A DNA stretch of 50,218 nt from an uncultured Selenomonadales bacterium (GTDB taxonomy: Bacteria > Bacillota > Negativicutes > Selenomonadales > Selenomonadaceae): contig CAMKFB010000009.1 of NCBI GenBank assembly GCA_946411735.1, positions 1 through 50,218 of the forward strand, in the 5' to 3' direction. Positions 1-50,218 of the stretch are shown in pieces. The notes under the pieces were generated by a model. That model worked only from the letters and a program-made list of their open reading frames with translations, did no database searches and was not told the DNA's origin. The position numbers and the translations under genes are program-made. How positions within the stretch are numbered: the stretch's first letter is position 1; the number at the start of each line of letters is the position of its first letter.

Positions 1-55
1 TTTCGACATCACCGGTTTTCAAGACCGGCTCCTTAAACCGCTCGGACACCTCTCC
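1..55 (-). tRNA. tRNA-Ser(UGA), 5' part only
   Basis: Read on the minus strand, this begins GGAGAGGTGTCCGAGCGG, a typical tRNA-Ser acceptor and D-arm start. It then has an anticodon arm CCGGTCT-TGA-AAACCGG with anticodon TGA, which reads UCA codons. The variable arm, T arm and 3' acceptor strand lie before base 1, so only the 5' part is present. A well-formed promoter sits just upstream (67-95). Confidence 0.9.
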
Positions 56-66
56 GCGCCGAAATC

Positions 67-95
67 ATCTTATCAGACGCCCGATCGATTGTCAA
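67..95 (-). promoter_or_regulatory. promoter of tRNA-Ser
   Basis: On the minus strand TTGACA (90-95) and TAAGAT (67-72) are separated by 17 bp. Transcription would start a few bases before the tRNA 5' end at 55, which fits a stable-RNA promoter. Confidence 0.8.
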
Positions 96-104
96 GCCGA
101 TCGC

Positions 105-767
105 TCACATCACCTTCACGCTCACCATCCCGTCGAGCTCGCGAAGATTCTCGACCACGTTGATGCTCGTGATGCCTCGATGATTATACACGTCCAGCTC
201 GATATAAATCAGCCCCGTCTCGCTCTCGTCCGCGCGGACCTTCACCGATCGAATGTTCATGCTCATCTCCGCAAGCCGCCGACTGATCAACAGCATTTGC
301 CCCGAACGCTCCGAGCAATGGATCAGTATCGTCATATTCTTTTCGTGCATCAGCCATTCGTCGATGCGGCTCAGAGTCCCGAGCGTTGCGAATACCAGTG
401 CCGTCGTGAACAGCGCGCCCGTGTAATATCCCGCGCCGACCGCCAAGCCCACGCCCGCCACGACCCATAAGCACGCCGCCGTCGTCAGACCGATCACCGT
501 CAAGCCTTCCTTCATGATCGCGCCCGCGCCCAGGAAACCGATCCCGCTCACCACTTGCGCCGCCAACCGCGCCGGATCGGCGTTCGTTCGACCCTCGACG
601 TTCAAATACAGCGCCTCCGACAAAACCATTATCAAACACGAGCCCAAGCATACCAAGATGTTCGTCCGCAGCCCCGCCACTTTTCGACGCGATTGCCGCT
701 CGTAGCCGATAGCGCCGCCCAATACGCACGATAGCGCCAGCCTCAACAGTAATTCCCATTCATTCAT
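105..767 (-). CDS. MgtC/SapB family membrane protein
   Basis: This 220-residue protein belongs to the MgtC/SapB family of inner-membrane proteins, linked in other bacteria to Mg2+ limitation and to modulation of ATP synthase or Mg transporters. The family marks are visible: GAIGYERQ near the start, GLRTNILVCLG, SGIGFLGAGAI and GLTTAACLWVVAGVG, spread over four or five hydrophobic segments in the first 130 residues. A soluble C-terminal domain of about 85 residues follows, as in the longer MgtC proteins with an ACT-like tail. The start overlaps the end of the CYTH gene by 8 bp, so the two are probably co-transcribed and translationally coupled. The substrate or target here is not known. Confidence 0.9.
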   Translation of the reverse strand: MNEWELLLRLALSCVLGGAIGYERQSRRKVAGLRTNILVCLGSCLIMVLSEALYLNVEGRTNADPARLAAQVVSGIGFLGAGAIMKEGLTVIGLTTAACLWVVAGVGLAVGAGYYTGALFTTALVFATLGTLSRIDEWLMHEKNMTILIHCSERSGQMLLISRRLAEMSMNIRSVKVRADESETGLIYIELDVYNHRGITSINVVENLRELDGMVSVKVM

Positions 768-1221
768 TAAATCGCTCCGCCTTCGTCCATTTTTTGTACG
801 GTCGCTTGACCAGCTCGCTGTTGAGATATCGCTTGAGCCCCGTCACCTCCCGCCCGAGCCACGACGGTAAATCAATTTTTTCGTCCTCCGAAGTCAACTC
901 GATCTCCGCCACAATCAAGCCCGCGTTGTCGCCTTCAAACACATCCAACTCGATACGCCCCAGCCGATAGCGCGTCTTCTCGATCAGTGTTCCCTGACAT
1001 CGATTGAGCAGCTCCTTCGCATCCGCCGCCGGGATTTCGTATTCATACTCGTATCGCTTGAGCCCCTCCGCGCGGAACTTGATCGTCAAGCGCCCGCTCG
1101 AATTCTTCAGCCGCACACGAACCGTCGGCTCAAAACTCAAATAGCCCTGCACGATCCGTTCGCCGCCGTCGACCTTCGGAAGCGCCTTTACCAAATACTT
1201 GCGTTCGATTTCAACGCCCAT
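760..1221 (-). CDS. CYTH domain protein (triphosphate tunnel enzyme)
   Basis: This 153-residue protein matches the CYTH family, whose bacterial members are mostly inorganic triphosphatases that act in a beta-barrel tunnel. The signature EIERKYLV lies at residues 4-11. Alternating charged strands follow (VRVRLK, TIKFRAE, YEYEIP, ELDVFEG, VAEIEL), and the C-terminal WLGREVTGLKRYLN matches the end of the family. A Shine-Dalgarno GGAG precedes the ATG. It is the first gene of a two-gene unit with the MgtC-like gene. Triphosphatase activity is inferred from the family; adenylate cyclase activity is unlikely at this size. A copy of the TCCGCGCGGA palindrome lies inside (1067-1076). Confidence 0.9.
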   Translation of the reverse strand: MGVEIERKYLVKALPKVDGGERIVQGYLSFEPTVRVRLKNSSGRLTIKFRAEGLKRYEYEYEIPAADAKELLNRCQGTLIEKTRYRLGRIELDVFEGDNAGLIVAEIELTSEDEKIDLPSWLGREVTGLKRYLNSELVKRPYKKWTKAERFNE

Positions 1222-1226
1222 TTTGC

Positions 1227-1255
1227 TTGCACTCCTTCAACCTTTGCGATAAAAT
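1227..1255 (+). promoter_or_regulatory. promoter of the LCP gene
   Basis: TTGCAC (1227-1232) and TAAAAT (1250-1255) are separated by 17 bp. They lie 47 bp before the TTG start of the LytR-CpsA-Psr gene. Confidence 0.7.
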
Positions 1256-1260
1256 CCTTC

Positions 1261-1289
1261 ATTATGAATTTCATTCGTTTTTGTGGAAA
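1261..1289 (-). promoter_or_regulatory. possible promoter of the CYTH-mgtC unit
   Basis: On the minus strand TTTCCA (1284-1289) and CATAAT (1261-1266) are 17 bp apart, about 40 bp before the CYTH start. The -35 box matches the consensus at only four of six positions. It would overlap the leader of the divergent LCP gene. Confidence 0.4.
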
Positions 1290-1301
1290 TGAGGTCATCG
1301 C

Positions 1302-2789
1302 TTGACTCACGACAGCTCGTTCGCTCCCCGCAGCTCTCGTACGAAGCCTCGCCGCTTTTGGCCGGTTCTGCTGCTCATCGCCTGTTTTTTCGCCTCCGCC
1401 GTCGCCGGCGCCATGTTCGCGTCCAACACGCTCAAAAAATTGCCCGACATCGACACGCAACTTGCCGGCATCATCGAAGAAGAGGAGGATCAGCTCCTCA
1501 AAGTCACCGACAAAACCACCGTCCTGATTATGGGCGTCGACGAGCGCGAGGACGATATCGGGCGCTCCGACACGATTATCGTCGCCACCATCGACCCGCT
1601 CACCAATCAGGCAGCGCTGCTGTCGATCCCGCGCGATACCCGCGTCAAGCTCGGCGTTCGCGGCTTCGACAAGATTAATGCCGCTTATGCTTACGGCGGC
1701 GTTCGGTTGTCCGAGCGCACGGTCGAGAATTTCCTCGGCATCGACATCGACCACTACGTCATCGTCAACACGCACGCCTTCGTCGACCTTGTTGATGCCA
1801 TCGGCGGCGTCGACATCGACGTCGAAAAGCGCATGTATTACGAGGACCCTTGGGATGATGACGGCGGGCTGGTTATCGATCTTTACCCGGGCTATCAGCA
1901 TCTCGACGGCGCCAACGCTGTCACCTACGTCCGCTATCGAGACTCCGAAGGCGATATCGGGCGCGTCAGGCGTCAGCAGAAATTTATCGCCGCGGTTGTC
2001 GACAAACTTGCTTCGCCCGCCATCATTCCCACGATCCCGACGCTCATTCGAGAGACCGTCGACGCCGTCACCACCGACCTTTCGATGCGTCAGATTCTTG
2101 AGCTTGCCGGCTCCCTCAACGACGCCTATCAGAACGGGCTTGAGATGGATATGGTTCCCGGGCATCCGATGTATATCGACGACGTTTCGTATTGGATTCC
2201 CGACGTCGAGATGGTTCGGCTGTCGGTTGCCGACACGCTCGGCATCGAAGTCGATCCCTACCTTCGAGAGCGCATGAGGGATGCCGCCTCCGAATATCAA
2301 TCGTCGATCCCCAACGGCGCTTCCCGCGCGGAGGAGGATAATCCCGTCGGGCGCCCCTATTTGCGAAAGGATTCGACCGCGACCACATCAAATCGCCACG
2401 GCGTCAAAGTCAACGATCTCGGTCGAAGCAGGGATTATGAGCCGCTCGATCGATCCGAGGAGCGCCATTCTTACGATCGCAACGATCGAACGGAGCCGAC
2501 TTACGACGATCGATCCGATCGCTATGATCGAACGGAACCGACTTACGACGATCGCTCCGATCGCTACGATCGCTACGATCGAACGGAACCGACTTATGAC
2601 GATCGCTCCTACGATCGAACGGAACCGAGCTATGACGAGCGCTCCTATGATCGGACAGAGCCGACTTATGACGAGCGCTCCTATGATCGGACGGAGCCGA
2701 CTTACGAGCGCCCGTTCGATCGAATGTACGATAATTTTTATGACGACGAAGAACCGCAGGTGCCCGAGCCGAACGATTACAGGAGGTAA
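1302..2789 (+). CDS. LytR-CpsA-Psr (LCP) family envelope protein with repetitive C-terminal tail
   Basis: LCP enzymes transfer undecaprenyl-linked glycopolymers to the cell wall or other acceptors outside the membrane. This 495-residue protein has a short cytoplasmic start, a membrane segment at about residues 20-40, and an LCP domain at about 65-240. Visible motifs are LIMGVDERE, GRSDTIIV, LLSIPRDTRV, KINAAYAYGG and VRYRDSEGDIGRVRRQQ, which supply the conserved Asp and Arg residues that bind the polyprenyl pyrophosphate. The last 110 residues are a low-complexity tail of YDRTEPTYDDRS-type repeats. The TTG start is preceded by GAGGT at a good distance. In a diderm Negativicute the acceptor is uncertain, since classical teichoic acids are not expected. 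Confidence 0.9.
   Translation: MTHDSSFAPRSSRTKPRRFWPVLLLIACFFASAVAGAMFASNTLKKLPDIDTQLAGIIEEEEDQLLKVTDKTTVLIMGVDEREDDIGRSDTIIVATIDPLTNQAALLSIPRDTRVKLGVRGFDKINAAYAYGGVRLSERTVENFLGIDIDHYVIVNTHAFVDLVDAIGGVDIDVEKRMYYEDPWDDDGGLVIDLYPGYQHLDGANAVTYVRYRDSEGDIGRVRRQQKFIAAVVDKLASPAIIPTIPTLIRETVDAVTTDLSMRQILELAGSLNDAYQNGLEMDMVPGHPMYIDDVSYWIPDVEMVRLSVADTLGIEVDPYLRERMRDAASEYQSSIPNGASRAEEDNPVGRPYLRKDSTATTSNRHGVKVNDLGRSRDYEPLDRSEERHSYDRNDRTEPTYDDRSDRYDRTEPTYDDRSDRYDRYDRTEPTYDDRSYDRTEPSYDERSYDRTEPTYDERSYDRTEPTYERPFDRMYDNFYDDEEPQVPEPNDYRR
2469..2720 (+). repeat. in-frame tandem repeat encoding YDRTEPTYDDRS units
   Basis: About six imperfect units of 30-42 bp follow each other inside the LCP gene. Each encodes a variant of Y-D-R-T-E-P-T-Y-D-(D/E)-R-S. 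Unit length varies by whole codons (extra DRYDR inserts), so the reading frame is kept. The repeats look capable of slipping. Confidence 0.9.
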
Positions 2790-2794
2790 GCGCC

Positions 2795-3388
2795 ATGTTG
2801 AGTGACATTATGCCGGACTGGCGATTGGTGTTGGCGGCGTATTTGCTCGGCTCGATCCCCTTCGGATTGATCCTCGGCAAGCTGTTTTGGAAAACCGATC
2901 TCCGAACGGTCGGCTCCAAAAACATCGGCGCGACCAACGCCTGGCGTTGCTTGGGACGGACGGCGGGGCTCTTGACTTTCGCCTTCGACTTCGGCAAGGG
3001 ATATCTGGCATGCCTGATTTGCCTGCAATACTCGTCGTTTATCTACGACGCGATTGCGGTGGCGGCGGCGGCGATGATCGGTCACAGCATGTCGATCTTC
3101 CTCAAATTCAAAGGCGGCAAAGCAGTCGCCACAGCGGTCGGTTGCCTTGCCTGCCTGATGCCGGATGTTGCCGTATGTTTGTTGATAGCGTGGGGGGTGT
3201 GTTTCGGGATGACGCGGACGGTGTCGCTGGCGAGTTGCATAGCGGCAATCGGCGCCCCGATCCTTGCCTCGACTTTTTTATATCCGAAGCAGTTGATATA
3301 TTTTTGCGTGGCGGCGGCGGCGTTCGTGCTCTTCCGACATAAGGATAACATTCGACGCCTCATCGCCGGCGAAGAACTCCACTTTTAG
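2795..3388 (+). CDS. plsY: glycerol-3-phosphate acyltransferase PlsY
   Basis: PlsY transfers the acyl group of acyl-phosphate to sn-glycerol 3-phosphate, making lysophosphatidic acid, the first step of membrane phospholipid synthesis. The 197-residue length is typical. The three family motifs are visible: GSIPFGLILGK near residue 20, VGSKNIGATNAWR at about 39-51 and KFKGGKAVATAVG at about 104-116. The C-terminal HKDNIRRLIAGEE also matches. Five to seven hydrophobic segments are predicted. GGAGG precedes the ATG and overlaps the end of the LCP gene, so the two form an operon. The stop codon overlaps that of convergent trpG by a few bases. Confidence 0.97.
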   Translation: MLSDIMPDWRLVLAAYLLGSIPFGLILGKLFWKTDLRTVGSKNIGATNAWRCLGRTAGLLTFAFDFGKGYLACLICLQYSSFIYDAIAVAAAAMIGHSMSIFLKFKGGKAVATAVGCLACLMPDVAVCLLIAWGVCFGMTRTVSLASCIAAIGAPILASTFLYPKQLIYFCVAAAAFVLFRHKDNIRRLIAGEELHF

Positions 3389-3954
3389 TTCAAGCGGCGC
3401 AAAAAGTTTTTCATCATGGTTCGACCGTCGGGCGTGAGAATCGACTCGGGATGAAACTGCACGCCCTCAACGTCAAACTCTTTGTGCCGCAGCCCCATGA
3501 TCGTCCCGTCCTCGAGTTCGCTCGTCACCGTCAAGCAATCCGGCAGCGTCTCGCGCTCGACGATCAGCGAATGATATCGCCCGACCTCCACTTTCGACGG
3601 AAGCCCTTCGTAGAGCCCGCGCCCGTCGTGAATCAGCCGCGACGTCTTGCCGTGGATTATTTTTTTGCTCCGAATTATTCTCCCGCCGAAAACTTCTCCG
3701 ATCGCTTGATGCCCGAGGCATATTCCGAGAATCGGCAGCCGCCCCGCGAACGCTCGAATCATATCTTCGCTCACGCCTGCCGCCGACGGCACGCCAGGTC
3801 CCGGCGAGATCACAATGCCGCGATACTTGCGATAGCTCACATCGGATGCGGTGACTTCGTCGTTGCGCCGTACCTCGACATTCGCGCCCAGCTCCGACAG
3901 CATCTGATAAACGTTGTAGACAAAGCTGTCGTAGTTGTCAATCAGCAGAACCAT
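3385..3954 (-). CDS. trpG: anthranilate synthase component II (glutamine amidotransferase)
   Basis: This 189-residue class I glutamine amidotransferase supplies ammonia to the partner synthase. The catalytic Cys lies in GICLGHQAIGE, and the His/Glu pair in GVQFHPESILT. The start region LLIDNYDSFVYN and the PGPGVPS loop are typical of TrpG/PabA. It overlaps the end of trpE by 17 bp and is the last gene of the dhaL-leuA-trpE-trpG unit. The same protein may also serve 4-amino-4-deoxychorismate synthesis for folate, as in many Firmicutes, which sequence alone cannot settle. Confidence 0.92.
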   Translation of the reverse strand: MVLLIDNYDSFVYNVYQMLSELGANVEVRRNDEVTASDVSYRKYRGIVISPGPGVPSAAGVSEDMIRAFAGRLPILGICLGHQAIGEVFGGRIIRSKKIIHGKTSRLIHDGRGLYEGLPSKVEVGRYHSLIVERETLPDCLTVTSELEDGTIMGLRHKEFDVEGVQFHPESILTPDGRTMMKNFLRRLN

Positions 3955-5413
3955 TGCGCTCCACCTCCCGCACGACTTGCCGCATCGCCGCTGCCTTATT
4001 CAATATCTCATTCCACTCGTTGAGCGCGATCGAGTCCGCAACGATGCCCGCGCCCGCTTGGATCACGCCGATCCGATCGCGTTCGATGCGCATAGTCCGA
4101 AGGTCGATACACATGTCGAGATTGCCCGCGAAGTCGAGATATCCGACCACGCCCGCATAGCTCCCGCGTCGTACCGGCTCGAGTTCGCTGATAAGCTCCA
4201 TCGCGCGAAGCTTGGGCGCGCCGCTGACCGTGCCGGCGGGGAACGTCGCCTTCAACACGTCGAGCGCCTCATAGCCCGAATGCAACGTGCCCTCGACGCT
4301 CGAGACCAAATGCATCACGTGGCTGAATCGCTCCACGCTCCGCAGTTTCGTCACCTTGACCGTGCCGGGCTCCGACAGCCGCCCGAGATCGTTGCGCGCC
4401 AAATCGACCAGCATCGCATGCTCCGCCAATTCCTTTTCGTCGTGAAGAAGTTCGTCGGCAAGCCGCGCGTCCTCTTCGATTGTTGCTCCGCGCGGACGCG
4501 TCCCCGCAATCGGATAAGTCCACACGCGCCGCCCCTGCACCTTGACGAGCATCTCCGGCGACGCCCCGCACAACTTATTCTCGCCGAAATTTATGTAATA
4601 CATGTACGGCGACCCGTTGACCTGTCGAAGGCGGCGGTAGTATTCAAAGCCCGGGCGCGATAACATTTCTCGAAACTGCACCGAGGGCACCGCCTGAAAA
4701 ATTTCGCCGGCGAAAATATTTTCCTTGATCGTCTCGATCATCGACGCAAACGACGGCGTCATCGACGGACGCTCAATTTCGAGCGCCGCCTCCGACCGCC
4801 CCGTCGAGAACGAAACCATCAATGGCGCCTGCAATTTTTTCACGGCGGCGTCCAACTCGGCAACCGCAAGTTGATACGACCGCTCCGGCTCCTCCGCGTC
4901 GACCTCCGATAAGCACACCAATCTGATCCGCTGTTTGAGCGCGTCGTGCACAACCATCAGCCGGCTGATCATTAATTCGCCGAGCAGTTCTTCTTCGTCG
5001 AGCTCCAGCCCGCGCACCCGATCGAACGTCGCGCCGATCTCATAATTGAGATATCCGACCAGCCCGCCGCTCATCAATGGCGCCTCCCCGCCCTTGACGT
5101 GCCAACGATGCATGTACTTTTTGAGCGTGTCGATCGGCTTGCCGCCGAGCGACCGAAGCCGATCGCCCTCGAGGATCAAGAGCTTGTCGGGATAAATCTG
5201 CAACCGCGCCAGCGGCTCCGTGCCGATGAAACTGTATCGCCCGAACGCCTCCTGCGTGGTGTCGACCGACTCGAGGATATAGCCCTTGCCTTCGCCGACC
5301 AACTTCAGATAGATCGAAACGGGCGTCTCGATATCAAGCGACAGCTCCCGCTCCAGCGCAATCACACGCTCATGCTCCGCGCGGAGCTTGTAATCTTCAA
5401 ACGACGGCGTCAT
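3938..5413 (-). CDS. trpE: anthranilate synthase component I
   Basis: TrpE converts chorismate and ammonia to anthranilate, the first committed step of tryptophan synthesis. The 491-residue length fits TrpE. The N-terminal part has PVSIYLKL and ILESVDTTQEAFGRYSF, matching the region where tryptophan binds for feedback control; this favours TrpE over PabB. The chorismate-binding domain shows EIFQAVPS, CGASPEMLV, PIAGTRPRG, LVDLARNDLGR, FPAGTVSGAPK and IQAGAGIVADS. Its ATG overlaps the leuA stop as ATGA and its end overlaps trpG by 17 bp, so translation is coupled throughout. No other trp genes are in the window. Confidence 0.93.
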   Translation of the reverse strand: MTPSFEDYKLRAEHERVIALERELSLDIETPVSIYLKLVGEGKGYILESVDTTQEAFGRYSFIGTEPLARLQIYPDKLLILEGDRLRSLGGKPIDTLKKYMHRWHVKGGEAPLMSGGLVGYLNYEIGATFDRVRGLELDEEELLGELMISRLMVVHDALKQRIRLVCLSEVDAEEPERSYQLAVAELDAAVKKLQAPLMVSFSTGRSEAALEIERPSMTPSFASMIETIKENIFAGEIFQAVPSVQFREMLSRPGFEYYRRLRQVNGSPYMYYINFGENKLCGASPEMLVKVQGRRVWTYPIAGTRPRGATIEEDARLADELLHDEKELAEHAMLVDLARNDLGRLSEPGTVKVTKLRSVERFSHVMHLVSSVEGTLHSGYEALDVLKATFPAGTVSGAPKLRAMELISELEPVRRGSYAGVVGYLDFAGNLDMCIDLRTMRIERDRIGVIQAGAGIVADSIALNEWNEILNKAAAMRQVVREVERNGSAD

Positions 5414-7062
5414 TTTTTACTCACCATTCGATTGATGGCGCTGAGCAACGCGCGCACCGAGGCGTTGATGATATCGGTGTCCATGCCCGCGCCGAAATGT
5501 TTCTTGCCCTCCGAATCCGTCAAGCCGATGTACGCGATCGCGCGCGCGTCCTGACCGGTCTCGAGCGCATGCTCGGAATATGTCACATCCTTATATCGGA
5601 GCCCGAAACGATTCTGCAGCGCATTCGAGATCGCGTCGAGCCGACCGTTGCCGCGCGCCTCCAAGTGCTCAAGCCGCCCGCCGTGCTCGATCTCCACCCA
5701 ACCTTTGCGCGCGCCGTCCGGCTCCTTCTTCAACAGGAAATCCGACAGCCGATACGGCTCCTCGACATTGACGTACTCGTCGAGAAACAGCTGATAAATC
5801 TCCTCCGGCAGCAGCTCTTTGTGCCCGCGATCCGACACGCCCTTGACAATATAGCCGAACGCCTCGCGCATCTTCTTCGGCAGCTCGATCCCGAACCGAT
5901 GCTCGAGAATGTAGCCGACGCCGCCCTTGCCGCTCTGACTGTTGATGCGAATCACATCCGATTCGTATTCGCGCCCGACGTCCTTGGGATCGATCGGCAG
6001 ATACGGCACCGTCCACTGCTCGGGATTGTTTTCTTCGCGATAGCGCATGCCCTTGGCGATCGCGTCCTGATGACTGCCGCTGAACGCCGTGAACACCAAC
6101 GCCCCGGCATACGGCTGGCGCTCGTGCACGTGCATGCGCGTCAAGCGCTCGTAAGTTTCGACCAACGCCGGCATATTCGAGAAGTCCAGCCCGGGCTCGA
6201 CGCCGAGCAATTTCATGTTGAGCGCGACCGTGACGATGTCGACATTGCCCGTCCGCTCGCCGTTGCCGAACAGCGTTCCCTCGACGCGATCCGCGCCCGC
6301 CAACAATCCCATTTCCGTGTCGGCGACGCCGCAACCGCGATCGTTATGCGGATGCAAACTCAAATCGACCGCGTCCCGATACTTGAGCCCGCGGTTGATG
6401 TAAGCGATCTGCGCGCCGTAGACGTGCGGCATCGACAGCTCCACCGTCACGGGGATGTTGATGATCGCTTTGCGCTCGACCTTCGGCTGCCACACGTCGA
6501 GCACCGCGTTGCAAACCTCCAGCGCGTAATCCGGCTCCGTCCCCGTGAAACTTTCGGGCGAATACTCGAATCGGTACGGTCGATTGCCCGTCAACTCTTT
6601 GAGCAGTTGCGCGCCCTCGATCGCGATCTGTTTGATCTCGTCCTTCGATTTTTTGAAAACCTGCTCGCGTTGCGCGATCGACGTCGAATTGTAGACGTGC
6701 ACGATCGCCCGCTCGCAACCGTCGAGCGCCTCGAACGTGCGACGAATGATGTGCTCGCGCGCCTGCGTCAGTACCTGCACCGTCACGTCCGGCGGGATCA
6801 AATCCTCCTCGATCAGCCGGCGGAGCAGTTGATATTCCGTTTCGGAGGCGGCGGGAAATCCGACTTCGATCTCTTTGAAGCCGACTTTGATGAGCATCTT
6901 ATAGAACTCGATTTTCTCGTCGATCGACATCGGGATGATGAGTGACTGGTTGCCGTCGCGCAGATCGACGCTGCACCACACCGGCGCCGCCGTCGGGAAT
7001 TCCTTCTGCAGAAAACCGTAATCCGCCGTCGGCGGCATCACGTACTGAGCGCTGTATTTCAT
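5410..7062 (-). CDS. leuA: 2-isopropylmalate synthase, type 2 (yeast-like) form
   Basis: LeuA condenses acetyl-CoA with 2-oxoisovalerate to start leucine synthesis. The 550-residue length and the early WCSVDLRDGNQSLI motif mark the type 2 form. The HxH metal site is in SLHPHNDRGCGVA, and GNGERTGNVDIVTVALN gives the second family signature. The last 120 residues, with ITGAGMD-type sequence (HFGAGMDTDIINASVRA), form the allosteric leucine-binding domain, so feedback inhibition is likely intact. It starts 15 bp after dhaL and overlaps trpE by 4 bp. Linking leuA to trpEG in one operon is unusual. Confidence 0.92.
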   Translation of the reverse strand: MKYSAQYVMPPTADYGFLQKEFPTAAPVWCSVDLRDGNQSLIIPMSIDEKIEFYKMLIKVGFKEIEVGFPAASETEYQLLRRLIEEDLIPPDVTVQVLTQAREHIIRRTFEALDGCERAIVHVYNSTSIAQREQVFKKSKDEIKQIAIEGAQLLKELTGNRPYRFEYSPESFTGTEPDYALEVCNAVLDVWQPKVERKAIINIPVTVELSMPHVYGAQIAYINRGLKYRDAVDLSLHPHNDRGCGVADTEMGLLAGADRVEGTLFGNGERTGNVDIVTVALNMKLLGVEPGLDFSNMPALVETYERLTRMHVHERQPYAGALVFTAFSGSHQDAIAKGMRYREENNPEQWTVPYLPIDPKDVGREYESDVIRINSQSGKGGVGYILEHRFGIELPKKMREAFGYIVKGVSDRGHKELLPEEIYQLFLDEYVNVEEPYRLSDFLLKKEPDGARKGWVEIEHGGRLEHLEARGNGRLDAISNALQNRFGLRYKDVTYSEHALETGQDARAIAYIGLTDSEGKKHFGAGMDTDIINASVRALLSAINRMVSKK

Positions 7063-7077
7063 CTTGTTGCCTGCCTT

Positions 7078-7719
7078 TCAATCCGGCTGAGCCGGTGTTA
7101 AAAAATTTTTTTCGATGTACAAAGATATTTCGCGATAGAGTATCGCCGCCGACGCCGCGCCCGGGTCGATGTGCCCGACCGACCGCGCGCCCAAATACGA
7201 CGCCCGACCGCGCCGCGCCGTCAATTCCTTTGTGTACTCGACGGCGTTTCGAGCGGTTTCGCGCCCGACCTTCAACAGCTCCGCCAACGGCTTGCCTTCG
7301 CTTTCGACGAATATTTTTTCGAGCGGGATCAGCACATCGAGCATCGTCTTGTCGCCGAGCTCCGCCTTGCCGCGTTTCTTGACCGCCGCATTGAACTCGT
7401 GCAGAAACAGCCCGATCGTTTTCGCGTCGAGCGCCGCTTCGGATGAGTCGATCGCCTTTGCTCCGGCGATGAAGCCGCTGCCGTATAACGGACCCGCCGA
7501 GCCGCCGACGTTCATCAAAAACGCCTCGCCGACCAATTTGATCAGTTCGCTCACCGTCAGCGCGCCGCTGTGCTCGTCGAGCGCCTCGAGCGCCGATTGC
7601 GCCCCGCGCGCCATATTCAGTCCGTGGTCGCCGTCGCCGATTTTCGCGTCCAGCTCCGAGAGATAATCGCGTTCTTTGATGAGCGCCGCAGCGCCCGCTT
7701 TGACTGCTCCCTTCAACAT
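7078..7719 (-). CDS. dhaL: DhaL-type kinase subunit (dihydroxyacetone kinase L domain)
   Basis: DhaL is the ADP/ATP-binding subunit of dihydroxyacetone kinase. The nucleotide-binding marks are visible: LDAKIGDGDHGLNMARG with the Mg-binding Asp residues, GGSAGPLYGSGF, GDKTMLDVLIP and GRASYLGARSVGHIDPGA. I place the start at the ATG at 7719, because GAGG stands 6-7 bases before it; an in-frame GTG at 7731 would lack a ribosome site. No dhaK or dhaM is nearby, so its sugar-binding partner must be encoded elsewhere, or the protein has another partner. It heads the operon with leuA-trpE-trpG. Confidence 0.88.
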   Translation of the reverse strand: MLKGAVKAGAAALIKERDYLSELDAKIGDGDHGLNMARGAQSALEALDEHSGALTVSELIKLVGEAFLMNVGGSAGPLYGSGFIAGAKAIDSSEAALDAKTIGLFLHEFNAAVKKRGKAELGDKTMLDVLIPLEKIFVESEGKPLAELLKVGRETARNAVEYTKELTARRGRASYLGARSVGHIDPGAASAAILYREISLYIEKNFLTPAQPD

Positions 7720-7743
7720 AACTCGCCTCACTTTTTTTGTTGC

Positions 7744-7771
7744 ATTGTATCATGTTTAGCGTCTAAGTCAA
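7744..7771 (-). promoter_or_regulatory. promoter of dhaL-leuA-trpEG
   Basis: On the minus strand TTGACT (7766-7771) and TACAAT (7744-7749) are 16 bp apart. A TG one base before the -10 box makes it an extended -10. It is divergent from and adjacent to the serS promoter. Confidence 0.75.
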
Positions 7772-7772
7772 G

Positions 7773-7801
7773 TTGACACCCCTCAACGCCAATGCTAAAA
7801 T
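7773..7801 (+). promoter_or_regulatory. promoter of serS
   Basis: TTGACA (7773-7778) and TAAAAT (7796-7801) are 17 bp apart, 22 bp before the ATG of serS. The short leader leaves no room for a T-box riboswitch. Confidence 0.85.
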
Positions 7802-7822
7802 GATTTTTGAGGTGATAAGCGA

Positions 7823-9088
7823 ATGCTTGATATGAAATTCATTCGGGACAACCGCGCGGCGGTCGAGGCGATGCTTGCCGATCGTTGCTCGACGGTTAAG
7901 CTCGATCCGATTTTTGATCTCGATGCAAAACGGCGGACGATGTTGTCCGACGTCGAGGCGCTCAAGGCTCAACGCAATGCCCGCTCGAAAGAGATTGGCA
8001 AGTTGAAAGCGGCGGGCGCGGATGTCGAGGGCGTGAAGGCAGAAGTCGGAGCGATCGGCGACAAAATTTCGGCGCTCGACGGCGAGCTTCGCGAGGTCGA
8101 GGGCGCGCTGAGAGATTTACTGTTGCGCGTGCCGAACATGGTTCAACCGACGGTTCCGCGCGGAGCCGACGACACTTTCAACGTGGAGGTTCGACGTTGG
8201 GGCGAAATCCCGTCGATCGACAAACCGCAATCGCATTTCGAGATCGGTGAGCGGCTCGGGATCATGGATCAGCAGCGGGCGGCGAAAGTCAGCGGCAGTC
8301 GCTTTACGTTCATGCTCGGGCTTGGGGCGCGGCTGGAGCGCGCGGTGATGAATTTCTACATGGACACGCACGCGTCGCGCGGCTACAAAGAGGTGCTGCC
8401 GCCGTACATCGTCAACACCGCGTCGATGACGGGAACGGGGCAACTGCCGAAATTCGCCGAGGACATGTACCGGCTCGAGGGGCTTGACGCGTATCTGATC
8501 CCGACGGCGGAGGTGCCGGCGACGAATTTCTATCGTGATGAGATATTGGACGCGTCGATGCTGCCGACAAAATTCTGCTGTTACAGCGCATGCTTCCGCG
8601 CGGAAGCGGGCGCGGCGGGCAAAGACTCACGCGGTCTGATTCGCCAACATCAGTTTAACAAAGTCGAGCTCGTAAAATACACGACGCCCGAGCAATCGAA
8701 CGCGGAGCTCGAGGCGATGACGGCGGACGCGGGCTATGTGCTCGAGCAGTTGGGGCTGCCGTATCGGGTCGTGGTGCTGTCGAGCGGCGACATGGGCTTT
8801 TCGTCGTCGAAGACATACGATCTCGAGGTGTGGATGCCGGCGCAGGACAAGTATCGCGAGATATCGTCGTGCTCGAATTGCCTTGACTTCCAAGCGCGGC
8901 GCGCGGGGATCAAATTCCGTCGTGAGCCGAAGGCGAAGCCCGAGTTCGTTCACACGCTCAACGGCAGCGGCGTTGCGGTCGGACGGACGGTGGCGGCGAT
9001 TCTCGAGTGCTATCAACAGCCCGACGGCAGCGTGAAAGTGCCGGACGTTTTGATCCCGTACATGGGCGGCGTCGATGTGATCCGTTAA
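7823..9088 (+). CDS. serS: seryl-tRNA synthetase
   Basis: SerS charges tRNA-Ser with serine and also supplies Ser-tRNA for selenocysteine where that exists. The 421-residue length is standard. The N-terminal two-helix coiled coil that grips the tRNA runs from about residue 30 to 100. The class II catalytic core shows motif 2 in FRAEAGAAGKDSRGLIRQHQ and motif 3 in NGSGVAVGRTVAAILE. GAGGTGA precedes the ATG. It is a single-gene unit, with its own promoter and a hairpin terminator behind it. It holds two copies of the TCCGCGCGGA palindrome (8155 and 8595). Confidence 0.98.
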   Translation: MLDMKFIRDNRAAVEAMLADRCSTVKLDPIFDLDAKRRTMLSDVEALKAQRNARSKEIGKLKAAGADVEGVKAEVGAIGDKISALDGELREVEGALRDLLLRVPNMVQPTVPRGADDTFNVEVRRWGEIPSIDKPQSHFEIGERLGIMDQQRAAKVSGSRFTFMLGLGARLERAVMNFYMDTHASRGYKEVLPPYIVNTASMTGTGQLPKFAEDMYRLEGLDAYLIPTAEVPATNFYRDEILDASMLPTKFCCYSACFRAEAGAAGKDSRGLIRQHQFNKVELVKYTTPEQSNAELEAMTADAGYVLEQLGLPYRVVVLSSGDMGFSSSKTYDLEVWMPAQDKYREISSCSNCLDFQARRAGIKFRREPKAKPEFVHTLNGSGVAVGRTVAAILECYQQPDGSVKVPDVLIPYMGGVDVIR

Positions 9089-9099
9089 GAAAATAAAAA

Positions 9100-9140
9100 G
9101 GCGGGCGCCCCGCAAAGAAGGCGTCCGCCGTATTTTATTT
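9100..9140. terminator. bidirectional terminator between serS and the 3D-domain gene
   Basis: GGCGGGCGCC (9100-9109) and GGCGTCCGCC (9120-9129) form a 10-bp stem with one G-T pair. It is followed by a T-rich run at 9131-9140 and preceded by AAATAAAAA, so it can stop both converging genes. Confidence 0.85.
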
Positions 9141-9154
9141 CCGATAAGAGTTTT

Positions 9155-9847
9155 TTAGTCGAGGACGAAGACGGTGATGACTCGGCGACCGAACGCCATG
9201 GCCTCTTCGTAAGACTCCATGCAAAGGTCGATGCGATATCCGTAGATGGCGCCGCCGGTATCGGCCGCGATCGCCTCACCGTAGCCCGGCACGTAGAGTC
9301 GGGAGCCAAGCGGGATCACGCTCGGGTCGACCGCCGCCACGCCGTAAGTGGCAGGGATGCCGGTGGCGGTAATACCTTCTCCGTTGCCGTCGGTCGGCAG
9401 ATACGCCGTCGCTTCCATCGACATGATTGCCGAGTATTGCGGCTCGTCACTGTAGACCGGCTCCTCGACGTACTCAACCGTCGAGATCGGCTCGACCTCT
9501 TCAACATAATCGTCGCCGGTGAGCGGCTCGTTATCAAGCGACTCGGGCTCGACGCCTTCTTCATTCAATTGAATTTCATCATCGGATTGTTCTTCGGGCT
9601 CGATCAGAGCGAACTGAGATTTTTGAGTTTCGTCGGCGACTGCCAACGTACCATCCGCGGACACGCTGACCGCCGTCGGAGCATTATTTTCAACCGGAGC
9701 CGCTTCCGCCGCCGGTTCTGTCGGCGCGGGCGCCTCCTCGAGCATTTCATGGGGAGCCGTAAAACCGCTGTTGATTATCACAAAACCTGCAAGTGCAAAT
9801 GCGAGGAGTTCATTTTTATTTGCTTTAAGCATGTGTTTCAAGCGCAA
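9155..9847 (-). CDS. secreted or anchored 3D (Asp-Asp-Asp) domain protein
   Basis: The C-terminal 90 residues match the 3D domain named for three conserved Asp residues, found in MltA-like lytic transglycosylases and in Firmicute cell-wall proteins such as YabE/YocH relatives. The visible parts are MEATAYLPTDGNGEG, GVAAVDPSVIPLGSRLYVPGYGEAIAADTGG and YRIDLCMESYEEAMAFGRR. An N-terminal hydrophobic stretch (LLAFALAGFVIINSGF) is a signal or anchor. About 90 acidic, Glu/Pro-rich residues follow as a spacer. I prefer the TTG at 9847, which has GGAGG nine bases upstream; the TTG at 9853 is too close to it. A role in peptidoglycan cleavage is inferred. Confidence 0.85.
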   Translation of the reverse strand: MRLKHMLKANKNELLAFALAGFVIINSGFTAPHEMLEEAPAPTEPAAEAAPVENNAPTAVSVSADGTLAVADETQKSQFALIEPEEQSDDEIQLNEEGVEPESLDNEPLTGDDYVEEVEPISTVEYVEEPVYSDEPQYSAIMSMEATAYLPTDGNGEGITATGIPATYGVAAVDPSVIPLGSRLYVPGYGEAIAADTGGAIYGYRIDLCMESYEEAMAFGRRVITVFVLD

Positions 9848-10002
9848 AACCAATTACCTCCTTGAATTATCGTCAATTAAAAACAACGGTGGCATTATGA
9901 CAGATTTAGATGAATTTGAAATGAAAGCAATAAAAAATATTGGTGAAAACGGCGGCGGCTCGGTAATTATCCCTGCCTTGTATACAAACGGAGACAAGAA
10001 AA
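9848..10002. other. AT-rich intergenic stretch, mostly without a supported gene
   Basis: This stretch between the 3D-domain gene and the hybrid kinase is much richer in A and T than its surroundings. On the minus strand a weak promoter (TTTCAA and CATAAT, 16 bp apart, near 9895-9925) could serve the 3D gene. On the plus strand an ATG at 9898 opens about 35 codons (MTDLDEFEMKAIKNIGE...) of AT-rich usage, but that frame then runs into the kinase gene from the wrong strand. I do not call it a gene. Confidence 0.4.
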
Positions 10003-10019
10003 AAGGCGCCTCGCGCCTT
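10003..10019 (-). terminator. terminator of the metK/hybrid kinase unit
   Basis: AAGGCGC (10003-10009) and GCGCCTT (10013-10019) form a tight 7-bp hairpin with a 3-base loop. On the minus strand it is followed by a T run, so it ends leftward transcription from the kinase gene. Confidence 0.85.
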
Positions 10020-10047
10020 GAAACAGTTTTATTTAATCAGCAAAAAC

Positions 10048-12645
10048 TCATTTGTCCCGCCGTCGGACGGACATCGACGAAGGGCGCTCGTCGGATGTGG
10101 TCACCGCCTTATCCGGCGGCAGGTAGGACAACAACATCTCCTCCAACTTCGAAGGGTTCAGCGGCTTTGTCAAAAAGTCGTCAAAGCCCGCCGCCAGATA
10201 TTGTTCGCGCGCCCCGCTGATAGCATTCGCCGTCAAACAGATCGTCGGCGTCGCGCGGTTCGGATTGTCCGTCTGCGCCTTCAACTCGTGCAGCACCTCG
10301 ATCCCGTCCTTGCCCGGCATCATGTGATCCAAAAAGATGAGATCGTATTTTTTCTCCCGCGTCAACGACAGCGCCTCGTTGCCGCTGAGCGCCGTGTCGA
10401 TCTTTAGCTCCGTTTGCTTGAGCAGATTGACGAATACCCGCAAATTCATCCGATTGTCATCAACGACCAATACCCGCGCCGTCGGCGCCCGAAATTTTTC
10501 TTTGTACTTGACATGCCCCTCGATCGATTTCTTATATGCCGTCTCGTAATCGTTCAGCGGATCCCACTTGACGACCGTCTGCTTCAGCTCAAACGAACAC
10601 TTCGTGCCCAGCCCGTAGATGCTCTCGACCTTCAGACTGCTGTTCATAAGGCGCAACAGATTTTTCGTGATCGCCATGCCCAGCCCCGTGCCCTCGATGT
10701 TCCGATTGCGCTCCTCCTCGAGCCGCTCAAATTCGTCAAAGATTTTTTTGAGGTCCTCGGGCTTGATCCCGATCCCCGTGTCCTTGACCGACACCGTCAG
10801 CATGATGCCGCTCGGATCGTTCTCGAGCCGTCGAAAGCCCATCGAAAACGTCACAGAGCCCTTCTCCGTGTACTTGACCGCGTTCGTCAGGATGTTCGTT
10901 ATGACCTGCTTGAGTCGAACTTCGTCGCCGTGCAGCATTTTCGGCAGGTTCTTGTCGAGATCGAGCGACAAGGCAAGCCCTTTGCTCCGCGCCTTGACTT
11001 GGATCATATTCACCAGATCGTTTATCAGCGAGGACAGGTCGTAGTCCGCTGGGATTATCTCCATCTTGCCCGCTTCGATTTTCGAGAAGTCGAGGATGTC
11101 GTTGATTATCCCCAACAGCGTGGTGCCGGCGTTTTTGATGCTCTCCGCGTAGGTTATTATCGCCGAGTCTTGGCTTTCGCGGAGGATTATCTCGTTCATT
11201 CCCAAGATCGTGTTGATCGGCGTGCGGATTTCGTGAGACATATTCGAGAGGAACGACGATTTGGCTTCGCTTGCCGCAACCGCCCGCTCCGACAGATTTA
11301 AAAGATCGTCGCGCTCCTTCTTCTCTTTGTCGATGTCCTCTATCAACCACAGCACATTCGACACCGCGCCGTCCGTCAAGCGTTTCGAGACGATAAATCG
11401 GCAGCGCCGCCATTTTTGGTTGACGTTGCGGTACTCAATCACCACCGTGTCCGAATCGCTCAGGCGCTCGTTCAAAGTCGACAAGTTTATAAAGCGGAGC
11501 GTGTCGTCGAGAGAAGTTTTGCTGACCATCGCCCGCATCCGCGCCTCGATCAGCGCGCCGGCACTCTTGAATTTCTCCTCGTTGACGGGCTCGCCGGGGA
11601 TCGGTTTGACCGATCGAATTTCCTTGAATTTGTCTTCGATGAGATCGATTTCGTAGACCGACAGGTAAATGATCGAAAGCGAGGCAAGCTGTTCGTTGAG
11701 CTTCTTCGCCATGCTGTAGCGCCGATTCGATTTGTTGAGGATGTACGAGAGTATGCACACGATGATGATGACGACCGCGATCGTGATTGCCAACAGGATT
11801 TTCAACGGAGTAAATACCTCCGTCGCATTTTTGACGGTCAGATAACGCCAGTCATTTTCGATCCGCTCCGAGTAGACGATGTAATGATCGCCCGCGTAGT
11901 CAATCTCGAAAAAATCATCGTTGACTTCCTTCGCCTTGAGCGCAATCAACGCCCAAAAGGTGTCTTGCTCTTCGTTATAATGCTTCCCGATTTCTTCCTT
12001 GTTCGAGTGCGCGACCACCATGTCCCGGCTGTCCAAGATGAACTCGTAATCGGACCTGCCGATTCGCACCGCCTCCTCGGTAATGTTCTGCACCTGATCG
12101 AGCACGATGTCCATCGCGACCATGCTTTTGCCGTCGGAGAGCTGTTTCGAGATCGTCATCGTTATCTTGCCGGTCTGAGCGTCGAGATAAGGGTCGATCA
12201 GCGTGATATCGCCCTTGTTTTCGATCGTCTTTTTGTACCAAGGGCGCTCCGTCGGCGCAAAGCCTTCCTCCGGAACCCACCCCGCGCCGTCAAGATACTC
12301 ACCGTTGATATAGCCGTACAGCCCCGTCGTGTTCTCGAAAACCGTGCTCGTGACCGCGGTCGATTGCCCCACAAGATAATCCAAAATCTCGGCGTTGGTC
12401 TTGTTGTTGCGGAGCATCCCGTCAATCGTATACGCCGTCAGCTTAATCGCGTCGATGCTGGTCGACAGATAGCTGCTGAGATAATTTTTTGATTGAATCG
12501 CCGCCGACTGACCGCTTTTGATGATGCCGTCGCGCGTCTGATTGTAAAGCATGTTGTAATACGCCAGCACGATGCCCACAAAAAACGCGATCACAAGCGC
12601 CGAGAGCAAAATTTTTTTGATTGTGGCTCGGTTTTTATCGTTCAT
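10048..12645 (-). CDS. hybrid sensor histidine kinase with Cache sensor and receiver domain
   Basis: This 865-residue membrane kinase has a first membrane segment at about residues 11-31, an extracytoplasmic dCache-type sensor domain to about 280, and a second segment (ILLAITIAVVIIIVCILSYI). A PAS-like linker follows. HisKA has the phospho-accepting His near residue 470 in SNMSHEIRTPINT. The ATPase domain has DTGIGI and GTGLGMAI near 650. A C-terminal receiver has VLVVDDNRMN and the phospho-accepting Asp near 773 in LIFLDHMMPGKDG. There is no DNA-binding output domain, so a further partner must carry the signal. The ATG directly follows the metK stop, so the two genes are coupled. The ligand is unknown. 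Confidence 0.93.
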   Translation of the reverse strand: MNDKNRATIKKILLSALVIAFFVGIVLAYYNMLYNQTRDGIIKSGQSAAIQSKNYLSSYLSTSIDAIKLTAYTIDGMLRNNKTNAEILDYLVGQSTAVTSTVFENTTGLYGYINGEYLDGAGWVPEEGFAPTERPWYKKTIENKGDITLIDPYLDAQTGKITMTISKQLSDGKSMVAMDIVLDQVQNITEEAVRIGRSDYEFILDSRDMVVAHSNKEEIGKHYNEEQDTFWALIALKAKEVNDDFFEIDYAGDHYIVYSERIENDWRYLTVKNATEVFTPLKILLAITIAVVIIIVCILSYILNKSNRRYSMAKKLNEQLASLSIIYLSVYEIDLIEDKFKEIRSVKPIPGEPVNEEKFKSAGALIEARMRAMVSKTSLDDTLRFINLSTLNERLSDSDTVVIEYRNVNQKWRRCRFIVSKRLTDGAVSNVLWLIEDIDKEKKERDDLLNLSERAVAASEAKSSFLSNMSHEIRTPINTILGMNEIILRESQDSAIITYAESIKNAGTTLLGIINDILDFSKIEAGKMEIIPADYDLSSLINDLVNMIQVKARSKGLALSLDLDKNLPKMLHGDEVRLKQVITNILTNAVKYTEKGSVTFSMGFRRLENDPSGIMLTVSVKDTGIGIKPEDLKKIFDEFERLEEERNRNIEGTGLGMAITKNLLRLMNSSLKVESIYGLGTKCSFELKQTVVKWDPLNDYETAYKKSIEGHVKYKEKFRAPTARVLVVDDNRMNLRVFVNLLKQTELKIDTALSGNEALSLTREKKYDLIFLDHMMPGKDGIEVLHELKAQTDNPNRATPTICLTANAISGAREQYLAAGFDDFLTKPLNPSKLEEMLLSYLPPDKAVTTSDERPSSMSVRRRDK

Positions 12646-13803
12646 TCATCCCCGACGGAGAAGCTCAACCTTATCGAGCTGCTCCCAAGGCAGATCGATA
12701 TCCGTCCGCCCGAAGTGACCGTAGGCAGCTGTCTGACGGTAAATCGGACGACGAAGGTCGAGCATCTTTATTATTCCCGCCGGTCGGAGATCAAAATTCT
12801 TGCGGATCAGCGCCTCGATTTTATCCTCGTCGATCGTGTTCGTCCCGAAGGTGTTCACGTTGATCGAAACGGGCTGCGCCACGCCGATCGCATACGCCAA
12901 TTGAATTTCGCATTTGTCGGCAAGCCCCGCCGCCACCACATTCTTCGCAACGTACCGAGCCGCATACGCCGCCGAGCGATCAACTTTTGTGGGGTCCTTG
13001 CCGCTGAACGCGCCGCCGCCGTGTCGAGCCCAACCGCCGTAGGTGTCGACAATGATCTTGCGCCCCGTCAGTCCCGAATCGCCTTGAGGTCCGCCGATCA
13101 CGAATTTCCCCGTCGGATTGACGAAGTACTTCGTCGCGTCGCTCAACAGTTCCGTCGGCACAATCGGCTTGATCACGTACTCGATCATGTCGCGCTTGAT
13201 CCGATCGAGCGGCGCCGAAGCCGCGTGTTGCGTCGAGATCACGATCGTGTCGATCCCGACCGCCTTGCCATCCTCATAAGCCACCGTCACTTGCGTCTTG
13301 CCGTCCGGTCGAAGGTAGTCCACCTCGCCGGTCGTCTTGCGCACCTCCGCCAACCGATACGCAAGCTTGTGTGCAAGAGATATCGGCAGCGGCATATACT
13401 CCGGCGTCTCATTTGTTGCGTAGCCGAACATCATTCCCTGATCGCCCGCGCCGATCTCATTCTCGTCGTCGAAGGCGCTGTCGACGCCCTGAGCGATATC
13501 GGGCGACTGCTCGTCGAGCGATATCAGCACGCCGACCGTGTCTGCATCGAAACCGTAAGACGCGTTCGTATATCCGATCCGACGGATCGTCTCGCGGATG
13601 ATCCGATTGATGTCAACGTAGCACGTCGTCGATATCTCGCCGACCACGTGCACTTGCCCCGTCGTCACCAACGTTTCGCAAGCCACCCGCCCCATCGGAT
13701 CCTTCTCGAGGATTGCGTCCAAAATGCTGTCGGAGATTTGATCCGCTACCTTGTCGGGATGCCCCTCTGTCACCGATTCCGATGTGAATAAGACTTTTTT
13801 CAT
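12646..13803 (-). CDS. metK: S-adenosylmethionine synthetase
   Basis: MetK makes S-adenosylmethionine from methionine and ATP. The length of 385 residues is normal. Family signatures are [15 protein letters not shown] near residue 115 and [19 protein letters not shown] near 265. The N-terminal [20 protein letters not shown] holds the ATP-binding His and Asp. The ATG at 13803 is preceded by GGGAGG, which is formed by the last codons of coaBC. The stop is followed at once by the ATG of the sensor kinase. I see no SAM riboswitch upstream; metK appears to be expressed from the dapF-remA-gmk-rpoZ-coaBC run. Confidence 0.97.
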
Positions 13804-13806
13804 CAA

Positions 13807-15036
13807 TCATTGCCTCCCTTGGAAAATTTTTTCCAGCCGCTTGATGATAAGCTCCGCCAGCTCCGTCTTCGGCATCAGCGAAAAATACTCCGCCATGCTC
13901 CCGCGCGTGATGATCGTTACCATGTTCGTGTCGGTGTTGAAGCCCGCGCCCGCCACCGTCACGTCGTTGGCGACTATCATGTCGAGATTTTTTTGTTTCA
14001 TCTTCGCCGCCGCGTACGACTCGAGATTGTTCGTCTCCGCCGCGAATCCGATCAGCACTTGCCGCTGTTTCTTTTGCCCCAGCTCAAATAATATGTCGGG
14101 ATTTTTTTCGAGCTCGATCGTCAGCGTCTCGTCGGACTTCTTGATTTTCTCGTCGGCGATCGTTTTCGCCCGATAATCCGCCACCGCCGCCGACATTATC
14201 ACGCCGTCGCACGTCTCGTATTCTTTGAGCACCGCGTCGTGCATCTCGAGCGCCGTTTCCACTCGAATCACCTCGACACCGTACGGATCGCTCAGCACCG
14301 AAGGCGCCGTCACCAATAAAACTTGCGCCCCATGTCGATGCGCCGCTTCCGCGATCGCAAAGCCCATCTTGCCGCTCGAGCGATTTCCGATGTATCGAAC
14401 GGGATCGATCGGCTCGATTGTGCCGCCCGCCGTCACGATTATTTTTTTGCCCTCGAGTTTGCGCGCCTTCAATCGCTCGAAATGCCAATCGATCGCCGCC
14501 GCCAACTCCTCGGGCTCCGGCAGCCGCCCCTTGCCCGACGTCCCGCAAGCCAACCGTCCGTCGTTCGGCTCGACGATCTCAAAGCCCCGCCGTCGGAGCG
14601 TCTCGAGATTTGCTTGCGTCGCCGCGTTCGACAGCATTCGATCGTTCATCGCCGGCGCCACCATTATCGGCGCCGTTGTCGCCAGGATCATCGTCGTCAA
14701 CAGGTCGTCCGCGATCCCGTGCGCCGCCTTCGCCAAGAAATTCGCCGTCGCCGGCGCGATCACGACCAGCTCCGCAAACTTCGCCAGCGCTATGTGCGCC
14801 ACCCGATAGTTGCTCGGCTCGCCGAACATTTCGCTGCTCACCGGTTGACCCGTCAGCTCTTGAAACGTCCGCGCGGAGATAAATTCTTTTGCCGCCGCCG
14901 TCATCACGACTCGAACCTCGGCGCCGCTCTTGACCAGCAAACTTGCCAGCCCCGCCGCTTTGAACGCCGCGATCCCGCCCGTCACGCCCAGGACGATTTT
15001 TTTGCCTTTCAGTGATGTAAATTCGTTCTCGCCCAT
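13807..15036 (-). CDS. coaBC: bifunctional phosphopantothenoylcysteine decarboxylase / phosphopantothenate-cysteine ligase
   Basis: This 409-residue protein carries out two successive steps of coenzyme A synthesis: joining cysteine to 4'-phosphopantothenate and decarboxylating the product. The N-terminal flavin-binding CoaC half begins KKIVLGVTGGIAAFKAAGL and includes the substrate-binding APAMNDRML. The CoaB half begins near residue 190 with KKIIVTAGGTIEPIDPVRYIGNRSSGKMG and includes a KxKK-like KIKKSDETL segment. I start at the ATG at 15036, directly before the conserved region; the longer frame runs back into rpoZ. It follows rpoZ by 5 bp and is followed closely by metK. Confidence 0.95.
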   Translation of the reverse strand: MGENEFTSLKGKKIVLGVTGGIAAFKAAGLASLLVKSGAEVRVVMTAAAKEFISARTFQELTGQPVSSEMFGEPSNYRVAHIALAKFAELVVIAPATANFLAKAAHGIADDLLTTMILATTAPIMVAPAMNDRMLSNAATQANLETLRRRGFEIVEPNDGRLACGTSGKGRLPEPEELAAAIDWHFERLKARKLEGKKIIVTAGGTIEPIDPVRYIGNRSSGKMGFAIAEAAHRHGAQVLLVTAPSVLSDPYGVEVIRVETALEMHDAVLKEYETCDGVIMSAAVADYRAKTIADEKIKKSDETLTIELEKNPDILFELGQKKQRQVLIGFAAETNNLESYAAAKMKQKNLDMIVANDVTVAGAGFNTDTNMVTIITRGSMAEYFSLMPKTELAELIIKRLEKIFQGRQ

Positions 15037-15041
15037 CGCGC

Positions 15042-15269
15042 TCACCGACGATGCTCGCGCTGTATGCGATACGTGATCTTGTTTTCGACGATCTCCTTCA
15101 TCGCGTTCGTCACGTATTTGTTCGACCGCTTCTCGACGTGGCACGGCTCGCCCGACAAAAGTTGCCGCGCCCGCTTCGACGCCAGCACCACCAACGTGTA
15201 GCGACTCTTGGTCTTTTTGAGCAGCGCATCCGTCGACGGATTTACCATGCTCGGCTTACGGATTTTCAA
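15042..15269 (-). CDS. rpoZ: RNA polymerase omega subunit
   Basis: The omega subunit helps assemble and stabilise RNA polymerase by binding beta-prime. This 75-residue protein contains the family core MVNPSTDALLKKTKSRY and LVVLASKRARQLLSG, followed by a charged tail. The TTG start at 15269 is preceded by GGGAG ten bases upstream. The order gmk-rpoZ-coaBC is the normal one in Firmicutes, which supports the assignment. Confidence 0.93.
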   Translation of the reverse strand: MKIRKPSMVNPSTDALLKKTKSRYTLVVLASKRARQLLSGEPCHVEKRSNKYVTNAMKEIVENKITYRIQREHRR

Positions 15270-15285
15270 CTTGCAACATCTCCCA

Positions 15286-15888
15286 TCAAATTTTCAGTGC
15301 ATCGAACAGCTCCGCACTCCGCTCGACGCGACAGTGCTCGGCGACGATGATCGCTTTGATCCGCTCGACCGCCCGATCGATCGTGTCATTGACAACCGCG
15401 TAATCGTAGCGCCGACCGACGTCGATCTCCGAAGGCGCCGCGCTCAACCGTCGCGCAAGCGATTCCTCCGACTCCGTCCCGCGCCCGATGATCCGCCGCT
15501 TCAATTCCTCCAGCGAAGGCGGCAATAAAAATATAAATATACCCTCGGGGCAAGCCGCTTTAACCTGCAGCGCGCCTTGAATGTCAATCTCCAACAGCAC
15601 ATCGCGCCCCGCGTCCCGTTGACCGTCGACGTAGGAACGCAGCGTCCCGTAATAATTCCCGAAGACATCCGCGTACTCAAGAAACTCGCCGCGCTCGATC
15701 TTCTCTCGAAAATGCTCTCGATCGAAGAAAAAATACTCTCGACCGTCGACTTCGCCTCCGCGCGGAGTTCGAGTCGTCGCCGAGATCGAATACGTCAGCT
15801 CCGGCGTCGTCTCGAGAAGACGACCGCACACCGCGCCCTTACCCGTCCCCGAGGCGCCGGAGACCGTTATCAGCAAGCCGCGTGCCAT
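15286..15888 (-). CDS. gmk: guanylate kinase
   Basis: Gmk phosphorylates GMP to GDP. The 200-residue length is usual. The P-loop is GASGTGKG at residues 11-18. The GMP-binding region has SATTRTPRGGEVDGREYFF and GEFLEYADVFGNYYGT, and DVLLEIDIQGALQVK completes the family pattern. Its ATG overlaps the remA stop by one base (TAATG), showing coupling. A TCCGCGCGGA copy falls in the conserved TPRGGE segment (15757). Confidence 0.97.
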   Translation of the reverse strand: MARGLLITVSGASGTGKGAVCGRLLETTPELTYSISATTRTPRGGEVDGREYFFFDREHFREKIERGEFLEYADVFGNYYGTLRSYVDGQRDAGRDVLLEIDIQGALQVKAACPEGIFIFLLPPSLEELKRRIIGRGTESEESLARRLSAAPSEIDVGRRYDYAVVNDTIDRAVERIKAIIVAEHCRVERSAELFDALKI

Positions 15889-16169
15889 TAAATTTCTTCC
15901 TCCGTCGCCAACTCCTTTTTGCCCTTGAGACTTTCGTCGAGCGCGCGCATCGATATCGTCTCCGGCGTGATCGCCGACAAGATGATCATGCCGTTGTCCA
16001 TCAACAGCACCGACCGCGTCCGCCGTCCGTACGTCGCGTCCAGCAATCGATTTTCGCGCCGCGCGTCCGTCACCAGCCGCTTGATCGGTGCCGAATCCGG
16101 CGGCACGATTGCCATTATCTTGCTCGTCATTACCACGCTCCCGAATCCGATGCTCACGATATCCATCAT
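15888..16169 (-). CDS. remA: RemA-family regulator (DUF370)
   Basis: RemA in Bacillus is a ring-forming DNA-binding protein that activates biofilm matrix and osmoprotection genes. The core here is MMDIVSIGFGSVVMTSKIMAIVPPDSAPIKRLV, very close to the family, with the Arg residues that contact DNA in KRLVTDARRENRLLDATYGR. The frame extends upstream to 16202, but the family starts at the MMDIV, and GAGGTGG stands before it. Its position directly before gmk is the standard Firmicute order. Its ribosome site lies in sequence left over from the dapF remnant. Confidence 0.9.
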   Translation of the reverse strand: MMDIVSIGFGSVVMTSKIMAIVPPDSAPIKRLVTDARRENRLLDATYGRRTRSVLLMDNGMIILSAITPETISMRALDESLKGKKELATEEEI

Positions 16170-16188
16170 AGCTGCCACCTCAATTTTC

Positions 16189-16520
16189 AGTTTGTCCTTC
16201 AAAAACTTTCCGCGCGGAGCCCCGCATCATCACATGACCGTCCGATTCGCGCCACTCGAGATCGAGCGCGCCGCCGTCGAGCAAAATCTTTACGCGCCTG
16301 ACGCTACGACCGCTCAGCACACTTGAAACCGCCGTCGCGCACGCGCAGCGCTCCCACACTCATCCGAAGCGTCGACCGATCGAACCGACGAAGAGCACGC
16401 AATACGGATTAACCATCGACACGCACGTCATAAGATACTCCGCGCCGTCGACCGCAATCGACTCGCCTTTGTCGACCGTCACATCCTCGCCGTCGAGCGA
16501 AACCTTCAGCATCCCGCGCT
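16189..16520 (-). pseudogene. decayed tandem copy of the dapF 3' half
   Basis: Directly behind dapF are fragments of a second dapF, in order and mostly in frame. They match LKVSLDGEDVTVD, then IAVDGAEYLMTCVSMVNPYC, then the end (SVLSGRSVRRVKILLDGG to the final EGQT). The pieces between are deleted, and a TGA follows the second fragment. The 5' half with the first catalytic Cys (position 70 in the intact gene) is absent, and the ACGTGAC segment with the second is cut to CACATAV. An open frame of 60 codons (16360-16542) covers part of it but cannot make a working enzyme. Confidence 0.85.
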
Positions 16521-16538
16521 GTGACATCGGCATGCTCG

Positions 16539-17357
16539 TCATTCTCTCGTTTGTCCTTCGAAAACCTTCCGCGCGGAGCCACGCATCATCACGTGCTCGT
16601 CCGACTCACGCCATTCGAGATCGAGCGCGCCGCCGTCGAGCAAAACCTTCACGCGTCGAGCGCTGCGACCGCTCAACACGCCCGCTACCGCCGTCGCGCA
16701 CGCGCCCGTCCCGCACGCCAACGTGATCCCCGCGCCGCGCTCCCACACTCTCATTCGAAGCGTCGAGCGATCGATCACCTCGACGAACTCCGTATTGATT
16801 TTGCGCGGGAACTTTTCATGCGTCTCGAATTTCGGTCCCAGCGTCGCCACATCAACCGCCGCGATCGACTCGACGAAGATCACGCAATGCGGATTGCCCA
16901 TCGACACGCACGTCATTCGATACTCCGCGCCGTCGACCGCAATCGGCTCGTCAATGATCCGTCGCTCGCCAAATCCCTCGACCGGTACGCGATCGCCCTC
17001 GAGGATCGGCGCGCCCATGTCGACCGTCACATCCTCGCCGTCGAGCGAAACCTTCAACACCCCCGCGCCCGTCTCGATCGGAATGATTTTTTGATCGACG
17101 ATCGAGTGGTCGACCAGATACTTCGCGAAGCATCGAATACCATTGCCGCACATCTCCGCCTCCGAACCGTCGGGATTGAAAATCCTCATCCGCGCACTCG
17201 CCACCCTCGACGGCAAAACAAAAATCACTCCGTCCGCGCCGATCCCGAAATGTCGATCGCAAAACTTCTTCACATCGACGCCTTCAATCGAGCCGCCGTC
17301 AAAGCGATCGACCAACACGAAATCATTGCCGCAGCCCTGCCACTTTTCAAACTTCAT
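16539..17357 (-). CDS. dapF: diaminopimelate epimerase
   Basis: DapF interconverts LL- and meso-diaminopimelate for lysine and peptidoglycan synthesis, using two cysteines as acid and base. Both are present: C70 in EMCGNGIRCF and C215 in LACGTGACATA. The 272-residue length is normal, and the start KFEKWQGCGNDFVLVD is typical. AAAGGAGG precedes the ATG, and a clear promoter lies just upstream. It is the first gene of the leftward run through remA, gmk, rpoZ, coaBC, metK and the sensor kinase. A partial, decayed copy follows it. Confidence 0.97.
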   Translation of the reverse strand: MKFEKWQGCGNDFVLVDRFDGGSIEGVDVKKFCDRHFGIGADGVIFVLPSRVASARMRIFNPDGSEAEMCGNGIRCFAKYLVDHSIVDQKIIPIETGAGVLKVSLDGEDVTVDMGAPILEGDRVPVEGFGERRIIDEPIAVDGAEYRMTCVSMGNPHCVIFVESIAAVDVATLGPKFETHEKFPRKINTEFVEVIDRSTLRMRVWERGAGITLACGTGACATAVAGVLSGRSARRVKVLLDGGALDLEWRESDEHVMMRGSARKVFEGQTRE

Positions 17358-17378
17358 TCAACTGCCTCCTTTGGGCGC

Positions 17379-17407
17379 ATTGTATAATTTTTTCGCCCCG
17401 ACTGCAA
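17379..17407 (-). promoter_or_regulatory. promoter of the dapF-remA-gmk run
   Basis: On the minus strand TTGCAG (17402-17407) and TACAAT (17379-17384) are 17 bp apart, 21 bp before the dapF ATG. Confidence 0.75.
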
Positions 17408-17422
17408 GGCACTTTGATTTGC

Positions 17423-17451
17423 TTGACAAGGCGCCGCCCTTGATTTAGACT
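17423..17451 (+). promoter_or_regulatory. promoter of the thioesterase-thiolase unit
   Basis: TTGACA (17423-17428) and TAGACT (17446-17451) are 17 bp apart, about 35 bp before the thioesterase start. It is divergent from the dapF promoter. Confidence 0.75.
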
Positions 17452-17485
17452 GCAATCGTAAAAAATTTTCGGGAGGGCGATCCGT

Positions 17486-17887
17486 TTGTCAGTAAAGGTT
17501 GAGCACCGTGTCCACTTCTACGAAACCGATCAGATGGGCGTGGTGCATCACGCGAATTATTTTCGTTGGTTCGAGCTCGGGCGCGTCGAGTACCTCCGCT
17601 CGATCGGAGTGACGCTCGGCGAATTGATCAGCGAAGGCATTTTGTTTCCGATCACCGAGATCGACGCGAAATTTCATTCGCCGGCGCGCTATGACGATCT
17701 CGTCGAGATCGAAACGACCGCCGTCGAGCTCACCAAGGTCAAGCTCGTGTTCGATTACAAGATCACGCTCAAGGGCGAGGAAAAAATTTTGGTGACGGGG
17801 CATTCGCTCAACGTGTTCACCGACATCGCGAGCGGCAAAATAATTCGCGTGCCGGAGAATTTCCACGAGCGGTTCCGCTTGATATAG
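17486..17887 (+). CDS. acyl-CoA thioesterase, YbgC/4HBT family
   Basis: This 133-residue hotdog-fold protein matches the 4-hydroxybenzoyl-CoA thioesterase/YbgC family, which hydrolyses acyl-CoA. The active-site segment HFYETDQMGVVHHANYFRWF contains the catalytic Asp (residue 15) and the HHANYF signature. GGAGG stands nine bases before the TTG start. It leads a rightward unit with a membrane protein of unknown function and a thiolase-like protein, so a fatty-acyl or short-chain acyl-CoA substrate is possible. Confidence 0.9.
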   Translation: MSVKVEHRVHFYETDQMGVVHHANYFRWFELGRVEYLRSIGVTLGELISEGILFPITEIDAKFHSPARYDDLVEIETTAVELTKVKLVFDYKITLKGEEKILVTGHSLNVFTDIASGKIIRVPENFHERFRLI

Positions 17888-17899
17888 AGGTGTTGACGA

Positions 17900-18445
17900 A
17901 TGGTGTTGGAGATATACGATTATTTCATTTTGACGTTCCTGACGGTCTACGGGCTGATGCTGCTGTATTTGCATCATCGCGGAACGGAGATCGTGGTGGC
18001 GCGGGTCGACAAGCGCAAAGATTTTGTGGTGGAGTCGCGCGACGAAAAATCGATCACGCTCTCGACGGTAGTGGAGTTCGCCAACGTCGGCAAGCAATCG
18101 GCGCTGATCGTCGATGCGATCGTCAAGCCGCAACTGCCGTTCGAGCAATACGACGGGATTGCGGTGCGCGGCAAAGCGGAGTGTGAAGGCAAGCCGCGCG
18201 AGGACGATTATTTTGAGGCGCTGGTGTTAGAGCATCAGCAGAGTTTCAATTTCGTGGCGAAGGTTACGCTGACGGCGCGCAAGGGCATGACGCTCGAGCA
18301 AGCGCTGTCGCATATGGTGGATTTTCCCGTCGAGATTATCTATCGGGAGGTCGGGCGCAATCCGATGCATTTTTCGATCGCGCGGATTATGCTCACGACC
18401 GAGGAACTGTCGCGCGTGACGGGCGTCAAGATCATCACCGACTGA
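17900..18445 (+). CDS. single-pass membrane protein of unknown function
   Basis: I do not recognise this 181-residue protein. It begins with one hydrophobic segment (YFILTFLTVYGLMLLYL, about residues 8-24). A soluble domain rich in beta-strand-like stretches follows, with alternating charged and hydrophobic residues and no Cys pair or enzymatic motif I can name. GAGGTG precedes the ATG. It lies 12 bp after the thioesterase and 20 bp before the thiolase-like gene, so it is probably co-transcribed with both. Confidence 0.75.
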   Translation: MVLEIYDYFILTFLTVYGLMLLYLHHRGTEIVVARVDKRKDFVVESRDEKSITLSTVVEFANVGKQSALIVDAIVKPQLPFEQYDGIAVRGKAECEGKPREDDYFEALVLEHQQSFNFVAKVTLTARKGMTLEQALSHMVDFPVEIIYREVGRNPMHFSIARIMLTTEELSRVTGVKIITD

Positions 18446-18465
18446 CGCGGAAAGGGGCGGTCGCC

Positions 18466-19593
18466 GTGAAAAAAGTTTTTGTGCTCGACGCGCGGCGGAC
18501 GGCGATCGTCACTGCCAACGGCAAATTTAAATCGATTGCTCCCGAAGTCCTCGGGGCTCAAATATTGCGACGGCTCCGCGCGGAGCGGATTGATGAGATC
18601 ATCCTCGGCAACGCCGTCGGCACGGGCGGCAACATTGCCCGACTGACTTCGCTGCTCGCCGATCTCGATCCCGCCATCCCCGCCGCGACCGTCGACATGC
18701 AATGCGCTTCGGGCGCCGCTTCGATCGCAATCGCTTTCGCCAAAATCAGAGCGGGGCTTGCCGATTGCATCATCGCCGGCGGCATCGAAAGTGCGTCGCT
18801 CCAACCGTTGAGGATTTATCATCGCAACGATCCGCGCCGCGCTCAATCGACCGCCAACGGCATTGACGGCGCTTATTACACCGCTCAATTTTCGCCCGAT
18901 TCGCTCTCGCCGACCGTTATGCTCGAGGGCGCCGAACGCGTTGCGCGCGCCGAGAACATTTCCAAATTCGAGCTCGACGAGTGGGCGATCGAAAGTCATC
19001 GACGCGCGGCTCAAGCCCGTCCTTTGTTGGTCGACAGCATTATTCCGATCGACGGTTGGGCGGTCGACAACGGCATTCGTGATCGGCTCGACCGGCGATT
19101 GTTGGATCGCGCGCCCCTGCCGCTCGGCGAAGGCACCCTCACCTCGGCGGGCAATGCGTGTCGAATAAACGACGGCGCGGCGTTGGCGGTGCTCGCATCC
19201 GAAGAATTTGTCGAGCGCCACGGCTTAAATCCGATCGCCGAAATTTTATCGGCAGCTACTCTCGGCGGCGATCCTCAACAATCTCCGCGCGGAGCGATGA
19301 GCACTGCCGATTTTTTGTTGCAAAAAAATAATCTGCGTTGGGAAGATTTAAATGCGATCGAGCTTAACGAGGCGTTTGCGGTGATCGATGTAATGTTCGA
19401 GCGCGCGCATCCGACGCTCGTCGAGCGTTACAATCGATTGGGCGGGGCGCTGGCGTACGGTCATCCTTACGGCGCAAGCGGCGCGATTTTATTGTTGCAT
19501 TTGATCAAAGCGCTCGGCGCGAAGGGCGGGCTCGGATTGATGTCGATCGCGGGCGCGGGCGGCGTCGGTCAAGCGCTCCTGATAAAAATTTGA
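18466..19593 (+). CDS. thiolase-family protein lacking the second catalytic cysteine
   Basis: Thiolases join or cleave acyl-CoA units using two cysteines and a His. This 375-residue protein has the nucleophile Cys80 in VDMQCASGAASIA, the LNEAFAV motif, and the active-site His in GGALAYGHPYGASGA. The usual C-terminal Cys-x-GGG segment instead reads LMSIAGAGGVG, with Ser at about residue 360 where the acid/base Cys is expected and two extra residues. It is also about 15 residues shorter than biosynthetic thiolases. It may be a divergent condensing enzyme or have lost thiolysis. The GTG start follows GGGGCGG. Two TCCGCGCGGA copies lie within it. Confidence 0.85.
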   Translation: MKKVFVLDARRTAIVTANGKFKSIAPEVLGAQILRRLRAERIDEIILGNAVGTGGNIARLTSLLADLDPAIPAATVDMQCASGAASIAIAFAKIRAGLADCIIAGGIESASLQPLRIYHRNDPRRAQSTANGIDGAYYTAQFSPDSLSPTVMLEGAERVARAENISKFELDEWAIESHRRAAQARPLLVDSIIPIDGWAVDNGIRDRLDRRLLDRAPLPLGEGTLTSAGNACRINDGAALAVLASEEFVERHGLNPIAEILSAATLGGDPQQSPRGAMSTADFLLQKNNLRWEDLNAIELNEAFAVIDVMFERAHPTLVERYNRLGGALAYGHPYGASGAILLLHLIKALGAKGGLGLMSIAGAGGVGQALLIKI

Positions 19594-19600
19594 GGCGAGG

Positions 19601-20557
19601 GTGGTGGCGGTGGACGAAAAAAGATTACAGCAGATGTTGAAAACGACGCGAATGCACGACAACTTTCAACAGATAATGCACACGACGGAGTCATTCGACG
19701 AGAAATACGCGCAGGCGAAAAAGGACAGTGAAAAGGCGTTGGCGAATGCGTTCGCGCAGATGATAAATCTGACACAGCGAATCGAGTACGAAAACGAGCG
19801 GGAGATCAAGCGGGCGGAGGAGGAGTCAAAGCTTAAGGGCAAAGTCATCAAGCGCGTCCCGAGCCGCTTCCGAAATTTGCCGGCGGCGTTCCGTCGCAAT
19901 CCCGCGGTCGTGATCAAATATTTCCTCGGCATGATCCTCGGGCGCATCGTCGCCATCGTCCTGTACATCATCGCCGCCTTCATTCCCGCGCTCCCCGTGC
20001 CCGATTCGGTCGCGGGCTCCGTCGGACGGTTGGCGGGCGGCGCGTTCAGCGCAATGCGAAGTTTCGTGACGGACTTCAACGCGGCAACGCTGGTCAACAT
20101 CATCACCAACATCCCGACCGATATCAACAAATTGATCCAGAAACTCGGCGAAGCGATCCAATTTTACGGTCGTCGAGCCGCCGCCTTCCTCGTTCGATGC
20201 ATAAAAAATCCGCGCCTTGCCTACGAAGATTTATCGGCATGGGCGCGCGCGAATACAAAAATGTTCGTTCGAGTGAGTCGCTCGATCGTCGCCGTCGCCT
20301 GCTCTTTTATCATGATCAAAGTCGCCATGATCCTGCTGCTGCCGATATTCGGCGGCATCGCGCTCACGATCATGGGCTTCAAAATTTCGATCTTGCTGTT
20401 CGTTGTGATGCGCATGATCTTCGACAAGATCGGCGAACTGATCGGCGTCAAACTGCACGGCGCCATCGTCATGCTCTGCCGCCGCATCCGTAACAAATTC
20501 ATCGACATCCACAACTTCTATAAGATGGTCAAACAGGCCACGGAATATTGGAAGTAG
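19601..20557 (+). CDS. unknown membrane protein with N-terminal coiled coil
   Basis: I do not recognise this 318-residue protein. The first 95 residues are charged and helical, probably coiled coil, ending in a basic stretch (KGKVIKRVPSRFRN). Hydrophobic segments follow at about 105-130 and 220-275, separated by an amphipathic region. The tail is basic. The gene starts with GTG 7 bp after the thiolase-like gene, which suggests co-transcription. It ends one base before the convergent polyprenyl synthase remnant, with no terminator visible between them. Confidence 0.75.
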   Translation: MVAVDEKRLQQMLKTTRMHDNFQQIMHTTESFDEKYAQAKKDSEKALANAFAQMINLTQRIEYENEREIKRAEEESKLKGKVIKRVPSRFRNLPAAFRRNPAVVIKYFLGMILGRIVAIVLYIIAAFIPALPVPDSVAGSVGRLAGGAFSAMRSFVTDFNAATLVNIITNIPTDINKLIQKLGEAIQFYGRRAAAFLVRCIKNPRLAYEDLSAWARANTKMFVRVSRSIVAVACSFIMIKVAMILLLPIFGGIALTIMGFKISILLFVVMRMIFDKIGELIGVKLHGAIVMLCRRIRNKFIDIHNFYKMVKQATEYWK

Positions 20558-20558
20558 C

Positions 20559-21536
20559 TCACCACGTGCGGTCGACGATAAAGGACGCCGCCTGCTCGAG
20601 CACCTTCCCCGCCGCCCGATCGATCGTCGAGGGCAATATCAGCCGCGCCGCCTCCGCATGCGCTTCCGCGCGGCGCCGACAATATCTCAACGCATCCGAA
20701 CTCCGAACGATCTCCAGCGCCCGATTCACCTCGGCGTCGGAGATATTTTCTTTTGTGACGATCGAGCGAAGCTCCTACGAATCCAACGCCCTCAAGATCG
20801 GCAACGTGATCACGCCCGACTTTAAATCGCCGCCGAGCCTCTTGCCCGTCAACTTCTCGTCGCCGAAGAAATCCAACAGGTCGTCGGTGATCTGAAACGC
20901 CAGCCCGAGACTCATTCCGTAGCCAGTCATCGCCTCGACCGTCGCTCGATCCAAGCCCGCCGTCAGCGCTCCCAATCGGCAGCTGCTCGACAAAAATATC
21001 GCCGTCTTCAACGTGATGCGCTCGTAATACTCCGCCAAGGTCGGGATCACGAACAGCGACCGATCCTGCTTTATCTCGCCGATGCATAAATCCCGCACCA
21101 GTCGCGACAGGATTGCCGCTGCCTCGTCGCCGTAATTGCCCTCCGCCACGAATTGAAACGCCTTCGCGAACAGATAATCGCCTATCAGCACCGCCGCTTG
21201 CGCCCCGTACTTGGCGTTCGCCGTCGACACCCCGCGCCGCACCTTCGACGCGTCGAGTATGTCGTCGTGGACGAGCGACGCCGTGTGTATCAGTTCGATC
21301 GCCGCCGCCAACGGCAATAATTTTTCATGTCGATCCGCGCCGCCCGCCCTCGAGCAGAGCAAAAATAATATCGGTCGAAGCCGCTTGCCGCCCTTTAACA
21401 ACGGCATGCACGCCTCGCCGATGAATGAGTCGTCTTCGATCGCCGACTCGAGAATGCGCTCGAGCTCCACCAAGATTTTTGTCGGCAATCCCTCTGCGGA
21501 CGATACGAAATTCAATACGCTCACCTGTCTCATCAT
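20559..21536 (-). pseudogene. polyprenyl (heptaprenyl-type) diphosphate synthase interrupted by an in-frame TAG
   Basis: Trans-polyprenyl diphosphate synthases extend isoprenoid chains for menaquinone side chains. The two Asp-rich motifs are intact: [15 protein letters not shown] and FQITDDLLDFFGDEKLTGK. The frame stops at a TAG (20775-20777) after LPILRALDS. Translation past it continues in the same frame with ELRSIVTKENISDAEVNRAL and about 70 residues to a TGA at 20559. That gives the normal family length of about 325 residues. A GAG-to-TAG or CAG-to-TAG change would explain it. The product may be a 253-residue truncated protein, or full length by suppression, or the TAG may be a sequence error. 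TAG ends other genes here, so it is an ordinary stop. Confidence 0.8.
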
Positions 21537-21570
21537 ATGCAAAATTTATTTTCGGCTTGTCGCCGATTAT

Positions 21571-21599
21571 CTTATACCAAACGCGCGGCACGCTGTCAA
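21571..21599 (-). promoter_or_regulatory. promoter of the polyprenyl synthase gene
   Basis: On the minus strand TTGACA (21594-21599) and TATAAG (21571-21576) are 17 bp apart, with the start codon about 35 bp downstream. The promoter has stayed intact although the gene is broken. Confidence 0.8.
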
Positions 21600-21609
21600 G
21601 CGCCGACGC

Positions 21610-21638
21610 TTTACAATCGGGCGAAATTCTGTTAGACT
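21610..21638 (+). promoter_or_regulatory. promoter of DUF711-hemW
   Basis: TTTACA (21610-21615) and TAGACT (21633-21638) are 17 bp apart, 35 bp before the TTG start of the DUF711 gene. Confidence 0.7.
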
Positions 21639-21672
21639 GTCGACGATTTTCAAACGAATTGAGGCGATTGAT

Positions 21673-23034
21673 TTGATCACGATTGATGACATCGTCGAGA
21701 CCAATCGGATGATCACCGAGAACAAGCTCGACGTTCGCACGATTACGATGGGCATTTCGCTTCGCGATTGCGCGCACCCCAACATTCGGCAGTTCTGTCA
21801 GAATGTCTACGATAAAATCACGTCGGCGGCGGAATTTTTGGTATCGACGGGCGAGGAGCTCGAGAGCGAATACGGCGTGCCGATCATCAACAAGCGCATC
21901 AGCGTGACGCCGATTGCGATTGTGGCGGACTCGTGTCGAACGGATTCGTACGTGCCGGTGGCGGAGGCGCTGGATCGGGCGGCTAAGGCGGTGGGCGTGA
22001 ATTTCATCGGAGGATTTTCGGCGCTGGTGGAGAAGGGCTTTACCAACGGCGATCGGATATTGATCGAGTCGATCCCTCAAGCGCTGGCGACGACGGACGT
22101 GGTGTGCTCGAGCGTCAACCTGGCGACGACGAAAGCGGGCATCAACATGGATTGCGTGCGACAGATGGGCGAGGTGATCAAGCGGACGGCGGAGCTGACG
22201 CGCGACGCTCAAGCGATCGGCTGTGCAAAGCTGGTGACGTTCGCGAACGCGCCGCAGGACAATCCGTTCATGGCGGGGGCGTTTCACGGCGTGAGCGAAG
22301 CGGAAAAAGTAATCAACGTGGGCGTGAGCGGACCGGGCGTGGTCAAGCACGTGCTGGAGGATTTGAAGGGCGCGGACTTCTCGACGATCGCGGAGGAGAT
22401 CAAAAAGACGGCGTTTAAAATTACGAGGGTCGGGCAATTGGTGGCGCGCGAGGCGTCGAGGCGATTGGGCGTGCCGTTCGGGATTGTGGACGTATCGCTG
22501 GCTCCGACGGCGGAGGTTGGCGACAGCGTTGCGCGCATACTCGAGGAGATGGGGCTGGAGTCGTGCGGCGCGCCCGGGACGACGGCGGCGCTGGCGCTGT
22601 TGAACGATGCGGTGAAAAAAGGCGGGCTGATGGCGAGTTCGCATGTGGGAGGATTCAGCGGGGCGTTCATACCGGTGAGCGAAGACGAAGGGATGATCGC
22701 GGCGGTGAAAACGGGGAGCCTGTCGATAGAAAAGCTCGAGGCGATGACGTGCGTGTGCTCGGTGGGGCTGGATATGATAGCGATCGAGGGCGACGTGAGT
22801 GCGTCGACGATCTCGGGGATCATCGCGGACGAGGCGGCGATCGGCGTGATCAACAATAAGACGACGGCGGTGCGGATCATACCGGTGCCGGGCGCGAAAG
22901 TCGGCGACGTGGTAGAGTTCGGCGGGCTGTTGGGATTTTGTCCGATCGTGCCGGTGAAGAGTCAATGGAGTTCGGAGGCGTTCATTGCGCGCGGCGGAAG
23001 GATTCCCGCGCCGCTCCGTTCGCTGACAAATTGA
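21673..23034 (+). CDS. DUF711 / UPF0210 family protein (PFL-like fold)
   Basis: This 453-residue protein matches the UPF0210 (DUF711) family, sometimes called PFL family because of a fold like pyruvate formate-lyase. It has no glycyl-radical site, and its function is unknown. Recognisable segments are [76 protein letters not shown] and [21 protein letters not shown] start at the TTG at 21673, with GAGG eight bases upstream; the frame itself is open far back into the opposite gene. The usual ACT-domain partner (UPF0237) is not adjacent here. It overlaps or abuts the HemW-like gene. Confidence 0.9.
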
Positions 23035-23036
23035 GC

Positions 23037-24152
23037 ATGGAGATTTACATTCATATTCCGTTTTGCGTGCGCAAGTGTAAGTACTGCGCTTTTTTTTCGA
23101 TTGCCGATCGATCCGATCTTCATTCGGATTACGTTGATGCGCTCTGCCGCGAGATCACGCTCCGCGCGGAGCCCGAGAAGGTTGAGACGATTTACCTCGG
23201 CGGCGGCACTCCGACAGTCTTGAGCGTCGCTCAACTCGAGCGGATTATCGGCGCCGTCTTTAAAAATTTTTCCGTCGAGCCGACCGTTGAGCTCACCGTC
23301 GAAGCCAACCCCGGCACCATCGATCGAAATTATCTCGCGGGCTTGCGATCGATCGGCGTCAATCGGATATCGATAGGCGTTCAATCCTTCGACGATCGGC
23401 TGTTGAGATCGATTGGCAGGATTCACACCGCCCGCCAAGCGCTTGAGATCGTCGACGACGCCAAAAATATTTTCGACAATGTCAGCGTCGATCTGATTTA
23501 CGGGCTTCCGCATCAGACGCTTGACGATCTCCAACGCGCGCTCGATCGACTTAAGGCGCTCGACGTTGAGCACGTCTCGTGCTACGGGCTTGAGGTCGAG
23601 GAGGGCACGGAGTTTTATCGGCTGCAAGAGGAAGGTCGATTGGAGTTGCCGTCGGAGGATGACGACGCCGACATGTATGATTTTATGACGACGGAGCTGC
23701 CGCGGCTCGGTTGGCGGCGCTACGAGATCAGCAATTACGCCAAGCGCGGATTCGAGAGTCGACACAATTTGGGCTATTGGAGCGACGCAAAGTACATCGG
23801 GCTCGGGGCGGGCGCAAGTTCCTACGATCGCTCGGAGCGGCGGGCGAATGTCGAGGATGTTGTCGATTACATCAACGGCATCAACGACGGGCGCGATGTC
23901 TCGACGCTCGAGGAGATCGTGACGCGGGAGGTTGCGATCGAGGAGTTTTGCTTCCTCGGGCTGCGCAAGGCGGACGGGATCGAGCGCGCGGCTTTCCAAA
24001 AAAAATTTGACACTGCCATCGAAAAAATCTTTGGCAGTGTCATTGATGAGCTCGCGCGCGACGGGCTGATTGAAGTCGATGCCGACCACATTCGCCTGAC
24101 TCCGCGCGGGATGAGATTCGGCAACGTCGTCTTCGCCGAATTTTTATTTTGA
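23037..24152 (+). CDS. hemW: HemW-like radical SAM protein (heme chaperone / CPO-like)
   Basis: This 371-residue radical SAM protein matches HemW, once annotated as oxygen-independent coproporphyrinogen oxidase and now regarded as a heme chaperone. The iron-sulfur cluster motif is CVRKCKYC at residues 10-17. The SAM-binding GGGTPTVL, RISIGVQSFDD, DLIYGLPHQT and the HemW-typical RHNLGYW all follow. The C-terminal winged-helix-like part ends the protein. The ATG lies 2 bp after the DUF711 stop; a TTG overlapping that stop (23031) is also possible. Coupling to DUF711 is likely. Confidence 0.88.
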   Translation: MEIYIHIPFCVRKCKYCAFFSIADRSDLHSDYVDALCREITLRAEPEKVETIYLGGGTPTVLSVAQLERIIGAVFKNFSVEPTVELTVEANPGTIDRNYLAGLRSIGVNRISIGVQSFDDRLLRSIGRIHTARQALEIVDDAKNIFDNVSVDLIYGLPHQTLDDLQRALDRLKALDVEHVSCYGLEVEEGTEFYRLQEEGRLELPSEDDDADMYDFMTTELPRLGWRRYEISNYAKRGFESRHNLGYWSDAKYIGLGAGASSYDRSERRANVEDVVDYINGINDGRDVSTLEEIVTREVAIEEFCFLGLRKADGIERAAFQKKFDTAIEKIFGSVIDELARDGLIEVDADHIRLTPRGMRFGNVVFAEFLF

Positions 24153-24160
24153 GCGTCCGA

Positions 24161-24394
24161 TCAATCAGCGGTGAACGGCAGCAGCGCAATGTTCCGCGCG
24201 CGCTTGATCGCCAACGTCACCTGGCGCTGATGCTTTGCGCAATTGCCGGAGATACGGCGCGGCAAAATTTTTCCGCGCTCGGTGATGAAACGGCGGAGCT
24301 TCGCCGCGTCTTTATAATCAATGTACTCGATCTTATCAACGCAAAACGCGCACACTTTCCTGCGCGGTCTGCGACCTCTTTCGCGTCTAACCAA
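24161..24394 (-). CDS. rpsR: 30S ribosomal protein S18
   Basis: S18 binds S6 on the small subunit platform. This 77-residue protein has the family core [21 protein letters not shown] and [18 protein letters not shown], ending [10 protein letters not shown]. The paired Cys residues (CAFC) are of the zinc-binding type. The TTG start has GGAGG nine bases upstream. It ends the rpsF-ssb-rpsR operon and converges on hemW with only 8 bp between the stops. Confidence 0.97.
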
Positions 24395-24414
24395 GGATGC
24401 TTACCTCCTCTCGA

Positions 24415-24837
24415 TCAAAATGGTATGTCGACATCATCAACGTGCTCAAGTTCGTTGCCGGGCGCCGAAGACTTTCTTTCGGAGCGATCGTCATAGCCGC
24501 CTTCACGCGGGCGATCGCTTTTCGAGCTTGCAAACTCGATCTCGTTTGCAATCACTTCCGTCACGTAACGTTTCGTGCCGTCCTTCGCCTCGTAACTGCG
24601 CGACTGCAATCGTCCTTCAACGATAATCTTGGAGCCCTTCGACAAGTAATTGCGACAGAACTCCGCCAGACGCTCCCAAGCCACGATGTTGAAAAAATCC
24701 GCATCGGGCTGATTTTCGTCGGTCTTTTTCCAACCGCGCCGCACCGCAATCCCCATCGTCGCCACGGTTTTGTCGCTCGGCGTGGTTCGAATTTCCGGAT
24801 CGCGCGTCAGATTGCCGGACAAAATGACTTTGTTCAT
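24415..24837 (-). CDS. ssb: single-stranded DNA-binding protein
   Basis: SSB coats single-stranded DNA in replication, repair and recombination. The 140-residue protein has an OB fold over residues 1-105 (NKVILSGNLTRDPEIRTTP, FFNIVAWERLAEFCRNYL, KGSKIIVEGRLQSRSYEAKDG). A short disordered linker and the acidic tip DDVDIPF follow; this tip is where partner proteins dock. It sits between rpsF and rpsR, the normal order. Confidence 0.97.
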   Translation of the reverse strand: MNKVILSGNLTRDPEIRTTPSDKTVATMGIAVRRGWKKTDENQPDADFFNIVAWERLAEFCRNYLSKGSKIIVEGRLQSRSYEAKDGTKRYVTEVIANEIEFASSKSDRPREGGYDDRSERKSSAPGNELEHVDDVDIPF

Positions 24838-24840
24838 GGC

Positions 24841-25137
24841 TCAATCCTCCGCTCTCTCGTCGTCGCGGACGATCATGTGCTTGAGAATCTCGTCGGTGAT
24901 CTTCATGACGCGGTCGCATTCCTTGACGCACTCGGGACTCGCCGTCACGTTGAACAGCACGTAGTAGCCCTCGCTCTCCTTCTTGATATCGTAGGCGAGA
25001 TGCTTTTTGCCCCAGCGCTCCTCTTTGTCAATCGTGCCGCCGTTGGCGACGATGAGCTTGGAGAACTTGTCGACGACGGCATTGATCGCGTCGTCCTCGA
25101 GCACCCTCACGATGAAAATGATCTCGTAATTCCTCAA
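24841..25137 (-). CDS. rpsF: 30S ribosomal protein S6
   Basis: S6 forms a heterodimer with S18 on the 30S platform. The 98-residue protein begins MRNYEIIFIVRV and contains GKKHLAYDIKKESEGYYVLFNV, the typical core. GGAGGTG precedes the start. Its transcript begins at the promoter at 25213-25241 and carries a hairpin leader that may be an S6:S18 autoregulatory site. Confidence 0.97.
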   Translation of the reverse strand: MRNYEIIFIVRVLEDDAINAVVDKFSKLIVANGGTIDKEERWGKKHLAYDIKKESEGYYVLFNVTASPECVKECDRVMKITDEILKHMIVRDDERAED

Positions 25138-25157
25138 TTTGACACCTCCTCTTCGGA

Positions 25158-25183
25158 CTTCGGCTCCTGCGGGAGCAGAGAAG
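25158..25183 (-). promoter_or_regulatory. possible S6:S18 autoregulatory leader hairpin
   Basis: In the rpsF leader the minus strand reads CTTC, three bases, GCTCC, CGCA, GGAGC, then CGAAG. This is a two-part stem with an internal bulge that holds CCG before GAAG. The known S6:S18-binding leader motif of many bacteria is a bulged hairpin with a conserved CCG. The match is by eye; the bulge geometry is not certain. Confidence 0.45.
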
Positions 25184-25212
25184 TTTCTTGTCGATTGTTA
25201 AACGACTATGAA

Positions 25213-25241
25213 ATTATATCAGCGGGCGTTGGCGATTGCAA
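25213..25241 (-). promoter_or_regulatory. promoter of rpsF-ssb-rpsR
   Basis: On the minus strand TTGCAA (25236-25241) and a consensus TATAAT (25213-25218) are 17 bp apart. The box pair abuts the end of the duplicated hslV fragment. Confidence 0.85.
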
Positions 25242-25248
25242 GGATTTT

Positions 25249-25666
25249 TTACAGCTCCTCGACGATGATGTTGTGGTTGGTGAAAATGCAAATGTCGGCG
25301 GCGATGGTGAGCGCCTCTTTAGCGATGTCTGCGGCGGGCATGTCGGTGTGAGCGACGAGCGCCCGACCGGCGGCAAGCGCGTAGAATCCGCCCGAGCCGA
25401 TGGCGGCGACGTCCCCGTCGGGCTCAATCACCTCGCCGCTGCCGCTGAGCATCAGGATGGTGTCTTTGTCGGCGACAAGCAGAAGTGCCTCGAGACGACG
25501 GAGAATTTTATCGGTGCGCCACTCCTTGGCAAGCTCGACGGCGGCGCGTTGGAGACTGCCGTGATACGACTCGGGTTTCGCCTCGAATTTTTCAAACAGA
25601 GTGAAGGCGTCGGCAACGGAGCCGGCGAAGCCCGCGATGACTTTGTCGTGGTAGAGACGGCGAACT
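25249..25666 (-). pseudogene. tandem duplicate of the hslV 3' part (codons 40-178)
   Basis: This 418-bp stretch repeats the 3' part of the adjacent intact hslV (25667-26084), from [13 protein letters not shown] to the final VEEL and stop. The copies abut directly, and I count about ten single-base differences by eye, so roughly 97-98% identity. It lacks the first 39 codons, including the catalytic N-terminal Thr, and has no start codon or ribosome site of its own in frame. Translation from the neighbouring frame would give an unrelated lead-in, so no product is expected. Confidence 0.93.
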
Positions 25667-26203
25667 TTACAGCTCCTCGACGATGATGTTGTGGTTGGTG
25701 AAAATGCAAATATCGGCGGCGATGGTGAGCGCCTCTTTAGCGATGTCGGCGGCGGGCATGTCAGTGTGAGCGACGAGCGCCCGACCGGCGGCAAGCGCGT
25801 AAAATCCGCCCGAGCCGATGGCGGCGACGTCCCCGTCGGGCTCAATCACCTCGCCGCTGCCGCTGAGCATCAGGATGGTGTCTTTGTCGGCGACAAGCAG
25901 AAGTGCCTCGAGACGACGGAGAATTTTATCGGTGCGCCACTCCTTGGCAAGCTCGACGGCGGCGCGTTGGAGACTGCCGTGATACGACTCGAGTTTCGCC
26001 TCGAATTTTTCAAACAGGGTGAAGGCGTCGGCAACGGAGCCGGCGAAGCCCGCGATGACCTTGTCGTGGTAAAGGCGGCGAACCTTTTTCGCGGTCGACT
26101 TCATAACGGTGTGCTCGCCGAAGGTTACTTGACCGTCGCCGGCGATGGCGACCTTGCCGCCTTTTTTAACTGCGACTATCGTCGTTGCATGAAACTGCAT
26201 CAT
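25667..26203 (-). CDS. hslV: HslV, proteasome-like peptidase of the HslUV protease
   Basis: HslV is the peptidase of the ATP-dependent HslUV (ClpQY) protease. The 178-residue protein begins [16 protein letters not shown]; Thr7 becomes the catalytic N-terminus after processing. [32 protein letters not shown] and [15 protein letters not shown] are family segments, very close to Bacillus ClpQ. GAGGAATATT precedes the ATG. It follows trmFO as in other Firmicutes, but the expected hslU (ATPase) is not downstream; a truncated hslV copy and then rpsF lie there instead. Confidence 0.95.
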
Positions 26204-26226
26204 AATATTCCTCCTCAGAATTTATC

Positions 26227-27537
26227 TCACACTGCTATAGTGAACTTCGGCAGCATCTTGAGCGCGCGTTCGACCGTCCAAGTGCGCCGCATTTTTTTCG
26301 GTATCGTCAACGGCGTCGGCGGCAGCAGCCCGAAGTTGATGTTCATCGGTTGAAACGATTCCTCCGCCGCCGTCGTGATGTAATGCGCCAGCGCCCCGTG
26401 GCACGTCTCCTTCGGAAATATCATCGGCTCCGCTTCGCCGACCAACCGCGCGCCGTTGATCCCCGCCATCAGCCCCGCCGCCGCCGATTCCACATAGCCC
26501 TCCACGCCCGTGATTTGCCCCGCAAACAGGATCGTCGGCTCCGCGCGGAGCTGCATTGTCGGCAGTAAAACACGCGGCGAATTGATGTAGGTGTTGCGAT
26601 GCATCACGCCGTAGCGCACGATCTCCAACCGCTCCAGCCCCGGGATCATCGCAAACACTCGCCGCTGCTCCGACCACGTCAGATGCGTTTGAAAGCCCAC
26701 CAAATTGTACAGCGTCGCCTCGCGATTGTCTTGGCGCAACTGCACGACCGCAAACGGCGATTCACCCGTCCGCGGATCGATCAGCCCAACCGGTTTCATC
26801 GGTCCGAAGCGCAATGTATTTTTCCCGCGCGCCGCCATCACCTCGATCGGCAGACAACCCTCGAAAAATATCTCCTGCTCGAAATCATGCGTCGGCGCCT
26901 TCTCCGCATCGATCAACGCATGCCGAAATCGATGATACTCGTGATGATCCATCGGGCAATTGATGTAGGCGTCGTCGCCGCCCTTGTCATACCTCGACGC
27001 TCGAAACGCCTTGTCAAAATCAATCGACTCGACCGTCACGATCGGCGCCGCCGCGTCGTAAAAGTAAAACGAATCGCCGCCCGTCAAGCGCTTGATCTCA
27101 TCAGCCAACGCCCCGTCCGTCAAAGGACCGCTCGCAATGATCAGCGGTCGACTCAACTCCTCGAGACTCGTCACCTCGCGATGAATGATCTCGACGTTCG
27201 GATGCGCGCTCAACCGCTCCGTGATGTATTGACTGAACAGCGTCCGATCGACCGCAAGCGCGCCGCCCGCCGGTAAACTCGTCTCGTCCGCCGCCCGCAT
27301 GATCAGCGAATCAAGCCGCCGCATTTCTTCTTTCAGCACGCCGACCGCGTTGTCGAGCGACGCCGCCCGCAGCGAATTTGAGCACACCAGCTCCGCAAAC
27401 AGCGCCGTCTTATGTGCCGGCGTCGAGCGCACGGGGCGCATCTCTATCAGCTTGACGTGCACGCCGCGATTCGCCGCCTGCCACGCCGCCTCCGAGCCCG
27501 CCAAACCCGCGCCGATTATCGTCAGTTCATTCATCAC
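26227..27537 (-). CDS. trmFO: tRNA (uracil-54) methyltransferase, folate-dependent
   Basis: TrmFO methylates U54 of tRNA to ribothymidine using methylenetetrahydrofolate and FAD. The FAD-binding [11 protein letters not shown] starts at residue 9. The catalytic cysteines are C52 in [12 protein letters not shown] and one near residue 224 in [22 protein letters not shown] and [18 protein letters not shown] are also typical. The 436-residue length is normal. The ATG overlaps the stop of the topoisomerase-like gene (ATGA), so the two are coupled; hslV follows. Confidence 0.97.
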
Positions 27538-29180
27538 TGCTCACCCCGCGCCGATTCTTTTTGCCGCCGCTCCTCGTATTGCCGCCGCGCCTTCTCGAGT
27601 ATCTTATTGATCGGATGATTTTCGCGCGTCGAGCAATTCTCGTTCGAGCAGTACAACATCGACGGGCGATCCTTGAACGGATGAATCAGCATCGTTGAGC
27701 CGCACGCCGAACACGCCTTCTCTTGCGGCACGTCCCACGTCCAAAAATCACACGTCGGATATCGCTCGCAACTGTAAAACATCCGCCGCCGATTGAGCAT
27801 TCGCGCCGTCAATCGCCCGCCGCATTTCGGACAACGCTCCGCCAGCTTCTCGACGTACGGCTTCGTGTTCTTGCACTCGGGATAACCCGGGCACGCCAAA
27901 AATTTTCCGTACCGCCCGCGCTTTATCACCATTCGACGACCGCACTTGTCGCAGAGTTGATCGCTCTCGATCACCGGCGGATCTTTCGGTCGAGGATCGT
28001 CGCCGAGCGACTTCATTGCCGTCTCGACCGTCGCGCTCAGCGGTTCTTGGATCGAGCGCAACACTTCAACGCGCGTCGCTTGACCCAACGACACTGCCTT
28101 GATCTTCTCGTCGATCTCAACCAACGCGCCCGCGCTCAGCACATCGCCGAAGTATTTATCCAACGCCGTCAGCGTTTCGCGCCCCAGCTCCGTCAGCGCA
28201 TACCCTTGCGAAGATCGCTCCACGTACGCGCCTTTGACGAGCATGTTGATCGACGGCGAATACTCGTTCGACCAATTTATTTTCAGCCGCTCAAGTTCGA
28301 GCATCAACGAAAAATCCGTCGGGCGCTCCGAAATTTGCGCGCCCTCGAGCCACGGGATTTGCCCGCTCCAAATCGCCTCGTACACCTTCAATTGATGCGG
28401 CGTGAGCGCTTCGCGAAGTTCGTCCGGCGAAAATTCCGTTGCCGGCTCAATCGTCTTCGCGCGGAAATATTTGATCACCCCCGAAATATTTTTGTCGAAC
28501 GTCATGCCCTCGTAAAGCTGTTGCGCCAGCAGGACGATGCGCCCCGCCGCGTAGTGAAGATCGCGCGCCGCCCACATCTGCAGCGACTTCATCGTCACGG
28601 GCGCCGGCTCCGGCGTCGGCGGCTCCTTCGGCTCGAATCGATCGATCAGACGCAAAATCAGCAGCTGCAGCGGATTGATCGACAGCCCACGATACACCGC
28701 GCACCACAAATACGGATTGATGCCGAAAGTGATCAGCCGCCGACTCAGCCGCCGCGTCCAATATTTTTCGACCGGGCGCGGATTGATGGCGCGCGCGTTC
28801 TCGAGCGATTGACGCAGCTCCTCTTTCGTCAGAGCGCGCAGCTCCACGCGGCACTTCGACAGCGGATTGATCCCGAACAGCTCACAATATTGCGCGGCAA
28901 GCGCTTCGCCCTCGGCAACCGGCTCGGTCGCGATGTAAATCCGCAGCGCATCGAACGTGTCTCGTCGCAGCTGCTTCAATAACTCTGCCTTGCCTCGGAC
29001 GGTGATCATCTTGAGCGCAAAATCATTGTCGGGGTCGATGCCGATTTGAGTCTTCGGCAGGTTTCGCAGGAAGCCGTCGGTCGAGACGACCGTGAACGAT
29101 TTGCTCAACAATCGTCGCAACGCGCGCGCCTTCGCCGCAGTGTCGGTCAAGATCAGCGTTTTCAACTGTCGTTTTGTCAT
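27534..29180 (-). CDS. topoisomerase I-like protein without catalytic residues
   Basis: The gene lies in the usual topA slot (dprA-topA-trmFO), and the 548-residue protein still aligns with topoisomerase I, but the catalytic parts have gone. The TOPRIM Glu of VESPAKA is Asp13 (LTDTAAKA). The DxDxE triad of ATDxDREGE reads TEPVAEGE, leaving E86-V88-E90. GLSAGRVQS has become GLSINPLQL. The MRTDS region with the DNA-cleaving Tyr and much of the gate domain are missing, and the protein is roughly 150 residues short. The four-Cys zinc-ribbon modules near the C-terminus ([24 protein letters not shown]) are intact. DNA binding without cleavage is the likely remaining ability. The frame is open and codon use is normal, so it is probably expressed. 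Confidence 0.85.
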
Positions 29181-29186
29181 TGTTCC

Positions 29187-30353
29187 TCACCTTCGCGAGT
29201 AGCAGCCGTGCTCATCTGTCATCACCAATCCTTTTAATTCGAGTGTCAAAAGTATATTCGAGAGTTCTTGCGGCGTCAACATTCGCTCGGAGGCGTCGTC
29301 GGCGCGCATCAACAGCCCGTCGAGATCGGTCGGCGGATCGACTGTCAATGAATAAACCAATGCCTCATCGTCCTCGAGTTGAGGCTCCGCGCGGAGCTTT
29401 TTCGTTTTCGACGCGCGCGGCTTGGACTCGACGATCTTTTTTTCGATCAACGGTTCGCTCGACGGAGCTCGCGTTAATTTTTCGCTCGGCGCATCGATGT
29501 CGCAAGCGTTAAAAACGTCGGCGGCGGAGCGAGCAAGGATCGCGCCCTTTTTAATCAGCTCGTTGCAACCTTGAGAACGCTCGGCGTAAATCGAGCCCGG
29601 CACCGCAAACAGCAGCCGCTTATATTCGATTGCGAAATTGGCGGTGTAGAGCGCGCCGCTTTTATTGCCCGCCTCGACGACGATCACCGCCTTCGATAAG
29701 CCCGCGATGATCCGATTGCGCCTCGGGAATTGCCCGGGCATTGGCGGCATGCGCGGCGGATATTCGGAGATGAGCGCGCCTTCTTCCATTATTCGATCGA
29801 ACAATTTGGCATTGTATGACGGATAAGCCTCGATCCCGCATCCGAGCACCGCGATCGTCCGCCCGCCGTTGAGCGCGCCCCGATGTGCATAAGTGTCGAT
29901 GCCGATCGCGCCGCCGCTTACGATGGTTATGCCCGCTCGCGCCAAATCCTCGGCAATCTCGAGCGTCGCCTTCTGACCGTAGTGAGTAATCTCGCGCGTG
30001 CCGACTATCGAAATGCGCTTCGCCGTCGGTTGAATTTTACCCTTGTAATAAAGGATCAAGGGCGCATCGTCGATCGAGCGCAGCTCCTCGGGATAATCGT
30101 CGTCGTCGATGCCGCATACGCCGATCTCCTTCGCCGCGCACCGCTCCATGATCTCCTCCGCCATGTTGGGGAATTTTTGTCGGAGGCTCAACAGCGATTG
30201 CACGACCTTCTCGGGCAAGCCGACCTCGAGCAACTCATCCTCGGGCGCCGTCCAAGCCGCTTGCGCCGAGCCGAAATGTTTTATCAGGAGTGACGCCCGC
30301 TTGACGCCGATTTGATCGACCGACGTGAGCGCCGCCGCAAAATATTTTTCCAT
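29187..30353 (-). CDS. dprA: DNA-processing protein DprA
   Basis: DprA protects incoming single-stranded DNA in natural transformation and loads RecA. The Rossmann-fold core shows ISIVGTREITHYGQ, IVSGGAIGIDTYAHRGAL, GALISEYPPRMPPMPGQFPRRNR and AVIVVEAGNKSGALYTA. A helix-hairpin-helix-like start region and a C-terminal winged-helix-like domain (about residues 325-388) flank it. I prefer the ATG at 30353 over the GTG at 30359. A strong promoter lies just upstream. A TCCGCGCGGA palindrome is inside (29396). DprA is common in bacteria, so on its own it does not prove competence. Confidence 0.95.
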   Translation of the reverse strand: MEKYFAAALTSVDQIGVKRASLLIKHFGSAQAAWTAPEDELLEVGLPEKVVQSLLSLRQKFPNMAEEIMERCAAKEIGVCGIDDDDYPEELRSIDDAPLILYYKGKIQPTAKRISIVGTREITHYGQKATLEIAEDLARAGITIVSGGAIGIDTYAHRGALNGGRTIAVLGCGIEAYPSYNAKLFDRIMEEGALISEYPPRMPPMPGQFPRRNRIIAGLSKAVIVVEAGNKSGALYTANFAIEYKRLLFAVPGSIYAERSQGCNELIKKGAILARSAADVFNACDIDAPSEKLTRAPSSEPLIEKKIVESKPRASKTKKLRAEPQLEDDEALVYSLTVDPPTDLDGLLMRADDASERMLTPQELSNILLTLELKGLVMTDEHGCYSRR

Positions 30354-30381
30354 CGCCACCGTCCCCGGGATTAATCGCTAA

Positions 30382-30410
30382 TTTATACTTGAAAAGCGCG
30401 GCGTTGTCAA
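30382..30410 (-). promoter_or_regulatory. promoter of dprA
   Basis: On the minus strand TTGACA (30405-30410) and TATAAA (30382-30387) are 17 bp apart, about 28 bp before the dprA ATG. It probably drives dprA, the topoisomerase-like gene, trmFO and hslV. Confidence 0.85.
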
Positions 30411-30416
30411 CATAAA

Positions 30417-30494
30417 TCACTCGACGAAGATGTCGTCGTAGAACGAATAGAACGCCGCCGCCAATATCAACAGCCACAAAAAAATGTCGCCCAC
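30417..30494 (-). CDS. candidate 25-residue membrane peptide
   Basis: A GTG with GGAGG eight bases upstream opens a 25-codon frame: MGDIFLWLLILAAAF followed by YSFYDDIFVE. The first 15 residues are a single hydrophobic helix and the last ten are acidic and aromatic, so a small membrane peptide is predicted. A -10 box TACAAT stands about 27 bp upstream, in a dyad shared with the folB promoter. The stop lies just before the dprA promoter. I know no family for it; it could be a regulator, a toxin-like peptide or chance. Confidence 0.5.
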   Translation of the reverse strand: MGDIFLWLLILAAAFYSFYDDIFVE

Positions 30495-30520
30495 CGTTGC
30501 ACCTCCGAAAAATTTTTTAG

Positions 30521-30554
30521 ATTGTAGCACAAAGGGGGCGGGCTGTGCTATAAT
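30521..30554. promoter_or_regulatory. mirror-image divergent promoter pair (small peptide / folB)
   Basis: TAGCACA (30525-30531) and TGTGCTA (30544-30550) form a perfect 7-bp inverted repeat. Rightward, TATAAT (30549-30554) has AGCACA 17 bp before it. Leftward, TACAAT (30521-30526) also has AGCACA 17 bp before it. So each promoter's -35 region touches the other's -10 box. Either strand can be read but hardly both at once. Confidence 0.6.
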
Positions 30555-30587
30555 CGAAGAAAAATTTTCATCGGGGGAGTGTTGACG

Positions 30588-30950
30588 GTGACGAAGGTAC
30601 GCATTCATAACATGATGTTCTACGGTTTCCACGGTTACTACGAGTACGAGCGCGAGCAGGGTCAGAAATTTTTCTTCGACGTGGAGCTGACGACGCACGA
30701 CGACAGGGCGGTCGACACGGACAATCTCAATGACGGGGTCGACTCGGCGCGGGTGTACGACATCGTCAAAGAGGCGACGGAGAATCAGCGGTTTCATTTG
30801 TTGGCGGCGCTGGGCGGTCACATTGCCGACAAGCTCCTCGACAAGATGGCGCACATCGACGAGGTTACGGTTCGGATCAGAAAGCCGTCGGTGCCGATTG
30901 CGGGGCCGATTGATTACGTTGAAGTTGAGGTCACTCGCAACAGAAAATGA
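30588..30950 (+). CDS. folB: dihydroneopterin aldolase
   Basis: FolB cleaves dihydroneopterin to 6-hydroxymethyl-dihydropterin in folate synthesis. The 120-residue protein shows MMFYGFHGYYEYEREQGQKF with the conserved Glu, FDVELTT, and the active-site Lys in VRIRKPSVPI. I start at the GTG at 30588, which has GGGGGAG eight bases upstream and gives the usual length; the GTG at 30579 is too near that site. It stands alone, away from other folate genes, and is followed by a terminator. Confidence 0.92.
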   Translation: MTKVRIHNMMFYGFHGYYEYEREQGQKFFFDVELTTHDDRAVDTDNLNDGVDSARVYDIVKEATENQRFHLLAALGGHIADKLLDKMAHIDEVTVRIRKPSVPIAGPIDYVEVEVTRNRK

Positions 30951-30978
30951 GCGCGGGGCGTTCGAGTGATAAGAAGAG

Positions 30979-31002
30979 GGGAGGCGACGAGCCTCCCTTT
31001 TT
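30979..31002 (+). terminator. terminator behind folB
   Basis: GGGAGGC (30979-30985) and GCCTCCC (30991-30997) form a 7-bp hairpin with a GACGA loop, followed by TTTTT. It lies between folB and yraN, so yraN-comM may depend on read-through or on a promoter I do not see. Confidence 0.88.
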
Positions 31003-31019
31003 GGTAAAGGAGATGCGCG

Positions 31020-31385
31020 ATGAGTCAAGAGACGAAAGACTTGGGCGTGAGCGGCGAAAGTTTTGCGGAAACATATTTGGAGGGCGCGGGCTGGAGGATC
31101 GTGGCAAAGAATTATCGTATTCGCTCGGCGGAGATTGATCTGATAGCGGAGCGCGACGGGCTGATAGCGTTCGTCGAGGTAAAGACGCGTCGGTCGGGGC
31201 GCTACGGTCGACCGGCGGAGGCGGTGACGCTTCGCAAGCAGCAGAAGATCATAGCGGCGGCGGGCATGTTCATGCAGGGCGCGGAGTATATGGGGCGGGC
31301 GTGTCGGTTCGACGTGATCGAGGTGTTCAAATCGAACGGCGAGTGGTGCCTCAATCATATCGAGAATGCTTTTGAGGTTCATTAA
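31020..31385 (+). CDS. YraN family endonuclease-like protein (UPF0102)
   Basis: This 121-residue protein matches UPF0102/YraN, which has a Holliday-junction-resolvase-like nuclease fold. The acid/base core is visible: GESFAETYLEGAGWRIVAKNYR, AEIDLIAERDGLIAFVEVKTRRS (the E-x-K motif of the PD-(D/E)xK fold) and the trailing RFDVIEV. AAAGGAG precedes the ATG. It is directly upstream of comM, a frequent pairing. Its role is unproven; DNA processing is inferred. Confidence 0.9.
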   Translation: MSQETKDLGVSGESFAETYLEGAGWRIVAKNYRIRSAEIDLIAERDGLIAFVEVKTRRSGRYGRPAEAVTLRKQQKIIAAAGMFMQGAEYMGRACRFDVIEVFKSNGEWCLNHIENAFEVH

Positions 31386-31412
31386 AAAAATTTTTTATGA
31401 GGTGATGGCAAT

Positions 31413-32942
31413 ATGTTTGCGAGAATTTACGGGGCGGCGACGTTGGGCGTGGACGGGCTGATCATTTCCGTCGAGGTTGACAGCTCCAACGGCATGCCGA
31501 GTTTTGATATCGTCGGGCTGCCGAACGCTTCCGTGCGCGAATCGAAGGAGCGCGTTCGGACGGCGATCAAGAATTCCAATATGCTGCTCCGCGCGGAAAA
31601 GATCACGATCAATCTGGCGCCCGCCGACATAAAAAAAGACAGCCCCGGGCTCGATCTGCCGATTGCGATCGGGCTGTTGAGCGCGCAAGGCACCATCCCC
31701 GTCGACAACACTAAGGGCTGCCTGTTCACGGCGGAGCTGTCGCTGGAGGGAAATTTGTGCGGAGTGCACGGGGTGTTGCCGATGGTGATCAAGGCGCGCG
31801 CGGAAGGTTTTAAAAAAATATTCGTGGCGCGCGAGAACGTCAACGAGGCGCTGCTGGTCGAGGACGTCGAAGTCTACGCGCCCGAAAATCTGTCGGAGCT
31901 GATGATGTTCCTCAACGGGCAGGACGTGTTGAAGCCGGCAACGAAAATCGACACGCCGCCATCGAAAATCATCGCGCTGCCGGACGACTTCTCCGACGTG
32001 CAGGGACAATATATGGCGAAGCGGGCGTTGGAGATCGCGGCGGCGGGCGGGCATAACGTGCTGATGGTGGGCGTGCCCGGCTCGGGCAAAACGATGCTGG
32101 CTCAACGCGTCAACTCGATCCTGCCGGAGCTCACGCCCGAGGAAGCGCTCGAGGTGACAAAGATTTACAGTATCGAGGGCAAGCTTGGTCTGGACGGCGG
32201 GCTGATCAAGAAGCGACCGTTTCAACATCCGAATCACGACGCGAGCGCGGCGGCGATGATCGGCGGCGGGACGATCCCGCGCCCGGGTCAAGTGACTTTG
32301 GCGCATCACGGCGTGCTGTTCTTGGACGAGTTCCCCGAGTTTCAAAAATCGGTGCTGGAGGTATTGCGCGAGCCGCTCGAGGAGCGCAAGGTGACGATCT
32401 CGAGGGTGAACGCAACCTTGACATTCCCGTCGAGCGTCATGCTGATCTGCGCGATGAATCCATGTCCGTGCGGATGGTACGGCGATCCGAAGCATGAATG
32501 TCGATGTACGCCGAATGAGATCAGGCGTTACACTCGAAAATTATCGGGACCGTTGCTCGATCGAATCGATATCCACATTCGAGTGCCGCGCGTCGAGTAT
32601 AAAGATTTGAGCTCGAAACGAAAAGCGGAGTCGTCGGCGGTGATCCGCGAGCGGGTGTCGAAGGCGCGAAACATTCAACTCAAGCGACTGCAGCCGTATA
32701 AAATGTTTTGCAACGCGCAAATGAATCACGCGCTGATCGAAAAATTTTGCCCACTGACGGATCGGGCGGAGGATCTGTTGAGGATGTTTTACGAGAAGAA
32801 GCATGCGTCGGCGCGGTCTTACGATCGGATCAAGAAGGTGGCGCGGACGATTGCCGATCTCGAGGGCATGGACAACATCGACAACATTCACATCGGCGAG
32901 GCGATCAAGCTCCGCAACGATTTCGATCTCGACATGCTCTAA
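31413..32942 (+). CDS. comM: ComM/YifB family AAA+ ATPase (Mg chelatase-like)
   Basis: ComM is a hexameric helicase that helps branch migration during natural transformation in Gram-negatives, and it is related to Mg-chelatase ATPases. The 509-residue protein has the N-terminal ChlI-like domain (GLPNASVRESKERVRTAI, KKDSPGLDLPIA). Walker A is GVPGSGKT near residue 221, Walker B LFLDEFPEF near 305, and a Cys-rich CPCGWYGDPKHECRC segment and the C-terminal lid domain follow. GAGGTGA precedes the ATG. A TCCGCGCGGA palindrome lies inside (31588), and two more lie in terminators behind the gene. Confidence 0.95.
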   Translation: MFARIYGAATLGVDGLIISVEVDSSNGMPSFDIVGLPNASVRESKERVRTAIKNSNMLLRAEKITINLAPADIKKDSPGLDLPIAIGLLSAQGTIPVDNTKGCLFTAELSLEGNLCGVHGVLPMVIKARAEGFKKIFVARENVNEALLVEDVEVYAPENLSELMMFLNGQDVLKPATKIDTPPSKIIALPDDFSDVQGQYMAKRALEIAAAGGHNVLMVGVPGSGKTMLAQRVNSILPELTPEEALEVTKIYSIEGKLGLDGGLIKKRPFQHPNHDASAAAMIGGGTIPRPGQVTLAHHGVLFLDEFPEFQKSVLEVLREPLEERKVTISRVNATLTFPSSVMLICAMNPCPCGWYGDPKHECRCTPNEIRRYTRKLSGPLLDRIDIHIRVPRVEYKDLSSKRKAESSAVIRERVSKARNIQLKRLQPYKMFCNAQMNHALIEKFCPLTDRAEDLLRMFYEKKHASARSYDRIKKVARTIADLEGMDNIDNIHIGEAIKLRNDFDLDML

Positions 32943-32953
32943 GCACTAAAAAG

Positions 32954-32992
32954 GAGGCGGCTCCGCGCGGAACTGCCTCCCATATTTTTTCT
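32954..32992 (+). terminator. comM terminator, first repeat copy, built on the TCCGCGCGGA palindrome
   Basis: GGAGGC and GCCTCC (32954-32981) enclose the self-complementary TCCGCGCGGA. A T run follows (ATATTTTTTC). This forms a long hairpin terminator 12 bp after comM. Confidence 0.8.
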
Positions 32993-33161
32993 CCCGCCCC
33001 ACTCTTTTGTGCCTTAGCAGGCAGCGGTTTTGTGGGCGCCGCCGACGCTCCCACCCGTCGAGTGCGGCGCCCAACTGAGAACGCGCCCCCACCCTGCGTC
33101 GTCGGCGCCCTTCGACCCAAGCGGGGCTTTGCGCACTCGAATGCCGGCTGGAACTAAAAAA

Positions 33162-33200
33162 GGAGGCGGCTCCGCGCGGAACTGCCTCCAGCTTTTTTCT
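33162..33200 (+). terminator. second copy of the palindrome-bearing terminator
   Basis: The same GGAGGC...TCCGCGCGGA...GCCTCC hairpin (33162-33189) is followed by a T run, 208 bp after the first. Confidence 0.7.
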
Positions 33201-33365
33201 CCCGACCACCCAATCTTTTGTGCTTTAGCAGGCAGCGGCTTTGTGGGGCGCCGCCGACGCGCCCACCCGTCGAGTGCGGCGTCCAACGGAGAACGCGATC
33301 CCACCCCGCGTCGTCGGCGCCCTTCGCCCCAAGCGAGCTTTGCGCCCTTCGAATGCCGGCGGGCG

Positions 33366-33449
33366 CTCGCCGCTCTAGAATGCCGGCAGGGCTCGGCGCC
33401 CTTCGATTCTAAAAGCGTTAGCCTTTAAAGGATGGGCGGGTGGGAAAAA
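33366..33449. repeat. distal end of the repeat region
   Basis: The stretch holds further short direct copies of GAATGCCGGC and GGCGCCCTTCGA. It ends with CCTTTAAAGGATGGGCGGGTGGGAAAAA, which is an imperfect inverse of the CTCCCGACCACCCAATCTTTT near the start of repeat copy B. Together these look like worn terminal inverted repeats of a small element. No gene is supported. Confidence 0.55.
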
Positions 33450-33842
33450 TTATCCGAGGATCACGAGCGACTCGTGCGCTTTGACCGATTGCCCCGCCGC
33501 CACGTTGAATTTCTTGACGACGCCGTCGGCATCCGCCGGAATTTCGTTCTGCATCTTCATCGCCTCGAGGATCAAGAGCACGTCGCCCGCTTTGACCGAC
33601 TGCCCTTCACTCGCAACCAGCTTGACAACTTTGCCCGGCATCGGAGCGTCGATCGAGTGTTCGCCCGCGCCCGCCGTCGCCTTCGGAGCCGCCGCCGGAG
33701 CCGCTGCCGGTTTCGGAGCCGGAGCCGGAACTGCCTTCGGAGCAGGAGCCGCCGCCGCTTTCGGAGCGCCGCCCGACGTCTTAATCTCCTCGACCTCAAC
33801 CTCGTAGACTTGACCGTTGACCGTCACGTTGAATTTTTTCAT
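33450..33842 (-). CDS. mmdC: biotin carrier (gamma) subunit of methylmalonyl-CoA decarboxylase
   Basis: The biotin carrier moves CO2 from the carboxyltransferase to the sodium-pump subunit. The 130-residue protein has a short N-terminal domain, an Ala/Pro-rich flexible linker (about residues 25-60), and a biotinyl domain with the biotin-accepting Lys96 in [23 protein letters not shown] precedes the ATG. It follows a 47-codon gene and mmdA. Related subunits serve oxaloacetate decarboxylase, but the linked mce and methylmalonyl-type mmdA favour methylmalonyl-CoA. Confidence 0.93.
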
Positions 33843-33865
33843 ACCGTCATCCTCCAGTTTTTTGC

Positions 33866-34009
33866 TCAGCGCTTGATTTTATTCGCCAGTGCCCACATCG
33901 GGCTCGACTTGACTTTCACCGCCGCCACTTTGCCCGCGCCGCCCGTCATTGCTTGGACCGCCGCCGTGATCGCCGCGATTGTCTCCGGTTTTATCGCCTT
34001 GTCCGACAT
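33866..34009 (-). CDS. small subunit like MmdE/MmdD C-terminus of methylmalonyl-CoA decarboxylase
   Basis: An ATG at 34009 opens 47 codons between mmdA and mmd[20 protein letters not shown], then [19 protein letters not shown], then ALANKIKR. The pattern (P-E-T-I-A-A-I-x-A-A-V, then W-A-L-A) is that of the Veillonella epsilon subunit MmdE and of the C-terminal end of delta (MmdD), which tie the alpha and gamma subunits into the complex. There is no membrane segment, so it lacks the anchor part of MmdD. GGAGTGA precedes the ATG. Confidence 0.75.
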
Positions 34010-34027
34010 GTAAATCACTCCATTCGA

Positions 34028-35560
34028 TTACAGAGGTATGTTGCCGTGTTTCTTCGCCGGACCCGATTCGCGCTTGCTCGCCAAAGCGTTCAGCGCCGTG
34101 ATGATGTACGGGCGCGTCTCCTTCGGCTCGATTACCATGTCCGCGTAGCCGCGCTCCGCCGCTTTGTACGGCGTCGCAAACTCCTCGACGTACTCGGCGG
34201 TCTTTTGCTCCTTATCGGGGTCCTTACGGAAGATGATATTCGCCGCGCCCGCCGGTCCCATGACCGCGATCTCCGCGCTCGGCCACGCCATGACTTGATC
34301 CGCTCCAAGCTCGCGGCAGCACATCGCGATGTACGAGCCGCCATAAGCCTTGCGCGTGATCACGGTGACCTTCGGCACGGTCGCCTCGCTGTAAGCGTAG
34401 AGCATCTTCGCGCCGTGACGAATGATGCCGTTGTACTCTTGATCGACGCCCGGCAGGAAGCCCGGCACATCGACCAGATTGACCAGCGGCAGATTGAACG
34501 CGTCGCAGAATCTGATAAACCGCGCGGATTTATCGGAAGCATCGACGTCAAGGCAGCCGCCCATCACCGACGGTTGGTTGGCGATAATGCCCACGCTCCG
34601 CCCGTCGAATCGCGCAAAGCACGTGATGATGTTCGTCGCAAAGTGCTCGTGCACCTCATAAAACTCGCCGTTGTCGACAATCGAGCGGATAACGTCCTTC
34701 ATATCATAAGGCATCTGCGGATTATCGGGCACGACGCTGTTGAGGCTCTCATCCTGACGGTCGGGGTCGTCGTCGGTCTCGACAATCGGCGCGTCCTCCA
34801 TGTTGTTCGACGGCAGGAAGGAGAGCAGATAGCGAATCTGTTGAATGCAATCCTCCTCATCCTCCGCCGCGAAGTGCGCAACGCCCGAGCGGGTGTTGTG
34901 AGTCATCGCGCCGCCGAGCTCCTCGGCAGTGACCTCCTCGGCGGTGACGGCTTTGATGACGGCGGGACCGGTGATGAACATCTGGCTGGTTTTCTTGACC
35001 ATGTAGATGAAGTCGGTGATCGCCGGCGAGTAGACCGCGCCGCCCGCGCACGGACCCATTATGACGGAAATTTGAGGGATGACGCCCGAAGCGGCGGTAT
35101 TGCGGAAGAAAATGCCCGCGTAGCCGCTGAGCGCGTCGACCGCCTCTTGAATGCGCGCACCGCCCGAGTCGTTAATGCCGATAATCGGCGCGCCCATCTT
35201 CATCGCAAGGTCCATGACCTTCCAAATTTTGTGGGCGTGCTTTTCGCCGAGCGAACCGCCCTCGACGGTGAAGTCCTGAGCATAAGCGTAGACGAGCCGC
35301 CCGTCGACCGTGCCGTAGCCGATCACAACGCCTTCGCCCGGCAGCTCCTTCTTCTCCTGACCGAAGTTTGTGCAGCGATGCTTGACAAACATATCGAGCT
35401 CGACGAAGGTGCCCTCGTCAAAGAACATCTCGATGCGCTCACGAGCAGTCATTTTGCCCTTCTCGTGCTGCTTTGCGATCCGCGCGGGACCGCCGCCCTG
35501 CATGATATGTTCCTTTTTCTTATGCATGAGTTCAATTTTCTCTTGAACCGTTGCCATCAA
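34028..35560 (-). CDS. mmdA: methylmalonyl-CoA decarboxylase alpha subunit (carboxyltransferase)
   Basis: MmdA transfers the carboxyl group of methylmalonyl-CoA to biotin, giving propionyl-CoA. The 510-residue carboxyltransferase shows KMTARERIEMFFDEGTF, GGSLGEKHAHKIW, INDSGGARIQE, MGPCAGGAVYSPAITDF, VDVPGFLPG and KAYGGSYIAMCCRELGAD, the two oxyanion-hole regions of the family. It is very like propionyl-CoA carboxylase beta chains, but the neighbouring small subunit and biotin carrier make the decarboxylase more likely. It lies 34 bp after mce and 18 bp before the small subunit. Confidence 0.93.
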   Translation of the reverse strand: MMATVQEKIELMHKKKEHIMQGGGPARIAKQHEKGKMTARERIEMFFDEGTFVELDMFVKHRCTNFGQEKKELPGEGVVIGYGTVDGRLVYAYAQDFTVEGGSLGEKHAHKIWKVMDLAMKMGAPIIGINDSGGARIQEAVDALSGYAGIFFRNTAASGVIPQISVIMGPCAGGAVYSPAITDFIYMVKKTSQMFITGPAVIKAVTAEEVTAEELGGAMTHNTRSGVAHFAAEDEEDCIQQIRYLLSFLPSNNMEDAPIVETDDDPDRQDESLNSVVPDNPQMPYDMKDVIRSIVDNGEFYEVHEHFATNIITCFARFDGRSVGIIANQPSVMGGCLDVDASDKSARFIRFCDAFNLPLVNLVDVPGFLPGVDQEYNGIIRHGAKMLYAYSEATVPKVTVITRKAYGGSYIAMCCRELGADQVMAWPSAEIAVMGPAGAANIIFRKDPDKEQKTAEYVEEFATPYKAAERGYADMVIEPKETRPYIITALNALASKRESGPAKKHGNIPL

Positions 35561-35594
35561 ATCACTCCTCTAACGATTGATCGATCGGATGGAA

Positions 35595-36008
35595 TCAGGC
35601 GCGCTGACAGAGTTCGAGCAGGACGCCGTGAGTGGATTTCGGATGGAGGAAAGCGATCATCGCGCCGCCCGCGCCTTTGCGCGGAGCCTTATCAATCATG
35701 CGCACGCCCTTCTCCTGCAGGTCGGCGATTGCCGCCTCGAGATTGTCAACGCGCAAAGCGATGTGCTGAATGCCGCCGCGTCCTTTGTTGTTCTCGATGA
35801 ACTTCGCGATCGGAGAATCGGGTTCGGTGGCGGCGAGCAGCTCAATCTCGGCGCCGTTGGCGGTCGGATAGAAACCGGTGGTGACTTTCTGATCGGCGAC
35901 GGTCTCTTCGCCCGTCGTCGCCAGCCCGATCGACTCCCAAAATGCGCCGACCTCCTTCAGATCGGTCACGGCAATACCAATGTGATCCACGCCCAAAATC
36001 TTAAACAT
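35595..36008 (-). CDS. mce: methylmalonyl-CoA epimerase
   Basis: This enzyme interconverts the R and S forms of methylmalonyl-CoA, joining the mutase to the decarboxylase. The 137-residue glyoxalase/VOC-fold protein has HIGIAVTDLKE with the first metal His, IELLAATEPDSPIAKFI, GGIQHIALRVDNLEAA with the second His, and ends VLLELCQ with the metal Glu. AGGAGG stands before the ATG. Its place upstream of mmdA fits the succinate-propionate pathway. Confidence 0.95.
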   Translation of the reverse strand: MFKILGVDHIGIAVTDLKEVGAFWESIGLATTGEETVADQKVTTGFYPTANGAEIELLAATEPDSPIAKFIENNKGRGGIQHIALRVDNLEAAIADLQEKGVRMIDKAPRKGAGGAMIAFLHPKSTHGVLLELCQRA

Positions 36009-36035
36009 CGTAAAAGCCTCCTGAAATTTATTATC

Positions 36036-36180
36036 CTGCGGGCGCCGCCGACGCTCCCACCCACGACGCTCGGCGCCCGAATTGTTTCAGCGGTTCCCAC
36101 CCCGCGCCGGCGGCGCGCCCTTCGTCTCCCGAAAGGTTCTGAAGGCGAAGCCTTCAAAGGGTGGTCGGGCGGGAGAAATT
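36036..36180. repeat. third, diverged copy of the hairpin repeat
   Basis: Between the CoA-transferase gene and mce is a copy of the element seen at 33.0-33.4 kb. Shared parts are GGGCGCCGCCGACGC (36040-36054) followed by TCCCACCC, CCCACCCCGCG, GGCGCGCCCTTCG, and the end CCTTCAAAGGGTGGTCGGGCGGGAGAAATTATC. The two GC arms can pair. The left end with the palindrome-bearing terminator is missing. Confidence 0.75.
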
Positions 36181-36184
36181 ATCT

Positions 36185-37687
36185 TTAAGGTCTCATGTCG
36201 CCGGTCTCGAGGAAGCGCGTGTGGAACGACAGCGCCTCTTTCAACAGATGCGGCGTGTTATTTTTCTTCGTCGCCTCGAGCGCGCGCTCGTAGTAATCGA
36301 GCAGGATCGGGCGATAATCCGGATGCGAGCACTTGTTGATGATCTCGAGCGCCCGACTCCTCGGCTCCAATCCGCGTAAATCCGCCACGCCCTGTTCGCT
36401 TATTATAATATCGACGTCGTGCTCGGTGTGATCGATGTGAGAGCACATCGGAACCACGGAGCTGATCTTGCCGCCCTTTGCCGTCGAGGGCGTGTAGAAA
36501 ATCGTCAGATAGGCGTTGCGCGCGAAATCGCCCGAGCCGCCGATGCCGTTCATCATCTTGGTGCCGGTGACGTGCGTCGAGTTGACGTTGCCGTAGATGT
36601 CGACCTCGAGCGCGGTATTCATCGCGATCACGCCCAAGCGGTGGACGACCTCCGGCGAATTGGAAATCTCCTCGGGGCGGAGCAACAGGTACTTCTTATA
36701 CTTCTCGACATCCTTATAGAAACGCTCCATGCCCGCCGGCGAAGGGCTGAACGCCGTGCCGCTGGCGAATTTCAACTTGCCGGCGTCGATCAGATCGAGC
36801 ATCGCATCCTGAATGACTTCGGTGTAGACCTCGAGATCGGTCATATCCGACTCCACAAAGCCCTCGAGCACCGCGTTGGCGACATTGCCCACGCCCGATT
36901 GCAACGGCAGCAGACCTTTCGGCATGCGACCGGCTTCGATCTCCGCGCGGAGGAAGTCGAGAGTGAACGCCGCCATCTTTTTGGAGTTCTCATCGACCGG
37001 CGTGAGATCGCGCGTGTGATCCTTAATGTCGCACGGCACGATGAATTTGATTTTCTCGGGCGTGCACGGAATGTACGTCGTCCCAATCCGATCGTCGGCT
37101 TTGACAATCGGGATCGGCAGGCGATTGGGCGGATCGAGCGGAACGTAGACGTCGTGCATGCCCTCGAGCGCCATCGGCTGAGTCGTGTTGACTTCGACGA
37201 TCACGATGTCCGCCGATTGCACGTAGGACGCCGCGTTGCCGAGCGAAGTCGTCGGGATCAGATTGCCCTCTTCGGTGATCGCCGCCGCCTCGACCAGCGC
37301 CACGTCGATCTTGCCGAGGAATCCCGTGCGCGTAAGTTGCGCCGACTCCGAAAGGTGCAGGTCGAGATAATTTACATGCCCGTCGTTGATATCTTTGCGA
37401 AGCGCCGCGTCGGTCTGATAAGGCAGGCGCTGTTTGATGCCGTGCACCAGCGCCAACACGTCGTCGCACTCGGGACCCGTCGAGGCGCCCGTCCAAATGT
37501 TGACCGTGAAGGGCTCCTTCTTCATGCGCTCGGCAAGCGCGATCGGCACCGCCTTCGGATACGCCGACGCCGTGAAGCCCGAGCACGCAAGCGTCATACC
37601 CGGCTTGATCCACGCGGCGACCTCCTCGGCGCTGACGATTTTCGAGTGCAAGTCTTTGTTCTTGACTCGATCGCGAATATCAATCAT
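36185..37687 (-). CDS. succinyl-CoA/propionyl-CoA:acetate-type CoA-transferase (acetyl-CoA hydrolase family)
   Basis: This 500-residue class I CoA-transferase probably exchanges CoA between propionyl- or acetyl-CoA and succinate. That regenerates succinyl-CoA for the mutase, so CoA is recycled in propionate formation. Family segments are LACSGFTASAYPKAVP, NIWTGASTGPECD, GVGNVANAVLEG, VYTEVIQDAMLDLID (with the Glu that forms the CoA thioester) and ISEQGVADLRGLEPR. It lies upstream of mce and mmdA on the same strand. It was long annotated as acetyl-CoA hydrolase; the transferase role is inferred from the neighbours. Confidence 0.88.
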   Translation of the reverse strand: MIDIRDRVKNKDLHSKIVSAEEVAAWIKPGMTLACSGFTASAYPKAVPIALAERMKKEPFTVNIWTGASTGPECDDVLALVHGIKQRLPYQTDAALRKDINDGHVNYLDLHLSESAQLTRTGFLGKIDVALVEAAAITEEGNLIPTTSLGNAASYVQSADIVIVEVNTTQPMALEGMHDVYVPLDPPNRLPIPIVKADDRIGTTYIPCTPEKIKFIVPCDIKDHTRDLTPVDENSKKMAAFTLDFLRAEIEAGRMPKGLLPLQSGVGNVANAVLEGFVESDMTDLEVYTEVIQDAMLDLIDAGKLKFASGTAFSPSPAGMERFYKDVEKYKKYLLLRPEEISNSPEVVHRLGVIAMNTALEVDIYGNVNSTHVTGTKMMNGIGGSGDFARNAYLTIFYTPSTAKGGKISSVVPMCSHIDHTEHDVDIIISEQGVADLRGLEPRSRALEIINKCSHPDYRPILLDYYERALEATKKNNTPHLLKEALSFHTRFLETGDMRP

Positions 37688-37826
37688 AGAGACTCCCCCT
37701 TTTATTGATTATAATCTCGAATTATCGTAACACCTGTGATAGATTATCTGATTGCCTGTAGAATATCACGCAAAGGCGCCGCCGTCAATAAAAGATTTTG
37801 GCGCGGTCGAAACTTTTTCGGCAACA
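37688..37826 (-). promoter_or_regulatory. upstream region of the propionate cluster with -10 box and imperfect dyads
   Basis: On the minus strand a TATAAT stands about 20 bp before the CoA-transferase start, but no good -35 box is spaced from it. Upstream are near-repeats ATAATCTATCACAGG and TTACGATAATTCGAG. A weak -35 with dyad sequence suggests control by an activator or repressor that I cannot identify. Confidence 0.4.
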
Positions 37827-37855
37827 TTGACAGCCTTCAAGCGCTGCGATAAAAT
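37827..37855 (+). promoter_or_regulatory. promoter of the tagO/wecA-wecB unit
   Basis: TTGACA (37827-37832) and TAAAAT (37850-37855) are 17 bp apart, 34 bp before the ATG at 37890. Confidence 0.85.
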
Positions 37856-37889
37856 TTAAGAACCGATTGTTTGATGGAGGAGTGATTCA

Positions 37890-38930
37890 ATGACTGAATA
37901 CGCGCTGGCGTTCGTCGTGGCAGCGATCACCGCGCTCATCGCGACGCCGCCGGTGAAATTGCTCGCCGCTCGTACCGGCGCGCTCGATCGTCCCGACGCT
38001 CGGAAGGTTCATAAGAAACCCATCCCGCGCATCGGAGGCATCGCCATTTACGCGGCGTTTCTCGTCGCAATGATCGTCGTGAGGATGTACGCGGAACTGA
38101 CCGGCGATCTGTTGAGGGGCATCTCGGGCTTGATCCTCTCGGGCACGCTGATAATGCTCGTCGGCGTCGTCGATGACTACAAAAATTTGCCCGCCAAGGT
38201 CAAGCTCCTCGGACAAATCATCGCCGCCGCCCTGCTCGTGGTCGGCTTCGATGTGCGCATCGACTTCGTCACCGATCCCTTCGGCGATTACATTTATCTC
38301 GAGTGGTTTGCGGTGCCGGCGACGATTTTTTGGCTGGTCGGGCTGTCGAACACAATCAATCTGATCGACGGGCTTGACGGTTTGGCGGCGGGCGTGTCGG
38401 GGCTGGCGGCGCTGACGATCATGTGCGTGGCGCTCGAGCAGGACGTGATGATCGTTGCGGTGTTGACGGCGGCGCTGGCGGGCGCGGCGGTCGGATTTTT
38501 GTTTTTCAACTTCAACCCCGCGAGCATCTTTATGGGCGATTCGGGCGCGCTGTTTTTGGGCTTTATGTTGGCGGGCATCAGCGTGATCGGCGCGGTGAAG
38601 TGCGCGGCGACGATCGCGTTAATCGTCCCGATCCTGGCGCTGGGGCTGCCGATTCTCGACACGGCGTTTGCGATCGTCCGTCGATATCGGGGCGGCGTAC
38701 CGATTTTCCGTCCCGACAAAGGGCATCTGCACCATCGACTGCTCGGGCTCGGCTTTACTCAACGGCAGGCGGTGTTGTTGATGTATGTAATCAGCGCGCT
38801 GTTGGGCTTGAGCGCGGTGGCATTGACGGAGGTCAGCAGCCAAATCGCGATCTTCATCCTGTTGATTGTGGTGGTGTCGATACTTTACGGCGCGAAAAAA
38901 TTGGGTATCTTGTCGATGCGGAATGCGTGA
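37890..38930 (+). CDS. undecaprenyl-phosphate N-acetylglucosaminyl-1-phosphate transferase (WecA/TagO)
   Basis: This enzyme loads GlcNAc-1-phosphate (or a related sugar) onto undecaprenyl phosphate, beginning O-antigen or wall-polymer synthesis. The 346-residue integral membrane protein has about ten hydrophobic segments. The MraY/WecA motifs are GVVDDYKNLPAKVK with the Mg-binding Asp pair, NTINLIDGLDGLAAG, NFNPASIFMGDSGALFLGF, and the cytoplasmic DKGHLHHRLLGLG. GGAGG precedes the ATG. With wecB 12 bp downstream, it feeds the glycan genes that follow. Confidence 0.93.
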   Translation: MTEYALAFVVAAITALIATPPVKLLAARTGALDRPDARKVHKKPIPRIGGIAIYAAFLVAMIVVRMYAELTGDLLRGISGLILSGTLIMLVGVVDDYKNLPAKVKLLGQIIAAALLVVGFDVRIDFVTDPFGDYIYLEWFAVPATIFWLVGLSNTINLIDGLDGLAAGVSGLAALTIMCVALEQDVMIVAVLTAALAGAAVGFLFFNFNPASIFMGDSGALFLGFMLAGISVIGAVKCAATIALIVPILALGLPILDTAFAIVRRYRGGVPIFRPDKGHLHHRLLGLGFTQRQAVLLMYVISALLGLSAVALTEVSSQIAIFILLIVVVSILYGAKKLGILSMRNA

Positions 38931-38942
38931 GGAGGCGCGGCA

Positions 38943-40088
38943 ATGATAAAAGTGATGACGGTCTTCGGCACGCGACCGGAGGCGATAAAAATGGCGCCGG
39001 TGATCCTCGAGCTCGATCGACATTCGGAATTTGAGTCGATCGTGGCGGTGACGGCGCAACATCGGGAGATGCTCGATCAAGTATTGCGGCTGTTCGACAT
39101 TCGACCGGACTTCGACCTCGACATCATGTCGGCGGATCAGACGCTGTTCGACATCACGACGAAGGCGCTGACGGGGCTGGATCGAGTGCTGACGGCGGCG
39201 CAGCCGGACATCGTGCTGGTGCACGGCGACACGACGACGACGTTCGTGGGAGCGCTGGCGGCGTTCTATCATCAGATCGCGGTCGGACACGTTGAAGCGG
39301 GGCTCCGAACGCTCAACAAGTATTCGCCGTTCCCCGAGGAGATGAATCGGCGTCTGACGGGAGCGTTGGCGGATTTAAATTTCGCTCCGACGGCGACGGC
39401 GCGTGAGAATTTATTGCGCGAGGGCGTTGCTCGAGAGAAAATTTTTGTGACGGGCAACACGGTGATAGACGCTTTGCATCGAACGGTGCGGAGCGATTTT
39501 GTATTTGAAGACGCGCTGTTGAAGGCGATCGATTATCGGCGCAAAAAAATAATCCTCGTGACGACGCATCGACGGGAGAATTTGGGTGAGCCGATGCGCA
39601 ACGTTTACGAGGCGTTGAAACAGATCGCGGAGGAATTTTCGGATGTTGAAATCATATTCCCCGTGCACAAAAATCCGAAGGTGCGCGAGATTGTCGACGC
39701 GGTATTGGGCGGGCTGGCGCAAGTGCACCTGATCGATCCGCTGGATTATGAGCCGTTTGCGAATCTGATGAGCCGCGCGGAGATCATCTTGACGGACTCG
39801 GGCGGGGTGCAGGAGGAAGCGCCGGCGCTGGGCAAGCCCGTGCTCGTATTGCGCGACACGACGGAGCGCCCCGAGGCGGTCGGGGCGGGGACGGTGAAGT
39901 TGATCGGCACCGATCGGTCGAGGGTGTATGACGAGACGCGGCGGCTGTTGATCGATCGAACGGAGTATGATCGGATGGCGTCGGCGGTGAATCCGTACGG
40001 CGACGGTCGAGCGGCGCAGAGGATCGTCCGCGCGTTGCTCCGTCACTATCGATTGACCGATGCTCCCTTTGAAGAGTTTCAATCTTAA
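38943..40088 (+). CDS. wecB: UDP-N-acetylglucosamine 2-epimerase (non-hydrolysing)
   Basis: WecB interconverts UDP-GlcNAc and UDP-ManNAc for surface polysaccharides. The 381-residue GT-B-like protein has VFGTRPEAIKMAPVI at the start, HGDTTTTFVGALAAFY, VGHVEAGLRT, VTTHRRENLGEP, HKNPKVR and LTDSGGVQEEAPALGKPVLVLRDTTERPEA, all typical. GGAGG precedes the ATG. A terminator hairpin overlaps its stop codon. Confidence 0.96.
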   Translation: MIKVMTVFGTRPEAIKMAPVILELDRHSEFESIVAVTAQHREMLDQVLRLFDIRPDFDLDIMSADQTLFDITTKALTGLDRVLTAAQPDIVLVHGDTTTTFVGALAAFYHQIAVGHVEAGLRTLNKYSPFPEEMNRRLTGALADLNFAPTATARENLLREGVAREKIFVTGNTVIDALHRTVRSDFVFEDALLKAIDYRRKKIILVTTHRRENLGEPMRNVYEALKQIAEEFSDVEIIFPVHKNPKVREIVDAVLGGLAQVHLIDPLDYEPFANLMSRAEIILTDSGGVQEEAPALGKPVLVLRDTTERPEAVGAGTVKLIGTDRSRVYDETRRLLIDRTEYDRMASAVNPYGDGRAAQRIVRALLRHYRLTDAPFEEFQS

Positions 40089-40112
40089 GCGCTCGACGGC
40101 GCTGTTTTTTTT
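40088..40112 (+). terminator. terminator of wecB
   Basis: AGCGC (40088-40092) and GCGCT (40099-40103) form a short hairpin followed by T8 (40105-40112). It overlaps the convergent AlkD-like stop codon. Confidence 0.75.
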
Positions 40113-40824
40113 ACAGTTTCAGCGTCCGCAGATATTTTTTCCGCTCGTAAGGGATGCGCTGACTTGTCACCGCCTTTTGGATCGTCATCGAATGCACCGT
40201 CGGCTCGAGCATCTCATCTTCTAACAGCGGCACCGTCTGATCGTAGCGCTTGACCAGCGCCGTCGCAAAGTACCACGCCTCCATCGTCTGCACGTAGTAA
40301 TCGTTCGACGCCACGTCCATCACCCATTGAAAATGCTCCTCGTCGAAATACTCGTCGAGATAATGTTTCATCAGCATCGACAGCCCGAACCGTATCGTGT
40401 ATGCATGCTCCGCGCGGAGCCACTCGGCAATTTTTTCCTCGAGCCCCGTCGGATGCAGCGCAAACATTTTCGGATTGAGCGCATCACACACCGCCCAATT
40501 GTCGATGTGCGGCAAAAACGCTTCGACCAATCGCATGAACGGCGTGTACAGCTCGGGATCGCTGCAAATCGAGAGCATGTACGCGTGCAGCAAATTTTCT
40601 TCGTAGTAAAAATGCGGCAGCGCTCTGCCGAAGGTGAGTCGCAGATCGCCGTACTCCTTCGCCGACAGCTCCGTCGTGAGCGCTTTGATGTCCGGCGCCC
40701 GCACGCCGATTATTTTTTCGAGCGGGATGTTTGACACCAATCTTGCCGTATGCGCTCGAAAACTTTCGTCGGCGCGCTCCTTCAGCCGCCGTTGAATCCA
40801 ATCGATGTTCAGTTCCTCGTCCAA
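40111..40824 (-). CDS. AlkD-like DNA alkylation repair protein
   Basis: AlkD-family proteins are HEAT-repeat DNA glycosylases that remove alkylated bases. This 237-residue protein matches the group with VRAPDIKALTTELS, FYYEENLLHAYMLS, FLPHIDNWAVCDAL and IRFGLSMLMKHYLD. The Asp-Asn-Trp-Ala-Val-Cys-Asp segment covers the active-site region of this type (D-x-W-x-x-x-D). I start at the TTG at 40824, with GGGGAGGG upstream; the longer frame runs into the glycosyltransferase. It is the last gene of a surface-glycan unit, which is odd for a repair enzyme. Confidence 0.85.
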   Translation of the reverse strand: MDEELNIDWIQRRLKERADESFRAHTARLVSNIPLEKIIGVRAPDIKALTTELSAKEYGDLRLTFGRALPHFYYEENLLHAYMLSICSDPELYTPFMRLVEAFLPHIDNWAVCDALNPKMFALHPTGLEEKIAEWLRAEHAYTIRFGLSMLMKHYLDEYFDEEHFQWVMDVASNDYYVQTMEAWYFATALVKRYDQTVPLLEDEMLEPTVHSMTIQKAVTSQRIPYERKKYLRTLKL

Positions 40825-40826
40825 TT

Positions 40827-41951
40827 TCAGCCCTCCCCAATAATTTGCGCCAAGCGCGGGATCACTTTCGAGTAATCGCATTTCTCCCGAGCAAAGTAGG
40901 CGGCGTTGACGCCGAGATTGCTCCGCGCGTTGTCGTCGTCGAACAAATTCATAATCTCGACGGCATAAGCATCGGCGTCCTCGACCGGCACTCGATAGCC
41001 AGTCACGCCGTTAAAGATCAAATCGTCGCAGCCGCCGATATCGCTCACGATCGACGGCAGCCCCGAGCTCATCGCCTCGATCAGCGAAGTGGGCAGCCCT
41101 TCGTGTCGCGACGGAAATACATAGACGTCCGCCATCTGATAGAACGATTGCGGATGATCGACTTCGCCCGTCACGATGATCGAGCCGTCGAGCTCCGTTG
41201 ACAGCCGCCGAAGTTCCTCAAGAATTTCCGTTCGACCGCCGCCGACCACATAAAGCCGCGCCGACGGCTTTTTTTGATGTATCGTGCGCCAAAATTTCAT
41301 GACGGTGTCGATGCCCTTGTTGATGACGACGCGCGCGCAGAACAATAGAACTTTGGTCGACGGCTCAAGCCCGCGTTCGATTTTGAGTTGGCGTCGGCGC
41401 TCCTCGTTTGACTGAGGATATTTATTTGTGTCGATGCCGTGCGGCAGGACGGTGATTTTTTTTGGATCGATGCCGCCGCGCTCGAAAAAGCCCTCGGCGA
41501 TCTCGCGCGTGGTCGCCACGTAGTGAGTGCACGTCGAAAAAATTTTGTGCCGCCAACTCGCGCCGCGATCGAAAATCTCCGCCTTGCCGGTCAGCGCCAA
41601 CGTCACCGGCTTATTGAACAGCCGCGCGAACAGGATTGCCCAAATCGCAAACGAAGGGATGCCGATAATATAATAAGCATCGATATCGCGATGCGTCGTG
41701 AGCAGTCGGAGGATGATCTCGAGCCAGCGGAAGGGCGCGTGCAATCGGACGAGATCAATTCCGTCGAGATTTTCTCGGGCAGCGGTGAAGTAATGGCGTT
41801 TCTTCGCCATAATCGTGACGCGGTTGCCGAGCGCGATCAATTGTCGGGCGTGATTTTCGGCATGGAACTCGGCGCCGCTTTTGGTCGGGAGCCCGTCCTT
41901 GGAAAATTTTTTACCGACGGCGAAGTCCTTGACAAGCAGACAAATATTCAT
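40827..41951 (-). CDS. family 4 glycosyltransferase
   Basis: This 374-residue GT-B enzyme adds a sugar to the lipopolysaccharide or a related glycan. The acceptor domain begins MNICLLVKDFAVGKKFSKDG. The donor domain has LLFCARVVINKGIDTVMKF and VYVFPSRHEGLPTSLIEAMSSGLPSIVSD, the E-x7-E pattern of family 4. GAGGTCGC precedes the ATG; the frame upstream of it is not part of the gene. It follows the YrbL-like gene and precedes the AlkD-like gene. The specific sugar is unknown. Confidence 0.9.
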   Translation of the reverse strand: MNICLLVKDFAVGKKFSKDGLPTKSGAEFHAENHARQLIALGNRVTIMAKKRHYFTAARENLDGIDLVRLHAPFRWLEIILRLLTTHRDIDAYYIIGIPSFAIWAILFARLFNKPVTLALTGKAEIFDRGASWRHKIFSTCTHYVATTREIAEGFFERGGIDPKKITVLPHGIDTNKYPQSNEERRRQLKIERGLEPSTKVLLFCARVVINKGIDTVMKFWRTIHQKKPSARLYVVGGGRTEILEELRRLSTELDGSIIVTGEVDHPQSFYQMADVYVFPSRHEGLPTSLIEAMSSGLPSIVSDIGGCDDLIFNGVTGYRVPVEDADAYAVEIMNLFDDDNARSNLGVNAAYFAREKCDYSKVIPRLAQIIGEG

Positions 41952-41968
41952 TAAGCGACCTCGACAGT

Positions 41969-42580
41969 TTATGACAGCAGCAGCATTTGAGCGATGGCGG
42001 CGGTGATGATGTTGCCGTGCTCGAGTTGAATCTCGCGGACAAAGCGCTTCCAATATTTTTTTGCGCGACGAGCCATGAGGAAATCGGAGTAATAAATGAG
42101 CGGCACGCGCGCGGAGGTACCGATGTTGTCGATGATGCGGATGCGCCGCGCGGTCGGCGCCGTGCGTTGGACGAGAAAATTATCGGGATCCATGCCGGCG
42201 GCGGCGAATTTCTGTCCGATGAAGTCGTGTTTGAAATCGAGCAATACCTTGACAAGAGTGCCGATCGACGACGGATTGTTGAGGCACTCGAGCAGCGTGC
42301 GACTTTGACTGCCGTCGAAATCGATCACATTCTCGAAAACGTAGCCGCGCCCCCTGTTGGTGTCGACCTCACCGTAATATTTGGTGAGGAGCGTCATGGA
42401 CTCGGCGCGTTTATTAAGCGCTCGACGATAGCGCATTTCGCGCTCGAAATCCTCATCGGGCTCGACGAATAAAATCTTGACGCAAAGATTTTTATCGGTG
42501 GGGTGAATGTAGACTTCCTTGTGATTGCCCCTCCCCAAAAAAAGTTCGTCGGTCAAAATCAACTTATCGGTTGAAATCAT
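41969..42580 (-). CDS. YrbL-family protein (PhoP-regulated, kinase-like)
   Basis: This 203-residue protein matches the YrbL/PhoP-regulatory-network family, which has a small protein-kinase-like fold and is related to sugar kinases of LPS cores. LFLGRGNHKEVYIHPTDKN and CVKILF form the nucleotide-binding start with a Lys. LYGEV-like and DGSQSRTLLECL segments follow, then GMDPDNFLVQ and IRIIDNIG, which fit the catalytic and metal loops. It overlaps the heptosyltransferase by 17 bp. Phosphorylation of LPS core sugars is an inference from context. Confidence 0.8.
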   Translation of the reverse strand: MISTDKLILTDELFLGRGNHKEVYIHPTDKNLCVKILFVEPDEDFEREMRYRRALNKRAESMTLLTKYYGEVDTNRGRGYVFENVIDFDGSQSRTLLECLNNPSSIGTLVKVLLDFKHDFIGQKFAAAGMDPDNFLVQRTAPTARRIRIIDNIGTSARVPLIYYSDFLMARRAKKYWKRFVREIQLEHGNIITAAIAQMLLLS

Positions 42581-43628
42581 GATGCGCCTCCAATAATTTT
42601 TTGCACGCGTCGAGCACGTCCGCGGGAATGATATGATACAAACAATTCGGCTTGGGATGCGACGGGCATTGCTCTGGCTTGACGGAGCAGGGACAGCATG
42701 ATTCGTTCGACGAGAGTGCGACGGCGTTGGGATTGATCGGGTGCCAGCGTTCGACGGGCGTGCAGCCGAACATCACGACCATTGGGACGGATGCGGTGGC
42801 GGCGATGTGAGCGGCGCCGGTGTCGACGGTGATGAACAAATCGACGCGCCTGAAAATCTCGGCAAGATCGATCAACGAAGTTTCGCCGCAAAAATTTTCA
42901 ACGGTCGAGCCGATTGCGGCGATAACGGTCTCGGCGTACTCTCGATCACTCGGCGCTCCGACCACAAAAAATGCCGCATCATACTCCGCGCGGAGCGCTC
43001 GAACGACTTCCGCAAAATACTCCTTCGGATAAGTCTTCAACTCGAAAGTGCCCTTGACGCACAACGCGATCTTCAATCGAGCCGCCGGCAGCCGATCGAA
43101 CAAAAGATTGACCTTGGCTCGAGCGTCGTCGGTAATGCGCGCGAACACCGGCTCCGACCAACCGTCGAGCCCGAAAAATTTCTTGACGATCGTCTGATAC
43201 GTCCGCGCCTGCAGAGTCCGATCGAGATCGTGATCGATTGCAATCACGTCGGTATAGAACTTCGTCACGGAACTTTTTTTGTCGTCGAAGACCTTGCTCG
43301 GACCGACGCGCTTGGGAATGCGCGCGAACCACGCCAACAGCGCCGGACGGAGCTTTCGATCGAAGGAAATGTAGAGATCGAAACGGCGTCGGCGAATATC
43401 TTTGACGGTCGAGAACATTTTCGACAGGGAATTTTCCTTGGCGCGATAGTCGAGGACGATCACATCATCGACGACGGGATTGTTTTTGACGGCATCGCTG
43501 ACGACGCGCTTGACGAGCATCGTAATGCGAGCGTCGGGGAAATTTTTTTTGATCAGCGCGAGGGCACTCGTGGTGAGGACGACGTCGCCGAGATTGACCA
43601 GCGCGCTGACGAGAATATTTTTATACAT
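42564..43628 (-). CDS. ADP-heptose:LPS heptosyltransferase-like glycosyltransferase (family 9)
   Basis: Family 9 transferases add heptose to lipopolysaccharide inner core. The protein shows ILVSALVNLGDVVLTTSALALIKKNFPDARITMLV at the start, then FDRKLRPALLAWFARIPKRVG, FVVGAPSDREYA, the donor-site FITVDTGAAHIAAT and VMFGCTPVERWHP. A Cys cluster near the C-terminus (SCCPCSVKPEQC) is common in this family. I start at the ATG at 43628, because the promoter -10 box lies only 14 bp before the earlier ATG. Its presence supports a diderm envelope. Confidence 0.92.
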   Translation of the reverse strand: MYKNILVSALVNLGDVVLTTSALALIKKNFPDARITMLVKRVVSDAVKNNPVVDDVIVLDYRAKENSLSKMFSTVKDIRRRRFDLYISFDRKLRPALLAWFARIPKRVGPSKVFDDKKSSVTKFYTDVIAIDHDLDRTLQARTYQTIVKKFFGLDGWSEPVFARITDDARAKVNLLFDRLPAARLKIALCVKGTFELKTYPKEYFAEVVRALRAEYDAAFFVVGAPSDREYAETVIAAIGSTVENFCGETSLIDLAEIFRRVDLFITVDTGAAHIAATASVPMVVMFGCTPVERWHPINPNAVALSSNESCCPCSVKPEQCPSHPKPNCLYHIIPADVLDACKKLLEAHHDFNR

Positions 43629-43650
43629 CGAATCACTCATTTCGCCGCCG

Positions 43651-43679
43651 ATTGTAGCACGGCGCGGCGCGTTAATCAA
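43651..43679 (-). promoter_or_regulatory. promoter of the heptosyltransferase unit
   Basis: On the minus strand TTGATT (43674-43679) and TACAAT (43651-43656) are 17 bp apart, overlapping the end of the upstream glycosyltransferase gene. The leader before the ATG at 43628 is about 15 bases. Confidence 0.75.
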
Positions 43680-44454
43680 TTTTTTCGGTGACGTGGACGT
43701 TTTCGCGGTCGAGGTAATACAGCTTGACGTATTTCGCCATGGTGTAGAAAAAATGGAACGCCGACAACACGAAGCCGATCCTGCCGTCGAGGAAGCCGCC
43801 GCGGAGAAAATACATTCGAAACGACGCCCACATCGGGTGGAGGATCATGTCGAGGAGCGAGGCGGATTTGCCTTCCTCCTTAGCCTTTCGAGCGGCAAGT
43901 GTGGTGTAGAAATTGAGCTTGCCGAAGTAGTGATCCCAATCGCGATACGGATAGTGGACGAGATATTCATTCGACGGCAGCTTGGTCTCTTGACAGTTGT
44001 GATGAATTTTGGGGTGAACGAAGCCTGTGACGTAAGAGCCTTGGCGCGGCAGGAGTCGGACGACGTAATCGGGGAACCAGCCGCCGTGCCGGAGCGGTTG
44101 CCCCCAAAAGTAGCTCAGCCTTGCGACGGCATAAGCATTTGATCGATCATCCGCGCGGAGGATTTCCTTGATGTGGTCGGACAATTGATCGGTGGCGCGC
44201 TCATCGGCGTCAATGAAAAAAATCCAGTCGCATGACGCCTGTTCGATCGCGAAAGTCTGTTGCGCGCCCCAATTGCCGTCGAGGGCGTGAGCGATCACCT
44301 TGGCGCCTTTTGAGCGGGCGATATCGGCGGTGTGATCGGTGGAGCCGTCGTCGATGACAAGAATCTCGTCGGCGAAGTTTTTGACGCTGTCGAGGCAAGC
44401 GCCGATAAATTTCTCTTCGTTTTTGGCGAGGATGAGGACGGAAACATCAGCCAT
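43672..44454 (-). CDS. family 2 glycosyltransferase (WaaE/KdtX-like)
   Basis: This 260-residue GT-A enzyme resembles the LPS-core beta-glucosyltransferases of the WaaE/KdtX type. It has VSVLILAKNEEKFIGACLDSV, ILVIDDGSTDHTADIA, IFFIDADERATDQL (the metal-binding DxD) and the family-specific YFWGQPLRHGGWFPDY and RLLPRQGSYVTGFVHPK. A hydrophobic C-terminal part may touch the membrane. It overlaps the preceding gene by 8 bp. Confidence 0.92.
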   Translation of the reverse strand: MADVSVLILAKNEEKFIGACLDSVKNFADEILVIDDGSTDHTADIARSKGAKVIAHALDGNWGAQQTFAIEQASCDWIFFIDADERATDQLSDHIKEILRADDRSNAYAVARLSYFWGQPLRHGGWFPDYVVRLLPRQGSYVTGFVHPKIHHNCQETKLPSNEYLVHYPYRDWDHYFGKLNFYTTLAARKAKEEGKSASLLDMILHPMWASFRMYFLRGGFLDGRIGFVLSAFHFFYTMAKYVKLYYLDRENVHVTEKID

Positions 44455-45589
44455 TGGAGTCCTCCCAACCGATAATATTTTGAAGGCGGCGCGCGAAGTT
44501 TTGAGGCGAATACTCGTCGGCTGCCGCGCGGAGCGATCGATGATACTGATCGAAGTTTTGATCGAAATTATTTATAAAGAACTCGAGAACGCGCCCGAGC
44601 TCGTCGACGTTGCCGCTCGAGAATGTCTCGCCGATCCGATAACGCTCAAAGACTTCAGGGTTCATGTCATCGCTGGCGACGACGGGCTTTTGGAAACCGA
44701 TTGCGGTGAAGAGCATGCCGCCCCAATGATACCGATAGCGGGGCGCGGAATAAGGCATCAACAGAGCATCAACGTCGGCAATGGCGCGCTGCCACTCGGC
44801 GCCGATCAAGCCCTCGTGTCGAAAAGTGATCGGCTGAGCGGAATATTTTTTGATGATGCGCTCGAAATCGGCAGCATCCTCGTCGTGCATCGTCGAGCCC
44901 TGAACGATCAACTCGACGGAACGCTTATATTTTTGACGGAGATAAACGTCAAGGAGCGCCTCCAACTTTTTTTCGCGGCGATACTGACCGTAGAAACCGA
45001 TCTTGAGCGCTTCGCGCGGAGCGGGCGACGGTTGATAGACGATATCGCGCGGGGTGTAAGTGGGCGGGCTGATCGGAAAAACATTTTTGAGGCGGCGCCC
45101 GAAGATCGAGTCGCCGAAGGTGAGCACGACGAGACGGACATTGGGATAATCGATCAGCCGTTGAGCCTCGCCGAAAAACTTGTCGACCTCGGAGGGATTG
45201 ATGCCGTGGAGGATAAAAATGAGCGGCTTGTCGATGTGACGGAGGGCGTTGTGATTGAGCGCGCGGAGATATCGATAGGTGGATGTGGGAATGATCAAGG
45301 CATCGAACTCGTCTTGACGGTTGAGCAGTTGGCGGTACCAACGTTGGCGATTGATCTCGCGCTTGGCGGCGGAAAAAATTTTCTTCAGCCCTCGGACGCT
45401 CGAGTAGGTGACGGCGTCGCCACTGAGCCTTTCGACGGGCACCTTGTAATCGAATTGAAACGAGAAATTCTCGGGGACGAAGAAAACAATTTCATGCCCG
45501 AGCGCCTTAAACTCCTCGACGATGATCCGATCGAAATCGACCTCGTGACCGCCGGGCGTCATGATGTTCTCGAAAATCGCCAATCTCAT
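44447..45589 (-). CDS. glycosyltransferase (GT-B fold, family 4-like)
   Basis: This 380-residue protein begins MRLAIFENIMTPGGHEVDFD, typical of GT-B acceptor domains, and has a donor half with KIGFYGQYRREKKLEALL, ELIVQGSTMHDEDA, ALLMPYSAPRYRYHWGG and GFQKPVVASDDMNPE. The exact family 4 signature is weak, so family placement is tentative. It overlaps the DUF535 gene by 4 bp (ATGA) and the next glycosyltransferase by 8 bp. Confidence 0.8.
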   Translation of the reverse strand: MRLAIFENIMTPGGHEVDFDRIIVEEFKALGHEIVFFVPENFSFQFDYKVPVERLSGDAVTYSSVRGLKKIFSAAKREINRQRWYRQLLNRQDEFDALIIPTSTYRYLRALNHNALRHIDKPLIFILHGINPSEVDKFFGEAQRLIDYPNVRLVVLTFGDSIFGRRLKNVFPISPPTYTPRDIVYQPSPAPREALKIGFYGQYRREKKLEALLDVYLRQKYKRSVELIVQGSTMHDEDAADFERIIKKYSAQPITFRHEGLIGAEWQRAIADVDALLMPYSAPRYRYHWGGMLFTAIGFQKPVVASDDMNPEVFERYRIGETFSSGNVDELGRVLEFFINNFDQNFDQYHRSLRAAADEYSPQNFARRLQNIIGWEDSNG

Positions 45590-46494
45590 ATCATCACTCC
45601 CGCCAGATTTTTTTCGACCGCCTCGTCGAGAGCGTCGAGCAAAGCGAACCGCCGTCGATAGGTCGCGCGCTTATGCGAAGGAATTTCCTCGACGGTCTTG
45701 CGCTTCTCGACCAACGGCAACTCGTCAAACCGAGCATCATCCGTGTGAACGCCGCCCGCCTCCTGCCAAAAATCGCTGAACGACGTCTTCAACTTCCGAT
45801 CGCTGCGCACATGATTATTGGCATAATACCCCTCGTTGGTAACGGCATAAATTTTTTCGAGCCCGAGCGTCCGCGCCGTCGCTTGCGCCGCGTACAGGAT
45901 CAAATTTTTCGTTCGATACGCGTGACATTTTTTCGTGATCACCTTGATGATGTCCTTGGCGCCGTCCATATTCGGTCCCTGCAGCGCCCCGATCCACATC
46001 GACCAATCGCCTGACCGATCCCGCGCGATCCAAAACATTATCTGATATATCGACTCGCCGTCCGGCAAGCGCAACATCAGCGCCGCCAATCCTTCTTTCC
46101 TTTGCCCCGGCTCCGCGCGGAGCACCAAACTCATCGAGCCGAGCCGATCGTCGAGCGGCATCGACCACAAATCCAGCGTCCGATCCGAATAAAGATCGAG
46201 CAGCGCCTGCGGTTGGAGTTTCGCGCGCAAAAATTTCATGTGATCCTCAATCAGGCGCACGCGCTCATCGAACGTCGAACGATGATAAAAAAACGCCCGC
46301 GTCGGCTGTTCGTAGACGTACGGAAAATTTTCCGCGACCTGACGGAGTAATTCGTCGCCGTCGAAAAACTCCACCACGCGTTTCATTCGCCGCCGATTGA
46401 GCAGGCAGCGCGCGATGAACACCGCAAACCGATGCGCCTCCCGCGGATTATTCAAGTCATAAATTTTTTTCCCGAGCTCGATAAATTTTTGCAT
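45586..46494 (-). CDS. DUF535 / VirK-YbjX family protein
   Basis: This 302-residue protein matches DUF535, which includes VirK and YbjX of enterobacteria, linked to outer-membrane or virulence functions of unknown mechanism. Recognisable parts are RMKRVVEFFDGDELL, HRSTFDERVRLIEDHMKFL, LRLPDGESIYQIMFWIAR, WMWIGALQGPN-like text and KKCHAYRTKNLILYAAQA. The ATG at 46494 has GGAGAGG just before it. It heads the second glycan unit and is coupled to the next glycosyltransferase. An N-acyl or acetyltransferase-like fold has been suggested for the family; I cannot confirm it. Confidence 0.85.
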   Translation of the reverse strand: MQKFIELGKKIYDLNNPREAHRFAVFIARCLLNRRRMKRVVEFFDGDELLRQVAENFPYVYEQPTRAFFYHRSTFDERVRLIEDHMKFLRAKLQPQALLDLYSDRTLDLWSMPLDDRLGSMSLVLRAEPGQRKEGLAALMLRLPDGESIYQIMFWIARDRSGDWSMWIGALQGPNMDGAKDIIKVITKKCHAYRTKNLILYAAQATARTLGLEKIYAVTNEGYYANNHVRSDRKLKTSFSDFWQEAGGVHTDDARFDELPLVEKRKTVEEIPSHKRATYRRRFALLDALDEAVEKNLAGVMI

Positions 46495-46527
46495 TGTCCT
46501 CTCCAAAAATCTTAATCAGTGGTAAAA

Positions 46528-46556
46528 TTTTTAGCGCAAACGACGGGCGTTGTCAA
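46528..46556 (-). promoter_or_regulatory. promoter of the DUF535-glycosyltransferase unit
   Basis: On the minus strand TTGACA (46551-46556) and TAAAAA (46528-46533) are 17 bp apart, about 33 bp before the DUF535 start. Confidence 0.75.
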
Positions 46557-46584
46557 CAATTATTTGCGGCGGAGGTTATGAGCG

Positions 46585-47451
46585 ATGCAACGGGAAGTGA
46601 TCCGACGATTTATGCGGGCGCTGGTCGAGACGCCATCGATTGGTCGGGCGGCGGTCGACGAAGCGCTCCGAGCATGCTCGAATTTCGACGGGCTTGACGG
46701 GCTGATCGATCGATTTCTATTCGATTGCGAGCGCGCCTCGAGTGCCGAAAAATTTTTGATCGATAAATGCGGGATCGATCTCGACAGCGGGGACACCGGT
46801 TCGATTATCGGCGTCGACACGTCGAGCGTCGTGAAGCCGAACGTCGTCGATTATCCCGCGACCACATCATTCGAGCTCGACGGGCTGACCGTCAACGTTC
46901 CGCCTCAAAACACCCTCGACAAAATTCAACGGCTCATCGTCCGCAACTTATATAATTGGCAACTCAAGGGTGCGCTCGAGCTGATCCAAGAATCCTACGG
47001 CGAAAATTATTCGTTCGATCCGCGCGGAGCGGCGACGGTTCGCGAGCTTGAGATCAAATTTGTTTCGAGCGGAAATTTCATGGCGCGCGCGGGACATCGA
47101 TACATGCTCAAGACCGGCGCGACATCGGCGTTGGCGTTGCAAATCAACACGGCATATTACGACGCCGACGGGACGTGGACGGGCGAAATTTCTTTCGAGC
47201 GCGTGCTGGCGCATGAGATGACTCACGCGGTGATGGCCGCCAACATCATTCATTACGCCGAACTGCCGGCTTACATCAAAGAGGGCATCGCCGAGCTTAC
47301 TCACGGAATCAACGATCAACGGCGGTCGATGATCGAATCGCTGTCGAGCGACGCGGCGACATTGCGGGCGGCGCTGTCTTCGAGCGGCGGGACGATGTAC
47401 GCGGCGGGATATATGTTGATGCGATACTTCGCCCGACAAGCGGCACGTTGA
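46585..47451 (+). CDS. putative zinc metalloprotease-like protein, possibly truncated at the C-terminus
   Basis: This 288-residue protein carries a zinc-peptidase pattern: the HExxH motif in LAHEMTHAVMAANII and a downstream Glu in KEGIAELTHGIND, as in gluzincins. No signal peptide is seen. The N-terminal 100 residues are helical with no known motif, and a beta-rich stretch follows. GGAGG stands nine bases before the ATG. The frame ends at RYFARQAAR; shifting the frame there gives GTLTIKNAADVELALINAGG, which looks like a repeat of surface or secreted proteins, so a frameshift may have cut off a C-terminal domain. Confidence 0.75.
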   Translation: MQREVIRRFMRALVETPSIGRAAVDEALRACSNFDGLDGLIDRFLFDCERASSAEKFLIDKCGIDLDSGDTGSIIGVDTSSVVKPNVVDYPATTSFELDGLTVNVPPQNTLDKIQRLIVRNLYNWQLKGALELIQESYGENYSFDPRGAATVRELEIKFVSSGNFMARAGHRYMLKTGATSALALQINTAYYDADGTWTGEISFERVLAHEMTHAVMAANIIHYAELPAYIKEGIAELTHGINDQRRSMIESLSSDAATLRAALSSSGGTMYAAGYMLMRYFARQAAR

Positions 47452-47459
47452 CAATCAAA

Positions 47460-47504
47460 AACGCCGCCGACGTCGAGCTTGCGCTCATTAACGCTGGCGG
47501 CGTT
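47460..47504 (-). terminator. possible terminator behind the glutaredoxin gene
   Basis: AACGCCGCC (47460-47468) and GGCGGCGTT (47496-47504) form a perfect 9-bp stem with a 27-base loop. On the minus strand it is followed by TTTTTG. The long loop makes it a weak candidate, and the same bases may be old coding sequence of the metalloprotease. Confidence 0.4.
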
Positions 47505-47523
47505 GCTGTCATTTCGGCGCCGA

Positions 47524-47754
47524 TCAAAGACACAGCAGCTTATCGAGCTTGTCCTTGTCGAAACCGACGACGTACTCTTCGTGGTCGATGGTCGTGACCG
47601 GCACCATCGAATCGCCCGAGAGTTTCACGCATTGATTGTAATAATCCTCGTTGATGTCGATGTTGCGCTCTTCGTATTCGACGCCCTTCGACTCGAGATA
47701 CCGCTTGACCTTATGGCACCAAGGGCACTCCTCGATTGAGTAAACGACAACCAT
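47524..47754 (-). CDS. glutaredoxin-like thiol-disulfide protein
   Basis: This 76-residue protein has the glutaredoxin start VVVYSIEECPWCHKVKRYLESKGVEY, with the redox-active CPWC at residues 9-12, and the glutathione/substrate loop MVPVTTIDHEEYVVGFDKDKL. It is close to NrdH-type or small Grx proteins that reduce target disulfides. I start at the ATG at 47754, with GGAGGTGAGC upstream; the frame to 47793 has no ribosome site. Its promoter overlaps the intergenic space before the TPM gene. Confidence 0.93.
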   Translation of the reverse strand: MVVVYSIEECPWCHKVKRYLESKGVEYEERNIDINEDYYNQCVKLSGDSMVPVTTIDHEEYVVGFDKDKLDKLLCL

Positions 47755-47781
47755 TCCGCTCACCTCCGATTTTTTTTCGAC

Positions 47782-47810
47782 AGTGTAAATCATATTCGGC
47801 GCGCCGTCAA
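47782..47810 (-). promoter_or_regulatory. promoter of the glutaredoxin gene
   Basis: On the minus strand TTGACG (47805-47810) and TACACT (47782-47787) are 17 bp apart, about 28 bp before the ATG. Confidence 0.75.
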
Positions 47811-47820
47811 GAACGACGAC

Positions 47821-48609
47821 TCAAAATGAGCCGCCGCCCCCGCCGTGACCACCGCCCCCGCCGCCTCCGCCGCCGCCCGAGCGCCCGCGGCTTTTGGATT
47901 GACGAGTGACGCGCGTGAACAAAAACATATCGCGCGAATCGATTATATCAACGCTGTTTCTTATAAGATAATCGCTTGCCTCCGACGCCTGATGCACGTT
48001 GCTCATCGCCGCGATCATCGACGAGCGCACCGTGAACATCGTAATCAGAAAGACGATGAACGCGCCGCCAATCGCCTCCGGCGCCACGCCCGTCGAATGA
48101 CCGAAGGGCATATCATTCTGCTCATAATAGGCGAGCATTCGATCAAGCGAGTCGGCGTAATTATTGAACGCCTCGTAGAATTTGCCCGCCGTCATCTCCG
48201 ACACAAATTGCTCCTTCAGATAGGGGATGCCGTCCTCATTGGTGATGCGGCGCTTCATCTGCGCGTCGGTCGAGATGTACCACTGATGCGTGTCCATCAC
48301 GACGATCAGCGCGATCGAGCCGTTGCGCCCGCCCGCAAAATAATCGTCGAGAAGGTTATCGGCGATCGATTTAATCTCGAGTCCGCGCGCGCTTTTGAGC
48401 GTAACGACTCCAATTCGGACGCCGTGTTTCGTTTCGAGCGATTGAACTTTGGTCGTCAGCGCCTGCTCTTGATCGGCGCTCAACAGCTCCGCCGAATCCG
48501 TCACCGATTTTATGATCGACGATTGACGAATCGGCTCCGACGGTTGAGCCGCCGCCACCGCCGTCAACATCAACAGCAGCAGCGCCGCCAGCAAAAAAAA
48601 TTTTTTCAT
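47821..48609 (-). CDS. TPM domain protein, exported and membrane anchored
   Basis: TPM-domain proteins are exported, often phosphatase-like proteins. This 262-residue protein has a signal peptide (FFLLAALLLLMLTAVAAAQ) and a TPM domain at about residues 35-155 (VTDSAELLSADQEQALTTKV, HGVRIGVVTLKS, NLLDDYFAGGRNGSIALIVVMD). A hydrophobic segment lies near 180-200 (GGAFIVFLITMFTV), and the tail is Gly/Ser-rich. The last residues are a run of glycines and His ending GGGGGSF, as in many family members. It follows a zinc-ribbon membrane protein, a recurrent pairing. Confidence 0.88.
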   Translation of the reverse strand: MKKFFLLAALLLLMLTAVAAAQPSEPIRQSSIIKSVTDSAELLSADQEQALTTKVQSLETKHGVRIGVVTLKSARGLEIKSIADNLLDDYFAGGRNGSIALIVVMDTHQWYISTDAQMKRRITNEDGIPYLKEQFVSEMTAGKFYEAFNNYADSLDRMLAYYEQNDMPFGHSTGVAPEAIGGAFIVFLITMFTVRSSMIAAMSNVHQASEASDYLIRNSVDIIDSRDMFLFTRVTRQSKSRGRSGGGGGGGGGGHGGGGGSF

Positions 48610-48625
48610 GACGAACTCCTTTCGA

Positions 48626-49726
48626 TCAAATGAGCATGCCGATCAGGAAGAAAGCGACGAGCGCGACGACGAGCGCGATGCCGCCGGGATAAAGGAGCGC
48701 CTTGGTCGAATCGTAAGGGAGCGAGCCGACGACCTTGCCGGTCTGACCGTTCATCATAAAAGTATAGGGCTGATTGTTGTAGCGCGTGGTGAGAATCCAC
48801 ACGGGCACGAGCGCGTAAGAAACCTTGCCGTCGTTTTTGATGACGGCGCAGGATTGCTCCTCGACGGTATCATAGCCCTTGACGGCGGCGGCGAGCACCT
48901 CTTTGACGGTTTGTTCGACGCGTTGATCGGCGCGAGCGGCTGACTGTTCGGCGGTGACGTCATACTTATCGGCGAGGTAGCCGGTGAGATAAGCGGCGCT
49001 GAACGGCACGAGGTCCTTATAATTGAAGGGCTCGATGCTGTCCATAAAATCATCGTTCATCTTTTTGGAGCCGTCGACGGGCACGCGCTCGAACTTCATA
49101 TTGCCGCCGCGCTCGACATTGAAGACGGACGTGGTCTTAATAATTTCCCTGCCGGCATCGACGACGTGAATTTTTTGAGCACGGAAGGTGGCGTGACCCT
49201 CGAGATTGGTATCGAACAGCCAGAATGGGACGTACATGGGCTGGATGACCTCGACGCGATTGTTGGCGGTGAAAGCGGCGGGAAGGAGCGTTTTGCCCTC
49301 GTAAAATTTTTTGAGCGCGGCGACGGCGTCGGCTTTAGTTTTTTTGAAGGGGATGACGAAATCAGGCTTGAGCATGCCGTCGAAACGCTTGGGGATCATC
49401 GTGGGATTGCCGCAGTAGACGCACTCGGTCGCCATCGTATTTTCGTCGCAGATTAGTTCGGCGCCGCAGCTCGAGCAGGTGAACGCCTTGAGCGCGGCGC
49501 TTTCGTTGGAATCCCAATCCGAGCCGGCGTTATCGGTGTCCCACTTAGCCTCTTGAGCTTCGCGCTCTCGAGCCGCCATTTCCTGTTTAGCTTGAAAGAG
49601 TTGATCGACGGCGGCGATATCGAGTTCGGCTCCGCAATATTCGCAAGTGACCTTGTCGTGACCGGGCTGAAACGACAGCGGCGCGGAGCAATTCGGGCAC
49701 TTATAACTGACGGAAGTAGCGGGCAT
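48626..49726 (-). CDS. double zinc-ribbon membrane protein (TPM partner)
   Basis: This 366-residue protein starts with a zinc ribbon (CPNCSAPLSF ... CEYCGAEL) and has a second one near residues 83-106 (CSSCGAELIC ... CVYCGNP). A charged helical stretch lies between them. A long central domain (about 130-330) with FVIPFKKTKADAV, YVPFWLFDTNLEGHA and VPVWILTTRYNNQPYTFMMNGQTGKVVG follows. The C-terminus is one hydrophobic segment (GIALVVALVAFFLIGML), so it is tail-anchored. It is 16 bp upstream of the TPM gene and has its own promoter. Its function is not known; genes of this type often accompany TPM or LemA proteins. Confidence 0.85.
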   Translation of the reverse strand: MPATSVSYKCPNCSAPLSFQPGHDKVTCEYCGAELDIAAVDQLFQAKQEMAAREREAQEAKWDTDNAGSDWDSNESAALKAFTCSSCGAELICDENTMATECVYCGNPTMIPKRFDGMLKPDFVIPFKKTKADAVAALKKFYEGKTLLPAAFTANNRVEVIQPMYVPFWLFDTNLEGHATFRAQKIHVVDAGREIIKTTSVFNVERGGNMKFERVPVDGSKKMNDDFMDSIEPFNYKDLVPFSAAYLTGYLADKYDVTAEQSAARADQRVEQTVKEVLAAAVKGYDTVEEQSCAVIKNDGKVSYALVPVWILTTRYNNQPYTFMMNGQTGKVVGSLPYDSTKALLYPGGIALVVALVAFFLIGMLI

Positions 49727-49760
49727 AATGTCACCTCAATCGAAAAAAATTTCGCCGTTA

Positions 49761-49789
49761 AGTATACGAGCAAAGGCGGCGCTGATCAA
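49761..49789 (-). promoter_or_regulatory. promoter of the zinc-ribbon/TPM unit
   Basis: On the minus strand TTGATC (49784-49789) and TATACT (49761-49766) are 17 bp apart, about 35 bp before the ATG at 49726. Confidence 0.75.
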
Positions 49790-49798
49790 GAAATTTCG

Positions 49799-49827
49799 TT
49801 GACTAAGGGCTTGAAAGGGGCTAAAAT
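49799..49827 (+). promoter_or_regulatory. promoter of the small membrane protein gene
   Basis: TTGACT (49799-49804) and TAAAAT (49822-49827) are 17 bp apart, 38 bp before the TTG at 49866. It is divergent from the zinc-ribbon gene promoter. Confidence 0.75.
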
Positions 49828-49865
49828 TGACCGCGAGAAGAACGAACTTAAGGAGGATGAGACCG

Positions 49866-50096
49866 TTGCCGCCGCTTGACATCATCATCGGGCTGATATT
49901 CATCATCGTATTCGGGACGGCGTTGGGGGCGCTGATATACCTGCCGATCGCGGACAAGGAGTCGCCGATGTCGCTGGAGAAATTGACGTACGACATCATC
50001 TGGCGCTACATGCCGGACTGGCTTTTATCGTTCGTGGGCTGCATCATCTTTTTGATCCTGAGTTTTATGTTGGTCTCGGGCGTGATGCGCAGCTAA
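49866..50096 (+). CDS. small two-segment membrane protein of unknown function
   Basis: I do not recognise this protein of about 76 residues. It has two hydrophobic segments (DIIIGLIFIIVFGTALGALIY and LLSFVGCIIFLILSFMLVSG) separated by a short charged loop (LPIADKESPMSLEKL). I chose the TTG at 49866, which has AAGGAGG nine bases upstream. A clear promoter precedes it. It lies directly upstream of what looks like an rRNA promoter. Confidence 0.65.
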   Translation: MPPLDIIIGLIFIIVFGTALGALIYLPIADKESPMSLEKLTYDIIWRYMPDWLLSFVGCIIFLILSFMLVSGVMRS

Positions 50097-50117
50097 AAAA
50101 TTTAAAAAAAAAAGCGC

Positions 50118-50218
50118 TTGACAAACAGATTGCCGATTGTTATCATGCGCAAGTCGTTTGAAGCGACACGCGTTCTTTGAAATCTAAACAATACATTTTG
50201 TGCGAGACGTTAATACGG
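50118..50218 (+). promoter_or_regulatory. strong promoter and leader, probably of an rRNA operon
   Basis: TTGACA (50118-50123) and TATCAT (50141-50146) are 17 bp apart, preceded by an A-rich run (50095-50113) like an UP element. Downstream GTTCTTTGAAATCTAAACAA matches the boxA-type leader found before 16S rRNA genes in Firmicutes. The 16S gene itself would start beyond the window, so this is an inference. Confidence 0.65.

Follow-up and report, generated by a model that had tools for sequence, protein, structure and literature searches.

A ten-base palindrome, TCCGCGCGGA, is repeated throughout the genome of a bacterium of the Selenomonadaceae. In the whole genome (2.42 Mb) 841 copies were found, which is one per 2.9 kb or about 350 per Mb, and the reversed word, used as a control, occurs only 5 times. 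The word has the core CCGCGCGG and the consensus GCTCCGCGCGGAGC. Our tentative interpretation, held with less than even confidence, is that it is an iterated palindrome of the HIP type and the site of a putative palindrome-reading DNA protein.

Results

The window, that is the whole stretch of 50,218 nucleotides that was analysed, contains exactly 24 copies of the word (Table 1), the same number as in the earlier note from which this work started. Of the start positions listed there 22 were exact, whereas 29396 had to be corrected to 29386 (off by 10) and 32963 to 32962 (off by 1). Extension of 11 copies to CTCCGCGCGGAG and of 7 to GCTCCGCGCGGAGC was likewise reproduced; the GC content, put at 60%, was measured as 57.2%. 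When up to one mismatch was allowed, 36 places were found (24 exact, 12 with one mismatch) as against 10.3 +/- 3.2 in 100 dinucleotide shuffles. The 12 near-copies taken alone are thus near chance. The copies at 32962 and 33171 are not independent, since both lie in a single tandem duplication of about 211 bp. The density in the window is 0.48 per kb, and the average of the 850-kb sample described below is 0.35 per kb.

Table 1. Copies of the word in the window. Genes were called with a purpose-written script that misses some genes, one of them known (the HemN-type gene).
Element	Positions	Strand	Context
TCCGCGCGGA	229..238	none	within ORF 105-767 (-)
TCCGCGCGGA	1067..1076	none	within ORF 760-1221 (-)
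TCCGCGCGGA	4487..4496	none	within chorismate-binding enzyme gene 3938-5413 (-)
GCTCCGCGCGGAGC core	5376..5385	none	within chorismate-binding enzyme gene 3938-5413 (-)
TCCGCGCGGA	8155..8164	none	within seryl-tRNA synthetase gene 7823-9088 (+)
TCCGCGCGGA	8595..8604	none	within seryl-tRNA synthetase gene 7823-9088 (+)
TCCGCGCGGA	14868..14877	none	within CoaBC-like (DFP/flavoprotein) gene 13807-15144 (-)
CTCCGCGCGGAG core	15757..15766	none	within ORF 15286-15888 (-)
TCCGCGCGGA	16209..16218	none	outside called genes
TCCGCGCGGA	16568..16577	none	within diaminopimelate epimerase gene 16539-17357 (-)
GCTCCGCGCGGAGC core	18575..18584	none	within thiolase gene 18466-19593 (+)
CTCCGCGCGGAG core	19284..19293	none	within thiolase gene 18466-19593 (+)
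GCTCCGCGCGGAGC core	23161..23170	none	within radical SAM/HemN-type gene 22938-24152 (+), missed by gene caller
GCTCCGCGCGGAGC core	26540..26549	none	within GidA-family gene 26227-27537 (-)
GCTCCGCGCGGAGC core	29386..29395	none	within dprA 29187-30359 (-)
TCCGCGCGGA	31588..31597	none	within comM-like (Mg-chelatase) gene 31413-32942 (+)
TCCGCGCGGA	32962..32971	none	top of terminator-like hairpin; tandem copy 1 of 2
TCCGCGCGGA	33171..33180	none	second copy of duplicated stretch that holds 32962
CTCCGCGCGGAG core	36942..36951	none	within acetyl-CoA hydrolase/transferase gene 36185-37687 (-)
GCTCCGCGCGGAGC core	40409..40418	none	within ORF 40111-40881 (-)
CTCCGCGCGGAG core	42985..42994	none	within glycosyltransferase-9 gene 42564-43679 (-)
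TCCGCGCGGA	44150..44159	none	within ORF 43672-44454 (-)
GCTCCGCGCGGAGC core	46112..46121	none	within ORF 45586-46506 (-)
TCCGCGCGGA	47019..47028	none	within ORF 46585-47451 (+)

In the 850-kb sample of the genome 301 copies were counted against 4.05 expected from an order-3 Markov model, a 74-fold excess. With an order-5 model, which already holds much of the word, the excess was 12-fold (164 against 14.0 in the first 450 kb). At both orders the word had the highest observed to expected ratio of all 10-mers counted at least 60 times on both strands of 450 kb. Thus the enrichment proposed from the window extends over the genome and is not explained by third- or fifth-order composition.

The strictly kept part is an 8-bp palindrome, CCGCGCGG, of which 540 copies were found against 92 expected in 850 kb. 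Preferences weaken outward from it, symmetrically on both sides, within a preferred frame of 14 bp. The outer pair around the core is T..A in 301 cases, kept on one side in 195 and on neither in 44, which fits independent sides (p = 0.74). One-mismatch copies are accordingly common at the outer position (195 against 30.6 expected), and the inner eight positions gave 90 against 69. This inner excess consists of transitions only (32 against 12; transversions 58 against 57). In the sister genome the outer position gave 92 against 15.2 and the inner ones 41 against 41.5.

It was found that one sister species also carries the word, in 592 copies, whereas each of the other 64 of the 66 genus genomes examined has 0-25. 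Among 300 genomes drawn from the class, none besides the two species exceeded 36 copies. Both motif-bearing species belong to a ruminant-gut group. The sister was aligned in 79 pieces (at least 150 columns, best first, non-overlapping). Sites were identical in 21 of 39 and 21 of 32 comparisons (54-66%), and control 10-mers matched for GC in 18.7%, with binomial probabilities of 1e-6 and 8e-9, respectively. Of the 18 sites private to the source genome, 15 have an ungapped counterpart in the sister, and insertion is thus not the origin of most of them; at these 15 the sister sequence is on average 3.8 mismatches away from the word, compared with 2.3 for controls. In 24 further relatives, sampled over 12-20 kb each, no GC-rich 10-mer palindrome came near the density of TCCGCGCGGA, a search that a word of lower density would escape, and AAAATTTT-type words recur in most of these samples. 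GGGCGCCC was considered as an enriched word of the sister's own and rejected: its excess of 50 against 5.4 in 279 kb shrank to 120 against 59 in 894 kb under a different model order, and it seems to belong to longer repeats. Viral carriers were also considered. GCTCCGCGCGGAGC occurs in at least 120 stretches of viral contigs, with one site in each of the 80 listed, which was read as chance.

The main rival is that the word is a DNA uptake or self-recognition sequence, as in the Neisseriaceae and Pasteurellaceae, preferred by a pilus-borne or inner-membrane receptor and spread by biased transformation (molecular drive). This is a serious possibility, though we would not expect it to be the case. 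As the earlier note proposed, competence genes were looked for: comEC is full length in both motif-bearing species (frames of 782 and 783 aa), and secretins and pilus-type ATPases (T2SSE) occur in all seven genomes examined, both species among them. In the window, dprA and the comM-like gene are present as had been said, each with a copy inside. The two copies said to follow the comM-like gene exist, but they are the duplicates of the terminator-like hairpin. Copies at these two genes are not marked as special. Drive would also give the density of one copy per 2.9 kb and the even spacing and altered protein residues described below. On the other hand comEC was found in 62 of the 66 genus genomes, and the word is abundant in just two. 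It is a perfect palindrome with symmetric flanks, and the uptake words known to us are asymmetric, that of A. pleuropneumoniae included; nor did the analysis yield a candidate receptor. Secretins number three in each motif-bearing species and two in the five relatives examined (of 64), the extra cluster being a second Tad/Flp system. T2SSE matches (4 and 5 against 4-6 in these relatives) are not higher in total. The extra pilus as an uptake device is only a lead, with five of the 64 relatives compared.

Near-copies do not separate the two kinds of word. Relative to base composition, over-representation of TCCGCGCGGA at 0, 1, 2 and 3 mismatches is 188, 5.5, 0.76 and 0.50, close to the uptake words of N. 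gonorrhoeae (392, 4.8, 0.65 and 0.34) and H. influenzae (183, 2.0, 0.22 and 0.07) (PMC1939737, Table 1). HIP1 shows a similar fall with mismatch (1129, 10.4, 1.3), so the profile is not diagnostic and does not decide between the classes. For the same reason the scarcity of inner near-copies was dropped as an argument against an uptake word.

Copies are spread more evenly than at random, with a coefficient of variation of the spacing of 0.785 against 0.98 +/- 0.05, and none of 1000 randomisations was as even. Such spacing could also mark the sites of a nucleoid or chromosome-organising protein specific to the clade, distributed to coat or loop the chromosome; the dyad with graded flanks resembles a dimer binding profile, and density is similar within and outside genes. 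This is nevertheless unlikely. The sequence-specific organisers ParB, MatP, Noc and SlmA have tens of sites in restricted regions, and no candidate protein was identified here.

Within the sample 257 of the 301 copies lie in called genes, where about 7 would be expected from codon usage, and the rest lie outside them. All three reading frames are used (75/131/51 against 0.4/6.2/0.2 expected from codon usage). Density outside called genes equals or exceeds that inside, a figure that is approximate because the script misses some genes. Flanking C and G are favoured in every frame, more strongly outside called genes, and the preference is gone by about 6 bases out, so that there is no longer repeat. 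It is hardly credible, therefore, that the word is a mere by-product, whether of a preference for certain codons or amino acids (Leu-Arg-Ala-Glu) or of a terminator or mobile repeat containing it: the commonest frame, xTC CGC GCG GAx, does hold 131 of the 257 coding copies, and two window copies do lie in a duplicated terminator-like hairpin, but the frame and intergenic counts contradict it, as do the relatives without the word and the ungapped sister alignments. An interspersed repeat, MITE or terminator family was rejected on the lack of conservation past those flanking bases and on the share of copies in called genes.

At the sites, 49 of 84 residues are identical to outgroups compared with 69% elsewhere (Fisher p 0.04), as judged from hits of at least 45% identity spanning the site, one per site, which covered 21 of the 257 coding sites. 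Against the sister there was no deficit (146 of 200 identical compared with 71%).

A matching methyltransferase had also been suggested as a check. No gene with the distribution of the word was found among PF00145 (C5 enzymes) and PF01555 in the 66 genomes, where one may be missed because both motif-bearing genomes are drafts, 91-93% complete. The C5 enzymes do not look like a common cause, since the intact ones of the two species, the broken C5 frame at G060:C10 of the sister aside, are only 32-34% identical. The sole close ortholog over the cut-off common to both species is an orphan amino-methyltransferase beside a NirJ1-like gene (79% identity), lying at G000:C10:2368-3171 in the source genome and on G060:C97 in the sister. 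It seemed promising but became a weaker candidate, as it occurs in nine other genomes with 0-16 copies of the word, and eight of these nine had no GC-rich palindrome in 12-20 kb samples.

Discussion

The comparisons with HIP1 and with uptake sequences made in the earlier note have each found partial support, with points for and against. As a HIP-type palindrome, the word would have arisen within one small clade of Selenomonadaceae. We infer a protein reader, most likely either a cytosine methyltransferase or a dimeric DNA-binding protein acting with DNA repair or recombination. Through selection or repair bias, this putative reader would make sites by point substitution, preserve the 8-bp core and maintain roughly one site per 2-3 kb. 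It should be noted that an enzyme capable of methylating the word, a hallmark of HIPs, did not appear in a matching distribution in our sequence searches, and that an uptake signal would equally be expected to show conservation, gain of sites and even spacing.

It could be possible that this pair of species evolved a genome-wide palindromic watermark independently, outside cyanobacteria and the known uptake families. One species would then still be gaining sites and refining the word to 14 bp, with a dedicated putative reader acting by uptake, recombination or methylation-directed repair; we offer this as a conjecture somewhat short of an even chance. If true, the motif-free relatives would show the starting state, a natural experiment on the birth of such words. 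In our view one difficulty with HIP1 is its near-universal occurrence in its group. The present word is confined to two of 66 genus genomes with motif-free relatives at hand; therefore gene gain, loss and substitution can be polarised, and the presence or absence of genes can be used to look for the reader. Any model has to satisfy several quantitative constraints, namely the strictness of the core, the symmetric grading of the flanks, the even spacing and site differences of several steps.

Some force appears to maintain the word and its even spacing, in a manner reminiscent of the unexplained repeat of cyanobacteria, and on the best reading the word is a variant of that already known, unexplained kind. 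HIP1 (GCGATCGC) was reportedly described in 1995. Like HIP1 and its alternates, TCCGCGCGGA is a GC-rich palindrome in huge excess and sporadic across genomes, and its one-base deviations favour the outermost position. Unlike them, it belongs to a host of the Negativicutes and has an 8-bp core in a longer preferred frame. According to Elhai (2015, PMC4390886), HIP1 and alternate HIPs reach roughly 500-2500 per Mb, above the density found here; HIP1 deviations concentrate at the outermost position; and HIPs are tied to a methyltransferase capable of modifying them, for which no co-distributed counterpart was found in the two families searched, the relation between HIP1 and methyltransferases being still called a mystery there. 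With the DUS of Neisseria and the USS of Pasteurellaceae the word shares a length of about ten bases, hundreds of copies, the fall with mismatch and the company of competence and pilus genes, and differs in being palindromic and in its restriction within a genus where comEC is nearly universal. The palindromic chromosome-organising sites, parS, matS and those of Noc and SlmA, are likewise dyad-symmetric with graded flanks, whereas TCCGCGCGGA is far commoner and occurs in almost all of the stretches that were sampled.

Abundance and anatomy of the palindrome

The observation of a highly iterated 10-bp palindrome, TCCGCGCGGA, is solid, and its extent is larger than could be seen from the window. 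It was claimed in the earlier note that the window holds 24 copies, 11 of which extend to 12 bp and 7 to 14 bp, and all three counts were reproduced exactly; 22 of the 24 start positions listed were also exact, while two were wrong, by 10 and by 1. A count over the whole genome and against a Markov model had been proposed there, and both bear out the enrichment. The word occurs 841 times in the genome carrying the window (a draft of 2,418,287 bases in 135 contigs, about 93% complete), which is one copy per 2.9 kb, and its reversed form occurs 5 times. An 850-kb sample of this genome (40 stretches and the window) contained 301 copies against 4.05 expected from an order-3 model. When 10-mers counted at least 60 times over the two strands of the first 450 kb were ranked by observed over expected number, TCCGCGCGGA was at the top at order 3 and at order 5, followed by its own shifts and one-end variants and then by AAAAATTTTT-type words.

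The invariant part of the word is its 8-bp core, CCGCGCGG, found 540 times in the sample against 92 expected. The pair flanking it is T..A in 301 of these copies, has one of the two bases in 195 and neither in 44, a split close to that of independent sides (probability 0.74). Copies with one mismatch are concentrated at the outer position (195 against 30.6 expected); the eight inner positions gave 90 against 69, and this excess consists of transitions alone (32 against 12; transversions 58 against 57). Beyond the outer pair C is found in 68% and then G in 50%, and there is a mild preference for A at -4 to -6. The preference for C at -1 upstream holds in every reading frame (84, 63 and 59%); copies outside called genes show it more strongly than those inside (76% against 67%). 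In the sister species, G060, the outer C reaches just 45%, and the 12-bp form makes up 26 of 172 copies (15%) as against 135 of 301 (45%) in the own genome.

Distribution among relatives

The count in related genomes suggested in the earlier note showed that the word is abundant in one further species. Across 66 genomes of the genus the sister has 592 copies, and the remaining 64 have 0–25 each; a class-wide draw of 300 genomes, 24 of them from the genus, gave no further genome with more than 36. The sister was the nearest relative by score among 60 genus genomes (74% identity over 2.8 kb of one test stretch). AAAATTTT and AAAAATTTTT exceeded expectation several-fold in the two motif species as well as in most of the sampled relatives. 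Samples of the sister contained a further family of repeated words, among them AGGCGGGCGC and GCGAGCCGCC, that resemble fragments of a longer interspersed repeat.

Placement and evolution of the sites

Genes were called with our own procedure. The sites lie within called genes in 257 of 301 cases (0.34 per kb) and outside in 44 (0.48 per kb, an approximate density because the gene caller misses some genes); the sister has equal densities inside and outside (0.193 and 0.190 per kb). All three reading frames are used, by 75, 131 and 51 copies, where codon usage predicts 0.4, 6.2 and 0.2. On visual inspection, these 44 extragenic copies were not terminator-like as a class; in the same comparison the sister is not included. 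Two copies in the window nonetheless lie in a duplicated hairpin, that of the tandem duplication listed in the table: its first unit folds into a hairpin of the terminator type that carries the palindrome at its top, and over this part the second unit has 90% identity.

Neighbouring sites are too evenly spaced for random placement. The coefficient of variation of the spacing, a statistic which leaves out site-free stretches at the sample edges (one of them 16.6 kb), was 0.785 against 0.98 ± 0.05, and none of 1000 random placements matched it. Gaps above 8 kb numbered 3 against 12.9 ± 2.7 and gaps below 500 bp 32 against 47.8 ± 6.0; below 1 kb there was no significant shortage (79 against 87.6 ± 6.7).

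In 122 kb of alignment 21 of 39 own sites were identical in the sister, and the same 21 were recovered from the 32 sister sites; control 10-mers of equal GC were identical in 18.7%. Conservation was lower for copies with one outer base matched (17 of 40 cores identical) and for those with neither (0 of 5), all-GC 8-mers giving 25% in comparison. The sister counterparts of 15 ungapped own-only sites were 3.8 mismatches away against 2.34 for controls, a value reached in none of 20,000 draws. The own counterparts of 7 ungapped sister-only sites were merely 1.6 mismatches away, and five of the seven were single mismatches. From these small numbers, in a comparison of two genomes, we infer active gain by several substitutions in the own lineage together with some recent decay. 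For 21 coding sites that could be compared with an ortholog free of the motif, the four spanned residues agreed in 49 of 84 cases against 69% elsewhere in the same proteins (Fisher p 0.04), so that some protein conservation may be overridden by the word. No such deficit appeared in the comparison with the sister (146 of 200 against 71%).

Competence genes and candidate methyltransferases

The presence of competence genes, as the earlier note had proposed to examine, holds for comEC in both motif species. Its distribution does not follow the motif: comEC is found in 62 of the 66 genomes, and the confinement of the motif to two species is therefore not explained by competence genes. Each motif species has three secretins, as against two in each of five relatives, and the third is part of an extra Tad/Flp pilus cluster; the five relatives seem to carry a single cluster. 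When the Tad loci were set against each other (L409, L410 and L411 against L162 and L412), the common cluster, recognised by similarity, had no palindrome sites in either species and lay within site-free stretches (16.6 kb and 10.5 kb), whereas the extra cluster had sites at about the usual density.

A methyltransferase that reads a GC-only core would in all likelihood act on cytosine. The earlier note had asked for a matching methyltransferase; no enzyme with the distribution of the motif was found among the PF00145 and PF01555 enzymes of the 66 genomes. C5 enzymes (PF00145) occur in 46 of them, and between the two motif species their intact copies share 32–34% identity. One close PF01555 ortholog above the cut-off is common to both motif species (79% identity). 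This orphan amino-methyltransferase adjoins a radical SAM gene that matches NirJ1 best, though just below the NirJ1 cut-off, and is found in 11 of 66 genomes, the two motif species and nine without the motif; it may be required for the motif without being enough by itself. A second shared PF01555 pair is distant (44% identity) and is taken, from length alone, for Type III enzymes.

GGCC is nearly missing from the own genome (241 against 4808 expected in 850 kb) and the sister (69 against 4488), and was below one third of expectation in 24 of 24 relatives sampled, which may reflect a prolonged exposure of the whole genus to GGCC-type restriction. At one locus a C5 methyltransferase stands beside a short gene, which we take to resemble NgoPII-type GGCC restriction enzymes. 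The topoisomerase I-like frame of the window is short and possibly a variant or disrupted gene.

Locations of individual features in the window and at other loci
Feature	Location	Strand	Length	Remark
Orphan amino-methyltransferase	L174:1102-1905 and L177:1102-1884		260-267 aa	PF01555 halves matched in swapped order
C5 methyltransferase and short gene	L077 (G000:C14:32000-38500; G000, own genome)			
Tandem duplication	window 32948-33363		~211 bp	behind comM-like gene
Topoisomerase I-like frame	window 27534-29180	-	548 aa	topoisomerase domain cut-off just reached

Comparison with known repeated words

Over-representation was calculated by number of mismatches against the base-composition expectation, apparently as in Bakkali 2007 (PMC1939737), and set beside the values in that paper. 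This measure does not separate an uptake word from a cyanobacterial highly iterated palindrome (HIP).

Over-representation at 0, 1 and 2 mismatches (last four rows from Bakkali 2007, PMC1939737)
Word	0	1	2
TCCGCGCGGA, own genome	188	5.5	0.76
TCCGCGCGGA, sister	121	2.4	0.15
N. gonorrhoeae	392	4.8	0.65
H. influenzae	183	2.0	0.22
A. pleuropneumoniae	145	10.0	1.1
Synechocystis HIP1	1129	10.4	1.3

Among the matches listed, published HIP work concerned cyanobacteria by title or abstract, no title joined uptake sequences with Negativicutes, to which the Selenomonadaceae belong, and papers containing the TCCGCGCGGA string were unrelated by title. In Elhai 2015 (PMC4390886), HIP1 and sporadic alternate HIPs are described in cyanobacteria, with deviations from HIP1 biased to the outer position and a link to a methyltransferase, and it is proposed that methylation-directed mismatch repair creates the sites. 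The behaviour of the present palindrome is HIP-like or uptake-word-like, and its link to a methyltransferase is hypothetical. The palindromic form of TCCGCGCGGA, its outer-position bias and the mismatch between its distribution and that of comEC may favour a HIP, but the host is not a cyanobacterium.
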